NCBI GenBank assembly: GCA_947184155.2 | Contig: CAMXCT020001381.1 | Location: forward strand, 1-64,000 | From: Cladocopium goreaui | Lineage: Eukaryota > Sar > Dinophyceae > Suessiales > Symbiodiniaceae | DNA: 64,000 nt | Direction of reading: 5' to 3' | Shown here: positions 1 to 64,000 of the stretch, one piece after another | Layout: the number at the start of each line of letters is the position of its first letter | Position numbering within the stretch: the first letter of the stretch is position 1 | Notes under the pieces: generated by a model | What the model saw: only the letters and a program-made list of their open reading frames with translations | What the model was told of the DNA's origin: nothing | Database searches by the model: none | Program-made: the position numbers and the translations under genes

Positions 1-4
1 TTCG

Positions 5-543
5 TGTTGATTTTTTCTCCCCATGTGGTCTTTGCTCTCGAAGCCTTTGTACATCTCTACGCGGCGGCGAAAAATGTACTTTTTAGTATACAAAGTAATA
101 AGAAATCGGTCAATTTGGGGACCCTGCCATTTTTTAATTTTTATCACCAAACACCTTGTGAAATTTGTTTCCTATCTAGTTGTCTGGAAACATGAAAGAA
201 TTTATATGGAAGAAATCTGGAAAAGTGAAGAATTTGTATGGAAAAGTGAAGAATTTGTATGGAACATGTGAAGGATTTTTTCAAGAAAAAATGAAAAACT
301 ATATGGAAAAATGCTAAATTTGATTGAAAAAGTGAAAGAATTTCTATGACAAGAAATGGAAAAATGACGAATTCGTCTGGACAAGCGAAAGAATTTATAT
401 GGTCCAACGGTATTCTAAGTATAGGTTTTTTGACGTCAACTGTATTCTAAAATATTCTAAGTATCGTTTTTCAAGTTCAATTCCTGGGATGCCCGGGGAA
501 GCCGAAATTTCAATTCCATATTCTGTGTGCGTGGAGGACCTTA
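5..543. repeat. Composite repeat, copy A
   Basis: This AT-rich non-coding segment recurs at 1452-2031 with small differences and indels. Shared landmarks are GCGGCGGCGAAAAATGTAC, a run of GAAGAATTTGTATGGAA-like words, and a 3' part ending GTGCGTGGAGGACC just before a TA microsatellite. Short reading frames over it come from the GAAGAATTTG words and are not gene-like. Together with the array that follows, it forms a higher-order unit of about 1.45 kb. Confidence 0.8.
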
Positions 544-779
544 TATATATATATATATGTTGTAATGTCTTGGGATGTTCTAAGTGTGGGGGTCTCCACA
601 GCTGATTGATAACTGTGTAAGCGTATAAATAAAGTTGTGTCAATAGATCATTATAAATATATATATATATATGTATATGACAATGTTGTAATGTCTTGGG
701 ATGTTCTAAGTGTGGGGGTCTCCACAGCTGATTGATAACTTTGTAATCGTACAAACGCAGTTATCTCAATAAACTTTTA

Positions 780-811
<32 letters not shown>

Positions 812-1372
812 AATGTCTTGGGATGTTCTAAGTGTGGGGGTCTCCACAGCTGATGAATAAGTTATTGTTGGTACAAATAGAGTTAAGTCAATAGATCATT
901 ATAGACATTTATATATACATATATGTGTGGTAATGTCTTGGGATGTTCTAAGTGCGGGTGTCTCCACAGCTGATTGACATTTTTTTGTTCATATAAATAT
1001 AGTTATGTCAATAGATTATAAAAACTATATATATGTGAAATGTCTTGGGATGTTCTAAGTGTGGGGGTCTCCACTGCCAATTGATAACTTTGTGTTCAAA
1101 AGAAAGAGTGATGTCAAGAGATCATTATAAACACACACATATATATATATATGTTGTAATGTCTTGGGATGTTCTAAGTGTGGGGGTCTCCGCAGCTGGT
1201 TGATAACTTTGTGTTCATATAAATATAGTTATGTCAATAGATCGTCATATATATATATATGTTGTAATGTCCTGGGGATGTTCTAAGTGTGGGGGTCTCC
1301 ACAGCTGATTGGTAACTTTGTGTTCATATAAATGTAGATATGTCAATAGATCATTATAGAAATATAAGCTGC
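541..1372. repeat. Tandem array, about 105-125 bp unit with TA microsatellites
   Basis: Seven degenerate units share the core TCTTGGGATGTTCTAAGTGT, then GGGGGTCTCCACAGCTGATTG, then ATAAATATAGTTATGTCAATAGATC. They are separated by (TA)n or (TG)n runs of variable length. Core starts fall near 566, 690, 811, 932, 1038, 1158 and 1264. The length variation sits mainly in the dinucleotide spacers. No coding potential is seen. Confidence 0.85.
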
Positions 1373-1451
1373 TCCGCTTACATAGAATATGATTTTTTAG
1401 ATTGCACAGGCAAATTTGCCGAACATGTACTTAGAATATTTCCCCATTTCA

Positions 1452-2031
1452 TGTTTATTTTTCTCTCCCCATGTGGCCTTTGCTCTCGAAGCCTTTGTAC
1501 ATCTCTATGCGGCGGCGAAAAATGTACTTTCTAGTATACAAAGTAATAAGAAATCGGTCAATTTGGGGACCCTGCCATTTTTTTTAAATCACCAAACACC
1601 TTGTGATTTTTTCTCTATCTATATATTTGTCTCGAAACATGAAATAATTTATATGGAAGAATTTTGGAAAAGTGAAGAATTTGTATGGAACATTTGAAGG
1701 TTTTTTAAAGAAAAATATAAAACTATATGGAAAAATGCTGAATTTGACTGAACAAGTGAAAGAATTTATATGGCAAAAAATTGGAAAAGTGAAGAATTTG
1801 TATGGAAACGTGAAGGATTTATAAAGAAAAGTGAAGAATTTCCATGGAAAAATGACGAATTCGTCTGGACAAGCGAAAGAATTTATATGGTCCAACGGTA
1901 TTCTAAGTATAGGTTTTTTGACGTCAACTGTATTCTAAAATATTCTAAGTATCGTTTTTCAAGTTCAATTCCTGGGATGCCCGGGGAAGCCGAAATTTCA
2001 ATTCCATATTCTGTGTGCGTGGAGGACCTTA
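1452..2031. repeat. Composite repeat, copy B
   Basis: Second copy of the 5-543 segment in the same orientation. It again ends at GTGCGTGGAGGACC followed by a TA run, and again leads into the tandem array. It is slightly longer because of extra GAAGAATTTG-type words near 1790-1850. Confidence 0.8.
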
Positions 2032-2270
2032 TATATATATATATGTTGTAATGTCTTGGGATGTTCTAAGTGTCGGGGTCTCCACAGCTGATTGATAACT
2101 TTTGTGTGCATATAAATAAAGTTATGTCAATAGATCATCATGGGATGTTCTAAGTGTGGGGGTCTCCACAGCTAATTGATAACTTTTGTGTACATATAAA
2201 TATAGTTGTGTCAACAGATCATCATGTTATGTTCTAAATGATCTGTTTTCCATGTTCTAAGTGTGAGGGT
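2031..2270. repeat. Truncated continuation of the array
   Basis: One full unit (from 2047) and two shortened units (from about 2140 and 2230) of the 541-1372 array, here without long TA spacers. The array dissolves into unrelated sequence near 2290. Confidence 0.7.
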
Positions 2271-2374
2271 TTCCGGCTGTTCCAAACATAGCTTTAGACA
2301 TAAAAATAAACAACGTTTTCCAAATGATGTTCTAAGTGACTGTCCGGCACTACATAGAAACAAAGTTGGTGAAC

Positions 2375-3790
2375 CGAGCAAAGTTTGGACGCTGGCCAGC
2401 TGGAGCTGAAGCTGCAACAGTTTCGCAACTTTGGCAGCGGGCTGAAGCTGCAGCGAAGCTTTGCAGGGCTGGCGGAAACGTGCCAACCAGCAGTTTCCAA
2501 GCCCTATAGAAAGAAGGTTGTGGAGCTGAAGCTGCAACAGTTCGGGGACCCTCTAGAAACAAGGTGGTGAACGCAACCAGTGGCAACGGGCTGAACTTTT
2601 CAGGGTTGGGCGAAACGTGCCAACCAGAAGCTGCAGCACTTTAGGGACCCTATAAAAACAAGGTTGGTGAATCTAGCAAAGTTTGGACGCTGGTCAGCTG
2701 GAGCTGAAGCTGCAGCAGTTTCGCAACCCTTGGCAACGGGCTGAAGCTGCAGCGAAGCTTTTCAGGGCTGGGCGAAACGTGCCAACCAGCAGTTTCGAAA
2801 CCTGATAGAAAGGAGGTTGTGGAGCTGAAGCTGCAGCATTGTAGAGGCCCTATAGAAACCAGCACTTTAGAGAGCCTATAGAAACATGAGCCTGGCAAAG
2901 GTTTGGACCCTGGCCACCTGGAGCTGAAACTTTATAAGAATTTTCGCAACCCTAGGCAACAGGCTGAAGCTGCAGCGAAGCTTTGCAGGGCTGGGTGAAA
3001 CGGGCAAACCAGCAGTTTCCAAAGCCTATAGCAAGGGGGTTTTGGAGCTGACGCTGCAAGACCCTGTACAGAAACCAGCACTTTAGAGAGCCGGTGAACT
3101 TAGCAAGGGTTGGAACCTGGCCACCTGGAGCTGAAGCTGCAGCAAGTTTGTTGAATCTAGAAAAGTTTGGACCCACCTGGAGCTGAAGCTTAATTTTTTT
3201 TCCGCAACCCTAGGCAAGAGGCTGAAGCTGCAGCGAAGCTTTTCAGGGCTGGCCGAAACGTGCCAACCAGCAGTATCGAAACCCTAGAGAAAGGAGGTTT
3301 TGGAGCAGCTGAAGCTGCAGCATTTTAGAGACCCTATAGTAACAAGGTTGGTGAACCTAGCAAGGTCTGGAACTTGGCCATCTGGAGCTGAAGCCGCAGC
3401 ATTCGCAACCCAACCCTTGGCAACGGGCTGAAGCTGCAGCGGAGCTTTTCAAGGCTGGGCGAAACGTGCCAGCCAGCAGTTTCGAAACCCTAGAGAAAGG
3501 AGGTTGTGGAGCTGAAGCTGGAGCTCTTTAGAGACGCTATAGAATCAAGGTTGGTGAACCTCGCAAGGTTTGGACCCTGGCCACTGGAGCTGAAGTTGCG
3601 GCAGTTTCTCAACCCAACCCGTGGCAACGGGCTGAGGCTGCAGCGAAGCCGCAGCAGTTTTGCAACCGCTGGCAAGGCTTTGGAGTTAGAGAAAAGCTGG
3701 TGGACCCTGGCCACCTGGAGCTGAAGCAGCTTCGCAACCCTTGGCAGCCAAAGCTTGCACAAGTGGGGCCACAGCCAATGTCGCACACCT
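2375..3790. repeat. GC-rich degenerate tandem repeat
   Basis: About five divergent units of roughly 250-300 bp. Recurrent phrases are GGAGCTGAAGCTGCAGCA, GCAACGGGCTGAAGCTGCAG, GGGCGAAACGTGCCAACCAG and CCCTATAGAAACAAGGTTGG. Several frames stay open by chance because the repeat has few stops; I do not regard them as genes. CTGCAG and AGCT sites recur throughout. Confidence 0.8.
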
Positions 3791-5343
3791 ACGGTGATCC
3801 CCGCCTAGGCCAAGGCTAGGCAGGGGACGGCGGATTTTTCAGTCTATAGGATAGGAGTTCGTGCTTCTCAATTCTTCTCATAGATTGGGGTTTAGGTCTA
3901 ACTTTTCAGCATCCGGTCTCCAGGGTGCTGTTCAAGATCCAGAGCCAAGTTTACTAGCGGTTGGGCGGTTGGGTTGGACTAAATCTAACAACATCAGGAC
4001 AGAAACATGTTGCTTGTAAATCTATATTTCAGATTTCACATCTTCATTTTGGGAGGTCGAAACACTTGATGCCATGCCGGAACCTTTGAGTTTGTATGTG
4101 ATTAGCAAATGGACATGGTACATGGTGTTCAGCACCAAGCACGCTTCCAGGACCAAGTTTTCGAACTTCGAGCCCTGCACCGATGGGATGCAGTGAATCA
4201 TGCGAGGGAAGACGCCGTGTTCAAAATGCAAACCATTCCGAGTTGTTTAGCATTGCACAGGACCGGAGGCAGTGGAGAGACAGATTGGGGGGAGTTGTTT
4301 GGCGCAAGAGCGGCTTTACTCTTCGCATGACATTTTTTCTAATGTGATTTGTTTGTGTTTGATGCACGCAGCGTTTGTGTCCCAATGACTTAACCACGAA
4401 CTTGGTTGATTTCACATCTGAGTAGGGGGGCAGATGATGCTAAACGAATTCAACTTGTGTTTTGGTGCATGGGCTGAAGTTAAATCGGTTTGAAATACGG
4501 TTATGTTGGAAACATTGCGGGCCATCAGCATCATGAGGACCCTGCCAAAGAAGTGAAGGAACAGGACAGCGCGACAGCGCCATCCTTGCAGATTAAAGGA
4601 AGCCAGCATTCTGGTTTGCTGGAGTTCTTGTGGTCAGTCTGGTCAGTCTGGGGTGTTTTTTCTTACAACTATTTTCCAAGCAAATCAGAAGTGTTCCACT
4701 CAATGATTGAGACAGTTGATCTGCGTTGAAATTCCCAATGTCTGGCCTTCGATGAGTTGTGCCTGCTGTGCAGGACTTCTCGGAATACCACAGGCAGCTC
4801 TTGGTGAAGGCATTGGAATTCAAGGGCAGCCAGGATGGCTCGGGAGGTGTGTCTCTGTGACATGCATTCTGTCCTTGCACTTCTTGGAACCATCTATATA
4901 TTTGTTATTCTTGAGCAGGTTCCACTCCAACTAGTTGGAGCACGGCCTTTAGATGGCCGTGTGTTTTTTTGATTCATGGAATGTTGTTGATCATGTTTGA
5001 TGTGCTCGTGCCAATAGGAATTCGTGCGATTTTAGCGTAAAGGCCGTGAACGCCTTAGTTCCAAGCAGAAAAACAAAAACAGTCATTTTGACCACACGAA
5101 ACCTCCATTTTAGGGGTTTTCTTCAAAGCCTCCAACTAATTTGTATTCACAATTTTTCAGCCATCTTTTGTTCACAGCAGCGCTTCAAGTTCTTCGAAGA
5201 ACATTTTAGGATCTGGATTCTGCAAGCTTGATCGCCAGCACCACATGAACACATATTGTGTCACCGAGGGGTGCAAAGTGGAATGTCCACGCTCTTTGCA
5301 TTTCAAAACCATGTGAGCTGACAAGAAATCTTTCAAAGACTTA
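3791..5343. other. No recognisable gene
   Basis: About 1.55 kb without a convincing coding region or repeat array. Reading frames here are below 100 codons and resemble no family I know. The only notable structure is the inverted-repeat arm at 4929-4961. Confidence 0.5.
4929..4961 (+). repeat. Inverted repeat arm, left
   Basis: This 33-nt segment, starting AACTAGTTGGAGCACGGCC, matches the reverse complement of 8311-8343 at 30 of 33 positions. It contains its own near-palindrome CACGGCC...GGCCGTG, so the strand can form a local hairpin. It may be a terminal repeat of a larger element or a dispersed hairpin family. Confidence 0.6.
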
Positions 5344-5690
5344 CAGTAGCGTAGCATGACGTATGGGTGGAAGTCCAAGAGAACGTGCAGTAGCGTAGCA
5401 TGACGTATGTGTGGAAGTCCAAGAGAACGTACTGGTACAGTAGAATAGCATGACGTACGCGTGGAAGTCCAAGAGAACGTACAATAGCGTAGCATGACGT
5501 ATGTGTGGAAGTCCAAGAGAACGTACTGGTACAGTAGAATAGCATGACGTATGCGTGGAAGTCCAAGAGAACGTACAATAGTGTAGCATGACGTATGTGT
5601 GGAAGTCCAAGAGAACGTACAGTAGCGTAGCATGACGTATGCATGGAAGTCCAACAGTAGCGCAGCATGACGTATGTGTGAAAGAGCCAG
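5344..5690. repeat. Minisatellite, 44/50-bp unit
   Basis: About eight tandem units contain GTAGCATGACGTATGTGTGG followed by AAGTCCAAGAGAACGTAC. Some units carry an extra CTGGTA, making the period 50 instead of 44. Minus-strand frames through the array repeat short motifs (YVMLRYC, LLDFH) and are by-products of the repeat. Confidence 0.9.
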
Positions 5691-5700
5691 TGGGGTATTA

Positions 5701-5830
5701 TCCTACCCCACCCCACCCCACCCCACCCTCCACCCATGAATACATGCCCCAACCGACAGCCACAGCGTAGCATCTACTTCATGTGCAAGTTCACATGAAC
5801 GTTAACACATGCCCCACCCCACCCCACCCC
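5701..5830. repeat. C-rich (CCCCA)n tracts flanking CATGAACGTTAA
   Basis: Runs of CCCCA lie at 5705-5731 and 5812-5831, with the words TTCACATGAACGTTAACAC between them. The minus strand has enough G-runs to form a G-quadruplex in principle. A similar combination occurs at 46080-46135 and 46230-46283, so this is a dispersed repeat family. Confidence 0.7.
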
Positions 5831-5831
5831 A

Positions 5832-6025
5832 TGTAACCTACTTCTGGGAACGTGTCTGCACAATGCATCTACAGTATACCATGTGACATGTTCACTTTAA
5901 TTCACATCATCCACTGCGCCGCCCCGTGGCTCAAGATTTGCTAGCATAGCTACAGAAAATGTGCTGCGCTCCGACTGCTGACCACAAGTGTTCATAGCTT
6001 TCTAGCTTATATCCGGGGCCCCTAA
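5832..6025 (+). repeat. 5' LTR of decayed LTR element
   Basis: About 194 bp starting TGTAACC and ending GGGGCCCCTAA. It aligns along its length with 8113-8312. Shared blocks include ACATGTTCACTTTAATTCAC, CCGTGGCTCAAGA and GCTAGCATAGCTACAGAAA. It carries a TGGCTCAAG word at 5927-5935 identical to the 3' end of the dinoflagellate spliced leader. Confidence 0.75.
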
Positions 6026-6167
6026 GTACCGGGGATTGCTACCTCAAAGTGGCAGCGGAGCACTGTGCCCTGCTAAGATCCGATATTCGGACTGCAGTTG
6101 CTTCTTGCACCTGCACCGACATCCGGACTTGCAACGGCAGCTTGTGGTACAACTCCGAGTAGCTGCC

Positions 6168-7938
6168 ATGGTCTTAATCCAAAACATGGATTCGGACGAA
6201 GAACAACTTCAAATCCAAACATATGGAGAGCCGGAAGCCTACGCCGTCAGTACCATGGACACCAGACTAGGTATCAAAATGATTCCAAAGGTACCTCCAA
6301 TTGATGGCCAATCCAGTTGGTTTGAATATGAGGACTTGATAGATGACTGGTTAGGCATCACAACATTAGATGCAGACAAGCATGGCCCATTGCTCAAAAA
6401 TGCACTCGTAGGAGCCGCTTGATTTTACAAGTCAATGCTCGGCAATGCCCTACTCCAAGATCCTGATCGTGGCCTCTCTCATTTTAAGGACGCATTGAGA
6501 CCCTACTTCGTGAAGGGAGTAAATCATGTGTTTCTTTGGCGATTCCTCCAGTTGTTTCGCACTTACCGAGGCCAGCATGATTTCGTGCACTTTAAAGGAC
6601 GTTCCGAGATTGCACAGAAGAGACTCCTTGCATCGTGGGCCGACTTGATTGATTTGACTTGACCGATTTACCGGATGTAGGCACGGCCGAATTTTTGGCA
6701 GCATTCGCTGATGCACAGCGTGAGCACTTTCAAAATCTAGCCAATGATGAAGAGAGAATGAACTACCAAGTAACCCTTCGAGAACAAACAATCACGAATC
6801 GGCGAGCACAGCATCAAAATGCATTTCCATTGTCAGACAACTTGATGTCATTGATCTTTTTAGTGCAATCAGACCTGAATGAGCAACAACGTGAATGTTT
6901 GTTTCATCAATGAACATTCGACAGATGGCTATGCCACAGTACACGTACTTGCAGGTGAAACAGCTTTTCCTCGAACTGTTCTCTGTTTCCAGGACTGGAG
7001 TCGCTGATCCAAACATTGCGCACCGAAAACGGTCTTCCTTTTTCATCATTGACGAAGGTGAAACTGAGGAAGGAGAACAAGGATTTTGGGTCATTGATGA
7101 GGAAACAGGAGAAGAAGGATTCATTCGCAGAAAGGGCAAGAAAGGTATGAAAGGTAAGGATTCTTTCAAAGGAATGCCTTCATGGCAGGGCAAAGGAAAA
7201 GGCGATGGTAAGAACAAAGGAGGAAGACAATTTCAACACTTCCGCATCCGAACGCCAGCGGCCGAAGCATGGCGAAGAGATCGATGGCAGGAAAAGACTC
7301 TCGGATATCTGCAAGCTCGCCAAGATCGCGAAGAAATCTGCCAGGAGAGACAGGACACCGTCCCTCCGTTGCGCAGAGACAACTTCCGCTCTGCGCAATC
7401 GCCTCGGCCGAGATCAATCCACCCCTCGAAGACCACGAACACCTACACCGACCAGAGCATCCATTCCTGCTCGTGGATTGGTCGACAGAGGTCAGAGACC
7501 CCACAAGGGAGGAGGACCAGAAGCCGCACCGGTTACTCCCGTGGAGCACACTGGGCCAATATGGGTCGTCAGCAACAGCATTATCGCGAGCCACCGCGAT
7601 ATCAACAGCGAGCTCGAAGCTCAGGAGCTGCCTGGCTGAACCAAGGTTATCAGCAGCGTTATGACCAGCAGCCTCCTCGCGAACCCTATAAGAACCGACA
7701 TCACGGTTAGGGATATCATCAGCAGCCATATTACAGACACAACCCGCGCAACTCTTCCGTAGAGTATGTACAGGGGTATCAAGTGCCTTATGGGCATTGG
7801 CACAGACATGCTGATGGCACCTGGCTCGACATGGTGCCTCACTCTCCTGACGAATCAATCCTCTTTCATCAACCAACCTGGCAGAGACGACAGAATGAAT
7901 TGTATCGTTATGGATACACATTTCGAATGGGACTCTGA
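6168..7938 (+). pseudogene. Broken gag of copia-type retrotransposon
   Basis: The likely start is the ATG at 6168, with a second ATG at 6186. Coding-like sequence passes through three frames. It is interrupted by stops near 6420, 6660, 6912 and 7708 and by frame changes near 6660 and 6900. Recognisable parts are an acidic N-terminus (MDSDEEQ), a helical gag core containing VFLWRFLQLFRTYRGQ and a LASWADLIDL stretch, an acidic FFIIDEGETEEGEQGF motif and a KGKKGMKGK basic stretch. A Gln/Arg/Tyr-rich tail ends at 7938. The pattern resembles gag of dinoflagellate copia elements as I know it, but no zinc knuckle is visible. Non-functional as read. Confidence 0.6.
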
Positions 7939-8112
7939 CTGAGAACTAGCCGACCACCGGCAAAAACAGTCTCCTTTGCGGCATTTTGAGAAGACTACAA
8001 GCCGTATTCACGGCCAGCAGTAGCATTTTCATTTTGTCTACGGACACGTTTCACAGCAGAGCATAAGCTGAGCGTTTCTTATGTTACGACACGAAGAAAA
8101 TTTCTGTCTGTT

Positions 8113-8312
8113 TGTAGCCTAGTTTTGGAGACGTGTCTACACAATGCATACAGTTTGCATAACATGTGACATGTTACATGTTCACTTTAATTCACCCACT
8201 GCGCCACTCCGTGGCTCAAGACTTGCTAGCATAGCTACAGAAAGGGTGCTGCGCTCCGACTGTTGTCCACAAGTGTTCATAGCTGTATTAGCTTAGGTCC
8301 AGGGCCCCTACA
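8113..8312 (+). repeat. 3' LTR of decayed LTR element
   Basis: About 200 bp beginning TGTAGCC and ending GGGCCCCTACA, matching 5832-6025. It contains TGGCTCAAG at 8212-8220. Its last two bases overlap the right arm of the 33-nt inverted repeat. Confidence 0.75.
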
Positions 8313-8343
8313 CAGCCGTCTAAAGGCCGTGGTCCAACTAGTT
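8311..8343 (-). repeat. Inverted repeat arm, right
   Basis: Reverse complement of 4929-4961 with three mismatches. It abuts the end of the 3' LTR. Its internal CAGCCGTCTAAAGGCCGTGG is itself imperfectly palindromic. Confidence 0.6.
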
Positions 8344-9190
8344 CGTCGAGTTTTAGCGATTTTCCTGTAATTTGGGGGATGCTTCACGGTGTTTTCCCCA
8401 ATCACTCTCAAAATATCGCAAAATAGCTCGCCGAACCCCTAGGAAATTATTTTTGCCATGCTGATGCTGATGGTTTTTTCCAAGCATGTTTTGTTGCAAA
8501 TACAATTCCAGGAAATTGGGGGGTCCCATGGAGGGTTCAGTGGTCATGTTGATTCTTGGCTCGTGTACAAAAAAGGGTAACACTGCAGTCAATGAGAACG
8601 ACGCCTGCAGGAAGAGAATCATATGGACCAAGCACATGGGCATCTTGATGCAAAATACATGTGTTCGCACTGTCGCAAGGGGCAGCGTCAAACAGGCCAA
8701 TGTCAAAAGATCGCTTTACATGAGCTGAACTTGAGGTACCGGAAGCAAAACAGGCAAAAAAATACATAGCCATAACTATATATGTATATTATATTATATA
8801 CTATAATATATAAACATGCGTAGAGTGGTCCCTGGAAGAGCGCAAATTGGCAGAAATAAATTGATAAGTGCAGCAAATGTTTTTTGTCAAGAAGCGCTGA
8901 AGGGTTACTTTTGCATATGAAGCAATTATTTATCGGAAATTGCAAGATTTCACTGCGTATGTTTCACCGGTTTCCTGCCGCCTACCTGAATTGAGGACTG
9001 GTTTTCGGCCCAGGTCAGCAAGAGGAACATCGAAACCATTGAAGAGCCACGAGGCCAGCCATTGCGGATGGACCATCTTCCGCAGCAAGGGAGGTTTCAC
9101 GTGGGTATTTTTCAGGTCGGACAAATCACAATCCAATCTTTGGGAGAATTTGCAACTTGAGTAATTTCAGAATTCACATCCTTGTACTTG
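8344..9190. other. No resolved gene; possible upstream exons of the helicase
   Basis: No long reading frame or repeat. A short AT stretch lies at 8778-8815. Because the open frame of the helicase gene begins at about 9190 without an obvious start codon, unrecognised upstream exons may lie here. I could not place their splice sites. Confidence 0.4.
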
Positions 9191-10696
9191 AGAACCTCCA
9201 AGCAGAAAATGGGGATCCCAGGAATGTGATGCTCTTGGAAATGATAATTTCGGAATCGATTATTTTCCTTGTCAGTATTTGGCAACGTACACGAAATTGG
9301 TGGAACACCTAAAGCCAAAAACTATTTGCAGTAAACATGCTGACGGAATCAAGGGAAAATGGCCCCGCAGTGGTGTGTGTCGCTTTGATTCCAGACAGGA
9401 TTGGTGCCACCTCTACTTTACCCTCCGAAACGCGCCAGCCATCCTGGAGAACATGGGTGATGTAAGCTATGGCGGCCACATCAGGGAGGGAAGTGCAGAG
9501 TGCTATGTGTCATTTCCAGGCAAATATGCATCCGGGTGGGATGCTTTGACAAAAGAGAGGCACAACTACAGCGTGGCTTGCGTTTTTTTGTGCACTCCTG
9601 AGGATGGCCTTGGTCGTCATCACCATGAAGAAGCCTCTGGCCCTTGCCTGTGCCATACAATTTATGGAACACGCAGCTATAAAGAATTCGGTTACTTGAA
9701 GGTTGTGCCAGGCACATTGACCGATGATGAGGTCACAAAGGAAAGAGAAAAGGCAAAACACACAAAAGCGGTGGTGATCTGTGCAGATGCAAGCAAAGAG
9801 GCCAAAGAGCAGGCTGAAAAGGAAGCCAAAAAAGCTTGGAAGGAGAACGGCAAAGTTGCTTCGTGGGGATGTCAGTGGTTCCAGGACTGGAAAGGGAAGG
9901 TGGAGGAGGCCGTCAAGTTGAAACAGAGGCTCAAGGCAGTATTCTTTCCTGGTGAGGTGGGGCAGGGCAAAATCCCCTGGGAAGATTTGAGCAGTAAAAA
10001 CGTAAACCTTTGGAACGACAAAGGCTGTGGAGGCAGCCAAAAGTGCGAAATTGCTTATTTAGAGAAGATGTGGAAGGAAAAAGGGGATGACTGGGCCTAC
10101 GACTGCGTGGATGTGACACATTTCCTGAAGGGTGAATTCAAAGTTGGAGGGAGAGTCGACGCCTTCGACGGGCAACAGTGGTGGAACGGCACTTTGCTTG
10201 GAGTGCCAAAGACGGTCCCGAAAAATCCTAAAGATGCACAGTGGGTGGTTCAATCCCAGGCTGGAGAAATCTTTACCACCGACCGTGTGCGGCATGCTGA
10301 TTCGATGAGACAGATGCTTGCAGATGTTGGGCAAGAGGAGTTTATGGGTTTTGTGAAGAGTGCATTACCTGCAGGACTCCAAGTCTCGAAACCTCTGGAG
10401 TTCATCTTCCCAAACGGCACGCCTTTGTTGGCAATGAGACTTGACATCAAATCCATCCAAGCACTCCAAGTTGTGAGGAACACAGTCTTGAGCACTGAGT
10501 TGGAAATTGCTGTGAACAAAAAACTGGAAATGCATGCAAATGCAAAGTCAAAGTGGCAAGTTCGGCTGGACAAGACTTACTTCTGCAAGGTCTTTGAGAA
10601 GGAACTGTTGTCCTTTTCAGAATTGACCAAACACCAAAAAGAAAAGCTCCAGAACATCGAGGAATTGCTTTGCTATGGTCCTGTGCATTTGTCGGC
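9191..10696 (+). CDS. P-loop helicase-like host gene, 5' part (interrupted by LINE)
   Basis: The frame is open from about 9190 and runs uninterrupted until an apparent stop at 10737, but the last residues come from inserted SL sequence, so the host part ends near 10696. No good ATG opens it, so it is probably an internal exon with its acceptor near 9200. About 490 residues are unrecognised: a Cys/His-rich start (TICSKH, CHLYFTLRNAP), a His cluster GRHHHEEASGPCLCH, a Lys/Glu-rich helix (about residues 170-220) and GRVDAFDGQQWWNGTLLGV, which suggests a small Tudor/SH3-like barrel. The end, EELLCYGPVHLSA, is the usual lead-in to a Walker A loop. The frame continues in register at 19165 after the LINE. 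Family assignment rests on that downstream half. Confidence 0.7.
10690..10696 (+). repeat. Target-site duplication TGTCGGC, left copy
   Basis: TGTCGGC immediately precedes the SL relic. The same seven bases occur at 19166-19172, just beyond the LINE 3' end. In both places the duplicated bases occupy the same codon phase of the host frame (TTG TCG GC / ATG TCG GC). Confidence 0.75.
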
Positions 10697-10731
10697 CGTA
10701 GCCATTTTGGCTCAAGCCATTTTGGCTCAAG
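10696..10731 (+). other. Double spliced-leader relic
   Basis: 10696-10716 reads CCGTAG + CCATTTTGGCTCAAG, the conserved dinoflagellate spliced leader without its variable first base. It is followed at once by a second CCATTTTGGCTCAAG at 10717-10731. The 15-nt form is what remains when a new leader is trans-spliced to the AG inside an older CCGTAG. A further TTGGCTCAAG at 10740-10749 may be a third, more eroded copy. This is the known signature of mRNA-derived DNA in dinoflagellates, and here it marks the 5' end of a retrotransposed LINE transcript. Confidence 0.93.
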
Positions 10732-10882
10732 CACGGTGATTGGCTCAAGCCGCCCAGGTTTGTAGCCAAGCAAATAGGCATTTCGGGCGCACTTTTAAAG
10801 CCATGGCGGGCTTGTTCAAAGCCATGCTGGCGGTGCTGGCCCTGTGCTGCGGGGGTGAGATGAACAGAGATGACGATGGACA

Positions 10883-13800
10883 ATGGTTTGTGCAATGCCG
10901 GGTGTATTGCATCTTACTCACTGTCCCTTTTTTTGTGCTAGCTACTTCGTGAGGTATCAATTCGTTGCATTGAATTTGAATTTTGACGTCCTTGCAATCT
11001 TTTCTGGTGTGTGTATGGGTATGGCTGCGGTTTCAAGACGTTTGTGCAGTTTGTGCAGTAAAGCCGGTAAGATTGAATGGATGATGCAAAGTTGGAGCCG
11101 GATTTTCCACATCGTGAACTTGGTGAGGAAAACTGTGTGTGGGAGAAAAGTGTGGTGGCCTCTCTTGAAGATTATGGTGATTTTAACAGGTTGTGCTTGT
11201 TTTTGCTGGCTTGAGTCACCGTGGAGCTTCAAGTTCTATCAGCGCTTCGTGGCTATGTGGTCCACTGCTTGGATGCATTTGTGGGACCTTTGGGGCTCTT
11301 TTGCTGCTTTTGTATTCTTCCACGTCAAAGCCATGATTTTGCAGACTCATGCTTCGTGTGTTTCTGGACACACCGTGGATGGTTTTCAGGCAACTCCTGG
11401 ATTCGAAATACCGGTGAATTGCGTTGCGCAGATGGTTGACACGGATTTCAAACCAACTTGGAATCATGGTTTGCTGTCAGCTGTGGCGATGATGTCTTAT
11501 TATTTCGTGACCCTTTGGCAATTTTGCTCCACTAGGACATGCAAGCTTGTTTCATGGGGGAGCGTTTTTACAATGATGATTTCTGGGTTGGTTTTCTGCA
11601 ACCGATCTCTTTGCCATGTCACGCAAAGGCCTCAGATTGCTGAGGTTGTCTCTGCAGTGTCACAGTGGTGCCAGCAGTTTCAATTCACAGGTGCCGATCT
11701 TGTTTGTTTAGGCCTCAGTTTAATTTGTGTGCGATGTTTCAGACAAGCCGTCATTTGGAGTTTCCAAACCAGACATGATGCTTCTGTTGCATACATGCAG
11801 AAGCACTTTTTGCGAAATGCCGCGGTCGTATTTTGCTTGCATACTTGTTTGTCCAATCCGACCAGCCTCTCTTTCGTTTTCGCCGGGGCCTACAAGGTCC
11901 TTGTCCTGATGTGCGGAAAGAAGAGAATAGTAGGTTGTGGAATAGCACTCCTTGGCATCATGCTCATGCGAATGTTGTTTTCAATGCATCGGTTCCTCAC
12001 ATGGAATGCACAGAAAGCGCTGCTGTGGTTCTGTCATCTGGCATGCAAGATCATGGTCATCGCTTTCTTTTTCCGAAAGCTGTTGACTGAACCTTCTTTT
12101 GTGAATCTGCTTTTGATTGGTTTAGGGGTTGACATCATCGATTTGGTGACATTAGCTGTTTTCAGGATAATGCTGTCACTTCACCATTTGAATGCAAGGC
12201 CAAAGAAAGTCTTCAAGTGCAGAAGAGTTGGCCGAAAGCGCTGCCGATTGCATCGTAAGTGCATCCGAAAGCCAAGAGTCAGTTTGTTTAATAGGGTAGG
12301 CCGTTTCCTGTCCTTTTGCGTACGTGCGCAGTTTTGCCCATTCTGTCAAAACATGCCTGAGCATTCGCAAACCTCCCGGCCCAGATCTTCCTTCCGCGGG
12401 GGAGGTCGTAGAAACAGTCCAGAGACACCGGAACAGAAACTGCTGCAAGGTTTGCAGATTTTGTTGAAAGATACTTTGCAGGCCTCTAGCTCCGGAGCCT
12501 CAAACAAAAAAGGCAAGGGTAAGGGCTCCGGCAAAAGTAGTGGTAAAAGCCTACCTTCCAAACAGAGAGATGCGAACCATGATGGCAGCTATGGGCTGAT
12601 TCAAGCCTTGCAAAAGCTAACTGCCCGAGCCGCAAAGAAACCACAAGGGTTGCTCCAAAGGTTGAAAACATTGGTTCAAGTTACTGAACGTGGTATGTTG
12701 CGACCAAACAAGAGAAAGAAAGATCTGCCGCCGCATGAGGCGGTCCCGCCAGTGAAACCAAGCACACGATTCAAAAGTTCAGAAAATTTGGTAGATGGTG
12801 CTCCTAAGCCAAAAACACGATGGCAACGCGACAGATCCTGGAAAGCCCGTGCCCAGGACTGGGGCGTCAAAACTGTTTTGCGTGGCCCCACAGCTCTGTG
12901 CAACGCTCTTGACAGTGGGGACACCGGTGCTCTCCTGTGTCAAGTACAAAATCTGGATGATTGGAATGAAGCCCTCCAAATTTCTCATGCTGCTGGTCGC
13001 ACCAATGTCACGGTTGTTCTTGAAGCTGCACCTAACATGTCTCCAGAACTTGGCAAATTGAGATATCATGGTTGGACAGCCTTGAACACACGTGCAGCTG
13101 GTTATGCCGATGATAAATTGGTCCAGCGCTTGGTTTGGATTGCGCGGTGCTCGCCAAATGCACCCACATTGGTTCCAGGATCCGTGCTGACAGGCGCCAG
13201 GCGGCCTGTTGTCCAGAAACACGGCCATGAAGAGTCTTTTGTTTTTCGAATTAGTTGTGACATGCGATTTATTGCCAGTGACAATCGCCATCATATCACA
13301 CAGGGACCTGGGAAATTTTTTCGTTTGTGGCTGTCTGATTTAGGCCCAAACGCTAGGGATCTTCTGCTTCACCTTGGTGACACGTGGGGATTCCAAAAAC
13401 TCGAGGCTGAAAACCTGGTTCGAGGATTTGCTCGCGTCAAAGGCAAAGACAGGGCCCTGCAGTTGATTAAAGCGAGCGGCTCAGAACACAAAGGTCAGGT
13501 TTGGTTTCTTGATCCTGCCAGATGGGATGGCCTCGCAGAAACACCTCCACGCATGCTTTGGGTGGACAAATTGGAAAATGAACAACAAATTGCATTTGCT
13601 CGTCGCGTAGCTCATGATTCGGGTCCTTTTGGCATGGCTAGGGGTCGTGTACAGCTGGCTCTCAGGGTCAAACCAGACGATGAGCGGCTCAAACCCACTT
13701 CTAGTGTTTGGCGGGTTGAGACAGTGCCGTTTGGTTGGGATTTTGAAAATGTGGAAGAAACTATGGTTGAAGCAGGTTTCTCTGAAATTGATATTTTAGC

Positions 13801-15586
13801 AAAGCAACGCCGTCGTGGTGGCACTGCTTGGGTTTTCAAAGGCATGAGAAATGATGACCGTGATCAAATGCAAATCCATTATGATGCGGACGAGACGTGC
13901 AATGAGCCACCATTAGATCTGTTTTTAGTTAAGCAGTCCAAACGACGTGCGCCAGGAAATGTCCAGCCGTTGAAAGCAGAAAATGATGTGCTCTTTTCAC
14001 TAGATGCATTTCACAAAAAAGGTAAGGGTAAAGGCAAAGGAAAAGGCAAGCACAAATCCAAGCTTGAAGTGCCTGACTTTGCAACCACGCTTGCCTTACC
14101 GAAAAGTAGTCCACCTCCATTTCCCTCCAAGGATGATCGCGGTAACGAAGCTATGGATGTCAGTCTGATTAGCGTCCCAGATGCAAGTGATGTTGAGGAT
14201 GAGCCCATGCATGTCCAGGGCACCAAACGCAAAGACCAGGCCATGTTGACCAGCCCGCAAAAAACTGGTCATGACAAAAAGAGGAAAGTGCCCGAGAGGC
14301 TTCAAAAAGTTCCGAACCCTGGGGAAGGGAATTGCTTGTTTTACTGTCTAGCTCAGGCGGAGTCTACCCCAGGTAAGTCCCGCAGCCACAGGCAGGTGCG
14401 TGCATTTGTTGTTGCCTACATGACCAAACACTTCAAGAAATACGAGGATTTCTGGGACGGTTTAAGCCCGAGCAACATTCCCATGGAGGGTGGGTTTGAC
14501 GATTATTTACAAGCCCTTGAAAAAGATAAAGCTTGGGCGGGATATTGTGAAATCGAAGCATATGGCGAAGCCATGCGCCGACCTGTACTTGTTGTGCATG
14601 CCAAGGACAATGTTGTCCATGCTTTTAATAGTCATGGCGATAAGGATGTTGTCTGTCTCTGGTACAAGGATGAACATTATGAGCTTATTGTTCCTTCAGA
14701 CGCAGATATTCAGGCCCTGTGGCAGAATGCTGAAGACGGTGGCACCAAGGGTTACCGCGGGGCCGCAAAGAAGGCACGCTTGGCTGCCGACAATGCCTCT
14801 ATTTGCCTTTCACAATTTGCAACTCCCAAATCCAGCAGGCCAAGCCCAAGGTTGACCGATTTTGCCCAAAGCACCCCTGCCAAACGGAGTGCATGTCTGA
14901 CTGATTTTGCATCAACGGCCAAACCGAGCCGTCAAAAGACCGAGCAATCAGAAGCCGAGCCATGTGGTTCCAACCCATCTGCCGCATCAGCTTCTGCGTC
15001 TGTTGCCACTGGGCGCGACCGGGAAATCACGTGGACATGTCACATTTGCAATGTCTCTTTCACTGACAAAGCATGCATCGTTTCAAAAAGACGTACGGAT
15101 CACATTAGGCGTACGCATCGTGGTACCCCAACCACCAATTTTAAAAAGGCTGTTGATCAGTACAGGGCTCCGGTTACTGCCGTATCGTATGGGCCCACTC
15201 ATGCTGCTGTTTCTTGGACTTGTGGTTTTTGCATGGGCACCCTCCCCATTTTGCCTAAGACACATCAGAAAGCATCAATCGTTGCTCATTTGCGCTCCTG
15301 CGCCAAGGCCCCAAAAGGGGCCACCAGAGGCGACTCCATTCTTCGCCTTTGCAAGAGAGCAAGCGTGTCACCTGATGTACCTCACAGAAGCATTTTGCCT
15401 TGGAAGCTGAAGCATCGCCAGATGTATGTGCAACTCAACAAGTTTGCCAAGGAGCAAGGACACTCCCTATCCCAAGTGCAGAGACGTACTACTGGAACGA
15501 AAAAATTGGCTGGTGGGTCGAAAAAAAGTTATTTTCTTCATGGCTCAGCATGCTTGTTCCATTTGTGCTGGTTACTGGAAAACTGA
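10883..15586 (+). CDS. LINE ORF1: membrane-like N-terminus, basic region, OTU protease, zinc fingers
   Basis: 1567 codons. Residues 1-490 are strongly hydrophobic with roughly nine or ten possible membrane segments (for example LLSAVAMMSYYFVTLW and IVGCGIALLGIMLM), ending in a basic Cys/Arg-rich patch. An internal Met at residue 491 (12353) opens a typical nucleic-acid-binding region (MPEHSQTSRP, KKGKGKGSGKSSGK). Residues about 600-1080 are unrecognised, with a second KGKGKGKGK run. Near residue 1147 GEGNCLFYCL carries the OTU nucleophile Cys1151, and KDEHYELI supplies the matching His. Two C2H2-like fingers (WTCHICNVSF, WTCGFCMGTL) close the protein. OTU domains are known in some LINE polyproteins; the long hydrophobic N-terminus in frame is unusual. 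Either the upstream ATG or Met491 may be the real start. Confidence 0.8.
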   Translation: MVCAMPGVLHLTHCPFFCASYFVRYQFVALNLNFDVLAIFSGVCMGMAAVSRRLCSLCSKAGKIEWMMQSWSRIFHIVNLVRKTVCGRKVWWPLLKIMVILTGCACFCWLESPWSFKFYQRFVAMWSTAWMHLWDLWGSFAAFVFFHVKAMILQTHASCVSGHTVDGFQATPGFEIPVNCVAQMVDTDFKPTWNHGLLSAVAMMSYYFVTLWQFCSTRTCKLVSWGSVFTMMISGLVFCNRSLCHVTQRPQIAEVVSAVSQWCQQFQFTGADLVCLGLSLICVRCFRQAVIWSFQTRHDASVAYMQKHFLRNAAVVFCLHTCLSNPTSLSFVFAGAYKVLVLMCGKKRIVGCGIALLGIMLMRMLFSMHRFLTWNAQKALLWFCHLACKIMVIAFFFRKLLTEPSFVNLLLIGLGVDIIDLVTLAVFRIMLSLHHLNARPKKVFKCRRVGRKRCRLHRKCIRKPRVSLFNRVGRFLSFCVRAQFCPFCQNMPEHSQTSRPRSSFRGGGRRNSPETPEQKLLQGLQILLKDTLQASSSGASNKKGKGKGSGKSSGKSLPSKQRDANHDGSYGLIQALQKLTARAAKKPQGLLQRLKTLVQVTERGMLRPNKRKKDLPPHEAVPPVKPSTRFKSSENLVDGAPKPKTRWQRDRSWKARAQDWGVKTVLRGPTALCNALDSGDTGALLCQVQNLDDWNEALQISHAAGRTNVTVVLEAAPNMSPELGKLRYHGWTALNTRAAGYADDKLVQRLVWIARCSPNAPTLVPGSVLTGARRPVVQKHGHEESFVFRISCDMRFIASDNRHHITQGPGKFFRLWLSDLGPNARDLLLHLGDTWGFQKLEAENLVRGFARVKGKDRALQLIKASGSEHKGQVWFLDPARWDGLAETPPRMLWVDKLENEQQIAFARRVAHDSGPFGMARGRVQLALRVKPDDERLKPTSSVWRVETVPFGWDFENVEETMVEAGFSEIDILAKQRRRGGTAWVFKGMRNDDRDQMQIHYDADETCNEPPLDLFLVKQSKRRAPGNVQPLKAENDVLFSLDAFHKKGKGKGKGKGKHKSKLEVPDFATTLALPKSSPPPFPSKDDRGNEAMDVSLISVPDASDVEDEPMHVQGTKRKDQAMLTSPQKTGHDKKRKVPERLQKVPNPGEGNCLFYCLAQAESTPGKSRSHRQVRAFVVAYMTKHFKKYEDFWDGLSPSNIPMEGGFDDYLQALEKDKAWAGYCEIEAYGEAMRRPVLVVHAKDNVVHAFNSHGDKDVVCLWYKDEHYELIVPSDADIQALWQNAEDGGTKGYRGAAKKARLAADNASICLSQFATPKSSRPSPRLTDFAQSTPAKRSACLTDFASTAKPSRQKTEQSEAEPCGSNPSAASASASVATGRDREITWTCHICNVSFTDKACIVSKRRTDHIRRTHRGTPTTNFKKAVDQYRAPVTAVSYGPTHAAVSWTCGFCMGTLPILPKTHQKASIVAHLRSCAKAPKGATRGDSILRLCKRASVSPDVPHRSILPWKLKHRQMYVQLNKFAKEQGHSLSQVQRRTTGTKKLAGGSKKSYFLHGSACLFHLCWLLEN

Positions 15587-18500
15587 GAAGTCCGTGAGAG
15601 CTGCAGGTCCTTGTGGCGGGCGGACTGCTCGTGCCGAGTGGTTAGCCATGCCTGGTCGCCAAAAATGCTGGCGTCAGGCTCCCAAAGAGCGCCAAGAGGC
15701 GCTGCACAAGGCTTGGCGTTTGAGTGCTACTGAGCGTAGGAAGCTTGATGATGCTTGGGCTAGCGCCAAGAAAAAGTCGCGCAAGAAGTGGCCGCCTAAG
15801 TCATGGAAACGCGATTTGACTGCTGAGAATATACACCCCCATCCAGGCCCAGGCCATCCTGACCACTGGATTCTCTCGTGGAATTGCCGTGGATCGTGCA
15901 ATGCTTGGAGGGGCCTAAACTTGCTTCAGGATGAGGGTAATTTGCCTTCTGTTTTATGTCTTCAAGAGCCTGACTTCGAGCCTCGTCAAGGCTCCCAGTA
16001 TGTTGAAAGGCTTCAGAAACTTGGGTACAAGTGTTGGACCATTCCGGCCAAACCTATTCGCACACTTAAACGTGAATTTTACCGAGGTGGTCTTTTGGTT
16101 GCATTGCGAGAGCATCTCAGAGGAGGCATCTGGGACACACTGGCTTGCGATGAAGGGTATGTCATGACTTTGGATCTTCAATCGTGCCTACTTTCCTCAG
16201 TTTGGCGCCGGCCAAGCCAACTTGATGGTTTGCAATTTTTGGAATATGTTGCTACGGTCACTGAAGAAGCACAACGCAGGCAGATACCTGCACTTTGGGT
16301 AGGTGATTGGAACGAAACTCCTGATGACAACGCCGCATCCATTTTCTTGAATGGCAGTGTTCTGGCTGTCACGGATCCTGATCAATGGGTGCCTAGCCGG
16401 TTCGAAGGTAAAAGATGTCTTGATTACGGAATTCTCAGCGGCGGGTACGGTTTTGCTGATTGCCCGCGTTACAGTGAACGTAAGATTTCTGATCACAAGA
16501 TGTTTTGGCTTAGATTGCGCTTGCCCATTTTCCAGACTGATACGTGGAGGTTCGCTTGGCGGCCTAACTATGAATGTCCTCCGGAAGTGCCTGTTGAGCA
16601 ATGGCGGGCCGTGCTTGCAGAACAATGGGCCGCTTACGTGCCATGTTTTTCTCAGGATCCCGACCAAGATTGGGCATATTTTCACCAGTTTGCTGAAAAG
16701 AGCATGCGTGAAGCATTGCACTTGTGTGGCCAGCCCGTGCCTAGGCCAGGCCATGCGCGCGGGAATTTGCCTCGTGTGATCAAGGCTGAACGCCCCCAGG
16801 TGAATACGTTCCCTGCCAGAAAACTTGTTAATGTGCTTGGTCGTCTCTATGAAGTGAAGCGACAGTTAGCCAAGTCCCAGGGAGACAAAAAGCTTTTGCA
16901 AAAATTATGGTCGACTTGGCCGTCTGAATACAATGAGCTTTGGGGGTCTTGGAACCACGCTATTGAAGTGTTTGAACAACGCATTGCGCTTGAAAACAGG
17001 AAGTCCAAGAACCAAAGGCTGACCGAGTGGCGTACCAGAATGCGCCAGGGGGGCAAAGAGGTGACCCGGTGGATGAAGCCTCACAAACCTCCAACACCAC
17101 GCTCTGTTTCCGAAGATTCTTGCGCCACGATCACGCAAACCCTTGATTGTATTCGTTCTTTTTGGCAGCGTATTTGGAAACGTGATGACCTCGTTCCACA
17201 CTTACCCCCGGAATTTAGAACAATGGAAGCCCTGGCTGGACCCCAAACTGATTGGATGCCAGATGCTGCCCTCATCCATCAGGCCGCTCTCAGAGCCTCG
17301 GGGTCTGCAGCCGGATGTGACGGTTGGTCCGGCAGCGAAGTTTGCCATTTCCCGCTTGTTGCTTGGGATCACTACCGTGATTTGGTTTTGCATTGGTCTC
17401 AGTTAAAACAATTCCCACAGGCATGGCTGCAGGTTCGTCAGGTTCATTTAAGAAAGGATGACGGTGGGACTGTAGGGTCTTTGCGGCCTATTGCAGTTGA
17501 AAGCATTTTTCTTCGGTTGGTCTCCTCATCTTATGTGAGGACCCCACAGGTTCAGGAATGGATTGCGTCTCGGGTCCCCGAGCAGTGCCATGGAGGCTTG
17601 AAATCCCGGGGGGTTGCCACGGCATGGAGGCAACTCAATGAAGCGTTTGAAAACCAGGAAGTTCTTGCTTCTTTAGATTTCTCCAAATGTTTTGATTTTG
17701 TCCACCCAGGTTTGGCCATTGAAAACATGCAACTGCAAGGGTTGCCAGATGAGTGGGCTAACATTTTGATGTTTGTATGGGGTCATCAAGTGCGATGGCT
17801 GTGCTTGGGGAAAGCTGTGCACCCAACGCCGGAGCATGTCCAGACCTCCATGCCGCAAGGTGATGCCTTTGCACCTCTGGCTCTTATCATGTTGCTCATT
17901 AGGCCCCTTCATGATGTGTCTTCCATTCCAGACTTGCGTCAGGTTGCATACGTTGATGATCGCGCTTTGAGCGCGCCTAATGTTCCACGTTTAATTGCTG
18001 GCATCCATAGATGGCGCAGCTGGAGTGCCACTTTGGGTCTCCATGAAAACGTTCAAAAAATGCGTTTAGTTGCCTGCACTGCGCAACAAAAGCAAGAGAT
18101 CAATGACGCAGGGTTTGGTGAGTATCTCCGACCGGCCACTCGGGTCTTAGGTATTGACTTTAAGGAAAGTGACCTTATTGTTTCCCCTGTTCTTGAAAAC
18201 CGTTTGCAAGAAGCAGTGTTTGCCGCTCACCGTTTGCAGAAATTGCCGGTTGCCCGCGATATCAGGATGTCTTTGTACAGGTCCAGAATCATTTCACTCG
18301 CCACCTGGGGCGCTTGGTTTGAACGATTGCCGCAGTCACAGTTGCCTTCGCTTCGAAAGGCATGGCATGCCATTTCCTATCTGCAAGGTAACGCTTCGAG
18401 ACCTCTTTTCAACCTGCTTGTAGGTCATATGTATCATGCTGAGTTTTGGGCCACCATGTCTTCCATTCGGACCATGCGCCAAGTTCGTGCCCCTTGGCGA

Positions 18501-19094
18501 AGGATGCCACGACCTGGAGGCTGGCAGAGTTTCATTTGCGCACGCATGCGAGAGCTGAACTGGGAATTTCGCGGTCCATGGATGTTTGCACATGAGGATT
18601 TGGGTCATGTCGATTTATCCAATCCAGATGAAGCTGTTGTGAAACTCACCGAGCACAAGGTGAGAGAAAGTTGGCGCCGAGTGCAATTTGCCCTTTGGAA
18701 AAAGCAGAACCGCCGTGATAGGCATTATTTGCTTGATGTGCCGTATGAGGAAAGTCGTGTTTCCGATGCCCGCAAGTTGTTCTCTCTCACGTGTGATAGT
18801 CATCAGAGGGCCGTAATGCTTGGTTCTGCGCATTCCACGGCATGTTATGATAAGATGCGTGGACACGAAGTGAGGGAACAATGTCCCTTTTGCGGTGAGC
18901 AAATCCCACTTGTCTGGGAACATCTCTCCTGGCATTGCTCCGCCGAACAGTTGTCTTCCGGCCGCCCTGAGGTCCCTGAAGATGAATTGCAAAATCGTCT
19001 TGCTTGGCCCACACGTGGGTGTGATGCCTATGATAGAGCGGTTCTTCACCACATGGCCCGGGTCAGGGCCACTGTGCGTGAAAACATGAATTGA
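15540..19094 (+). CDS. LINE ORF2: zinc finger, APE endonuclease, reverse transcriptase
   Basis: The frame is open from 15426, but the ATG at 15540 is a natural start, giving a 47-nt overlap with ORF1 in the +1 frame. It begins MAQHACSICAGYW, a Cys-rich motif. Numbering from 15426, the AP-endonuclease motifs are WNCRG (Asn153), LQEPDF (Glu181), GDWNE (Asp294, Asn296) and SDHK (Asp356-His357). The RT domain shows LDFSKCFD (Asp751), MPQGDAFAP and YVDD (Asp844-845). The C-terminus has a CPFCGE...HLSWHC finger near residue 1155. This is the full set of catalytic residues for nicking target DNA and target-primed reverse transcription. Translation may be by re-initiation or +1 frameshifting; an A7 run lies at 15521-15527. 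Confidence 0.9.
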   Translation: MAQHACSICAGYWKTEKSVRAAGPCGGRTARAEWLAMPGRQKCWRQAPKERQEALHKAWRLSATERRKLDDAWASAKKKSRKKWPPKSWKRDLTAENIHPHPGPGHPDHWILSWNCRGSCNAWRGLNLLQDEGNLPSVLCLQEPDFEPRQGSQYVERLQKLGYKCWTIPAKPIRTLKREFYRGGLLVALREHLRGGIWDTLACDEGYVMTLDLQSCLLSSVWRRPSQLDGLQFLEYVATVTEEAQRRQIPALWVGDWNETPDDNAASIFLNGSVLAVTDPDQWVPSRFEGKRCLDYGILSGGYGFADCPRYSERKISDHKMFWLRLRLPIFQTDTWRFAWRPNYECPPEVPVEQWRAVLAEQWAAYVPCFSQDPDQDWAYFHQFAEKSMREALHLCGQPVPRPGHARGNLPRVIKAERPQVNTFPARKLVNVLGRLYEVKRQLAKSQGDKKLLQKLWSTWPSEYNELWGSWNHAIEVFEQRIALENRKSKNQRLTEWRTRMRQGGKEVTRWMKPHKPPTPRSVSEDSCATITQTLDCIRSFWQRIWKRDDLVPHLPPEFRTMEALAGPQTDWMPDAALIHQAALRASGSAAGCDGWSGSEVCHFPLVAWDHYRDLVLHWSQLKQFPQAWLQVRQVHLRKDDGGTVGSLRPIAVESIFLRLVSSSYVRTPQVQEWIASRVPEQCHGGLKSRGVATAWRQLNEAFENQEVLASLDFSKCFDFVHPGLAIENMQLQGLPDEWANILMFVWGHQVRWLCLGKAVHPTPEHVQTSMPQGDAFAPLALIMLLIRPLHDVSSIPDLRQVAYVDDRALSAPNVPRLIAGIHRWRSWSATLGLHENVQKMRLVACTAQQKQEINDAGFGEYLRPATRVLGIDFKESDLIVSPVLENRLQEAVFAAHRLQKLPVARDIRMSLYRSRIISLATWGAWFERLPQSQLPSLRKAWHAISYLQGNASRPLFNLLVGHMYHAEFWATMSSIRTMRQVRAPWRRMPRPGGWQSFICARMRELNWEFRGPWMFAHEDLGHVDLSNPDEAVVKLTEHKVRESWRRVQFALWKKQNRRDRHYLLDVPYEESRVSDARKLFSLTCDSHQRAVMLGSAHSTACYDKMRGHEVREQCPFCGEQIPLVWEHLSWHCSAEQLSSGRPEVPEDELQNRLAWPTRGCDAYDRAVLHHMARVRATVRENMN

Positions 19095-19119
19095 TCATGT
19101 CCCGTTGGCTGCGGTGTCC

Positions 19120-19135
19120 GGTACCTTCGGGTATT
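19120..19135 (+). other. LINE 3' UTR hairpin with UUCG tetraloop
   Basis: GGTACC-TTCG-GGTATT forms six pairs (two G-U) capped by the very stable C(UUCG)G loop, 26 nt after the ORF2 stop and about 30 nt before the element end. A 3' stem-loop is the usual recognition site for reverse transcriptase in stringent LINEs. Its role here is inferred. Confidence 0.55.
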
Positions 19136-19164
19136 TGAGGCATCCAGTCGTTCAACCCATAATA

Positions 19165-20394
19165 ATGTCGGCAGCCGCTGGAGCTGGCAAGACGTTTGTT
19201 GCGGTACAGTGCGCATGCAATAAAATTACAAAGAGCTCTGAGGGACTGGTCTTGTTCGTGGCTCCATCGATCAGCCTCGGGCTCTATTTCTTCCAATGGC
19301 TCGCTCAAAGATGCGCGAAAGACCTGTCCCTTGACAATGTGCTGAGCCGCATCGTGCTGATGATATCGCCGTACGCATCATTTCTGAGTCTGCACGCTGA
19401 AGGCGGCCGCTTAAAACCGAGGTGTTTATCTGAAAGCTGGATGCAATTTATTTTGGCGATCGTCGATGAGTCGCATGATGTATTCCGGTCCACTGAGTAT
19501 CATAGTTTTTTTGATTACAAGGTTGAGGCGGAGCAATGTTTGTTGCTCTCCAGTAAGTCCCAAGCATCAGGAGATGAGTTTACTTTTACAGGTGTCGCGG
19601 CGCTGAACCTCACTGAAATCGTGAGAAGCAGCCAACGGATCGTTGCAGCATCAGCTGCGTTTCAAGGGAGCCCTGAGGAGAAGGAGGGTGTCGCTTCACT
19701 GTGCCCAGCTGGGCCTCCTCTGAAGTCTTTTTTGTTTGAGTCAGATCGTGACACTGTGGATTATGAGAAGCATGCAGAGAAGACAGTCGCTGCACTTTGG
19801 GATTTGATGGGGACCTATGCAGACCTCAGCTTTCACCGACGCATAGCTCTTCTTGTGCCAAAAGATTTCCTCAAGAACTTCAAGCAAAGAATGCAAGACC
19901 ATTTGGCTCATCGCTTCGCAGGGCGAAACTTTGCGCTTACATCATTTCAGGACGCCCTGTCTGTACTTCCCAACCGCGAGGAGAAACAAACCATGGCTGA
20001 GGTGATCATCATGGACACAGTGGAGAATTGCAAGGGCTTGGAGCAATTGATAGTTGTTTGCATTGGTTTGGATGAAAGACTGGGAAGCCAGAAGACCAAT
20101 TACGAAACTCGCGCTTCAATCTACCAAGCCATCACCCGAGCGCAGCTTCAAGCCATTGTGGTGAACCAGCGTCTTCAAGGTGGTTGGTTTGAATTCTTAG
20201 GATTGGTGAAGTTTAAGGAGGATATTTTTGATGAGTTTTCAGCTATGGCAGAGACCGACACCCAAGCTGCTGCTCAGAGCATCTCCCAAGCAGTGCCATC
20301 AGGGGATGCACACCGGTCAGAGTTGCGGCCTCCGCTGATGAGAGGTCAAAGTGAGCCCTCAACACACGATGAGTTGAAAGTGCAGGACTCCTGA
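19165..20394 (+). CDS. P-loop helicase-like host gene, 3' part (SF1/DUF2075-like)
   Basis: The frame is technically open from 19090 through the LINE 3' end, but host sequence starts at the second TGTCGGC. It opens with SAAAGAGKTF, a Walker A loop ([AG]xxxxGKT). It continues with LAIVDESHDVF (Walker B, DESH), NLTEIVRSSQRI, then CKGLEQLIVVCIGLDER and YQAITRAQLQAIVV, matching motifs V and VI of UvrD/DUF2075-type SF1 ATPases. About 390 residues follow the loop. The tail after about 20240 is Ser/Gln/Glu-rich. A consensus donor A/GTGAGC at 20350/20351 precedes the stop at 20392, so the tail may be intron. Joined to 9191-10696 the frame is continuous, so the LINE-bearing allele should be null or truncated. 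Confidence 0.75.
   Translation: MSAAAGAGKTFVAVQCACNKITKSSEGLVLFVAPSISLGLYFFQWLAQRCAKDLSLDNVLSRIVLMISPYASFLSLHAEGGRLKPRCLSESWMQFILAIVDESHDVFRSTEYHSFFDYKVEAEQCLLLSSKSQASGDEFTFTGVAALNLTEIVRSSQRIVAASAAFQGSPEEKEGVASLCPAGPPLKSFLFESDRDTVDYEKHAEKTVAALWDLMGTYADLSFHRRIALLVPKDFLKNFKQRMQDHLAHRFAGRNFALTSFQDALSVLPNREEKQTMAEVIIMDTVENCKGLEQLIVVCIGLDERLGSQKTNYETRASIYQAITRAQLQAIVVNQRLQGGWFEFLGLVKFKEDIFDEFSAMAETDTQAAAQSISQAVPSGDAHRSELRPPLMRGQSEPSTHDELKVQDS
19166..19172 (+). repeat. Target-site duplication TGTCGGC, right copy
   Basis: Matches 10690-10696. It marks the LINE 3' boundary just after CCCATAATAA and restores the host codon phase immediately ahead of the Walker A loop. Confidence 0.75.
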
Positions 20395-20501
20395 TTGACC
20401 GCCTGTTGTGCCTTTGTTTTTTGATTGCCTTGTGGGTTAGATACTTCAATTTGAACGGGTTAAACGGTTCCTCCCCTGAGGCCGGGGCCCCGCACCTGCA
20501 G

Positions 20502-20614
20502 TGAAGGACTCCTCTGTATGGGACACGGAACATAATGACATCAAGCTGATCCACCAGCTGCAGTTTGACCCTCGCAAGGCTTGGAGCACAGCAAACCGGT
20601 TCTTCGTGACAACT
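20502..20614 (+). CDS. Possible downstream exon of the helicase gene
   Basis: A short coding-like block containing SSVWDTEHNDIKLIHQ and FDPRKAWSTANRFF lies between a CACCTGCAG acceptor (ending 20501) and an AACT/GTATGC donor (20615). Splicing from the donor at 20351 gives a 151-nt GT-AG intron of phase 1 that keeps the frame open. The next exon was not found. Alternatively the gene simply stops at 20394. Confidence 0.4.
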
Positions 20615-21440
20615 GTATGCGTTTGTTTGCCTTCATTGATTTTTTGTTGGGAGCTTTTCTTTGGAAATTGTCAGGATGTAGGGGTGAGGTCTGATTTCTG
20701 AATCCGTGAAATGCAAAAATGCGTAACAAGACATGGTCAGAAAATTGATTAGGATGAGCTGTCCAAGGTGCTTTGCACTGTGCTGTCAAGAATGGTGTGC
20801 AGGGTGCTGTCGAAGGTGGTGTCCAGCGTGTTGTCCAGGGTGCGGTGGCGAATGTTGGCAAGGGCGCTGCAGGGTGCTGTCCAGGGTGCAGGCGGGTGCG
20901 GTGGCGAGTCTTGGCAAGGTGCTGTGCAGGGCAGCCATTCCACTGCGATCTGCGCAGACTGACTTGCAAAGCACAATACCACACCATCAACAAAGAAGAG
21001 AAAAAGTCACTTGGAACATCTTGGAACCCTCAGTTACACTGCGCGCGCAAATTGAGCCGGATTCGGCGGCAAAGCGACGACGTCCGCACCCATCGCGTAC
21101 CCGAGCCACCATGACTTTTCTTGATGAATCACTCTTGCCTTTTAGGTTTCAGATTGGTGACCTTTATTGGCCTTCTCTCGTCCAAATTATCCAGCAGGAG
21201 GTTCCCACCTTCTCCGCTCCAAAAAAATCAAAAGTATCATGGATGTTTGGCCCTTGCTCCTGCTGAGCAGGGCCCAGTGTCACAAATTGAGACCTCTTTC
21301 TCCCAGAGGCCATACCTGCATGGAAATAAAAAATGTTCATCAGTGGTTTTGGGTTAGAAAAAATGTGTTTTCAAAAAATCACCTGGTTTCAAGTTCAAAA
21401 AGCAGGAGGTTCCCACCATCTCCGCTAGGTTCCTTGCATT
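20615..21440. other. Non-coding, with GC-rich GGTGC repeats at about 20760-20940
   Basis: No gene. At 20760-20940 words such as GGGTGCTGTC, GTCCAGGGTGCGG and GTGGCGAATGTTGGCAAGG recur with a short irregular period, keeping several frames open by chance. GCAGGAGGTTCCCACC is duplicated near 21196 and 21403. A GGCCC...GGGCC hairpin lies near 21249-21275. Confidence 0.5.
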
Positions 21441-22087
21441 AAATGTCCGTCCTGCCCCCCAAAAATTGGTTAAAATGTATGTTCTAAGATGTATCATATA
21501 TATCATATATCAGTATTATAACAGTATCATAATCATTTTTAATTTGGTTGATTGTTTCATTTTACCATCAACCATATCAAAATCATCACGACCTACCACA
21601 TTCTCACATCATCCATTTCATCATAAATCAGCAAAGTCTATCATATCATCACCTCATCCATTATCATAAAATCATCACTACCTACCACATCCCCACCCCA
21701 TCCAGTTTATACCTAAATTATAACGAATAACCATATAACAAAAAAACTCAACAAACATAAGCAATACAATAGTCTATAAAAAAGACAATACAGTACCATA
21801 AACTCTAGCAACAAATCATACACTCACCCTTGTTCATATGCCCATGGTATCGCTAATACCTATGAGATGGACTTTAGGATAAATTCTTCCTAGAATTTAT
21901 CTATAAAGCCACATCCCAGCTTTGGTAAAGCTAATACATAAAACTAGTTGAGAAGAACACCATATATCTAATAATTGATACTATTAAGATTTTTGTTTTT
22001 TAATCGTTATAACCGTTCCAAACAAATTCATTCAAATATCCCTTTATGCTTCCCATATCGACCAAGTGGCTGTCATCACCAATCATA

Positions 22088-22628
22088 TTAACAACATACA
22101 TCCACAGCAAATTTAATAAGCACATTTAATATTAAAGGTCTTGCGCGATATACTCGTTTGTTGTAACTAAAGTATCCTTCTTCTTCCATTTGTAGCTCCA
22201 TTGTTCTATCACATAGTTTGTCTCTATCATAGACATCTGGTATGATATACACTGATAATAAGAAATAATTGTCTTTGAAAAACTTTTTTAAAACTTTGTT
22301 GATTTGTTTGTATTCACCTTCAGAAGAATCTATCAGTTTATTTATTTCTCGCACCTTTTACTGTCTTGGGGCTGTCGGCAAAGAATAGCCTTGGTTTGTT
22401 GAGCCTGAAGTAATCAAGTTGTATTTCAATAATGCACATCTTTAGGAATTTTCCTTTGTCAATCATACTGGCTTCTTTCTCTCTTACCTTACTACATCCA
22501 TTACAATAAACATTGTAGTCGCTTATTTGTTCGCATAACTGTGGGGCAAGTAAATGACTTAATGATACTCTCACATCATTTTTCATACAATCACATTTGG
22601 AATTATAACCATAATGAAATAGCATCAT
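22088..22628 (-). pseudogene. Unidentified AT-rich gene, weakly USP-like
   Basis: Two minus-strand frames meet near 22345 and seem to be one gene with a frameshift: a 5' part of about 96 residues (22628 to 22338) and a 3' part of 88 (22354 to 22088). The first contains NVYCNGCSKV, a CxxC pair, then a stretch reminiscent of the finger region of ubiquitin-specific proteases, but no catalytic Cys or His box is visible. The second is Lys/Asp/Tyr-rich with SVYIIPDVYDRD. The composition matches the polymerase fragment, so it is probably a Polinton-element gene. Function unknown. Confidence 0.3.
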
Positions 22629-22833
22629 AATTTCCTACTTATAAAATATATGAAGTCTTTAAGTCTTATTCAGTGAATAACACTTAAACATATATTAATA
22701 TTAACATATATAGGTATTGATATGATGAATATGAATACATATGATGAATATGAATACACATGTTATAGACTATTTACTTATACACGATAAAGCCGAAATA
22801 CCTAAAAGAGAAAGAACAAATCAATTATCATAG

Positions 22834-23394
22834 ATGGTAAGAAATTTAGATACAACAAGGCTAAGCCATTATCAAACACTTTGAAAAAACTAAAGTCAGT
22901 TTCAGAAACTAATGAATATAAAAGCCATTCAGTTAGAACAATGAACCTGAATTTAAAGAAAGCAATGACTAGGATATGTTATTAAAAACAAATTTAGAGT
23001 TCAAGAAGGAGTATCAGCATTCAAAAGGTATGCTAATAATCTCACACTTGTAAATAGGCATTTTCAAGGAGAACAAGGCGTATCAATGATAGTTCATCAA
23101 AAATATAGATTACTAGAATTCTTAAGAAATAATAGAAATATGAAATTAAACATCAGGGCTGAAGGTTTATTCAATAAACCTGAAACTAATGACGAGGATG
23201 AAGAACCCGAAGAAAGGACAGTCTTATACAAGTTGCCTTCAACAAGATTTAATGTCCATAAGGAGGATGATTTAACACAAGCGCTTGAGGACAGCGTAAA
23301 ACAAATACTCTTACAGATTGAGAAACTACAAGGCACATCATCAAATTTACAGTTCAAGAAAATCACATCTATAACAATACACTATGACAAGTAT
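22834..23394 (+). pseudogene. Polinton-type DNA polymerase B, N-terminal part
   Basis: The reading starts at an ATG at 22834 (DGKKFRYNKAKPL), changes frame near 22970, and continues with VQEGVSAFKRYANN, NMKLNIRAEG and a VKQILLQIEKLQ helix. It ends ITIHYDKY, the signature just before the Y.PTRAG..I.LP block of Polinton/Maverick PolB proteins. That next block is found 23 kb away at 46361, in register, showing a later insertion. The frame change means this copy is dead. Confidence 0.6.
23387..23394 (+). repeat. Putative 8-bp target duplication, left
   Basis: ACAAGTAT at the break in the polymerase gene corresponds to ACAAATAT at 46356-46363 (7 of 8). The polymerase codons AAG TAT overlap it. 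It supports insertion of a transposon that makes 8-bp duplications. Confidence 0.45.
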
Positions 23395-23741
23395 CCGTCC
23401 GGGGGGTTATTCGGACCTTAATTTACAGTCGAATGTGTATTTTGTATTGGCAGGGCCATGCGAATTGCAACTTCATATCTGCAAGGAATTTGATCAAATT
23501 CCTTTCTCCAAGTGTAAAAAACCAGGGTTTTGGGCCATTTTGTTTTGATATATGCGTGCTTTGTTTATCAATGTGTTTTTTTTCCGGAACGTTTTCATCC
23601 AAAGGCTTCTTTGTGCAACTGTCGACCAGTAGCCTGAAACAAGTGTTTCTTCTGGACCCGCCGCCATTGCCACTGCTGCGCATCTGTCCTAATTCCAGCC
23701 ATATAACATCTGTCCTAACTATCGTAACTGCAGCCATATCC
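23395..23741 (+). mobile_element. Putative non-autonomous DNA transposon, left part
   Basis: Starts CCGTCCGGGG...TTCGGACC. The reverse complement of the other end (46333-46355) reads GCTAGCGGGG...CCGGACC, matching at 14 of 23 positions. With the 8-bp flanking repeat this suggests a hAT-like MITE of about 0.9 kb, split by the giant LTR element. The right part is at 45814-46355. The CATCTGTCCTAACT and GCCATATCC words near the break also occur in the right part. No coding sequence is credible here. Confidence 0.45.
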
Positions 23742-23959
23742 TGTCAAAGGGAACTGCACGGTAGCTTACAGTGTCATGTACATATTCATGCATGTCAACT
23801 GTATTGCGACTTATGCCAACTTGTTTGGCTCAAGATCCAATCATTGCAAGGTAAAACAGCGAGCGCTTGCCACCGCATGTCGTCGGCTTGAGGCTAACAA
23901 CGTTGACACTTGAGCACCTGACTGCATTGTAACCCGGAACAAGGGTAGAATTGTTCACA
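23742..23959 (+). repeat. 5' LTR
   Basis: 218 bp, TGTCAAAGGG...TTGTTCACA. It differs from the 3' LTR at only two positions (T/C in CTTATGCC, A/G in GTAAAACAG). It contains TTTGGCTCAAG at 23824-23834, identical to the last 11 bases of the spliced leader. No clear TATA box or polyadenylation signal was recognised. Confidence 0.95.
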
Positions 23960-23990
23960 GGTTATCAGCCGTAGTGCTCTTACCCTCAAC
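23960..23990 (+). promoter_or_regulatory. Primer-binding site resembling an internal tRNA region
   Basis: The bases directly inside the 5' LTR are GGTTATCAGCCGTAGTGC then TCTTACCCTCAAC. Their reverse complement reads GTTGAGGGTAAGAGCA, like a tRNA D-arm, then CTACGG, then CTGATAACC, like an anticodon loop with GAT. There is no TGG complementary to a tRNA CCA end. Drosophila copia is primed by a 5' half of initiator tRNA ending in the anticodon stem, and this site has the same layout. One extra base in the anticodon stem and the unidentified tRNA leave doubt. Confidence 0.5.
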
Positions 23991-24076
23991 GATGGAAGGG
24001 TGCTCACGTGCTGTTAGCCGACGCCTGGAGCAAACGATCGTGGACGCAAAGAACCGATCAGCTCTACATCGCAAAG

Positions 24077-25200
24077 ATGCAAGGCAGCAGTGGTGACACT
24101 CGGTTTACCTTCAACGACGATCCTGTAGCGCCAGCCGAAGAAGCTTCGCAGACTTCACCTGGTACTGCAGAAAGTGGGTCGAAATCAACAATGTCGAGAA
24201 CGACTATGTCAGGATGGAATATGCCTGGACTGCGGAGGAGAGCTACAGCTAGTACTCTAAGATCGGCACGTGATGGCGCTCAAAGTGGAACACGACAAAG
24301 AAGCCATCGGTCGCCGAGAAGAACACCTACCCGACCGGGAACTCCGAGAGCAATCGAGGACCAACCCGGCAGGACAAGGGATGACGGTCGAACCAAGAGA
24401 CGAACAGCAGAAACAAGTGGAAGTAGAGGAAGTAGAGAACCCATTTCAGTAATTGATGAACTAAGTCCCTCCAAGAGAAGATGGCCCAGTTGGAACTATA
24501 TGCTGCGTCACGGGATCAACTCATCAAGGATATTGAAGTCAAATTCACGGACTACCTCCGGATTCAAAATCAGAATGTGTATGATGAATTCAATACCCTC
24601 AACCAACGATTGATGTACTCAACCAATGAAGTTGCAGAATATCAAGCTGAACTGATGTTAGCTTCTCGAGAAGATGAGGGTGCAACATTTCGCATCGAAG
24701 AACTCGAACGCCGAGGTGGCCTCATGGCGGACGGAGCCGGGAGAATTCATCAACGAGGAATGGAGATCCAGGAAGAGTACAAGGACGAAGTATCCCACCT
24801 TCGAGGACTATTGGGTAACACTGAATCAAGATTACAACAGATGCAACATAACAGTGATCTTGCTACAAGTGTTGCTGAGAAGTTGTTGCAAGAAGGAAGA
24901 GAGATGCAAGCTGGTCTTGAGAATTCCATAGTGGAGTATCGTAATCAATCCGAACTGGTATCGTACTCTCAAACTCATCTGGAGATGGCCAATCAACGAC
25001 GAACTTTTGAGGTTAAAGAGTTAATGGATGAAAACAATTTGATGAGTGAAGCACTAGTACATTCCCGTAAACAAGCTGAGTTGTATGAGAACAGTATGAA
25101 ACAGATCACTAGAGTCATTATAGAAAGAAGGTACATGAGGCAAACCAGGCCAAGATTGAGAGTGATCTGCGTCACCGAAACACCGAGCATGATACAATGA
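24077..25200 (+). pseudogene. Gag N-terminal region, frame-shifted
   Basis: The likely start is MQGSSGDTRFTFNDD at 24077. Coding-like sequence moves between frames near 24270, 24480 and 25130. It includes a Ser/Arg/Thr-rich segment, a charged stretch (KVEHDKEAIGRREEH) and a long coiled coil (24481 onward: RDQLIKDIEVKFTDYL, SRLQQMQHNSDLATS). The last shift is local: VHEANQAKIESDLRH is in frame with the downstream ORF. With repair of single-base shifts it would be one gag N-terminus joined to the 25197 frame. Confidence 0.6.
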
Positions 25201-28200
25201 AGCGCTTTGAGGCTTACCGGAATGTCGAATCTGAGGCTATCGCTCGACTAAGGCTTGAATCCAATCTGAGCGTGAGTGCCAATAGCAAGATGGAGCACTA
25301 TGAGAAGCTCTACGAGAATGAACATGCTCTGAACGATGAACTCCGAGCTGAGGTCAAGGACCGGGAAACGAAGTTGAGACGATCATTGAGAGAGGATCCT
25401 GCGGCCAACGGCGAAGGTCCTAATCGAGTCGCGATTGAACACCTCGAGAGTCAGATCAAGATCGCACAGATTAGGACCCAGGACCTTGTGGAAGAGCTTG
25501 GAGAATGCATGTCTGCCAATATCAGGCTGAAAGATGAAGTGGCTGAAGCTCCGAAGTTAGGGCCCACGACTCACTTTGGTTCTGAAGTTGCGACACTTAG
25601 GTCTGAATTAGAAAGTGAGCGGAAGTTGAAGCTGGCTAGTGGCGCCCAACATTATGAAAGGTCTTGTGAATATATGGGGGAACTTCGGGATAGGGATGAA
25701 ACGTTGAAGTTAAAGGATTCCGAAATTCAGAACATGAAACGAAGTGTTGATGATTTGAGAAGAAGCTTAAGAGATGCAGAGATAATCATCAAGACTCAAG
25801 GGGATCCTAGCCGACTCCCTTACTCCGCAGGTATCCCTCCGATCGACCTTTCATCGAGGTCTAAAGTTGAGGCATTGGAGAACGAGGTGAATGCAGCAAA
25901 CACCGAGATGACTGTGCTTAGGGCATGGAACCGACAATTGGATGAGGCGCTGAATGAAGAGATGAACGCCGCCAATGCCGGTTATGTCTATGATGAGCCA
26001 GTCAAACAACAGCCATCGCAACCAGGTCAACGAGTGGCCGAACTTCTGCGTGATGTTGATCGGCAGATTGCTGCTGACATGAGAGCACAGGGATTTGATG
26101 TTCCGAATGGAGACGGACCTCCTGATCCAAGTGGACCACCAGAACCTCCTGGACCACCAGGACCACCAGGACTTCCTTCAGTTCGTGGATCCCAGAGAGA
26201 ATCTGCAGCCGATGATGTATCTACGACGGCATTTACTGCTGTTGAACCTCCAAGAGTTTCTCGAAGGGAAGCCGACAAGGTGTACATCGGCCCATGGCCG
26301 AAGCATCAAAATCTTGGAGTGTGGACATCTGACCTTATCAAGAGCGTCTGTCTAGCCGCCAACGACGGTGATAGAGCTTCTTGGGAGGCATGGTTACAAC
26401 CGGCAACACAGCAAAACCCTGACCTTGACTTCCTGAACGACAGTGATGGCCAGAGATTCCAATCTATCGACGCAAAGCTTTCCATTGCTCTGTCCAATGT
26501 CATCACCCAGGCTGGTGATGTTGCTCGACATGTAGCTATGAAGCTGAGGTTGAGGACTCAGGCACATGGTCGGAGAGGAACATATGTCATGGGACGGGAA
26601 ATACTTGCCATGATCTTGAACCATTTCAGAACACCAGGGCAACGAGAGACCGCATTCACGATGGAGCACATCATTAAATCGCAATACCTTGGAGATGCGA
26701 ACATTGAAGTGCTCTACGAAAAGTGGATGGAAATGGTCACAAACATGATGCCGGATGACATCCCTCCTGATGATTGGTTACGAGACGTTCTATATAAGAA
26801 AATCAGAAATTCCCATCTGTTGATGTTTGATATCAAGCAATTTGAATCATGGATTGAAGGAGATCCTAGGATATCCTACCAGCATCTTCTCGATGTTATG
26901 GAGCGACAGATTGCCAGGATTAGAGAAGACAAACATGTTGCTGCTAGAGAGAAGTATGCAAGAGATTTCGCTGGTGGAGGGAAGACTACGACACCTGCAC
27001 CATCGACACCCGCTCCACAGGACGCAAATCCGAAGGCCAAGGAGAAAGCTGCTCCGAAAGCCAAAGCTAAAGTCGTGGCTGCTCCGGTTCTACCATCTCC
27101 CCAACCGAAACAACATGCCAAAGGTAAAGGGAAAGGGAAGAAGTGTGGAAAGTCGAAGACTCCAAGTCCAAGCCCACGAGACAAGAAGAAGATTCCATGT
27201 CATTTCCACTTTATCAAGAAGTCTTGCAAGAAAGGAAAAGATTGTGAATACAGTCATGATCAGAAGACGTTTGATGCTAGCAAGACTGGCGGATCGGGAA
27301 AGGGAGGTGGAAAGACGCCAAGAAGTCAATCTCCAGCCAATAGGACAAAGAAGATAGATGAGCCATGCTGGCATTGGGCGAAAGGGAAGTGCCGCTACGG
27401 TGACAAGTGCAACAAACGACATGATCCACACTTGTTCAACACGGCACCCAACACTGAGTCAGCTTCATCCAAGGCGACTCCTGCACTTCTTCATGATGAT
27501 AGCGGTGACGAGATGCCGATCTTCAAGGCAGCATCCAGTCAGATGAAGAAGAAAGTCAAGTTCGACACGAAGGAAGATGAAGTTCATGTTTATGAGAAGA
27601 AAGACTTCGTGAAGTGTACCCGTAAGTCTCAAACTGACCCCAAGATGCATGGAAAGGTAGGTAAGACCACGGAAGAAATCAGAAAGGATGATCAGTGGGC
27701 CTACTCATGCAGACATGCACTCAGCCGAGGAAAAGCCATGGCCATTATCATGGATGAGAGAGGAGACGTCATCGTCGGCCCGACGTTGGACATCATGATC
27801 AAGATGGAACTCGACGATAATGATGAACCGGTGAGAGAAGTCTTCGTCGAGAACTACGTCCAACATGTGGAAGGTCGATATGGCAAGAGGGGAAACATCA
27901 TGTGTATCACAGTGCCGGTTGAGGAGAGAGACAAGAGATTCATTATGGATTCTGGTAGCGGACATGATCTCATCTCTGCTAGAAAGATCGACAGAATGGA
28001 TCTTCCAACTTATGATGACACAACCGTGAACTTCCATACCGCAAATGGTGTGACCAGCTCAATAACACGTTCCGACATCGAGTTCGAGGTCTTTGATGGA
28101 CCTGCTCAAGCACATATCCTGGAAGATACGCCCTCAGTGCTATCCATGGGGAAACGATGTCTTGACCTTGGATACTCATTCATTTGGCCTTCTGGGAAAA

Positions 28201-28823
28201 GCCCATATATGCTTGATGCCGACGGACACATCATTGAAATGACTGTCAAAGACTACATCCCATATGTGAGCATCGATCAGAAGAAGAAGAAAGGACGATC
28301 GTCAAGAATCGAAAAGATCCTGAACATCATCAGTGACGAATGCTCAACATCTGAGGGCGAGAACATGATGGTCATCGATGGTGAAAGTGGAGATGAGCTG
28401 GAAGATCTTACCGACAACGTCGGAAGATCAGAAGGCAAGTCGCACAATAGAGCCAAGAAGAAGAAGAGCAAGGGCAAGAAAGCTATGAAGATGCCCGAAG
28501 TTGCCGTTGGTAGTGATGCAGGTGATGCTGAAGAAATGTCATGTTATGCAGCCGATGATTGTGATGAATTTGATGACGATTCTGGATATGAACCAAGCAT
28601 CGGTCCTGACGTCGAGGATGTGGAACATGACATTGAAGTTGAAAAGATTCCTGATGGAGGTGCACGTGAAGATGATGACGACGTCATTGATGTGGATGAA
28701 GAGGATGGCAGTGTCAGACTGAGCAAGAGAGGAGCCCTGAAGAATGAAGCAAGAACTAAGGTTCACCTCTTAACTCATCGATACAAAACCCTTATTGTGA
28801 GTCATATGTTCGTGCCAAGATGA
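25197..28823 (+). CDS. Gag-protease polyprotein with CCCH fingers
   Basis: 1208 codons. Residues 1-200 are coiled coil; about 305-325 is a Gly-Pro-Pro collagen-like run; about 360-590 is the copia-like gag core (VYIGPWPKHQNLGVW, DVARHVAMKLRLR, ISYQHLLDVMERQIA). Two CCCH zinc fingers follow at Cys668 (C-X8-C-X5-C-X3-H) and Cys724 (C-X7-C-X5-C-X3-H) instead of a retroviral CCHC knuckle. The aspartic protease is FIMDSGSGHDLI with catalytic Asp918. Acidic and Lys-rich linkers lead to HLLTHRYK, the start of an integrase zinc-binding motif that is cut by a frameshift near 28782. Gag packages element RNA; the protease matures the polyprotein. Continues in the next frame at 28820. Confidence 0.85.
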   Translation: MKRFEAYRNVESEAIARLRLESNLSVSANSKMEHYEKLYENEHALNDELRAEVKDRETKLRRSLREDPAANGEGPNRVAIEHLESQIKIAQIRTQDLVEELGECMSANIRLKDEVAEAPKLGPTTHFGSEVATLRSELESERKLKLASGAQHYERSCEYMGELRDRDETLKLKDSEIQNMKRSVDDLRRSLRDAEIIIKTQGDPSRLPYSAGIPPIDLSSRSKVEALENEVNAANTEMTVLRAWNRQLDEALNEEMNAANAGYVYDEPVKQQPSQPGQRVAELLRDVDRQIAADMRAQGFDVPNGDGPPDPSGPPEPPGPPGPPGLPSVRGSQRESAADDVSTTAFTAVEPPRVSRREADKVYIGPWPKHQNLGVWTSDLIKSVCLAANDGDRASWEAWLQPATQQNPDLDFLNDSDGQRFQSIDAKLSIALSNVITQAGDVARHVAMKLRLRTQAHGRRGTYVMGREILAMILNHFRTPGQRETAFTMEHIIKSQYLGDANIEVLYEKWMEMVTNMMPDDIPPDDWLRDVLYKKIRNSHLLMFDIKQFESWIEGDPRISYQHLLDVMERQIARIREDKHVAAREKYARDFAGGGKTTTPAPSTPAPQDANPKAKEKAAPKAKAKVVAAPVLPSPQPKQHAKGKGKGKKCGKSKTPSPSPRDKKKIPCHFHFIKKSCKKGKDCEYSHDQKTFDASKTGGSGKGGGKTPRSQSPANRTKKIDEPCWHWAKGKCRYGDKCNKRHDPHLFNTAPNTESASSKATPALLHDDSGDEMPIFKAASSQMKKKVKFDTKEDEVHVYEKKDFVKCTRKSQTDPKMHGKVGKTTEEIRKDDQWAYSCRHALSRGKAMAIIMDERGDVIVGPTLDIMIKMELDDNDEPVREVFVENYVQHVEGRYGKRGNIMCITVPVEERDKRFIMDSGSGHDLISARKIDRMDLPTYDDTTVNFHTANGVTSSITRSDIEFEVFDGPAQAHILEDTPSVLSMGKRCLDLGYSFIWPSGKSPYMLDADGHIIEMTVKDYIPYVSIDQKKKKGRSSRIEKILNIISDECSTSEGENMMVIDGESGDELEDLTDNVGRSEGKSHNRAKKKKSKGKKAMKMPEVAVGSDAGDAEEMSCYAADDCDEFDDDSGYEPSIGPDVEDVEHDIEVEKIPDGGAREDDDDVIDVDEEDGSVRLSKRGALKNEARTKVHLLTHRYKTLIVSHMFVPR

Positions 28824-29275
28824 AGCACAGGAAAACGTTTAGGGGAGCATTTCAACGCAAGCTCACGAAGTTTGGGGACCTTGTTACGTTTGACTATGTC
28901 GACAATCGTCGAATTGCTGAACAGGACTATGGAGACGACAAGACCATCTTTGTCATCCGAGATCGGTATACTGGAATGATCCAGTCCTACCCGTCTGCAC
29001 GCAAAGACACAGACGCTGTGATTCGAGCAGTGAAGCAATTCATGGGTCGTCGAAAGATCAGAGAGGCCTATTCACATGATGCCCCACAGTTCGACAAGGC
29101 AATGAAAGCTCTGAAGATTCCCATGGATACGTCTCTGGCCGGAAAGACAAAGCACAACTCGCTTGCTGAAAGAACGAACCAATTCGTGTTGGTGGCAACG
29201 ACTACATGTCTGCTTGAAGCTGGTATTCTCCTTGTTTTTGGATGTATGCCATCAAGTGTGTTAGCCATTTGTTGA
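28820..29275 (+). CDS. Integrase catalytic core
   Basis: Frame change from the previous ORF near 28782. The rve-type core shows FGDLVTFDYV (first Asp), YSHDAPQF (second Asp, His in place of the more usual Ser-Asp spacing) and NSLAERTNQF (Glu). All three DDE residues are visible. The upstream zinc-binding end reads NPYCES in the shifted frame, so one Cys of the HHCC set seems lost. Inserts element cDNA into the genome. The 3' end passes into a third frame near 29240. Confidence 0.75.
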   Translation: MKHRKTFRGAFQRKLTKFGDLVTFDYVDNRRIAEQDYGDDKTIFVIRDRYTGMIQSYPSARKDTDAVIRAVKQFMGRRKIREAYSHDAPQFDKAMKALKIPMDTSLAGKTKHNSLAERTNQFVLVATTTCLLEAGILLVFGCMPSSVLAIC

Positions 29276-30201
29276 ACATTGAACCAAACGATGAAGAGGT
29301 AAGTTCTTGGTGTCAGTTACATGGTGAAGAGTTCAAGGGTAAGATGATACCTTTCGGTGTACTTGTCTACTTCAAACCAAGTGGGTCCCGAGAACGAGAA
29401 CAACAACACAAGTTTGATCCTATGGGAATACCTGGAGTGTTTGCTGGTTATTCTCTAGGGCCAGGACTCCATTGGTCAAGAAAGTATAGGGTTTGGGCTT
29501 TATGCGATTGGACCAAACAAAGCTTGGCTTATGACGCTGAGAAACCCATTGCAAAGCTCAGGACCCCTCATTACACCGAAAGAGTTGAATTGAAGGAACC
29601 ATTGGAATTCCCATGCAAAGCTGAGTATGAGAAGATCAATGTTACCATTGAGGGCCTGAAGGTCAAAGACAGGTTGGACGGGAACTCAGAAATGCTACTG
29701 CCACCACCACCAGAAGATGATGATGATGATGAAGATGACGATGGAGATGGCGGTGGATTGCCTTCATCGAAGGTTCCACAGAAGAAAATAGAAGGGGAAC
29801 TATCATTGGATGAAATAGATGCTGAACTGTTCCCTGAAGATCCACCGATAAGAATGGGACCACCAGGTATCAACAAACCAGCTCATCCGGACCTTGAGAT
29901 TCTTGAAGGAGGCCCTGAACACTACTCTGTAGGGAAGGCCGGTGATGGTGTTGTATACTTGAATGATGATGGTGAATGGGTGAAACTTAATTCTCGCGGT
30001 CATCCATACCGCATTGATGAACGAGGATTTCGCCGCATTTCGGGCACTCCAGGGCCGTTCAAGATATACTCCAAAGGAATGGCAGAAAATGTCCCCCCGA
30101 TGTTCGGAAAGGGATCGCCAAAGCCGAGGAGAAGAAGACTGAGGCCGAAATGGAGAGGAAGAAAAGCGAGGCGAAGATCAAGGAGAGTGAAGGCAGAATG
30201 A
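29242..30201 (+). CDS. Integrase C-terminal region and linker
   Basis: Starts in the new frame with IKCVSHLLNIEPNDEEV. FKGKMIPFGVLVYFKPS, then GIPGVFAGYSLGPGLHW, is the post-core segment seen in dinoflagellate copia integrases. From about residue 150 it is acidic and Pro-rich (PPPPEDDDDDEDDDGDGG), ending in a basic Arg/Lys tail. It overlaps the next frame at 30150. Confidence 0.65.
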   Translation: MYAIKCVSHLLNIEPNDEEVSSWCQLHGEEFKGKMIPFGVLVYFKPSGSREREQQHKFDPMGIPGVFAGYSLGPGLHWSRKYRVWALCDWTKQSLAYDAEKPIAKLRTPHYTERVELKEPLEFPCKAEYEKINVTIEGLKVKDRLDGNSEMLLPPPPEDDDDDEDDDGDGGGLPSSKVPQKKIEGELSLDEIDAELFPEDPPIRMGPPGINKPAHPDLEILEGGPEHYSVGKAGDGVVYLNDDGEWVKLNSRGHPYRIDERGFRRISGTPGPFKIYSKGMAENVPPMFGKGSPKPRRRRLRPKWRGRKARRRSRRVKAE

Positions 30202-30701
30202 AGAAAAGAGAAGAAAAGAAGAAGGATAAAGCTGATAAGAAGTCTTCAAGCTCCGGAAAGAAGAAGGATGATGATCACGAGACAGGAGTGGCCAAACCAC
30301 AGGATCATGTTTGCAGAGGGAAGATATTTCAGTATGGTAAAGTGCCCCCTATTCCCCACGGGAAAGGGACTACTGCTACTGTTGCTGATTTGTCTGACAC
30401 TGACGTTCCTGAAGATGATGACTTCATCGTGGAATGGGACGAATGGTCCGAGGTCGAGAAAGGACGAGGTCCGAAGGCCACGTGGCACAATGACCACGTG
30501 TATGACTTCAACCAGGGAAAGGTGGTCGCAACCGCAACTTTGCACGACGCGGGACCCAGTATTCATGAATCATGTGACTCGATCGGGAACATTCATTCAT
30601 TTCCATGCATGCCATGCATCAACCAATATGATTATCATCGAGAAAAGAATCTGTTGATGATGGTGGCATTAACCTCAACAAGATGTTCAACACTGCAGTA
30701 G
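30150..30701 (+). CDS. Charged linker between integrase and RT
   Basis: 183 codons in another frame. A Lys/Glu-rich start (KIKESEGRMKKREEKK) is followed by an acidic patch with VEWDEWSEVEKGRG. It overlaps both neighbours and has no known domain. Probably the natural continuation of the integrase-RT linker, reached by a frameshift. Confidence 0.5.
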   Translation: MERKKSEAKIKESEGRMKKREEKKKDKADKKSSSSGKKKDDDHETGVAKPQDHVCRGKIFQYGKVPPIPHGKGTTATVADLSDTDVPEDDDFIVEWDEWSEVEKGRGPKATWHNDHVYDFNQGKVVATATLHDAGPSIHESCDSIGNIHSFPCMPCINQYDYHREKNLLMMVALTSTRCSTLQ

Positions 30702-32818
30702 CACGTCCAGTTGCTAGGAAGGAAATGATGGAAAATGAAGATGCCCGTAAGGCCATGAGGAAAGAATGGTTAGGTCAACATGCAGCTGGAGTTTATGACT
30801 TTAGCGTGGTTAGAGAGTATGATGATGTTGTTCGTGAAGCAAAGAAAGATGGAAAAGAAGTACGCATGGCAAGGATCCATGGCATTTGTGTAGAAAAGAA
30901 CTATCAGTTGCCCAAAGGTAACCCCAGCAGAAAGTTCAAAGGGCGAGGAGTACTGCTCGGCAACCAAGTCAAGAACCAGTTTTGGGAGGCTGCATTCTTC
31001 CAGGACCTTGGCAACTCGCCTGCGACATTTGAGGCATCCCGCTGGGCGGACTTCTACGGATGTTTCCCAGGGCATGGAGTAGAGCTAGCTGATGCAATCC
31101 AAGCATATATTCAGGCAGTCCTGACGGGGCCACCATGTTGGGTGGAATTACCAGAGGATGCATGGCCAGATGATGTTGACTTTCGGAAGTTCCGTAGACC
31201 AGTAGTGAGATTGGTAAAAGCATTCTATGGTCATCCTGATTCAGGAACAATGTGGGAACAGCATTGTGATCGGAAAGTACGGGAGTTAGACTTCATTCCG
31301 GTAGGAGAAGAATGGCCATCAATGTATTTTCACAAGAAGCTTCAATTGCTTTTGGTTATCTATGTGGATGACCTGAAACTGGCAGGGCCGGAAGAGAACC
31401 TGACTAAGGGATGGGAGATGCTTCGCTCTAAGCTGAACACTGAGCCCGAAACTGATTTAGGACTCTATTTGGGATGCGTATTGAGCAAGGGATCTGCCAA
31501 ACTGAATGATGGTACCCCGGTATCAACTATGACCTATGACATGGAGGGTTTGTTGAAACTGTCAGTGGAAAAATATCTTGACATCGTGGGAAAAGATACC
31601 AAACTGAAGAATGCATCAACCTCCAGTCTTCCGGAAGAAACCAAGAAACACAAATCCCGAGCACCATGTCCAGGGAATCCCAAAAACAAGGTATCCTGTC
31701 CTTGGTGTTCTCATGAATTCGATCCGGGCGCGCCGGAGTTTTATCAACCCGGTACCACAGGGGATGACGTCTCCTCTGGGGAGTCTGCAAGAGGCGCACT
31801 TGCACCACATGCTGCCAGTGTACTCATGAAGTTGTTGTATGCTGCCAGGATCGCACGATTCGACTTGCTTAGGTCAATCAAATCACTGGCCAGGAATGTG
31901 ACCAAATGGACAGTCGATGATGATGCAAAGTTGTATCACCTAATGTGTTACGTCAACTCTAGTCTAACCAAAAGAATGACAGGATGGGTTGGAGATAAAT
32001 TCAAAGATCTCTCATTATCTCTTTTCGCTGACGCGGATTTTGCAGGGTGTGCTCAATCATTGAGGTCTACATCTGGGTCTCATATGCACATTCAAGGGCT
32101 TCATACCCGCTTTCCCCTGTCTGGAGGCAGCAAACGTCAGGGATGTGTAAGTCATTCCACTCCTGAGGCTGAGATCGTGGCTGCTGATGTCACGCTTCGG
32201 ACAATGGGATTGCCTGCATTGAGCATTTGGGAGTCACTCACGGGGAAATCGCCCAAATTATTGTTTCACGATGACAATCAGGGCATGATCGGTGTGGTCC
32301 GGTCGGGTCGTAACCCCACTATGCGGCATCTTGAGAGGACCCATGGCATAGCCATTACTTCACTCCATGAACATTTTACAAGGGAGAACTACGTGCTTAT
32401 GTATGAAGTTACTTCCAAACGGCCGCGGACATTCACACCAAAGGATTCAAGAACCCCCTTGCATGGAAAAGAGCATGTATGCTCATCAATTTGTTGGACC
32501 CTGGCGATCTCAGTTCGAAGGACCTCAGTGACATGGTCTCACCGGCAACTGATGTCGACACTACGGTTCGCCAAGTTTTTCAAACCAAAACCAATGAAGT
32601 TCCAAATTTTCCGTATACCGAAATCCCCATTCTACCACCAGAGGTGTATCAGAAAGGGCTTTCAGGTAAAGAACAAGTCCAACAACTACCAGGAATGGAC
32701 CCCATTTTGGTTGTCAAGACGCCTACCTTCTTTCGAAGGCAACCACCAGGTGTGTCGTTACCTAATGACTGTTTACGCAGTACATGGATATTGGCTCATG
32801 GCAAGTGGATCAAAGTAG
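30683..32818 (+). CDS. Reverse transcriptase-RNase H (Ty1/copia)
   Basis: 711 codons. The RVT_2 domain: RKFKGRGVLLGNQVKNQ, VELADAIQAYIQAVLTG (catalytic Asp), VVRLVKAFYGHPDSG, LVIYVDDLKLAG (YVDD, Tyr227). The RNase H part begins LFADADFAG (Asp450), then SGGSKRQGCVSHSTPEAEIV and FHDDNQGMI, ending TMRHLERTHGIAI. These residues convert element RNA to DNA and remove the template. After about 32420 the protein-like sequence switches frame and continues at 32479, so the last 120 codons are probably out of frame. Confidence 0.9.
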   Translation: MFNTAVARPVARKEMMENEDARKAMRKEWLGQHAAGVYDFSVVREYDDVVREAKKDGKEVRMARIHGICVEKNYQLPKGNPSRKFKGRGVLLGNQVKNQFWEAAFFQDLGNSPATFEASRWADFYGCFPGHGVELADAIQAYIQAVLTGPPCWVELPEDAWPDDVDFRKFRRPVVRLVKAFYGHPDSGTMWEQHCDRKVRELDFIPVGEEWPSMYFHKKLQLLLVIYVDDLKLAGPEENLTKGWEMLRSKLNTEPETDLGLYLGCVLSKGSAKLNDGTPVSTMTYDMEGLLKLSVEKYLDIVGKDTKLKNASTSSLPEETKKHKSRAPCPGNPKNKVSCPWCSHEFDPGAPEFYQPGTTGDDVSSGESARGALAPHAASVLMKLLYAARIARFDLLRSIKSLARNVTKWTVDDDAKLYHLMCYVNSSLTKRMTGWVGDKFKDLSLSLFADADFAGCAQSLRSTSGSHMHIQGLHTRFPLSGGSKRQGCVSHSTPEAEIVAADVTLRTMGLPALSIWESLTGKSPKLLFHDDNQGMIGVVRSGRNPTMRHLERTHGIAITSLHEHFTRENYVLMYEVTSKRPRTFTPKDSRTPLHGKEHVCSSICWTLAISVRRTSVTWSHRQLMSTLRFAKFFKPKPMKFQIFRIPKSPFYHQRCIRKGFQVKNKSNNYQEWTPFWLSRRLPSFEGNHQVCRYLMTVYAVHGYWLMASGSK

Positions 32819-33144
32819 AGGATCGAGCTCATCCTGTCCAACAACAAGATCGTTTTGATCAATGGGTAGAACGTGCTTGTTTCCAATACCATCCAAATAC
32901 CCTTAGCGAACCGCCAACGGCGGACGCTAAGCGTCAGCCCGGGCTAGTCACAACGCGACACCCGGCGTCACAAGTACGACCAGGGGCTCCTGCTACGATG
33001 CCGACTCATCAGATCCCAATCCAAACATATCCACAGTTGACTGTGGGTGCTGATCAACTATTTTGTCATCAATCTCATGGCGACAAGTCTGATCATTTGC
33101 GCTCTGCTAGGAGCCACTCCACGATTGCAATTCTGCTCGCGTAG
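32479..33144 (+). CDS. C-terminal tail after RNase H
   Basis: Continues the pol frame in another phase (ADIHTKGFKNPLAWKRACML is in this frame just upstream of 32479). Recognisable segments are LLDPGDLSSKDLSDMV and PNFPYTEIPILPPEVYQKG. The rest is Pro/Gln-rich without a domain. The end overlaps a minus-strand frame (33058-33507). Function unknown. Confidence 0.5.
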   Translation: MLINLLDPGDLSSKDLSDMVSPATDVDTTVRQVFQTKTNEVPNFPYTEIPILPPEVYQKGLSGKEQVQQLPGMDPILVVKTPTFFRRQPPGVSLPNDCLRSTWILAHGKWIKVEDRAHPVQQQDRFDQWVERACFQYHPNTLSEPPTADAKRQPGLVTTRHPASQVRPGAPATMPTHQIPIQTYPQLTVGADQLFCHQSHGDKSDHLRSARSHSTIAILLA

Positions 33145-33507
33145 CCATGCATATAGCTGTCGATGGACGATGAAGGTACACGCAGCAGCCATCACTCGCA
33201 TGCTTCGACTTGCAACACATTGGTCGTTCATCAGCTCTACGACTCGAGGAACGGGCTCTTGCATGTACAGTTGCTCAAACTTGCACCGCATGTCTTCCAT
33301 ACTGTCATCCCCGAGGTGCAGCTTGAAAGCCAAGAATTCGGCAGCCATATCCAGACTGTGGCCGCTGAACACGTAAACCATAATTGCCAGGCCGGCCAAC
33401 TTTGGAGTCACTTCACCTTTCGGTGCAACACCTGCAGCACGGTGACGACTCATGCAGCTCTTGCCGGTACTGCTCGGGTGATCAACACGCTTCTTCGTGC
33501 TGTTCAT
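33058..33507 (-). CDS. Antisense ORF inside the giant element
   Basis: 149 codons on the minus strand, with ATG at 33507. It is protein-like, with a hydrophobic LAGLAIMVYVFSGHSL, then AAEFLAFKLHLGDDSMED and AAACTFIVHRQLYAWLRE. The overlapping plus-strand frame is Cys/His/Ser-rich and looks like its shadow. It lies between pol and the first downstream ORF. No family recognised; possibly an accessory antisense gene or a fragment of another insertion. Confidence 0.4.
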   Translation of the reverse strand: MNSTKKRVDHPSSTGKSCMSRHRAAGVAPKGEVTPKLAGLAIMVYVFSGHSLDMAAEFLAFKLHLGDDSMEDMRCKFEQLYMQEPVPRVVELMNDQCVASRSMRVMAAACTFIVHRQLYAWLREQNCNRGVAPSRAQMIRLVAMRLMTK

Positions 33508-33579
33508 GGGGGGAGTTCTGGTTGGGGTAGTCTTCCAAATGATGATCCGTATCCCACTGAAAATAAGGACCCCAATCGT

Positions 33580-34176
33580 CGTCGTATCAGTTTTACTGGT
33601 GGTGACCCGGTTTTTGGGAGAGTTTCAAGGGATCGAGCCCACAACTCAACACAATCCAGAAGGGGTCGTAGAATAACAAAGACTGAAGAATGCGAAGACA
33701 AGTGGATATGGCAGGATGAAACAACTCTGGTGAGAGCGCACAACACCCCAAGAAGAAGAAGGTTTGTTCCCAAAGAAGCTGAGTCTCTTCCTTGCAAGTT
33801 GAAACGATTTCGGGATGTTCGAGAGACATACCAAGTGTTTCAGTCAAGTGGAAGAACCATCAAAGATTCATGGAGATTAGCTGGGAACAACATCGAACGA
33901 ACTAATCGAAGGAATGAATTTTGGACAGGGACCACAACCTTCAAAATCATATCCAATGCTGACCTGAAAGATCTCATGGGGAGTGGATCTGATGTGGAGG
34001 ATAGGGCATCGTGCCAAGACACTGTGGTCACCTGCACGTTTGATGATAACATGAAAATAATCCCGTTGGATGACATGTTCATTACCCATCAATACCAACT
34101 GAAGCATGAGACCAGAAAAGACAAAGATTTTGGGATATCAGAATGGTCCTACATCGGAAAGATGGTAGTTCACTAG
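33580..34176 (+). CDS. Accessory ORF 1 of the giant element
   Basis: The open frame extends upstream to 33163, but only the part from about 33580 looks coding. Segments: RRISFTGGDPVFGRVS, EDKWIWQDETTLVRAHN, PRRRRFVPKEAESLPCKL, FWTGTTTFKI. I associate the RAHNTPRRRRFVP type of segment with frames downstream of pol in dinoflagellate copia elements, but this is from memory. No enzymatic motif visible. Confidence 0.5.
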   Translation, partial: RRISFTGGDPVFGRVSRDRAHNSTQSRRGRRITKTEECEDKWIWQDETTLVRAHNTPRRRRFVPKEAESLPCKLKRFRDVRETYQVFQSSGRTIKDSWRLAGNNIERTNRRNEFWTGTTTFKIISNADLKDLMGSGSDVEDRASCQDTVVTCTFDDNMKIIPLDDMFITHQYQLKHETRKDKDFGISEWSYIGKMVVH

Positions 34177-34327
34177 TGTATCACTTCAAACAGTCAACGT
34201 CTGATTTTATCGGGCAACTCCTTAGTGACACCGTGATTTGCCTGGACCTATATGAATTGAAGGACGAGACTCCTTGCCTGTTACTAATGTGCGCTGAGGT
34301 GCAGAGATTATCAGGAAAGTCCACAGG

Positions 34328-35248
34328 ATGGACCGATTCAAGTTGATGCGTGTAGTCGCTATCACCGAAGATGACAACCTGATGTCCAACTTCGGGAGAG
34401 CAAAGCGGCGACGTTGTATCAGAAGTGCAAGTGACTGCGTGTTCTTTGCTGGGCCTTGCACAGGTGGTTCACCGTGGAATCGTTTGAACAAAAACGTGAG
34501 TGAAGCTACTGCACACAACATGAGGATGAAGGCATTCCTGTACTGGGAACTTTGGGAAGAATTCTCATTATGTCTCCAAAGAGTTCATGAATTGTATGCA
34601 ATGGCACTGTTAGAGCTCCCTAGAGGATGCGACTACTGGAATGATGAAAGAATGAAATTCATGGTGAATGGTACTGAGTCGACGGTGCATGAGTTTGACG
34701 GATGCATGTATGGGTTGAAGTCACAATTCAAGGACGCCGGAACTGCCATCAAGAAACCATGGAGGGTCGTATCGTGGGGGGTATCATTTTCTGATTTGCA
34801 TACGAAGTGTGATGGCTCACATTCTCATGGACCATGTGCAGGTAGAGAGACTCGTGCAACACAATTGTATACCGACAAGATAGTAAGATGCATTATTCGA
34901 GGCATCAAGAATCAAATGTTGTTGAACAATGCATATGGGAGAAAGCATCGAAAGAATGACAATGCAAAGGGAAGTCAACTCAAATCTCAGGTCAAGTCAT
35001 GTGCATGCATTGATATCAGAGATGACAACGTTGACAATGACGCCACTGCACTACCTGACCAGCACCTTTTCGGTTTAGTTCTACGCCGAGGTGGCGTGAA
35101 GGTGAAGCTGGGGTCAAGCCTACAACGTAGGTATGCTCTGGCTGATCCGGATCCCCCTCTGGTCGAGCTACTCGTCGCGATGGCAGAGAAGAGATTGACT
35201 ATCCCGACGGCCGTGAAGGGCTACAACGCACTGAGGACCACCCTATAG
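34328..35248 (+). CDS. Accessory ORF 2: PCTGGS-motif protein, possibly methyltransferase-like
   Basis: 306 codons. CVFFAGPCTGGSPWNRLNK near residue 40, ALLELPRGCDYWNDERM near 95, STVHEFDGCMYGLKS, KKPWRVVSWGVSF and CDGSHSHGPCAGRETRATQL, then TQLYTDKIVRCII. The Pro-Cys loop followed by a buried strand ending in a charged/Pro motif is reminiscent of C5-cytosine methyltransferase motifs IV and VI, but no SAM-binding glycine motif is seen and the assignment is speculative. The C-terminal part (QHLFGLVLRRGGVKVKL) is unknown. Confidence 0.5.
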   Translation: MDRFKLMRVVAITEDDNLMSNFGRAKRRRCIRSASDCVFFAGPCTGGSPWNRLNKNVSEATAHNMRMKAFLYWELWEEFSLCLQRVHELYAMALLELPRGCDYWNDERMKFMVNGTESTVHEFDGCMYGLKSQFKDAGTAIKKPWRVVSWGVSFSDLHTKCDGSHSHGPCAGRETRATQLYTDKIVRCIIRGIKNQMLLNNAYGRKHRKNDNAKGSQLKSQVKSCACIDIRDDNVDNDATALPDQHLFGLVLRRGGVKVKLGSSLQRRYALADPDPPLVELLVAMAEKRLTIPTAVKGYNALRTTL

Positions 35249-35322
35249 TCTTGATCAAGCAGAAGGGGCAGGTCAACCAGTTGCCCAGGGCATTCTCAAC
35301 GTAGGCCGAGGCAAAGACCAAA

Positions 35323-35874
35323 ATGTGCCAAGACAGCGACATCAACGAATGGTTGGACGTCGTGCAGATCCCGGCACCGGTCGTCATAGCGTTGGCCTTT
35401 GTCATGAAGCGGCCGCATCGTGAACAAGTCACACACGCTATTCACCTGTTGATGAAGCTGTTGCTTCGGGTGAATGACTTGGAAGAGTCCAAACTGCCTG
35501 TAGCGGACTTCGTGGAGAAGGGATCCCGATTCTCAAAGATGATGGAGCGTAGCGCTCGCAATGAAGATGAGATGGAGATCCTCAAGATGCTTTGCACGTT
35601 TGAGTGCGCAATCCGCATCGAAGAATTCTGGGACACTCTGCGAAGCCAATACTCGGGGACAAACAGCATGATCAACAAGACCATCACAGTCCAAGAGCTC
35701 AGGGAGAAGATCGCCAAGACGAGTGTGGTCGATCTTGGGTCGCTGAATCAGTCTCATGGTAGCCACTGTCAGCAGATCCGACTGAGGACCAAGTTCGCTC
35801 CCCTGACTCGCGAGTACTGGGACCAATGGACCTTCGATAGAATGGCCGCCGACACCCATGCTCGCAAGAAGTGA
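35323..35874 (+). CDS. Accessory ORF 3, 5' part
   Basis: 183 codons, mostly helical: EWLDVVQIPAPVVIALAF, HAIHLLMKLLLRVNDLEE, MEILKMLCTFECAIRIEEF, then REYWDQWTFDRMAADTHARK. It runs into the 35871 frame by a 4-base overlap, suggesting one longer protein. No family recognised. Confidence 0.5.
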   Translation: MCQDSDINEWLDVVQIPAPVVIALAFVMKRPHREQVTHAIHLLMKLLLRVNDLEESKLPVADFVEKGSRFSKMMERSARNEDEMEILKMLCTFECAIRIEEFWDTLRSQYSGTNSMINKTITVQELREKIAKTSVVDLGSLNQSHGSHCQQIRLRTKFAPLTREYWDQWTFDRMAADTHARKK

Positions 35875-36225
35875 TGGAGAAAAGGGTCAGGCTCCTATGC
35901 GACATCCTCAAGGAAGAGGCCATAGGGATGGCATATGCCATGAGGAGGCACAATGCTCGAATGGGGCACAACACGTCCAGCATGATTATCCTGCAGAACG
36001 TTCTCGAAGACTGGACTTCCATGCGCTACGACCTTCCACTTGAGAGGACTGCAGCAGTGGTCCATGCTCAAGCAGTTTTGATGACATCTAGCATGTTGCA
36101 CAAATGGAAGGGCAAGCTAGCGAACTATTCAGAGTATCGAGAACTGTACAATCATGTTCGCTTTGAACTGAGGGACGTGAAGATGGCGTTGGACCTCCGT
36201 GAGGACATCTGGGAGATCGGAGGGT
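35871..36225 (+). CDS. Accessory ORF 3, 3' part, cut by a nested LINE
   Basis: Helical sequence LLCDILKEEAIGMAYAMRR, NVLEDWTSMRYDLPLERT and ELRDVKMALDLREDIWEI continues the previous frame, then ends abruptly at about 36225 where GC-rich LINE sequence begins in the same open frame. The interrupted protein may resume near 39010-39250. Confidence 0.45.
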
Positions 36226-36716
36226 ACAACTGGCCCTCCCTCAGACAGCCGTGGGGGACGGGAGCGATCGCCTGCCCGGCCCACGTCTGCCAGCTCCCGG
36301 TTTTGTTCTCGGTACCTGGTTGCTTGTGTGCCGACCCAGCGAGGGCACGGGGCTGGGCCACTGTCCCATCCATGCGGCATCACATTGATGCCCACCTGGC
36401 TGGCACAGTTGCGGGGGATGTGCCTTCGACCTGGCTCGAAACCCACAATCGGACGAGGTGTCTCGTATGTGGCCTGAGCGTGTCGGTGGCCCACGGGGTT
36501 CACCCCACCTGCAGACCACAGGCCCGCCTCACTGCTGTTGACGCCGCACACACCCTGACTGACACCTTCGACCAGAACCTGCACCCGCCCCCCCATGGAA
36601 CAACGGAGAGAGTTGGCCATTGCGCTTGCCAGGGAGGGGGTTTGACCGCAAGGCCTGTACGGCCCTGCTGTCACGAGGCCTTTGCCCACCCACGGCTGCC
36701 ACCATCGATGCCCTGA
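36226..36716 (+). pseudogene. Nested LINE N-terminal finger region
   Basis: The frame contains CPAHVCQLP, ATVPSMRHHIDAHLAGT and RTRCLVCGLSVSVAHGVHP, Cys/His motifs of the N-terminal DNA-binding part of such LINEs. It degenerates after about 36600; coding shifts to other frames before the RT. Confidence 0.55.
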
Positions 36717-36842
36717 AGGCTCTCCACCCGACAAGCCGCCCAAAGCATCGCAGACTTACCAATCCCGCCTGAGATTGCCACAGACCTGCTTGCGCGCTGC
36801 CTTCGAAAGTTCCCTGCGGAAACTGCGCCAGGGCCTTCAGGC

Positions 36843-37862
36843 TTGCGGGTGCAACACTTACGGGACGCTTGCCCGGCGGGCGGCGATGAAGCTTTGTTGG
36901 CTCAACTTTGCGCTGTTGTCAACTTGTTGGCTCAAGGGCGGGCCCCCGACTTTGTCGCCCCGGTTTTGGCCGGTGCGGGGCTGGTGGCTTTGCCAAAACC
37001 CAATGGCGGGGTCCGCCCCATTGCGGTTGGTGAAATCCTCCGCCTTCGACGCCTCACAAGCAAATTCCTTATGACCATGGTTCGGGATGACGCGCGGGCC
37101 TTCTTCTACCCGGCACAAGTTGGGGTGGCTGTTCCTGGAGGAAGTGAAAAAGTCATCCACACCGCTAGGGCTTGGTGGCAGAGACACCGCCACGGGCCTT
37201 CGCCAAAAGTTCTGCTGAAATTAGATTTTGCCAATGCTTTCAACACCGTGGACCCGGACTGCCTTCTACCCATTGTTCGAGACCAATTCCCTGGTTTGGC
37301 CCGCTGGACCGCCTGGTGCTATCGTCAGCCCACTCGGCTTCAGTTTGCCAACCACACCCTCGAGTCTCAAACCGGGGTACAGCAAGGGGACCCGCTGGGG
37401 CCGCTGCTTTTTTCCACTGCCTTGCAACCATTGGCTTCTGAACTCCGCACTTGTGGGCTGGACATTGCGGTCCACTATCTGGACGACGGGGTGCTTGCTG
37501 GGGACCTTGCCGTTGTCAGCGATGCCCTCCGCTTAGTGCAATGCCGCGCCACTGCCATTGGCTTGCGCCTCAACTTGAGCAAATGTGACCTGGTGCCCGT
37601 CGGCCCCGTCAACATTGCCGGGCTCCACATGCACTTCCCCGACGCCCTCCTCGCGCTGCAGACGGCTCCAGCAAAGTTTCTCGGCACCTGGGCGGGGCCA
37701 TTGGCGACGACGATTTCGTCCACCAGCACACGGTTGAACGAGCGGCCAAAGCCGGCGACCTTTTGGATGCAATCGGGGAGCTCCCCCAGACCCGCAAGTG
37801 GGCCTTCGGCTCCTCCGCTCCTGCGCTGGGTTTGCCAAGCTGGTTCACAGCATGCGCTGTAA
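36843..37862 (+). CDS. Nested LINE reverse transcriptase
   Basis: VALPKPNGGVRPIAVGE, LLKLDFANAFNTVD (catalytic Asp), TGVQQGDPLGPLLFS and VHYLDDGVLAG (YLDD) are RT motifs 2 to 5 of an R2-type enzyme. The thumb region ends in a frame change near 37750, beyond which the correct frame is 37763-39007. Confidence 0.85.
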   Translation: MRVQHLRDACPAGGDEALLAQLCAVVNLLAQGRAPDFVAPVLAGAGLVALPKPNGGVRPIAVGEILRLRRLTSKFLMTMVRDDARAFFYPAQVGVAVPGGSEKVIHTARAWWQRHRHGPSPKVLLKLDFANAFNTVDPDCLLPIVRDQFPGLARWTAWCYRQPTRLQFANHTLESQTGVQQGDPLGPLLFSTALQPLASELRTCGLDIAVHYLDDGVLAGDLAVVSDALRLVQCRATAIGLRLNLSKCDLVPVGPVNIAGLHMHFPDALLALQTAPAKFLGTWAGPLATTISSTSTRLNERPKPATFWMQSGSSPRPASGPSAPPLLRWVCQAGSQHAL

Positions 37863-39007
37863 TGCGCCAGGCGCCCAACAGCATGTTTGATGGCATGGTG
37901 CGTCGCAGCTTTGGGGATCTGACAGGGCTTCACCCTACGGGAATGCAATGGCAGCAAGCTTCCCTCGGGCTTGGGCATGCTGGGTTGGGTTTGCGATCCA
38001 CAGCCAAGCACGCCTCGGCTGCCTACCTTGCCTCGTTGGGGGAGGCCTCCACTGCAGCCCAGGACTTGGACACCGCCTTCTCTGCCGAGGACCTGCGATC
38101 TTCCCATGACGTGCGTGAGGCGTTGGCAGCATTGAACGCTAACTTGCATCCCCAAGACCAAATTAGCTTCGAGGCCGCCAGTCACTCCAAACAACATGAC
38201 TTGTCTTTGAAGCTAGACCTTGCGGGATGGCAGGAACAGCTTGGCCAGGCTACCGTTGTGGGTCAAGCCACTTTACAGTCAGAGGGCTGCTTGGGTGCAC
38301 GGGCCTTCTTGGCAGCCCTACCGGCTGGCCGGGGGCGCATGGAACCTGCCACTTTTGTTGCAGAACTACGCGCTCGTTTGGGCATTCCGGATGCAGACGA
38401 GGATGCTTGGTGCCCCCATTGCGATGGGATCTTGGACGTGCAAAACTACCATGCAGGGATGTGCGCTGCAGGTGGTGAGAGGACCCAACGGCACCACGCC
38501 CTGCGAGATCTGATTTTCGTATGGGCTGAAAGAGGGGGGCTCCGCCCTGAGAGGGAGAGACCGGGTCTGCTGCTGCCACAGTCGCCTCATGACACCAGCA
38601 ACTCAGGCCGGCGACCAGCTGATATTTACCTTCCGGCGTTGGCCGGGGCTCCTGCTGCACTTGACTTTGCTGTAACAGCACCACAGCGGCAGGAGACCTT
38701 GGTTCAAGCTAGTCAGCAAGGGGCTGCGGCTGCCACGGCATATGCCCACCACAAGGAGTCCTACCTGCAGACTGGAGAAGCTTGTCGAAGCCAAGGAGTG
38801 CAGTTTGTGCCCATGGTTATCGAGAGCACAGGCGCTTGGGACCCTGCGGCCATGAAGATTTTGAAACACATTGCTCATGCTGCCGCAAGCCGTGCTGGCA
38901 TCGACCCAGCTGACAGTCTCAATCAATTGCACCAAGAGGCCAGTGTCTGCGTTCGGACATGGCGGGCCCGAGCCGCCTTGCGCCGACGTTGCGAACTCAC
39001 AGCTTAG
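37763..39007 (+). CDS. Nested LINE C-terminal domain: CCHC finger and restriction-like endonuclease
   Basis: After a connector (SWFTACAVMRQAPNSMFDG), WCPHCDGILDVQNYHAGMC gives a Cys-Cys-His-Cys finger. RRPADIYLP then AALDFAVTAPQR is the PD-(D/E)xK core of the endonuclease, followed by HHKESYLQTGEACRSQG and FVPMVIESTG. The order finger then nuclease is that of R2/CRE-type elements. The catalytic residues appear present. Confidence 0.75.
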   Translation: MDAIGELPQTRKWAFGSSAPALGLPSWFTACAVMRQAPNSMFDGMVRRSFGDLTGLHPTGMQWQQASLGLGHAGLGLRSTAKHASAAYLASLGEASTAAQDLDTAFSAEDLRSSHDVREALAALNANLHPQDQISFEAASHSKQHDLSLKLDLAGWQEQLGQATVVGQATLQSEGCLGARAFLAALPAGRGRMEPATFVAELRARLGIPDADEDAWCPHCDGILDVQNYHAGMCAAGGERTQRHHALRDLIFVWAERGGLRPERERPGLLLPQSPHDTSNSGRRPADIYLPALAGAPAALDFAVTAPQRQETLVQASQQGAAAATAYAHHKESYLQTGEACRSQGVQFVPMVIESTGAWDPAAMKILKHIAHAAASRAGIDPADSLNQLHQEASVCVRTWRARAALRRRCELTA

Positions 39008-39015
39008 GCATGCAG

Positions 39016-39918
39016 CCCACAGCCTCCCAACTTCTCATTGCCTATGGTGTATCCTCCACACTTCAAATTTCTGCTGCTCAAGCTCTTGCTAAGCTTATGG
39101 ATGCTGCTGCTCTTCTGTTTTCCCTCGGGCACTGCACCAATGAAACACTTCCAGAAGTTGACGCTGTCATCTGGCTCACTGACCTGGCTGCGCCATCTTC
39201 TCCTTCAAGCTGAGTAGACTGGATGCGCGATCTTTCCCACTAGCTAATGGACTCTACAAACGTAGTGTCGATGTTGGCTCGTCGATTTAGGGCTTCTCAC
39301 CCCCTGTGTCTCTTGTATGAGGCAATCGAAATGAGGAACAGGACATTTTCCTGCATCCACGATTTCATCACTACAACTTCTGCAAGCCAGGTTGCCCAAG
39401 GTGCATCCGAAGTGACACAAATCCCTCGGTGGGATGAGCCTCTGCAACCAAAAGACGGACGTAACCCTCCTGCCCATGCAGTCCCACCATCCTGGGACCC
39501 GCAACCAATCGTCATGATGAATGCCAAGCAGATGGCAGCGGAGGAGGAGAGGCGACGAAAAGAAGCAGCATCACAGCCACAGCCAGAGGCGAAGGCGCGC
39601 CCTACCTCCCCCAGAGGCGGTGCATCGGAGCCAACGGGATCGGCTGGGGCATCTGCAAAACCGCCGCCAAAGTCTCGATCAGCACTACCGCCCACACCTC
39701 CTGATTGGGTGATTGCCAAGGTACCAAGTGGATATCTTTTCAAGACGTCCACAAACCCAGACCATCGCGGATCATTGTTTATGACATCTGCGTGGATGAA
39801 TGACCTTGAACAGTTTTTGCTATCGATCATGCAGGGCCCTGCGGCATCTGCTTCCGGCGTCACAGGCTGGGCACAGTACCTTCGCCGAGTCTCTGCATAT
39901 GGTTGCATGATCTTCTGA
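39016..39918 (+). CDS. Accessory ORF 4 of the giant element, broken at its 5' end
   Basis: The frame reads QLLIAYGVSSTLQISAAQAL and ETLPEVDAVIWLTDLAAP, hits stops near 39212 and 39242, then is open from 39247. Later segments: LLYEAIEMRNRTFSCIHDF, a Pro/Ala/Lys-rich linker and PPDWVIAKVPSGYLFKTS to the stop at 39918. No domain recognised. Stops near the LINE boundary suggest damage by that insertion. Confidence 0.45.
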
Positions 39919-40012
39919 GTGTGCAATCCTGCGTTTGTCACTAATGACGACGCAGCGAAGATTTCGGAGGCAGATTGGTTGAAGTGCTACAGCCATTTAG
40001 GTTAGAACGCAC

Positions 40013-43000
40013 GTGATGCCGCACGTGTTGGCAAAGACTGGATGCTATCTCTCGACTGCAGGACTGTTGATGATGCTCGGCAAGCACAACACTGAGGTTG
40101 CCAATGCCTCGGGAAGAATCAAGAAGAACATCTCCAACCCGCTGGCCTGCAGAATTGTCGACTCACCACATGTTGTCAGAGATTCAGACACGCTCGCTGG
40201 TGAATTCCGACGAGGTACCACCATCTTGATCACGGATTTGATGTTTCGGGTGGGTACGCAATCAGGATGTCACGACATGGGAATGGGGCTTGCTGACATG
40301 GGTTGGTCCATCGAACTGTTCAAAATTCACGAGTCTGAGGCCGAAAGACCCATTGAACAGTTCTTCGAAACCATGGAGCATGTCACTGAATATCTCAGCC
40401 AGGTCGCCGATGAGGGCAACATCACAGTCCACATCTGGTTATCGTTGCAGTTTCTGCACGCAAAGCGTCCACCTCACTATGTTATGTTGGAGAACACCTT
40501 CATGACACAGTTTATCAAAGCGGTGCTGGACCTTGATCAACTCATCTCAAGGCCAGTGATTATTGCAATCAACAACGACTCCATGTTCAATTGCATTGAC
40601 TCCATCACTTCCAGGACTGCCGTGGAGATGACCGAACGATTGAAGGCTCAGGGAGTGATGGTGACCACTGATCAACGAATGTGGAGGTCAATGTATTCCC
40701 AATTTGGGAAGCAATTTCCAATCCTGAACACCACCAGAAAAGGGTCTCTTGGAAAGACCGCGATTTGGTCAGTCATCGAGAAGAACCTGTTCAGGCAGAG
40801 AGTGTTTTTGATGTGTGCGACAAACCGGGAATATGTGTCAACCCTCAACGAGGGTGCATATAAACCTGACCAGTCTGGCATTGATCCTGCACTCTTGAGG
40901 GAAGTCACTGGGCCTACTCACGTCTTCAAGATCGCCAGTGGAGAAATGACTCCCGAGGACTATGCTGCTGCAGATGCGACGGTCTTCCAAAAGGGTCCAC
41001 CAGATGGCGCACCAACAACCAGGTTTAACAAGGACAAGCGGTACAAGGCCCAATGGGTCGAACCGATGGTACCGATCCATGAGTTGGAACCGTCACCAAT
41101 ATCTACTTGCTATTGGTTCCCTGTATTCAGCGATAGCATGGATTTTTTGTGTGACAGCTGCCGAAGAGCACAAACCATGGACGAGATCGAGATGAACCAG
41201 AGCCGACCTGCAACTTGCATCAATTGCTCTGCAAATACACAGGACCATTACAAGAAGTCTGCACCAACTCTTGGTGCCAGAAAGTCTGTGTTGATGCTAG
41301 CAGCTCGTTTGAAGGTTGCATTCGCAAACTGTGATCGGAACGAAATATTTGCTCACACGAGGGCATCCGCGGAGAAGGTGGGAGACATCATCGAGTTTTG
41401 GCTGGGCGTTCTTGACGTCGCCAACATGACAAAGGGCCTAGTCGATGTTTTCGATGTCAACACTGACCCTGCTGACTTCCTCAATGGATTGGAGAAGGCT
41501 CTCAGAGGTTGTGGATCGGTCTCAAGAACCACTTCAACAATCAACGACAAGAGGCGCGGGTCATTTGATTGCACCCTTCAGCCAGCCGAGGCAGAAGAAG
41601 TCCTAAGGATCCTCAACGGCATCCCAGACTACGAAAGCTTGCGTGACTTCAACTGTATGACAGACCTCGAAGCCGCTTTCGTGATCCAAGAGTTCCACAA
41701 GAAGAAAGGCATCTCAGGTGATGACGTCGACATGGGTGATGATGCGGAAGCTCAACCGGGACTGGGGTCCACGACCCACCCTGGAGAGGCAGATGCAGAA
41801 GAGCCTCAAGATGACTTTGCCGATGCCGCCAGAGAATCCGAAAGATCTGGAAAACAGCAGCTCTTGGATGCGCTGGGAAACCTCTTTGCCGTCTCCGAGT
41901 CCGTGAATGTTTGCATCTTCTGTGGAAGTACGAAGCATGACCATGCCGATTGCACTGATCCAAAGAAACCTGACATCAACAAAGTGCTAAAAGGGATTCG
42001 GACGTCATTGGAAGACGAAAGCTCAGGATCGGATGTGGACATGGAGGCCGAGGGTGGCGAATGGAAAGGGAGTGCTGAGGAAGCTGGACAACAAACCACT
42101 GAAGAAGAACCAGCTGAAGCCCGCACTGGTGAATACCATTGGTATGACACCGTCCTATACATGTCCGAAGTGGGCGATGACGAAGCAGGAAAGTTCTGCA
42201 TTAGTGGTAGGAACATCACCGAAGAAGGACCACGAACCAGGAGTGAACTCGATGACGTCATTCGTGACGCAATTATTCGTGGTGGCGGAGATGTTTGGAA
42301 AGTTCCAGACTTCATGGCGGCGTACACCGACACCAACCTCCGCAAACCCATGTACAAAAGAATCGAGGCCCCTGCAGATGGATTCCTCAAAATCGTGCCA
42401 AGCACAGGGGGTTCCTTCTTCAACTACGAGTTCTACAACGGAGTCGAGATCGACATCAACTACAGGTTCGGACAAAGAAACGAACTCGAACCCTATGAGA
42501 AGGACGTGAGCACCGCTCTGAATCGCGTCCTCAGGCATCATGCGGGCAAAGTTATGGAAAGGGTCCATCTTGGTCTCAAATGCGATGATGCAGGCTGGGT
42601 TCCGATCGACGACCTCCTCAAGTATGAGAACGTTTGGAAACAGGACTCGTCAAGATCCCCACATGTGTTCCTAGCCCCAAGAGGAAAGAGCTACGACAAA
42701 CGAGCATGGGACAAACAGGAGGCAGGCTATCGAATGAGCGTCCTGTTCATGGTCATGTTCCATTGTGCTCGATATGGGCAACGTGTCCGTGAACAAATCC
42801 TTGCCTTCGGCATCTACCCGGACATCGACAGGAACAGTGAAACATGCAGGGCAAATGGTGTCGACCGCAAAACAAAGATTCCAGAGGAAGGGTTACTTGT
42901 GTATGCGGTGGCCGTCAGAGCACCAACAGGTCACAAGCTCAGCCTGGTCAATGACGTCACTTTGAGAGCATCATTATTGTCCCATCCGATCGCTCCGAAC

Positions 43001-43531
43001 ACCGTGATCTTGCTTCCAGTATGTTTTCACATCACCATGAAGGATCGATTGAAGAGCATTTGGAAAGAGGGACTGATCCCTGGCGGCTTGGATGGCAACA
43101 CGAGGATTTTCACGTTTTGCAACCCGTACGTCCCTTGGGATCAACGATCCTGGACTGTCACCAAAAGCGTGGATACTCGCCTGGGAGGATATGTGTGCCT
43201 CTACATCCCAACCGAGACTCTCATGAGGGACTTTGGAGGTCGTCTTACCGACTCAGGCCAAGTCGTCACCGATCAAATTGTACCTTTCTCAAAGATCCGT
43301 GGAGGATGGATCCAAGATGCGAATTGCAGATGGCATCGCCTGATCGTTCCATCGGGCGAAGAACAAGTCGTCAGAACCGGATCTGTCAAATCCAGAAAAG
43401 TCGCGACGAAGGAGTCGGTGATTCGGATCGCTCAACAGTGCGTCAAGACGATGGACGTCATGACCATCTTAAGTCGCTTCGAGAAACGTCAAATCATCGA
43501 AGGGGGCAAGGAACAATACGAGGCGCAATGA
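40013..43531 (+). CDS. Accessory ORF 5: CCHC knuckle and Tpt1/KptA-like RNA 2'-phosphotransferase
   Basis: 1172 codons, intact. Residues about 60-240 form an alternating strand/helix region of unknown family (TTILITDLMFRVGTQSG, TVHIWLSLQFLHAKRP, SRPVIIAINNDSMFNC). Near 380-410 a four-Cys ribbon (CDSCRRA, CINCSA). Near 635 CIFCGSTKHDHADC is a canonical CX2CX4HX4C knuckle. From about 830 the Tpt1/KptA pattern: STALNRVLRHHAG (Arg841-His842), DDAGWVPIDDLLKYE, VRAPTGHKL (Arg969, Gly973-His974), VCFHITMKDRLKSIWKEGL (His1006) and GGRLTDSGQVVTDQIVPF. That family moves an RNA 2'-phosphate to NAD+. An insert of about 60 residues separates the first and second boxes. Presence within the LTR boundaries makes it element cargo. 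Confidence 0.75.
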   Translation: MMPHVLAKTGCYLSTAGLLMMLGKHNTEVANASGRIKKNISNPLACRIVDSPHVVRDSDTLAGEFRRGTTILITDLMFRVGTQSGCHDMGMGLADMGWSIELFKIHESEAERPIEQFFETMEHVTEYLSQVADEGNITVHIWLSLQFLHAKRPPHYVMLENTFMTQFIKAVLDLDQLISRPVIIAINNDSMFNCIDSITSRTAVEMTERLKAQGVMVTTDQRMWRSMYSQFGKQFPILNTTRKGSLGKTAIWSVIEKNLFRQRVFLMCATNREYVSTLNEGAYKPDQSGIDPALLREVTGPTHVFKIASGEMTPEDYAAADATVFQKGPPDGAPTTRFNKDKRYKAQWVEPMVPIHELEPSPISTCYWFPVFSDSMDFLCDSCRRAQTMDEIEMNQSRPATCINCSANTQDHYKKSAPTLGARKSVLMLAARLKVAFANCDRNEIFAHTRASAEKVGDIIEFWLGVLDVANMTKGLVDVFDVNTDPADFLNGLEKALRGCGSVSRTTSTINDKRRGSFDCTLQPAEAEEVLRILNGIPDYESLRDFNCMTDLEAAFVIQEFHKKKGISGDDVDMGDDAEAQPGLGSTTHPGEADAEEPQDDFADAARESERSGKQQLLDALGNLFAVSESVNVCIFCGSTKHDHADCTDPKKPDINKVLKGIRTSLEDESSGSDVDMEAEGGEWKGSAEEAGQQTTEEEPAEARTGEYHWYDTVLYMSEVGDDEAGKFCISGRNITEEGPRTRSELDDVIRDAIIRGGGDVWKVPDFMAAYTDTNLRKPMYKRIEAPADGFLKIVPSTGGSFFNYEFYNGVEIDINYRFGQRNELEPYEKDVSTALNRVLRHHAGKVMERVHLGLKCDDAGWVPIDDLLKYENVWKQDSSRSPHVFLAPRGKSYDKRAWDKQEAGYRMSVLFMVMFHCARYGQRVREQILAFGIYPDIDRNSETCRANGVDRKTKIPEEGLLVYAVAVRAPTGHKLSLVNDVTLRASLLSHPIAPNTVILLPVCFHITMKDRLKSIWKEGLIPGGLDGNTRIFTFCNPYVPWDQRSWTVTKSVDTRLGGYVCLYIPTETLMRDFGGRLTDSGQVVTDQIVPFSKIRGGWIQDANCRWHRLIVPSGEEQVVRTGSVKSRKVATKESVIRIAQQCVKTMDVMTILSRFEKRQIIEGGKEQYEAQ

Positions 43532-44263
43532 TTGAAGTTGGTGGACTACATCCTCGAAAGAAAGGCAGTGACCGAGGCTGGATGTAGGTTCTGCCCACAC
43601 TGTCTCACCGAGACGCCGATGAAATTCTCAAGTTGCGTGGGATGTTGAACCCCGCTAGAGAGCCACGGCATCAGGCCATATCGTCTTGATGATCCAGTTG
43701 ATGAAGAAGACGAAGACGAGGCCACCAAGAAACAGATCGATGAAGAGATTCGCAAGGCGAATGAATCGATGTTCAAAGATACCGTCCATGAAGCTCAGGA
43801 GAACGCTGAGACACGAAGTCAGTTTGACTTTGATCCCGGAGAGGTCGACTATGGCGAAGAAGATGAAGAAATGAACGAGGAAGAAGAATCCGAGGACGTC
43901 GAGATCGAGATCGATGAACAAGAAGATGAGGTAGACGTCCAACAGGAGGAAGTCGACCGGGAGACGGAGGAGAGAACCAATCAACTCCCCGCATGGGCCC
44001 TGAATTTGGATGCTGGTTGCAAAAGAATGCCAGTCAAGGGGCTCGTCAACATCGACGTGTCTGAAGCTGCCGCCCAACTGTTTGACAACGCGGTGATCTC
44101 CAAGATCCTGCAGATGTACAAACACTATTACGACCAAAGAGTTATGATGTCACCAGATGACTACTACAACAAAATGGTGAACAACAAGCTTGGTCGATTG
44201 GACCTCGATGGCATTTGCCCCTATTCAGGGGAATGCGCTGATGTTAAGGCAGCCGACAAATGA
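43532..44263 (+). CDS. Accessory ORF 6: zinc ribbon plus acidic protein
   Basis: Protein-like sequence begins just after ORF 5 (VDYILERKAVTEAG, CRFCPHCLTETPMKFSSC, a Cys4 ribbon), is broken by a stop near 43645, and is then open to 44263 across a frame change near 43770. The second half is strongly acidic (EEDEEMNEEEESEDVEIEID) and ends with LPAWALNLDAGCKRMPVKG and MMSPDDYYNKMVNNKL. Function unknown. Confidence 0.5.
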
Positions 44264-45116
44264 CCAGCTCATGGAGTGGTACGATCTGAAGGCGGCACCA
44301 ACGTCATGGTCGAATGGCGAAAGATTGTTCGGCGGCAGGCCGAAGAATATGATGAAGTACGTGGTGAACACGCTCATGATGTACGAGAAGATGCTGGAGT
44401 TCCTCGTGCACGCCGGATATACTCCGGACCGGATGAAGTTCCTCACCCCGATGAACAAGATGAAAGGGACTAACGAGGAGAAAGGAGAAATGAGGAAGAT
44501 GATTAGTGACTTCGTGTCACGATTGCTCAAGGGCGCATTTCCATCTTCCGAGCACTACACCTACTTCAGGTCAGGTGACCATGGTTTTCCGGAATGTCAA
44601 GAAATTCCTGCATTCACAGTGTATCTTGCATTCCACGAGACACAACGCAGCGAAGAACTTCTAATCGCTGCGCAACAATGCGGAGTTGTTCTTCCTGAAC
44701 TGTTTGTGGCAAAGATGGCATACTCGATGTCATACGCTGAGCAGGAGGCCCAACGTGGAAGATTGACATGGAAATCGACCTTGGCTCCAAACCTTGACCC
44801 GAAGATAACGGAAGACGTGTTTCGGAGCATTGCAGACAATGAATGCGCTCAACGAGCAGCAGAAGCGTCAAGAACTGCTGCATCAGGTCAAGGACAAGTT
44901 CCCAAAGCGGCAGGGCCGAAGCCACCTCCGGCAAAAGGGGCTGGTTCCGAAGCTTCGTCGTCTTCCTATGCTGCCCCATCATCATCTCCGGCACAAAAGG
45001 CGAAATTGCCACAGAAAGCAATGCCTGCCAAGGCCGCACCGAAACCATCGAGACCACCGCCTAGCGAGAAACCACAACAAGCGCCCCAGTTTAAGAAGAA
45101 GAGAACCGACCAGTGA
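44190..45116 (+). CDS. Accessory ORF 7: basic Ala/Pro-rich protein
   Basis: 308 codons overlapping ORF 6. The first 70% is helical (LMEWYDLKAAPTSWSNGER, NTLMMYEKMLEFLVHAGY, HETQRSEELLIAAQQCG). The last 80 residues are Ala/Pro/Lys-rich (KAMPAKAAPKPSRPPPSE), ending KKKRTDQ, which could bind nucleic acid. Last coding sequence before the 3' LTR. No family recognised. Confidence 0.55.
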   Translation: MVDWTSMAFAPIQGNALMLRQPTNDQLMEWYDLKAAPTSWSNGERLFGGRPKNMMKYVVNTLMMYEKMLEFLVHAGYTPDRMKFLTPMNKMKGTNEEKGEMRKMISDFVSRLLKGAFPSSEHYTYFRSGDHGFPECQEIPAFTVYLAFHETQRSEELLIAAQQCGVVLPELFVAKMAYSMSYAEQEAQRGRLTWKSTLAPNLDPKITEDVFRSIADNECAQRAAEASRTAASGQGQVPKAAGPKPPPAKGAGSEASSSSYAAPSSSPAQKAKLPQKAMPAKAAPKPSRPPPSEKPQQAPQFKKKRTDQ

Positions 45117-45578
45117 TCACTACGGGGCTATGTGGCGTACATCATCTTCGTTGGCTACGGATGATGAAGAACTATGACTTTTGAGAGGACTCTGAGCGTG
45201 GCTAGTGTACAGTCATCTTAGATTACTTCTCAAGTCAATTCCCAATCAACTAATTCACTTTTCTTTTCTTTGTACAGAGTAGATTTGCTGATTGCCGGTT
45301 TGCTACTCACGTAGACGCGATGTGTTAGTTGCGTCCAACGGACGGCTAACATCATCAATTCGCAGTGTAGTTAGCGTAGTTTGAAGTGGGTCCATTTCTG
45401 TACAGCATGATACTTCTACCCACGCGATTGCCACAAAGATGGCATGGGGATCTCCGACCCTGCGTCCAACGGACAGGTGAGGAGTGAACCACGATTTCAA
45501 ATTCTTTTGCGGTAGATGTAGCGTGCATTGATTGTTTTCTTTGTTCCCTCTCTCGTGCCCAAAATTTGAAACAACTTC
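45117..45578. other. 3' untranslated region of the giant element
   Basis: No coding sequence. GCGTCCAACGGAC is repeated at about 45330 and 45461. Ends in the polypurine-like tract. Confidence 0.5.
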
Positions 45579-45590
45579 GGGCATGGGGGG
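45579..45590 (+). promoter_or_regulatory. Polypurine tract
   Basis: GGGCATGGGGGG abuts the 3' LTR exactly, the position needed for plus-strand priming. It is short and has one CAT interruption. Confidence 0.7.
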
Positions 45591-45808
45591 TGTCAAAGGG
45601 AACTGCACGGTAGCTTACAGTGTCATGTACATATTCATGCATGTCAACTGTATTGCGACTTACGCCAACTTGTTTGGCTCAAGATCCAATCATTGCAAGG
45701 TAAAGCAGCGAGCGCTTGCCACCGCATGTCGTCGGCTTGAGGCTAACAACGTTGACACTTGAGCACCTGACTGCATTGTAACCCGGAACAAGGGTAGAAT
45801 TGTTCACA
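45591..45808 (+). repeat. 3' LTR
   Basis: 218 bp, two transitions from the 5' LTR. Contains TTTGGCTCAAG at 45673-45683. Followed by TATCC, the 5-bp target duplication. Confidence 0.95.
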
Positions 45809-45813
45809 TATCC

Positions 45814-46355
45814 CATGACGTAACATGTAACATCTTTACTCTGTCAACACAAAGAACGTAACGTAACATGTAACATCTTTACTCGACCAACACAAAGAAT
45901 TTTCACGTAACATGTAACATCTGTCCTAACCCCAGCCATATCCCATGACGTAACGTGTAACATCTTTACTCGGCCAACACACAGAACTTAACGTAACATG
46001 TGACATCTGTCCTAACTACAGCCATGTCCCATAAGGTAACATCTAACATCTTTTCCACAAACGCATCCGTTCCTGCTTAGACTCTACATGAAGGTTAATA
46101 TGCCCCCACCCCCCACCCCACCCCACCCCAAGTCCCATGACGTATCACATTACATCTATGCCAACACAAAATCCATCACGTAATATGTTGCCAACTGTCA
46201 GTGCCTGACATCAACGCAGTCGTTTCTGCTTAGAGTCTACATGAACGTTAATACACCCGCCCACCCCACCCCACCCCACCCCATAACATCAAAATGGTTC
46301 GCAAGTGCATCAACAAAAAACAGTAAAAATAGGGTCCGGTTTTCACCCCGCTAGC
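45814..46355 (+). mobile_element. Putative non-autonomous DNA transposon, right part
   Basis: Four or five units of TAACATGTAACATCTTTACT plus CCAACACAAAGAA, then two CTACATGAACGTTAATA blocks each followed by (CCCCA)n (46104-46131, 46261-46283). It ends GGGTCCGG...CACCCCGCTAGC, an imperfect inverted copy of the left end at 23395, then ACAAATAT. With 23395-23741 it would make an element of about 0.89 kb. Confidence 0.45.
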
Positions 46356-47778
46356 ACAAATATGACCCTACAAGGGCTGGTAAACACATTGATTTACCAA
46401 GATTTATTAAACTGAAAAAGGCTTGTATCAATATCAAAAACGAGGATAATAAATGCTTAAAGTATTGTATTCAGTCAGTGGTCTGTGACAAAATCAGTAA
46501 GCATCACCCTGAAGAAATATTCCACCACAATAAATTGAAGGATTATATTATCAACTGGGATAATATCAATATCCCCGCTGGAAATAGGGACATTGACAGG
46601 TTAGAAACAAACAACACCGGTTTAATTTCAATAAATGTTTATGAACCTGATGACCTTTTGAATGAAGAGAAAATCATAAAAACAAGAAGCACCAAAGTTA
46701 GAGATGCTAAATATCACATTGACTTACTGAAAATCTATGATGAAAAGGATAGAAGCCACTATGTATTAGTTAAACGTTTAAGCAGATTATTGAACTGTCA
46801 AAGCAATAGCAATACAAAAGAACAGCATTATTGTAAATATTGTTGCCATCCATTCACCCATGAGAGAGGTCTTGATGCTCATTATGAAAATGGGTGTGAA
46901 GTTTTTGAAGGTCAAAAAATCAAATTACCTAACAAGGGCGACTACATTGAATTTAATAGACACAATACTAAATTAAAATGCCCTTATGTCATCTACGGTG
47001 ATTTTGAATGCTTAACAGTCATTACACGCGACGGTATTAAGGGCACATATCAGGAGCATAAGCCCTGCGTTTATATGTTGAATGTGGTAAATTCAATTGA
47101 TAATATCAGCACACCATATCTATATAGGGGCGATGATTGTATGGATAAATTTGTTGAACAATTAGCAAAAATATGAGAGAACATTTTTGAAAGGATGAAG
47201 GAACATAAACCAATGGACATTACTTACGAGCAAGAACTAGAATTCAAACATTCTACAAGGTGCTCAATTTGTAATAAAAACTTCAAACCTGATGATGGTA
47301 AAGTCCGCGGCCACTGCCACTTTTCAGGACAATATAGAGGCGCTGCGCACGTTAAGTGTAATCTGGATCATTCATACAAGTTTTTCAAAATGCCTGTCTT
47401 CTTTCGGTCATTTGATTATCAAAAAGGCTAACGAATTGAACAAAGAACTGAATGAAAACAAACAGATTGAGGTAATCATTCAAAACTGAAAATAATATCA
47501 CCTTCTCTTTTGGTACATTACAGTTTAAGGACCGTTTTTCATTCCTATCAGCATCACTTGATAGGTTAGTTAAATTGAATAAATATGAAGGTAACAATAA
47601 AATTAATGATTGAGAACACAACTTCAATCATACAAAATCAAACCCATACATCAAAAACAAAACTGATTTAGATTTACTGACTGACACAGGAGTTTATCCA
47701 TATGACTATATGAATTCATTTGATAAATTTGAGGAAACAAAATTACCTCGTAAAAAAGATTTTACAGCTATATTGTAG
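46356..47778 (+). pseudogene. Polinton-type protein-primed DNA polymerase B, middle part
   Basis: AT-rich. YDPTRAGKHIDLPRFIKLKK joins directly onto the left part at 23394. Then KACINIKNEDNKC, PEEIFHHNKL, a HYCKYCCHPFTHERGLDAH finger, PYVIYGDFECLTV (exonuclease I, Asp-Glu), a TRCSICNKNF...VRGHCHFSGQYRGAAHVKC HNH-like segment and GVYPYDYMNSFDKFEETKLP. These are hallmarks of Maverick/Polinton PolB. In-frame TGA stops occur near 47174 and 47612, and frame changes near 47420 and 47490. It ends abruptly near 47778; the palm domain with its Asp residues is absent. Confidence 0.82.
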
Positions 47779-47960
47779 AGCTTCGCACACCGGCGACGCC
47801 GGTAGGGGTCGGGGGAGGGAAAGAGAGAGGGGGATGTCATCTGAACTTGCGAACATGACATGCTGAGGGTCGGCGGCCTATCTTGGGGCTATGTCGGCCC
47901 AGCTTGGGGCTATGTTGGCCCATCTTGAGGCTATGTTGGCCTATGCCTATGCACACAAAG
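47779..47960. other. Junction and short GGCTATGTTGGCC repeats
   Basis: Composition jumps from AT-rich to G-rich at about 47779. At 47882-47945, GGGGCTATGTCGGCCCA-like words repeat three to four times. No gene. Confidence 0.6.
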
Positions 47961-48570
47961 TGTTGTAATTTACAGCATTTTGCGCTGTGAGATGGCAAGA
48001 ACCCGTGTAAATACCACAGTTTTAGTCCCCGAAAGTGGCTAAAACACTCTTATTTACAGAGTTTCGTTCACATCACGATCTTCGATTTTTTAAAAACGTG
48101 TAAATACCAGCGTTTTTTGCATTCATCAAGACAAAAAATCGGTTCAAAAAGTGCAAAAAATGTTGTAATTTACAGGGGAGTGGCCCCGTCACAAGCAAAA
48201 AACTGCGTAAATACCAGCGTTTCGGCGTCCAAAAGTTGCCAAAACACCGCTATTTACAGTGTTTCGTGCCTTCCACGTTCGCTTGAAATTGCAGAAACAT
48301 TGTAAATACCAGCATTTTTTGCGATCAACCCGCCAAAAATGCTGTAATTTACAGTGTTTTTTTGCTTGGCTTTCAAAAACACTGGTATTTGCAGTGTTTT
48401 GTGCATCTTGGGTCCAAAAAGTATTGGTATTTATAGCATTTTCTGCGTTTTTGCATGGCTCCCGCCAACGACGTTAAAACGCAAAAATGTTGTAATTTAC
48501 AACATTCTGTGACTTCCGAAAAGCGAAAAATCGTCCGAAAAATGTGTCAAAACGGCACTTTTTCCCGATT
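47961..48570. repeat. Hairpin-motif array, copy 1
   Basis: A motif of about 17-20 nt occurs every 30-60 nt, sometimes as GTAAATACCAGCGTTTT (48089, 48207, 48301) and sometimes inverted as AAAACACTGGTATTTGC (48377-48393), along with TGTAATTTACAGCATTTT. Alternating orientations let the single strand fold into a chain of hairpins. Copy 2 is at 49840-50470. Confidence 0.75.
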
Positions 48571-48880
48571 TTAGGACCTCCAAAACGCATCTTCAAATTT
48601 CACCCTCTTTTTGTCCACCCCAGACCCCGAAAAACGTGAAAACCCCACCAAGCTAAAGGATTTTTGGGGAGGGTCGGCGGCAGGCGCGCGCCCCCGGGTA
48701 GCTAAAGCTATGCTTAGCTTCCACGACAAACGGCGTCGCCGGATTTTAGAGCTGACGCTCATCGTCGGCTCCGCCGGATTACTTGACCTCGATGTCATCG
48801 CAGGGTGAGAAAGCGGGGAAGGCGTGTTCCCGAAAGCTCCTGCGAAGGTTTTTCCCAAAGATTCCCAAAGAATTGCTGCC
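48571..48880. repeat. GC-rich linker of the duplicated composite, copy 1
   Basis: Contains GGATTTTTGGGGAGGGTCGG, GACGCTCATCGTCGGCTCCG and TTCCCGAAAGCTCCTGC, all recurring in the same order at 50520-50900. No coding evidence. Confidence 0.65.
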
Positions 48881-48889
48881 AATTTCAAC

Positions 48890-49575
48890 TTTCCACTTCG
48901 TGTAAAAACGCCTCTGTGTAAAGAGTTGTCTGTTTAAAAGCTTCTGGGTGTAAAAGCATCTGCGTGTAAAAGCTTGTCTGTGTAAAGACTTCTCTGTGTG
49001 AAAACTTCTGTGTGTGAAAGCTTCCCTGTGTAAAAGCTCTCTCTGTAAAGACTTCTTTGTGTAAAAGTTTTTGTCTGTAAACGCACCTGTGTGTTAAAGC
49101 TCTCTGTGTAAAGACTTCTTTGCGTAACAGCGTCTGTGTGTAACAGCTTCTGTGAGAAAACGCCCTTTTGTGTAAAAGCTCCTCTGTGTAAAGGCTTCTC
49201 TGTGTAAAAGCTTCTGTGTGCAAACGCGTCTGTGTGTAAAAGCTCTGTGTAAAAGCTGCTCTGTGTAAAAGCTGCTGTGTGTAAAAGCTCCTCTGTGTAA
49301 ATGCGTTTGTGTGCAAAATCTCCTCAGTGTAAAGACTTCTCCGTGTAAAAGCTTCGGCTCCTCTGTGTAAAGACTTCTCTCTGTGCAAAAAGCTTCTGCG
49401 TGTAAAAGCCCGTCGGTATAAAGACTTCTCTGTGTGAAAGCCTCTGTGTGTAAAAGCTTCTGTGTCTAAGAGCCGCTCTGTGTAAAAACTTCTCTGTGTA
49501 AAAGCCCCTGGGTGTAAAAGCTTCTGTGCGTAAAAGCTTCTGTGTGTAAACGCGTCTGTGTAAATGCGCCCCACC
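48890..49575. repeat. Short minisatellite, copy 1 (GTGTAAAAGCTTCTCT family)
   Basis: Dozens of 12-16-nt units of the type CTCTGTGTAAAAGCTTCT / CTGTGTAAAGACTT. The minus strand has few stops, giving long frames of HRSFYTQKLLHREVFTQ type in more than one register; these are artefacts. The second copy is at 50925-52425. Confidence 0.9.
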
Positions 49576-49839
49576 AGCAGCATCCAGCATCATATTTTAC
49601 TTTCTTGTGTCCTATCTTCTCGTCTCCTCCCTCCAGCTTTCTTTCGGGCCAGACTGTTGTTTAGTTTCAATCTGTAACGTCGTTTCTTGTTGTTTCTTGT
49701 TGAAGAATGCCAACGTCGTTTCTTGTTGAAGAATGCCAAGAACATGTGAAAGCATCGCTCTGCAACATTGTTTCTCGTTGAAGAAGGCCAAGAACATGTG
49801 AAAGCGTCGCGCGGTTAAAAATTGAACATAAACAGCGCA
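49576..49839. repeat. Spacer with TTTCTTGTTGAAGAATGCCAA repeats
   Basis: Words from the TTTCTTGTTG / AAGAATGCCAAGAACATGTG group occur three times (49685-49800). A related copy ends the second composite at 52475-52505. It marks the duplication junction. Confidence 0.6.
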
Positions 49840-50470
49840 CAAAGTGCTGTAATTTACAGCATTTTGCGCTGGCAAGAACCCGCGTAAATACCACAGTTTT
49901 AGTCCCCGAATAGTCCCCGAAAGTGGCTAAAACCATGTTATTGTCAGGGTTTCGTTCACGTCACGATCTTCGATTTTTTGAAAACCGCGTAAATACCAGC
50001 ATTTTTTGCGTTCATCAAGGCAAAAAATCGGTTCAAAAAGGGAAGAAAATGCTGTAATTTACAGGGGTTTGGTACCGCCACGGGGAAAAAACTGCGCAAA
50101 TACCAGCGTTTTGGCGTCCAAAAGTGGCCAAAACACCGCTATTTACAGTGTTTCGTGCCTTCCACGTTTTCTTGAAATTGCAAAAACCGTGTAAATACCA
50201 ACATTTTTTGCGATCAACCCGCCAAAAATGCTGTAATTTACAGTGTTTTTTTTGCTTTGCTTTCAAAAACACTGGTATTTGCAGTGTTTTGTGCATCTCT
50301 GGTCTAAAAACCATTGGTATTTACAGCATTTTCTGCGTTTTTGCATTGCTCCCGCAAAAGACGTTAAAACGCAAAAATGCTGTAATTTACAGCATTTTGT
50401 CAATTTCGAAAAGCTGAAAATTGTCCGAAAAATGTGTCAAAACGACGCTTTTTTCCAATTTTAGGTACCC
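49840..50470. repeat. Hairpin-motif array, copy 2
   Basis: Closely follows 47961-48570: same order of GTAAATACCACAG, GTAAATACCAGCATTTT, ATTTACAGTGTTTCGTGCC and CACTGGTATTTGCAGTG. Differences are point changes and small indels, so the composite arose by duplication. Confidence 0.8.
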
Positions 50471-50519
50471 TCAAAACGGGGGGGGGTGGGAAAATGGTCT
50501 TGGAGACGCTTATGAGCGA

Positions 50520-50910
50520 CCCGGATTCCAGCCAAAAAGCTCTCCCCCACCCTCCTGAAGGATTTTTGGTGTTTTTCGGGGCCCGGCGTCGGAGGGTCGG
50601 CGGCTTGGGGCGCGCCTCACCTTAGAGCTCTAGTCGCTCTGGGACGCTCGTAGGGCAAGCCACTCGTGGGGAGCCGGCGGAGCCGAATTTAAGGGCTGAC
50701 GCCCCTCGTCGGCTCCGCCGGATTTCTCGACCCTCCATTTCATCGCAGTGTGGGCTTGAAAGCTTTTGGATGGGGACCTGCTTCAGAAATATATTCCTTA
50801 TGTTTTTTGAAAAAAGTTCATGGAATAGGAACTTTGTTGGAAATAGACGGCTTTTTTGGGGAGCAAGTGAGTTCCCGAAAGCTCCTGCCAAGGGTTTTTC
50901 CCGAAGAACT
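50520..50910. repeat. GC-rich linker of the duplicated composite, copy 2
   Basis: Repeats the landmarks of 48571-48880 (GGATTTTTGG, GGGTCGGCGGC, CGTCGGCTCCGCCGGATT, TTCCCGAAAGCTCCTGCC). It carries about 90 bp of extra sequence near 50757-50850. Confidence 0.6.
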
Positions 50911-50924
50911 GCTGCCAAGGGTTT

Positions 50925-52425
50925 TCGTGTAAAGGCGCCTCTGTGCAAAGACTTCTCTGTGTAAAAGCTTTTGTGTGTAAAAGTTTCTGTGTGTAAAAAC
51001 CACTTTGTGTAAAGATTTCTTTGTGTAAAAGCTTCTGTGTGTGAAAGCTTCTCTGTGTGAAACGTCTGTGTAAAGATTTCACTGACTGTGTGTAAAAGCT
51101 TCCGTGTGTAAAAACTCTCTGTGTAAAGTGTAAAGGCTTCTCTGTGTAAAAGCTTCTGTGTGTAAACGCGGCTGTGTGTGAAAGCTATATATCTGTGTAA
51201 AGACTTCTTTGTGTAACAGCTTCTGTGTGTAAAGGCTCCTAGACGTTTGTGTGCAAAAGCTCCTTAGAGTAAAGCCTTCTCTGTGTAAAACCTTCTGTGT
51301 GTAAAAAGCTCCTTTGTGTAAAGACTTCTCTGTGTAAAAGCCCCTGTGTGTGTAAATGCTTTTGTGTGTAAAAGCTCCTCTGTGTAAAGGCTTCTCTGTG
51401 TAAAAGCTTCTGTGTGCAAACGCGTCTGTGTGTAAAAACTCTCTCTGTCAGGCCTTCTTCGTGTAAAAAGTTCTGTGTGAAAAAGCTCCTAGACGTTTGT
51501 GTGCAAAAGCTCCTTAGAGTAAAGACTTCTCTGTGTAAAACCTTCTGTGTGTAAAAAGCTCCTTTGTGTAAGGACTTCTCTGTGTAAAAGCCCCTGTGTG
51601 TGTAAAAGCTTGCTGTGTGTAAATGCTTTTGTGTGTAAAAGCTCCTCTGTGTGAAGGCTTCTCTGTGTAAAAGCTTCTGTGTGCAAACGCGTCTGTGTGT
51701 AAAAAGCCCTCTGTGTAAAGACTTCTTTGTGTAACGGCTTCTGTGTGTAAAGGCTCCTAGACGTTTGTGTGCAAAAGCTCCTTAGAGTAAAGACTTCTCT
51801 GTGTAAAACCTCCTGTGTGTAAAAAGCTCCTTTGTGTAAAGGCTTCTCTGTGTAAAAGCCCCTGTGTGTGTAAAAGCTTGCTGTGTGCAAATGCTTTTGT
51901 GTGTAAAAGCTCCTCTGTGTAAAGGCTTCTCTGTGTAAAAGCTTCTATGCAAACGCGTCTGTGTGTAAAAAGTCTCTCTGTCAGGTATTCTTCGTGTAAA
52001 AAGTTCTGTGTGAAAAAGCTCCTAGATGTTTGTGTGCAAAAGCTCCTTAGAGTAAAGACTGCTCTGTGTAAAACCTTCTGTGTGTAAAAAGCTCCTTTGT
52101 GTAAGGATTTCTCTGTGTAAAAGCCCCTGTGTGTGTAAAAGCTTGCTGTGTGTAAATGTTTTTGTGTGTAAAAGCTCCTCTGTGTGAAGCTTCTCTGTGT
52201 AAAAGCTTCTGTGTGCAGACGCGTCTGTGTGTAAAAAGCCCTCTGTGTAAAGCCTTCTTTGTGTAACAGCTTCTGTGTGTAAAGGCTCCTAGACGCTTGT
52301 GTGCAAAAGCTCCTTAGAGTAAAGCCTTCTCTGTGTAAAACCTTCTGTGTGTAAAAAGCTCCTTTGTGTAAAGACTTCTCTGTGTAAAAGCCCCTGTATG
52401 TGTAAAAGCTTCTGCGCGACTCCTC
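50925..52425. repeat. Short minisatellite, copy 2
   Basis: An expanded version of 48890-49575. From about 51230, a higher-order unit of roughly 270 bp (marker GCTCCTAGACGTTTGTGTGC at 51235, 51484, 51747, 52018 and 52286) is repeated about five times. Minus-strand frames over it are repeat artefacts. Confidence 0.9.
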
Positions 52426-52714
52426 CATCCAGCTTTCTTTCGGGTCACGCTGTCATCCAGTTTCAATCTGCAACATTGTTTCTTGTGGAAGAATGCAAAG
52501 AACAGGTGAAAGCATCGCAGGTTAAAAAATTAAAGGACCGGATAACCCCACAAGTCAACTTCTTCCAATAATGAGCTTCAAAGGTTGTAGCGGGGACGGG
52601 GAAGGAAGGAAAGACAAAGGATGTGGTGAAGGATCGAGAAGTTAAAACAGTTGTGTGTGACAAAGTGGAATGTGAAAGAGGGTGTGTGACAAAGCAAGAA
52701 GGTGTGTGAAAAGA

Positions 52715-52878
52715 TAGTAATGTATGTATGTATTGTATTGTATTGTATTGTATAGTATTGTATTGTATTGTATTGTAATGTAATGTAATGTAATGTGATG
52801 TTATGTAATGTTATGTATGTATGTATGTATGTATGTATGTATGTATGTATGTATGTATGTATGTATGTATGTATGTAG
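52715..52878. repeat. Microsatellite run
   Basis: Successive tracts of TATTG, TAATG and then about seventeen TATG repeats. Minus-strand HTYIHTYI peptides are artefacts. Confidence 0.95.
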
Positions 52879-52880
52879 GG

Positions 52881-55540
52881 TAAGTTGTTTGTGAGTAAGT
52901 TGCTCCGCTTTCTTCGAGTTCCACCAGGCTCTGCTATCAAAGCGATGGCCAGCCACGAATCCGACGATGACGACATAGAGGAGACGTACCTGGCCGCAAA
53001 AGTGCAGAACACGTATAAAGCCAAAGCCAATTACTAACATTTAAGCGTGAATCTTCCAAAGCTTCCGATCCAAAAACTTCACTGGGCCGCCGTGCCACAC
53101 ACGCTTCTCTCTGTCCATGCAAGCAATCGAATAGGTACCTCCGCCTGCAGCAAACGGACAGAAGTTTGCAATATGTCATTTCAAACACAGACCAGACACA
53201 GACAGTTTAAATCATATGTCAGACAGGCATCAATCAACTTTCGTCTGCAATATATCACAGTTTGTGGTACATTCCCTCGTCTGCGAACAAACATCAATCA
53301 ACAATGCGAAGCCTTTGAATGCTGACATCAGGCAGCATCTTCTTGCGACAGTCACAGTTTCTTCATCTTATGACCCTACCTGCGCAGTCTTTTCCCAAAT
53401 ATGTTAACCGCACGCAGTGTGACTGAGATTGGGCTCTTTGCACGTTGCGCCAAGCCATTCCGGATCACTGTGTCATCTGCTTGGCATGTCTTTCCACATT
53501 GAATCAACAATGCCGGCAGCCAAAACAGCAGATAAGAAAGCTTGCGCACAGACTTCAACGAAAGCAAGTGACGGTTTTGAAACCTTGGTGTGGTCACGAT
53601 ATCTTTTGCCACGTGCCGAAGAACTCATAGCTGCAAAAGAACAGTGCGCATGTACAAACAACAAAGCATGGCACTTACTCCTGTGACAACACCCCAACGA
53701 AATGGTCATTGCTCTAACACAAAACGTTACAAAACATGAAAGGAGGTCAATGTAGATACTGGCATGCGGCATCCCCGCCGACTTTTTTTTCGTTGCGAGC
53801 ACGCCAATGTTAATCTCGTTAGAGCATTGACACCTGGTCACATTACTGCAATGTCAATGAGCATGGTTCTTCGCACATTGCGCCAAACCATTGCGCCAAA
53901 CCAATGTCAAAGCATGTCACTTCCAGCTGTCACGGAATAAATCTAGGAGAGTTTGTGGACGACTCCAACCGGTGAACTATGAAGAAAGCCGCCGCCTGCC
54001 CTAAGGTCACAGGCCCGATGACGATGCAAGAGCGGAAAAGTACCTGGCCGCAAAAGGACAGAGGACGTATATGGAGCTGGTTGTCAAAGCAACATGTGCA
54101 AAATACAATTCAGTTTGCCGCACGAATGCCACATTTTCACTGTGATCAAATCTTGACAAGGCCTGTAGCATTTCTTCCCACAGTGCGGCAAAATCCACAC
54201 CGCGGACCTTTTCACCGCGGACCTTTTTTTTGTTGCGAGGACGCCAAAGTTAATGCCGTTAGAGCATAGACACCTTGTCACATTACTGCAAGGTCAATGA
54301 GCATAGTTCTTTGCACATTGCGCCAAACCAATGCTAAGGCACTACGCTATGCAATACCGACTTAGCTACATCCTTTTTCCGACAGATTGTGCTGCGTCAG
54401 GTCAAACAGACCAGCCACAACCTACTTACAAGGCCCCCTGCCTCAGTCCGTCATCGTAGTATCCATATCTCTCGCGCGCCAGCCACCGATCCTCTCAATG
54501 AAAAATGATCACCTGCCTCTGGCTGTAGGTGGCGGCCACGTCGAGCACCCATTGGCACGTGCAGCGCCTACCAACAACAGGCCAAACTATGAAAGACTCG
54601 AAACAAGCTATTCACCTCGATGCCTCATGACAAATGCAACTGCAGTGTGTGTGCATGAGATCACAGCCTCTGCAGAAGGACCAAGAAGCACTGCGTCACA
54701 GCCGGTGTGTAAATGCCTTCTGCCATGCCCACGGGACCACTGTCTGATCACAAAACAACACAAACACAAAGCAAGGAGAGCCCAAATCTTGCTGGCATCA
54801 GAAGCATTTGAATCAGTGTCGGTTCGAGATGCATCTGCATACGCTTCTTCCCACATTGGATCAAAGCTCTTGCTCATTATTGCTTCAGTGTCGGGCCATA
54901 CGACACACACCTGTCCTCTGTCCAAGAAGCTGACTGGACAGGCACCTGAGCAAGTACCAAACACACAGAGACTTCATGCATATTTTTTTGTTACAGCTAT
55001 GAAAGCAGCAACCAATCTTTTCTTTCTTCGTTCCGCAATGATACCGATGCTTCCCAATTTATATTACATGTTAGCTTGTTACAACCACTTGTTGCATCAT
55101 ACTCAGAAACGCACAACCATTCTGGTTACGGCGTCAAACAGTTCTTTGCCCAGTGCGTGATCTCATTTCATGATATGTACAATCACAATCACAGAAACAA
55201 TCCTTATCCCGTGGCCTGCTCTCACGACGTCTTCTCATGACGCTTCTTCGCCTGCAACAAACGGACAGAATTTTGACTTGTGCCACATGTCAGACAGGCA
55301 TCAGTCGACTTTCGGAGCCTCGGGGTGCTCACATAAGGCAGCATCTTCTTCTGACCACCTGGCAGATGTCTATCGCCATGCAAACCTAGCCTACAACGCT
55401 TGTTTTCATCTTGGCTTGTCAACTAGTGACACACGGCACCGGCAGTGACAAGCGCATGAAAAACAAACAGCACAAGTTACTAATACAACACAGCTGCACC
55501 TTTCGAAGTTTTGCCGCTATGATTCATCGGATGACACATT
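52881..55540. other. No gene; dispersed short repeats
   Basis: Divergent duplications are visible: GTACCTGGCCGCAAAA blocks at 52985 and 54040; a GTTAGAGCAT...CACATTACTGCAA block with TTCGCACATTGCGCC at 53815-53910 and 54250-54340; a GCAACAAACGGACAG...CATGTCAGACAGGCATCA block at 53145-53235 and 55250-55310. A frame of 257 codons at 54387-55160 has no coding character. Confidence 0.5.
52944..53036 (+). CDS. Possible small ORF or exon relic
   Basis: MASHESDDDDIEETYLAAK then VQNTYKAKANY and a stop, 30 codons. A related phrase (DDDARAEKYLAAKGQRTYM) is encoded near 54014-54075. The acidic start and YLAAK motif shared by two copies suggest a relic of a duplicated exon. Expression is doubtful. Confidence 0.25.
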
Positions 55541-55544
55541 TCCT

Positions 55545-56331
55545 TCTCGTAGCAACTGTCGCACTCACATAAACTTTCTTCAGCAGGCATCATCTTCGCA
55601 CAGTGCTTCAATGTGCCCACACAAGCTGTTAACACAAACTTCCCTACCGCAGGCATCATCCTCGCACATTGTATCAATGCGCCCACGACAGCTGTTGACA
55701 GTGTGCCATCCCATGACATGAAGCTACAGACGACACGCAAATTGCTCTCGCGGCATCTGCCTAGATCGCATCATAAGGCAGTAGAGCAAATTACAAATAA
55801 TGCAAGTTACCTTGCCTCAATTCATCGGATGACACACTTCATTCTCGTAACGACTGTCGCACTCACATAAACTTTCTTCAGCAGGCATCATCTTCGCACA
55901 GTGCTTCAATGTGCCCACAAGCTGTTAACACAAACTTCACTACCGCAGGCATCATCTTCGCACATTGCATCAATGCGCCCACGACAGCTGTTGACAGTGT
56001 GCCATCCCATGACATGAAGCTGCAGACGACACGCAGATTGCTCTCGCGGCATCTGCCTAGATCGCATCATAAGGCAGTAGAGCAAATTACAAACAATGGA
56101 AACTACCTTGCCTCAATTCATCGGACGGATGACACACTTCCTTCTCGTAACAACTGTCGCACTTGATTAAGTCTCTTCAACAGGCATCATCTTTGCACAG
56201 CGCATCAATGTGCCCACACAAGCTGTTAACACAAACTTCGCTACCGCAGGCATCATCTTCGCACATTGCATCAATGCGCCCACGACAGCTGTTGACAGTG
56301 TGCCATCCCATGACATGAAGCAGCAAGGAAG
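55545..56331. repeat. About 305-bp tandem triplication
   Basis: Three successive copies (55545-55850, 55851-56155, 56156-56331 partial) share GCAGGCATCATCTTCGCACA, then CAAGCTGTTAACACAAACTT, then CGACAGCTGTTGACAGTG. The first two copies are nearly identical; the third stops at CATGACATGAAGC. It abuts the 3' end of the helicase gene on the other strand. Confidence 0.85.
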
Positions 56332-56345
56332 CTACCTACCAGAAG

Positions 56346-58356
56346 CTATGGTTCAGCGCGAGGTTGACACCTAGACAGTGACCCTTGTCGACATTCTTCT
56401 GCGCGCTTCTGAAATGCAGCAACCTTCTCCGCGATCGCTGTTGGTGGTCCACGTTCGAGAACATCCCGTGGCGGTGGACGTAGCAATAATAAATCATCCA
56501 AAGACGTTACGCGGCTGAACATGACATAAAGATGCAGCCACCAATTGTTGTCGTCCATCTCTGGCAAACGCGCACAATCAACTACTGTGCCTTTCCGCAA
56601 AGTCAGACCCTGCGACCCGGTGCTTGTAAAGAAGTTGGCATGCGTCATCCTGAATCCACAGCGGCGCACCTGGTAATTCTGCGTGCTGGAGAATTTCACA
56701 ACAATTTCTTCCGCAGGCAAAAACCAAAAGCTGCGAGCCAACTTCTCGGCCGTTGCCTCATCTGGGACATGTTGCCGGCATAAGTCCATCAAATTCATCC
56801 AGTTAGAACATCCCTGAAAACCATCAATGGACAGCCAAATGCCCGACGGCAAATACTGCGGCGAAAACAGATCTCCACCAGCGCAGACAGAATAGCGTCG
56901 GCGATCTTGGCTGTGAAACTCAAAACCCATGATGGTTCCAACAGTGTCTTGAATCATTCCTTTGTCAGCATCCAACTTCGCGATAAGTCGCACCTGCATG
57001 CCGACATGACAGGGAAAGATTCCATGCATATGACCAGTGCCGTAGGGATTCGGACGGTTCAAGAAGCGGAAAGCAGTCTCCTTGTCCAGGTCAGTGCACA
57101 CATCAGCTGCCTGGAGCAAGACTAATGGATGTGCCAGGCGGACAGCATCCATGAGCGCTCTGCGGCATATCATGCGACCCAGAGACGCCCAATAAATCGA
57201 CATGCCATATCCTTCGCGAAACTTGGCCTCGTCGAACCGTGCATCTTGTACACCGTGGAGAAACATCTACTGCAAACCTTTCCTGCAGCCTTTCCCACAA
57301 CGCATCGGGAAAGCGTTTGCCAGACCGCATGTGCTGCAAAATGTCAATCAAAGGGTCACCAGGCTTGAATCGCATTGTGCCACGGAGCTCAAAGACATCT
57401 GGAATCGAGCCAAAAAGTTGCTGTGCGTGCTGCACCTCTGCTGGCACGTCCTGATAGATATAATTCCCATCGTCGTCTTTCGCTTCCAAGTCGTCCAGCA
57501 ACGATAACTGCGCAGTAGGACGAAGCTGAAAGAAATCACCAAGGTGCAAAACAATCGGCACGCGGCCAAAAGCACAACCAGTTTTTGTGTAGGTATGTCG
57601 GTCCACTTTGAAAACGACACGACGACCCAGCATGGCTCGATAATCCAACATGTTGTACAACAGAGCAGATACCATGCTGATCTCCTGCACGACCAACACG
57701 CGAACCGAGCCCCACAGTTTTTGAAGCGCGTTTTCTTTGGAGCCGGCCGCCATGTTGCTGTTGGTCAGGGACTGGACTCCGAGCAGCGCGGCTCCGTGCA
57801 ATGTCCTTGCCCGCACCTGCTCTGTGGAGATGTTTTTGGCCTGCGCATTCTTCGCGGCCACAACCATCAGGGTCTCTGCCTCATTATCTGCTGGCCAAAT
57901 GAAATGGACCACTGGAAAATGATATTCTGCACGATGTGCGTCTTGCCAGAGCCGCCTTGACCCAGAAGGAGCATGTGGTAGACATGCCGCTTGTCTGGCG
58001 GCTGCTCCGCGGCTTCTTGCTCATAAACAATGTCGAGCACCTCGGCAAAGCGCATCATGAAAATTTCCTGGTCCTCGTTCAAGCGCCTGTTGGCAGGCAA
58101 TGCTTGAACCATAGCTTTGACCAAGTCAGAAGGCTTGCTGTAGACCCGTTGTTGGCTGAAGCGAACACAATCAGCAGGCAGTCGAGGTAAACACTTCTTC
58201 AGAAAGACGTGGCGGTCGTCTTCGCCCGTGTCCATGGGCGCTGCTTCCTCTTCTGCGACTGCTCCGGCACGCGGTCCATCCAAGACGTCTGCTCTCTGGT
58301 CCTGATCAGCAATGTTCTGACGGCCAGCAACTGATAATTTCAATAACAGTTTCAAC
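56346..58356 (-). CDS. PIF1 helicase exon
   Basis: Begins after a TTTGTAG acceptor with WLKLLLKLSVAGR. Walker A is LLLGQGGSGKTHI (about 57943-57975). A single-base loss after QNIIF (about 57920) moves coding to VVHFIWPADNEAETL. Walker B region VRVLVVQEISMVSALL has Gln where Asp is expected. Motif III is VLHLGDFFQLRPTAQ. A second frame change near 57250 leads to FREGYGMSIYWASLGRMI and the C-terminal TGSQGLTLRKGTVVDCAR and LHLYVMFSRVTSLDDL (motifs V/VI). It ends at 56346. As read it could not give a full active helicase. Confidence 0.75.
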
Positions 58357-58402
58357 CTACAAACAAACATTATATAAGCAAAAGTTCTTTGTGAACACAT
58401 AC
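58357..58402 (-). other. 46-nt intron
   Basis: Minus-strand donor CTTG/GTATGTG and acceptor TTTGTTTGTAG/GTTG. Phase 2: the split codon rebuilds Trp and joins LSPAAW to LKLLL in frame. Without splicing, both neighbouring frames hit stops at once. Confidence 0.8.
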
Positions 58403-59590
58403 CAAGCAGCTGGAGACAAGCTGTTCAACGCATGAAACACGGCGTGCAGGTCGTGTTTGCTGCAGCTCTTCCACTTGGCGGCCGCTTCGAACAAATCATT
58501 CTTGATCCATGCCTCCTCCAGAAAATCTTTTGTGTACTGATTGTGTCGACCTTGACATTCGAAAAGTAACAGCTTCTTCTGCTCTTCTGCGTTTGCTTGG
58601 AACACGATTGGTTGAAAGACTTCCGATGGCTTTGTTGCAACACTGACTTCCATCTCTTCCTCTGGATTGTCGGCAGCCTCATCGTCGTCCTTCTCTCCAG
58701 CAGTGGTGATCTTCACGTACTCTTCATAGAGCCGAGCATCAGTGTCTCGGCGCCTCTTCGGTTTCTGCTGCCTGGCTCGCGCCAATCCCTCCAGGTGCGC
58801 AATGCGACTTTCCGCCAACATAGACGAATATTGTGCTGCAGTGCAACGCGGCTTCAACCGATCAGGGTCTGTGTCTGGAGTTGTCACTGTAGTGCCTGTC
58901 GCCAAACTCAACTTCTCTTCCAGCAAAGCAACCATTTCAGCTGTCTCCCATAAAGACGGATATTGTTGACGGGCAGCAAAGCGGTATCTGGCGATCGTTG
59001 CTTCTCGTTTCATGTCATCCTGCCATTCAAGCAACGATCGGGTGAACGCAACTGCAGCAGTTTCCGACAAATCCTCTCCAGGGACGCGCCTTTTTAGTGT
59101 GGAATAATGCTTGAAAGCTTCCAACACCAATGTCTCCGCATCCTGCTCGGCGTTCTCGTCGGCAAGGATTGCGGTGGGACGACATTGCACCTGTTTGTAC
59201 ATAGCGTTGCGCTCAGAGTCCAAAGTCAACGGAGGCATTGTGAAGCCTTCAAACATAGGAACACGAGGCTCAGTACTGATGCGTTGGGCATGAGTCTGGT
59301 ACAACTTGTAGGCTGGGTCGAAGTAAACATCAACGTAGCGAGGCACGGCTGCTCGAACAGACCGCTCTGCGCGCGGTGGCAGCTCGATGCGGTAGACCCA
59401 CATACCGTACGTTGACCAGCTCAATCCTGCAAGCAAAGGATGCGATCCACGAAACAGATAATCCTCTAGACTGCTTGTCGTCACTGCCAACGGCCTCGAT
59501 GACTTCAACAAAGATGATCCCTCAAGCACAGCGACGTCTTCTCCAGTAGCTTGCAGAGCTCTCAAGTTCGTGGCTTCACCTGATTCAGTC
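58403..59590 (-). CDS. Middle domain exon of the helicase gene
   Basis: About 395 codons. Segments: HPLLAGLSWSTYGMWVYRI, VPMFEGFTMPPLTLD then SERNAMYKQVQCRP, the latter a conserved block between Helitron_like_N and PIF1 in related proteins. Further on EMVALLEEKLSLATG, a Lys/Arg-rich KPKRRRDTD, an acidic GEKDDDEAADNPEEEME and LLLFECQGRHNQYTKDFL. The 5' junction near 59590 changes frame; neither canonical donor nor acceptor fits. Confidence 0.7.
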
Positions 59591-59593
59591 TCG

Positions 59594-60003
59594 TCACTCG
59601 TCTCGTGCCACGGTTTCTGTCACCTGGTGAATCTTCAACAGTTCCTCTATGAACGTCAACTTTTGTTGGGCTTTTTTCCCTGGACCACCTCTTTCCAAAT
59701 CAACCGATGAGTCGTACACAGCAAATGCTTCATCCAAATCAGCACAATTTTGCCCATGAGGACCAACATAGACATAGACAGTGTCACCAGTTTCTTGATC
59801 TACGCGTGCCACCTTCTTCCAACCAACCAAAGTCACTGGATCAAGGCCATCGCGACGAAACACCACTGGATCAGAAGCAACATCCAGATTCTCCTTCGGT
59901 TGCAAAACGCTCTCGCCATACTGCTGCCTCCAAGCTTCCACAGCAAAAAAATGGCCTTTTTCACATATAGCTTCCAGGTGCGATGCGACGCAAAGGTCAT
60001 GTG
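59594..60003 (-). CDS. Exon with WKKV-GDTVYVYVG block
   Basis: Starts after the TGTTTCAG acceptor at 60004. HDLCVASHLEAICEKG, AVEAWRQQYGESVLQ, DPVTLVGWKKVARVDQE, GDTVYVYVGPHGQ. Ends KIHQVTETVARDE with a stop; the strong donor CAG/GTGACAG at KIHQ suggests the last residues are intronic, but the next exon does not then continue in frame. Confidence 0.6.
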
Positions 60004-60048
60004 CTGAAACAACAAAGGGAAGATGAGTTCACTCCCTTTTCCAATGAC
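60004..60048 (-). other. 45-nt intron (predicted)
   Basis: GTCATTGG ... TTGTTTCAG on the minus strand. Phase 1, joining RLSSSYRR to SHDLC and avoiding the stop at WKRE. The donor is weak (CGAT/GTCATT). Confidence 0.5.
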
Positions 60049-60210
60049 ATCGGCGATAGGAAGACGACAGGCGAGACAATGTCTTCAGTGTTTCGGCAAA
60101 AAGTACACCACGTCTTCCTGCAACATGCTCGCCTGCCGCCCGCGCAGCTTCTGCCTGCTTCTCACGGTCTTGTTCGCGTTCCTGACGTTCATTCTCCAAT
60201 CGCTCAATGC
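60049..60210 (-). CDS. Short charged exon
   Basis: GIERLENERQEREQDREKQ, EAARAAGEHVAGRRGVLF, LKTLSRLSSSYRR: a highly charged helical linker. The acceptor TTGTTGTTGCGCAG/GC is strong with a good pyrimidine tract. Confidence 0.6.
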
Positions 60211-60752
60211 CTGCGCAACAACAACAGTTCACAACAAGAAGACGTCTTCGGACATACATATATCAACACATATATATAATGGATGATGTGTGGTAGACGT
60301 CTTCTCGCATTGAGTCAACGTTCCAACATGGCCCGCATTACAGACATAAACTCCAAGAACAACAGCAACAGCAACAAGAAGACGTCTTCTCACATTGAGT
60401 CAACGTTCCAACCTTCGCCCGCATTACAAACCTAAACTACAACAACAATATATATATAATATATAATATATATTATATATATAAGTACTGAAATATATGT
60501 AGAATGGATGATGTCTAGTAGACGTCTTCTCACATTGAGTCAACGTTCCAACCTGCCCCGCTTTACAAACATAACTTCAACAACAACTGCAAAAGCAACA
60601 AGAAGACGTCTTCTCACATTGAGTCAACGTTCCAACCTAAAGGCAACAACAGCAACACCAACAACAGCAACAGCAACATAAAACCAAGAAAGGACAAAAC
60701 ATCTTCTCGGGAAAAGAGAAAGTTCCAAAACCATATACAACTTTCTGCAGAC
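60211..60752 (-). other. 542-nt intron with tandem repeats
   Basis: Donor AAAAAG/GTCTGC and acceptor TGCGCAG/GC, phase 1, GT-AG. It holds most of the repeat array at 60240-60660, which probably explains why it is ten times longer than the other introns. Confidence 0.65.
60240..60660. repeat. Intronic repeat with GAAGACGTCTTC palindrome
   Basis: Four units carry AGAAGACGTCTTCTCACATT then GAGTCAACGTTCCAACCT (near 60296, 60379, 60519, 60602), separated by CAACAACAGCAACA runs and (TA)n tracts. A fifth GAAGACGTCTTC lies at 60237. Confidence 0.85.
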
Positions 60753-61709
60753 CTTTTTGGAGCTCCTCCAACATACCAGCTAAACCAGGTCCAGGCTTGG
60801 TGGTATAGCTGTTGATGTAGAAGCCGCTGTTGATGCCATCACAGAATGCTTCGCTGATGCCACAGCGGATGGCTCGCGTGAGTTCAGCAGTGGAATCATC
60901 TGTCTCCTCCGCGTTTGCCATGTGCGCATCTTGCTGTCCATCTTCTGCTGGCGGCATTGGTGCGTCCTCATCTTGTGCGTCGCTGGTGACAGGCTCGCCC
61001 TCTTTCTCCATAAATTGTTGATGAGCGGTCAACCATGCAGATCGAAAGTCAGGCGCCCAATCTCTCCGATTCAACCAGGACACGGAAGTAGACGGCGCAT
61101 CAGAACGAACCTCATAAGCTTTGCCATTCCATTCATACCAAGCCATGTAACCCAAAGAATCAGTGAATCCAACATGCGGCAAATGCTCTTCAGAATCTAG
61201 CCACAGTGCAGGATCAAGCACACGCCTCATATCTTGCAAATCCTCTGGCATGTCAGCGGCCACTGCACCCAAATCCACTGTTTCTCCTTGGATGACGAGC
61301 AGTAAAGGATGCTGAGTATCTGCGATGTTCGGAGTCAAAAAAATCAACGGAGGACTAAACATTTTGATATAAGCCCACCCTTCGTGGCGACAATGTCTAC
61401 GATGTCCGTCTGTACCGAGAACATTGGCAGACGCGGCTTGCATCGCCTCAAGAGAGTCACCCCACATTGGTTCAACCACTCTGGCAGCAAGTGCTAAATC
61501 TGATGCTCGCAACTCTTTCAGGTTCTGGGCGAACGCCATACCACCATTCTTCAGAAAATTGTACGAAGCATTACGTTGATCTGTCAGACGACAAATAGTT
61601 GACATCATGTGGAAAGCGACCCAATCTCGTGTAAATCGATTGTTGACAGGCGCCACGTACGGAGTCTGATCACTGTCCAGAGAATACACCATCTCCTGAT
61701 CAAATAGAC
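60753..61709 (-). CDS. Helitron_like_N exon, C-terminal half
   Basis: Begins at EMVYSLDSDQTPYVAPVNN after ATTTGATCAG. RFTRDWVAFHMMSTICRLT, YNFLKNGGMAFAQNLKEL, HEGWAYIKMFSPPLIFLTPN and QHPLLLVIQGETVDLG are typical of this domain. The end is acidic and Met-rich, then FCDGINSGFYINSYTTKPG and LEELQK at the donor. Residues beyond the donor (Cys-rich) are intron read-through. Confidence 0.7.
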
Positions 61710-61805
61710 TCAAAAAAAATAAACGGCAACAGAAAACACGAAAATATTTCCAAAAGTCACCCGCAACCAAATTTCAAAAAAAAGACTCTTCAACTCAACC
61801 GCCGG

Positions 61806-62003
61806 TGTCCTCTCGTCGCAGCATGCATGCCGTCCATTCTGCAGTTGACAAAGCTTCTTCGCGGTCAAACAAATTCGAAGCGTCACCATACCGCCAGAGA
61901 CGAGGTTTGGCCATGCTCCAAATCTTCCAGTCAAAGAAACTAAGCGGTTTCTTGTCACGAGCAACCATGAGGTGTTGCGCTTCATATGTCTCCGGGCCCT
62001 CTG
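61806..62003 (-). CDS. Helitron_like_N exon, N-terminal half
   Basis: EGPETYEAQHLMVARDKKPL, FFDWKIWSMAKPRLWRYGD, LSTAEWTACMLRRE. It follows a 41-nt intron in phase 1. The 3' end is uncertain: a GA or GC donor near 61800-61811 would fit the phase of the next exon, whereas the nearest GT does not. Non-canonical donors are known in dinoflagellates. Confidence 0.55.
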
Positions 62004-62044
62004 CTGCAGTATTCTCCTCACAGGCAATAGCCAACGGGACTTAC
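62004..62044 (-). other. 41-nt intron
   Basis: ATGG/GTAAGT, a perfect donor consensus, to ACTGCAG/CAGAGG. Phase 1, rebuilding Ala. The adjoining frames are offset and would otherwise seem frame-shifted. Confidence 0.7.
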
Positions 62045-63104
62045 CCATGACGGCATCACGAAGTTCCACCTCCAACTTCCGACACATTTCTTGAGTGGAC
62101 AACTTGCGGCAAGTCTCTTGAATCTCATCACAAATTTTCTGAATCCTCCTGCGGCCCAAATGATCCAGCAACACTGCATCTTCTTCCATCAACGACGCCA
62201 TCTCGACGGCAACCGAACGGGCACCAGCCGCTTCCAACTCTTCCAGTTTCTGCAGCATGATCGCGACACGACTGGAGACGTCCGTCTCGTCGTCATTGAA
62301 GTCCTTCACTTCCGGCTCCGTCGCAAAAACCACTTCATCTTGATTGCAAGCGACGTTGCCTGCAGTGGCCTGGGCGGGGCCTTCTTGCCGCATGCTGCCA
62401 GGCCCATCACGACCAACTGGCACGGTCAAAACACAATCAAGAACAGCCGGAGGAACGACATCATCTTCGCCACCAAGCCATTTCGTCAAATGTTCGTTGT
62501 CGATCTTGGCCGCTCCTGCAGCATACACAACATTTGTGTCCATCAAAACTTGAGCTTGCTGAAGAAATCGGTCCTTCCGCAGACGCAGCTGCACGATCTT
62601 GCGGACCGCTTCGCGGCCATGGTCAACATCTTCTACAGGAAGATCCGTGCAGAACGTAATGGCCAATGCATCGTTCAATTTCTCTGGCGGCAGCGACTGC
62701 AGCGCATGCTTGGCATCGCCATTGTGGAAGAGCACCGAGGAACCCACGTAACCAGTCTGTTGGTGCACGTGGTCCCACTGCTGCTCGGTGGCCGCCTGCG
62801 CCGTTTGCGCACCACCGGCTCGCAGCACCACTTTTGTGGCGACGGTGCGGGCGAGTGCCAAGCACATCTCGTGCGTCATGTTGGCCTCCCACAGCAATGG
62901 ATCGATGCGTCCAAGCCAGAGATCGTTGGCGAGAGCAAACTTGCAGAGCCGCGGCTTCTTGGGAGCGAAGGCTTGGTGGCAATCGATGCAAACATAGACA
63001 GGTTCCTCACCGCGCGCCGCAGCTGCGGACACGCGGCGTTTGTGCAACAACGCCAACTGCACGGAACCGTCAGCTGCGCACACTTGGATGCCAGAGGCTT
63101 GCAG
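62045..63104 (-). CDS. DUF6570-like exon
   Basis: Starts LQASGIQVCAADGSVQ. YVCIDCHQAFAPKKPRLCKF then ALANDLWLGRIDPLLW is the DUF6570 signature (CxxC and N-D-L-W-x-G). It continues EMCLALARTVATKVVLR, HALQSLPPEKLNDALAI, an alpha-helical stretch and SSRVAIMLQKLEELEAAGA. The region usually precedes Helitron_like_N in such proteins; its biochemical role is not known to me. Confidence 0.7.
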
Positions 63105-63151
63105 CTGTCAAAGGGATCTTCGGCCAGCGCTGATGGTATCGATCCACAGAC
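63105..63151 (-). other. 47-nt intron
   Basis: CTCTT/GTCTGTGG to CCTTTGACAG/CTGC, phase 0, joining SLDAL to LQASG. This reconciles two overlapping frames without an indel. Confidence 0.65.
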
Positions 63152-63839
63152 AAGAGCGTCCAAACTGCAGGTGATTTCATGCATGAAGCATTGCTCGCCT
63201 GCCAGGTGCACAGCCCACATCTCTTCCAACCAAAACCATCTGGCGCAAAATGCGCACCCACGGCCGCCGCGGAGCTCGGTCAAGCAAGGCCCTTCCCAAT
63301 CCATGCTGGCGTGTCGGAGAAAGGTGCTGTAGTTGCTGACATAGTATCGTACTTCGCTGCCAGCCACAACATGCGGACAGAACGATTGCAGACACAGCAT
63401 CGCATTCCGATATTTCTGCAAACCACCATGCTCTTTGGCAATGTGTTCCAGTAGACTCGCACGATCCTCAAAGCCAGCGTCGCAAAGATGACATGGTTGA
63501 CGAGGCATGACCACTGCCTCCATCGGCCAGACCCGCAACACTTCAGTGTCCCGTGTGCGGTGCAGTGCATGATCCTCTTTGAATCTGAGGAACGGATTGT
63601 CCTCGTCAGCCCATTTGTCATCTCGTGAACCTGTCATATTGGAAGATCCATTGCCACCAAAAGCTTTGGACTGCCTTGCACGGCTCTCTCGGGCACGACC
63701 TGCACGGTTGCCCTTCTCCGCGTGTCTTCCGCGCTGTTGTCTCCGGCCTGCACGGGCGAGTAACTTCCAAGGCAGTTTCTATAGGACCTTGAACTACGAT
63801 AGAACGACAAGCAATTGCATGATGTTGAGTCCGACTCAT
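63152..63839 (-). CDS. N-terminal exon with zinc fingers
   Basis: The most upstream ATG is at 63839 (MSRTQHHAIACRSIV) in a different frame from the main part; the ATG at 63637 (MTGSRDDKWADEDNPF) opens the frame that splices to the next exon. The frame is open further upstream through an Arg/Gly-rich stretch (NRAGRARESRARQSK). CHLCDAGFEDRASLLEHIAK is a C2H2 finger, followed by CLQSFCPHVV, a CAFCARWFW pair and HLAGEQCFMHEIT. The true start is unclear. Confidence 0.6.
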
Positions 63840-64000
63840 TTTGCTCCTAATTATATCATGTCAATGAAACATGTCATTTCCCAATTTCGATCTTACTTTA
63901 TTCCATGAAATGATGAACCTGAAATTCCCTGACCCGAGAAATCCAGACGCTCGTCTTCGGCCTGCGCGCTGTTGTTTCTGACCTGCACGGGCAAGTAAAT
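63709..64000. repeat. Short duplication at the 5' end of the helicase gene
   Basis: A block of about 50 bp with GCGCTGTTGT and CCTGCACGGGC (63722-63767) recurs at 63945-63996. On the minus strand it encodes the Arg/Gly/Gln-rich N-terminus, so the basic region may have grown by duplication. 63840-63940 shows nothing else. Confidence 0.5.

Follow-up and report, generated by a model that had tools for sequence, protein, structure and literature searches.

A giant copia-type retrotransposon of Cladocopium goreaui with a single long polyprotein frame and the 3' end of the spliced leader in its LTRs

We have characterized a copia-type retrotransposon at positions 23742-45808 of a 64,000-nt stretch of Cladocopium goreaui DNA (contig CAMXCT020001381.1, forward strand), referred to here as the window. 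All features of the element and its inserts lie on the plus strand. Two direct repeats of 218 bp (5' LTR, 23742-23959; 3' LTR, 45591-45808) differ at 2 positions and have TG...CA ends, and the target site duplication (TSD) TATCC flanks the copy on both sides. A polypurine-tract-like GCATGGGGGG (45581-45590) lies directly 5' of the 3' LTR. The near-identical LTRs, the duplication and the polypurine tract reported in a preliminary description of this DNA were thus all recovered. Its PBS-like site, GGTTATCAGCC (23960-23980), does follow the 5' LTR directly and is kept in two further copies, C1335 and C6079, but matched no tRNA. Both of these copies also have an LTR pair with TG...CA ends and a 5-bp TSD; the LTR match of C6079 covers 202 bp at 99.0%, with six of those bases outside the LTR. 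An unbroken unit of the flanking minisatellite, with the target sequence, is present at 45937. The 22,067 bp therefore represent a single insertion in the minisatellite.

The gag zone (24044-28787) is split into several broken frames and corresponds by homology to polyprotein aa 3-1609. It contains two CCCH fingers above the Pfam cutoff (27198-27257 and 27366-27422) and an aspartyl-protease-like DSG site (27939-27971), the protease match scoring 20.2 bits, under the 24.3 cutoff. An integrase core (28769-29227), with motifs recognized by eye at 28883, 29072 and 29162, is 93% identical to C6079 aa 1604-1756. Reverse transcriptase and RNase H occupy 30644-32470, with YVDD at 31358-31387 and copia RNase H motifs; the RVT_2 match scores 27.5 bits in the window, under the Pfam cutoff of 31.6, and 32.0 bits in C6079, over it. 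The succession of fingers, protease match, integrase motifs, RVT_2 and RNase H is the copia order and agrees with the gag-pro-int-RT-RH set described earlier. Integrase lies upstream of reverse transcriptase, unlike the gypsy order (reverse transcriptase before integrase) of Burro-type elements. For a copia element, the window element is exceptionally large.

Its size had been given as 22 kb, of which about 3.4 kb is nested DNA outside the canonical element. A non-LTR retrotransposon (LINE) fragment at 36231-39312 (boundaries good to ~25 bp) has an RVT_1 match (E 5.8e-17) and a GC content of 0.57-0.61, and a second insert of ~0.36 kb lies at 33088-33444 (ends approximate). Both are missing from C1335 and the public protein P0072, and the small insert is also absent from C6079. 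The sister copy C1335 is collinear, measures 18,908 bp and has the remainder of the 33-45 kb region. The window copy, in turn, is without ~0.3 kb at 41,332 that is found in C1335, C6079 and many public proteins. Since nine LTR pairs in the same 1.17-Gb genome are spaced ~18.9 kb apart, the canonical element is ~19 kb, and the window element is a decayed copy of this abundant Ty1/copia-type element.

The tail after RNase H is ~3,200 aa long. The end of pol and the first tail segment (32422-33087), with no recognised domain, precede a second segment (33445-34319; dN/dS 0.12), a C5-DNA-methyltransferase (DNMT)-like domain (34307-35287) and a mainly helical segment (35251-36230). The tail resumes after the LINE with a further segment (39313-39999), followed by an SGNH/GDSL-hydrolase-like fold (40202-40819), a C2-C2 zinc ribbon (41150-41227; ~100 codons of relatives are missing just downstream, at 41332), a CCHC zinc knuckle (41912-41953), a KptA/Tpt1 RNA 2'-phosphotransferase-like domain (42494-43309), a second C2-C2 zinc ribbon (43583-43645), and an acidic linker with a conserved C-terminal domain that ends the polyprotein (43847-45113; dN/dS 0.07). 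The ribbons, knuckle, acidic part and enzyme-like domain noted previously are correct. Pfam and NCBIfam scans of the tail used seven C6079 pieces covering it except for residues ~3601-3609, 4061-4139 and 4981-5149; KptA alone exceeded the Pfam cutoff, and NCBIfam returned only a sub-threshold KptA and one chance match. Rfam at gathering thresholds gave no match within the window.

The DNMT-like domain, with the fold taken from homologue P0097, shares the overall C5 DNA methyltransferase fold in structure comparison (Foldseek E 0.056, weak; structure matches given here rank top among the candidates that Foldseek itself selected). It contains a motif-IV-like PCTGGSPW (within 34442-34477) and an ENV-like ELPRGCDYW (within 34607-34639). 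In an alignment of 51 rows, PC is invariant in 45/45 and E in 46/46 ungapped rows; assigned to motifs by eye, we take these to be the motif IV Pro-Cys and the motif VI Glu. The SAM-binding motif I of C5 DNMTs is FxGxG; the giant elements have no recognisable motif I and read CSEE or CAET instead, and divergent relatives (e.g., P0141-P0143, P0145, P0151) have an EFCCG..S..G-like sequence there. SGNH/GDSL hydrolases have their catalytic serine in block I. The second domain shares their fold, with Leu at the serine position in the window (ITDLMF within 40223-40255) and Leu or Phe in all 21 rows having that position (22 shown of 52 aligned). Because motif I and the catalytic serine are missing, both domains may be inactive, and neither an active methylase nor an active esterase is claimed. 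The KptA-like domain gives a profile match over the curated cut-off and shares the fold (Foldseek Tpt1 E 0.021, weak). Its motifs are LRH (within 42515-42550), VRAPTGH (within 42911-42937) and CFHIT (within 43019-43045). LRH occurs in 7/7 KptA rows, P0062 being without it. A weak profile match (probability 10%, E 0.003) aligns the RH with E. coli KptA, and VRAPTGH resembles RAVQGH of that protein, with the fourth Arg of the Arg-His-Arg-Arg tetrad placed by eye only. Among sequences of solved structures the KptA piece found no match, and a 7-row KptA profile found one chance antibody match (E 0.052) and not Tpt1. From profile matches and structure comparison, the tail is predicted to combine DNMT-like and SGNH/GDSL-like folds, the latter lacking the catalytic serine, with a KptA/Tpt1 domain.

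At least seven plus-strand frames follow RNase H in the window, and the preliminary description took them for further genes. The frames are real; their separateness is not. They could be read as a provirus-like viral module of several cargo genes with their own starts. Against this, a single open frame of 6,044-6,068 codons was found in 16/150 scored relatives from the same 1.17-Gb genome (nine of exactly 6,048; the other 134 copies have shorter frames). One such frame spans the whole coding region of C6079, and the frame changes in the window copy can be placed along a single polyprotein. The Pfam scans returned no envelope-like match, and viral contigs scanned with P0091 gave no match. Seven separate genes are ruled out by the long frames and the mapping of the window pieces, and we consider a multi-gene module highly improbable. 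On sequence comparison, what looked like seven cargo genes is one long polyprotein frame broken into pieces by frame changes. The family polyprotein, of ~6,048 codons, would run from gag through CCCH fingers, protease, integrase, reverse transcriptase and RNase H into the tail. Insertion or capture of foreign DNA in this copy alone would explain the LINE at 36.2-39.3 kb with its increased GC and the small insert at 33.1 kb, both absent from the sister. It does not explain the remaining sequence at 33-45 kb, which C1335 and C6079 carry end to end in the same order. Parts of the region match many further genome places (the KptA part gave 61 matches among scored places, and the DNMT-like part 131 match rows in 126 candidates that were scored), and public proteins also span it. 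Other copies thus do have this region, the absence of which had been named as grounds for abandoning the element as described; part of it is missing from two relatives with internal deletions. For everything but the LINE and the ~0.36-kb insert, private insertion or host-gene capture is ruled out, and as an account of the whole region it has a negligible chance of being correct. A first look at the genome gave 1,488 candidates for gag, of which 150 were scored; the corresponding figures were 2,981 and 126 for the DNMT-like domain and 1,134 and 61 for the KptA part. Fragments or spurious matches may be present among the unscored candidates; the family looks abundant in the host genome. The tail domains could also be inert passengers kept solely through fusion to pol, as canonical residues are missing in two of the three enzyme-like folds and deletion derivatives of 13.8 kb and ~8.8 kb exist. 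This is improbable in light of the tail dN/dS, which the preliminary description had proposed to determine and which is 0.07-0.22 (paired across frame breaks, with dS high in the 3' third), the invariant PC and E, the LRH of the KptA rows and the tail order retained in P0122 at 24% identity. As judged by these ratios, the tail is under purifying selection.

The LTRs hold a further feature. The dinoflagellate spliced leader has TGGCTCAAG as its 3' end, and this sequence occurs in 27/27 LTRs checked, most of which were retrieved through their similarity to two LTRs holding the leader motif; the strand of 20 was set by that motif, and their ends agree with the chosen strand. Both window LTRs carry TTTGGCTCAAG, the last 11 nt of the leader (23824-23834 and 45673-45683). 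The commoner LTR type reads CCATTGTGGCTCAAG, 14/15 identical to a leader relic. Short blocks elsewhere in the LTRs, namely ACAAGG and both LTR ends, are conserved as well. TGGCTCAAG could be an ordinary promoter or processing motif that merely resembles the leader: the leader portion invariant across LTRs is the last 9 nt only, ACAAGG and the LTR ends are conserved too, the 9-mer occurs 8 times outside LTRs in 232.5 kb (~2 expected for equiprobable 9-mers), and TTT(G) of leader relics is proposed as a promoter motif in PMC6050394. We consider this the less likely reading, because the best leader-suffix match in each of six LTRs (9-15 nt) was reached by 0 to 5 of 5,000 first-order resamplings, the match is on the sense strand in every LTR case, and the C6079 LTR contains in full the 15-nt relic form present at 10717-10731 in a LINE elsewhere in the window.

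The explanation that we favor, with good confidence, is a ~19-kb copia element with one ~6,048-codon polyprotein that includes the tail, a degenerate window copy, and the following proposals for leader and tail. These proposals, in which the elements depend on the spliced leader (the R region beginning with the host leader) and the tail ships DNMT-like and KptA modules with the cDNA, are themselves tentative and somewhat short of an even chance. Genomic RNA would be trans-spliced to the host leader at the AG ending TGGCTCAAG in the LTR; the leader at the RNA 5' end would then match the copy of this motif that the 3' LTR carries, which would supply terminal redundancy for the first strand transfer. 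Rewriting of the whole leader in each cycle would predict a match longer than the last 9 nt. The element's protease would free the tail, which would travel in the particle. There the DNMT-like fold may modify or bind the element's own nucleic acid as cDNA, the KptA domain may act on RNA or cDNA ends by repair or ADP-ribosylation, and the SGNH-like fold may be a binding module. The window copy has near-identical LTRs yet many frame breaks; its mobilisation probably took place in trans, with further DNA landing in it afterwards.

No description of these element features was found in the open-access literature searched. The family shares gag-PR-IN-RT-RH, RVT_2, short TG...CA LTRs, a 5-bp TSD and a polypurine-tract-like run with Ty1/copia elements, and differs in its ~19-kb size, ~6,048-codon frame, ~3,200 aa after RNase H, CCCH fingers in gag and spliced-leader 3' end in the LTR. 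Burro elements of planarians are likewise giant LTR retrotransposons with an enormous polyprotein (ORF1, 4,873-5,140 aa) and additional domains (BIR, ankyrin, BCL2-like, MATH, env-like) (PMC6431247), but they are gypsy elements; ours is copia, with a longer frame and DNMT-like, SGNH-like and KptA domains after RNase H. SymbioLINE-Dnmt and SymbioDIRS-Dnmt3, LINE and DIRS elements of Symbiodinium, also join a dinoflagellate retroelement to a C5-DNMT-related domain; their DNMTs keep key residues (PMC5890265), whereas here a divergent DNMT-like fold, recognized by structure comparison, lies in copia. The KptA-like domain resembles KptA/Tpt1 enzymes in Pfam match, fold, LRH and RA.xGH-like motifs (PMC6333775, PMC9503650) but is embedded in a retrotransposon polyprotein. 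The survey of viral KptA reports phages, a few DNA viruses and polyproteins of +RNA viruses; its main text contains neither the word retrotransposon nor the word retroelement. SGNH/GDSL-fold modules occur as GDSL esterase ORFs in bdelloid LTR elements and Terminons (PMC5408684; PMC6431247); the bdelloid module is a separate ORF, and ours is an in-frame fusion without the catalytic serine. Dinoflagellate retrogenes carry spliced-leader relics, which are reverse-transcribed leader sequence in the genome (PMC6050394, PMC7245778); here such sequence lies in both LTRs of an LTR retrotransposon and is conserved across subfamilies.

In the literature consulted, the 6,048-codon frame would be the longest uninterrupted reading frame of any LTR retrotransposon, exceeding the Burro ORF1 of 4,873-5,140 aa (PMC6431247), and it occurs in a superfamily thought of as compact. 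A DNMT-like fold is now placed in copia, which, according to the Symbiodinium DNMT retrotransposon paper, 'lacks any DNMT domain' (PMC5890265). LTR-driven retroposition is a suspected source of many dinoflagellate retrogenes (PMC6050394), and through the leader in the LTR it could be connected, in a testable way, with trans-splicing in dinoflagellates.

The copia-type element at 23742-45808 in the window is enclosed by direct repeats of 218 bp (23742-23959 and 45591-45808) that differ at 2 positions and have TG...CA termini; the element is flanked by TATCC at each end and has a G-rich PPT-like run inside. An intact minisatellite unit beside the element provides the equivalent of an empty site. 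The insertion is therefore real, and the LTR, TATCC and PPT bracket around the copia gene set stands with its ends as placed in the preliminary description. The minisatellite at the insertion site (45807-46283) has spacings of ~43 bp and ~153 bp.

The further reading frames that were originally regarded as separate are pieces of one polyprotein frame. After RNase H, the window reading frames switch frame repeatedly, and public proteins read across the breaks; one homologue, P0072, spans 31976-40885 but leaves out 33,088-33,444 and a nested LINE. C6079, a full-length copy in the same genome, has a single 6,045-codon frame between its LTRs, and 17 stretches of the window element, which shift between reading frames and contain nine stops altogether, are collinear with residues 3-6045 of this polyprotein, with gaps at about 4,682-4,790 and of a few residues elsewhere. 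Among 150 scored places matching the C6079 gag N-terminus, drawn from 1,488 first-look candidates, 16 had frames of 6,044-6,068 codons (exactly 6,048 in nine) and 134 had shorter ones. A single giant frame is well supported. The protease match in the window copy falls under the Pfam cutoff, as does RVT_2, which is above it in C6079. P0151, a distant copia protein of 2,213 aa, has RVT_2 and KptA Pfam domains together, so the KptA domain may have been gained long ago or more than once.

Other copies were sought in the 1.166-Gb genome containing the window and compared for internal content. A sister copy at C1335:1352798-1371705 (18,908 bp; 217-bp LTRs with 9 mismatches; TSD TAATA) aligns with the window element from one LTR through to the other, and the two differ on a larger scale at three places. 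The sister is without about 36,231-39,312 of the window, a nested LINE with a non-LTR RT and GC near 0.6; about 0.36 kb at 33,088-33,444 is missing from both it and C6079; and about 0.3 kb at window position 41,332 is missing from the window copy. Searching with the C6079 LTR gave 275 candidates, and the 40 scored matches included nine same-contig pairs 18,892-18,934 bp apart (C6079's own among them; the C1273 spacing was adjusted because of a partial match). The window LTR gave 14 matches, four at ≥98% (the window element's own two LTRs and those of two fragmentary copies) and ten at 70-75%. Fragments of the window subfamily lie at C1381:99887-100423 (5' LTR plus ~320 bp) and C6096:29031-30352 (3' end with an internal deletion). 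C5916:225689-239498 (13.8 kb) and C1335:1485403-1494174 (about 8.8 kb) have LTR sequence at both ends, are internally deleted and look non-autonomous. At the protein level, relatives nearer to the window copy (88-90%) occur at C66, and organism-named relatives came only from Symbiodinium microadriaticum and Symbiodinium sp. KB8. Together with the full spliced leader present in the window, these point to a dinoflagellate host.

Against the C1335 sister, dN/dS, approximate because codons were paired across frame breaks, was 0.04 for integrase, 0.06 for RT, 0.20 for RNase H and 0.07-0.22 for tail segments (the putative cargo), with a maximum of 0.34 in the integrase-RT linker. In the same comparison, dS was 0.26-0.61 through the DNMT-like domain (0.84 in the linker) and 0.88-3.2 downstream of it; against the more distant C6079, many segments were outside the method's range. 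This rise in the 3' third suggests mosaic elements, which may have been made by template switching.

The window LTRs differ at only 2/218 positions, and the frame is nevertheless broken many times. The window copy probably moved when already defective, aided by active relatives, and the inserts would have entered it afterwards; assembly indels could contribute to the frame breaks.

The LTRs also contain spliced-leader sequence. GGCTCAAG is present in sixteen LTR sequences, namely all 14 window-LTR matches and the C6079 pair, and TGGCTCAAG in 27/27 LTRs of a second, overlapping set. Among eight representatives with <85% identity, TGGCTCAAG is invariant, as are short blocks at both ends and near the 3' end. 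TGGCTCAAG is the 3' end of DCCGUAGCCAUUUUGGCUCAAG, given as the dinoflagellate spliced leader in PMC6050394. The C6079 LTR was identified independently of the motif and most others by LTR similarity; the strand of 20 LTRs was assigned by motif and is consistent with the LTR ends.

A non-LTR element on the plus strand (10696-20391) starts with a full spliced leader and a 15-nt relic (10696-10731), followed by a third TTGGCTCAAG at 10740. The C6079 LTR matches this relic form at 15/15 nt, and the commoner LTR type carries CCATTGTGGCTCAAG (14/15). In 232.5 kb selected partly for its LTRs, TTTGGCTCAAG occurred 11 times (nine in LTRs, two in the leader array of this non-LTR element) and TGGCTCAAG 20 times (12 in LTRs, 8 elsewhere, including three in the array). 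Plus-strand occurrences of TGGCTCAAG outside both were at window 5927, 8212 and 36928, C5916:225349 and C1381:105884. Downstream of its leader, the non-LTR element encodes an OTU cysteine protease domain in a frame of 1,570 codons, then an endonuclease-RT in a further frame; another frame has DEAD/ResIII/UvrD-like helicase matches. Helitron-like remains on the minus strand (56349-63778) include frames that match DUF6570, a PIF1 helicase and, at a score under the cutoff, Helitron_like_N.

From the position and conservation of the leader sequence, our preferred reading is that the AG ending it in the LTR would act as a trans-splice acceptor, and that the spliced leader would provide the terminal redundancy of the element RNA. 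In searches of open-access papers, no description was found of a giant dinoflagellate copia polyprotein, a KptA domain in a retrotransposon, a DNMT domain in copia or a spliced leader within an LTR. The tail functions and leader-dependent replication are proposals for testing; the element family itself is a real and striking variant of Ty1/copia.
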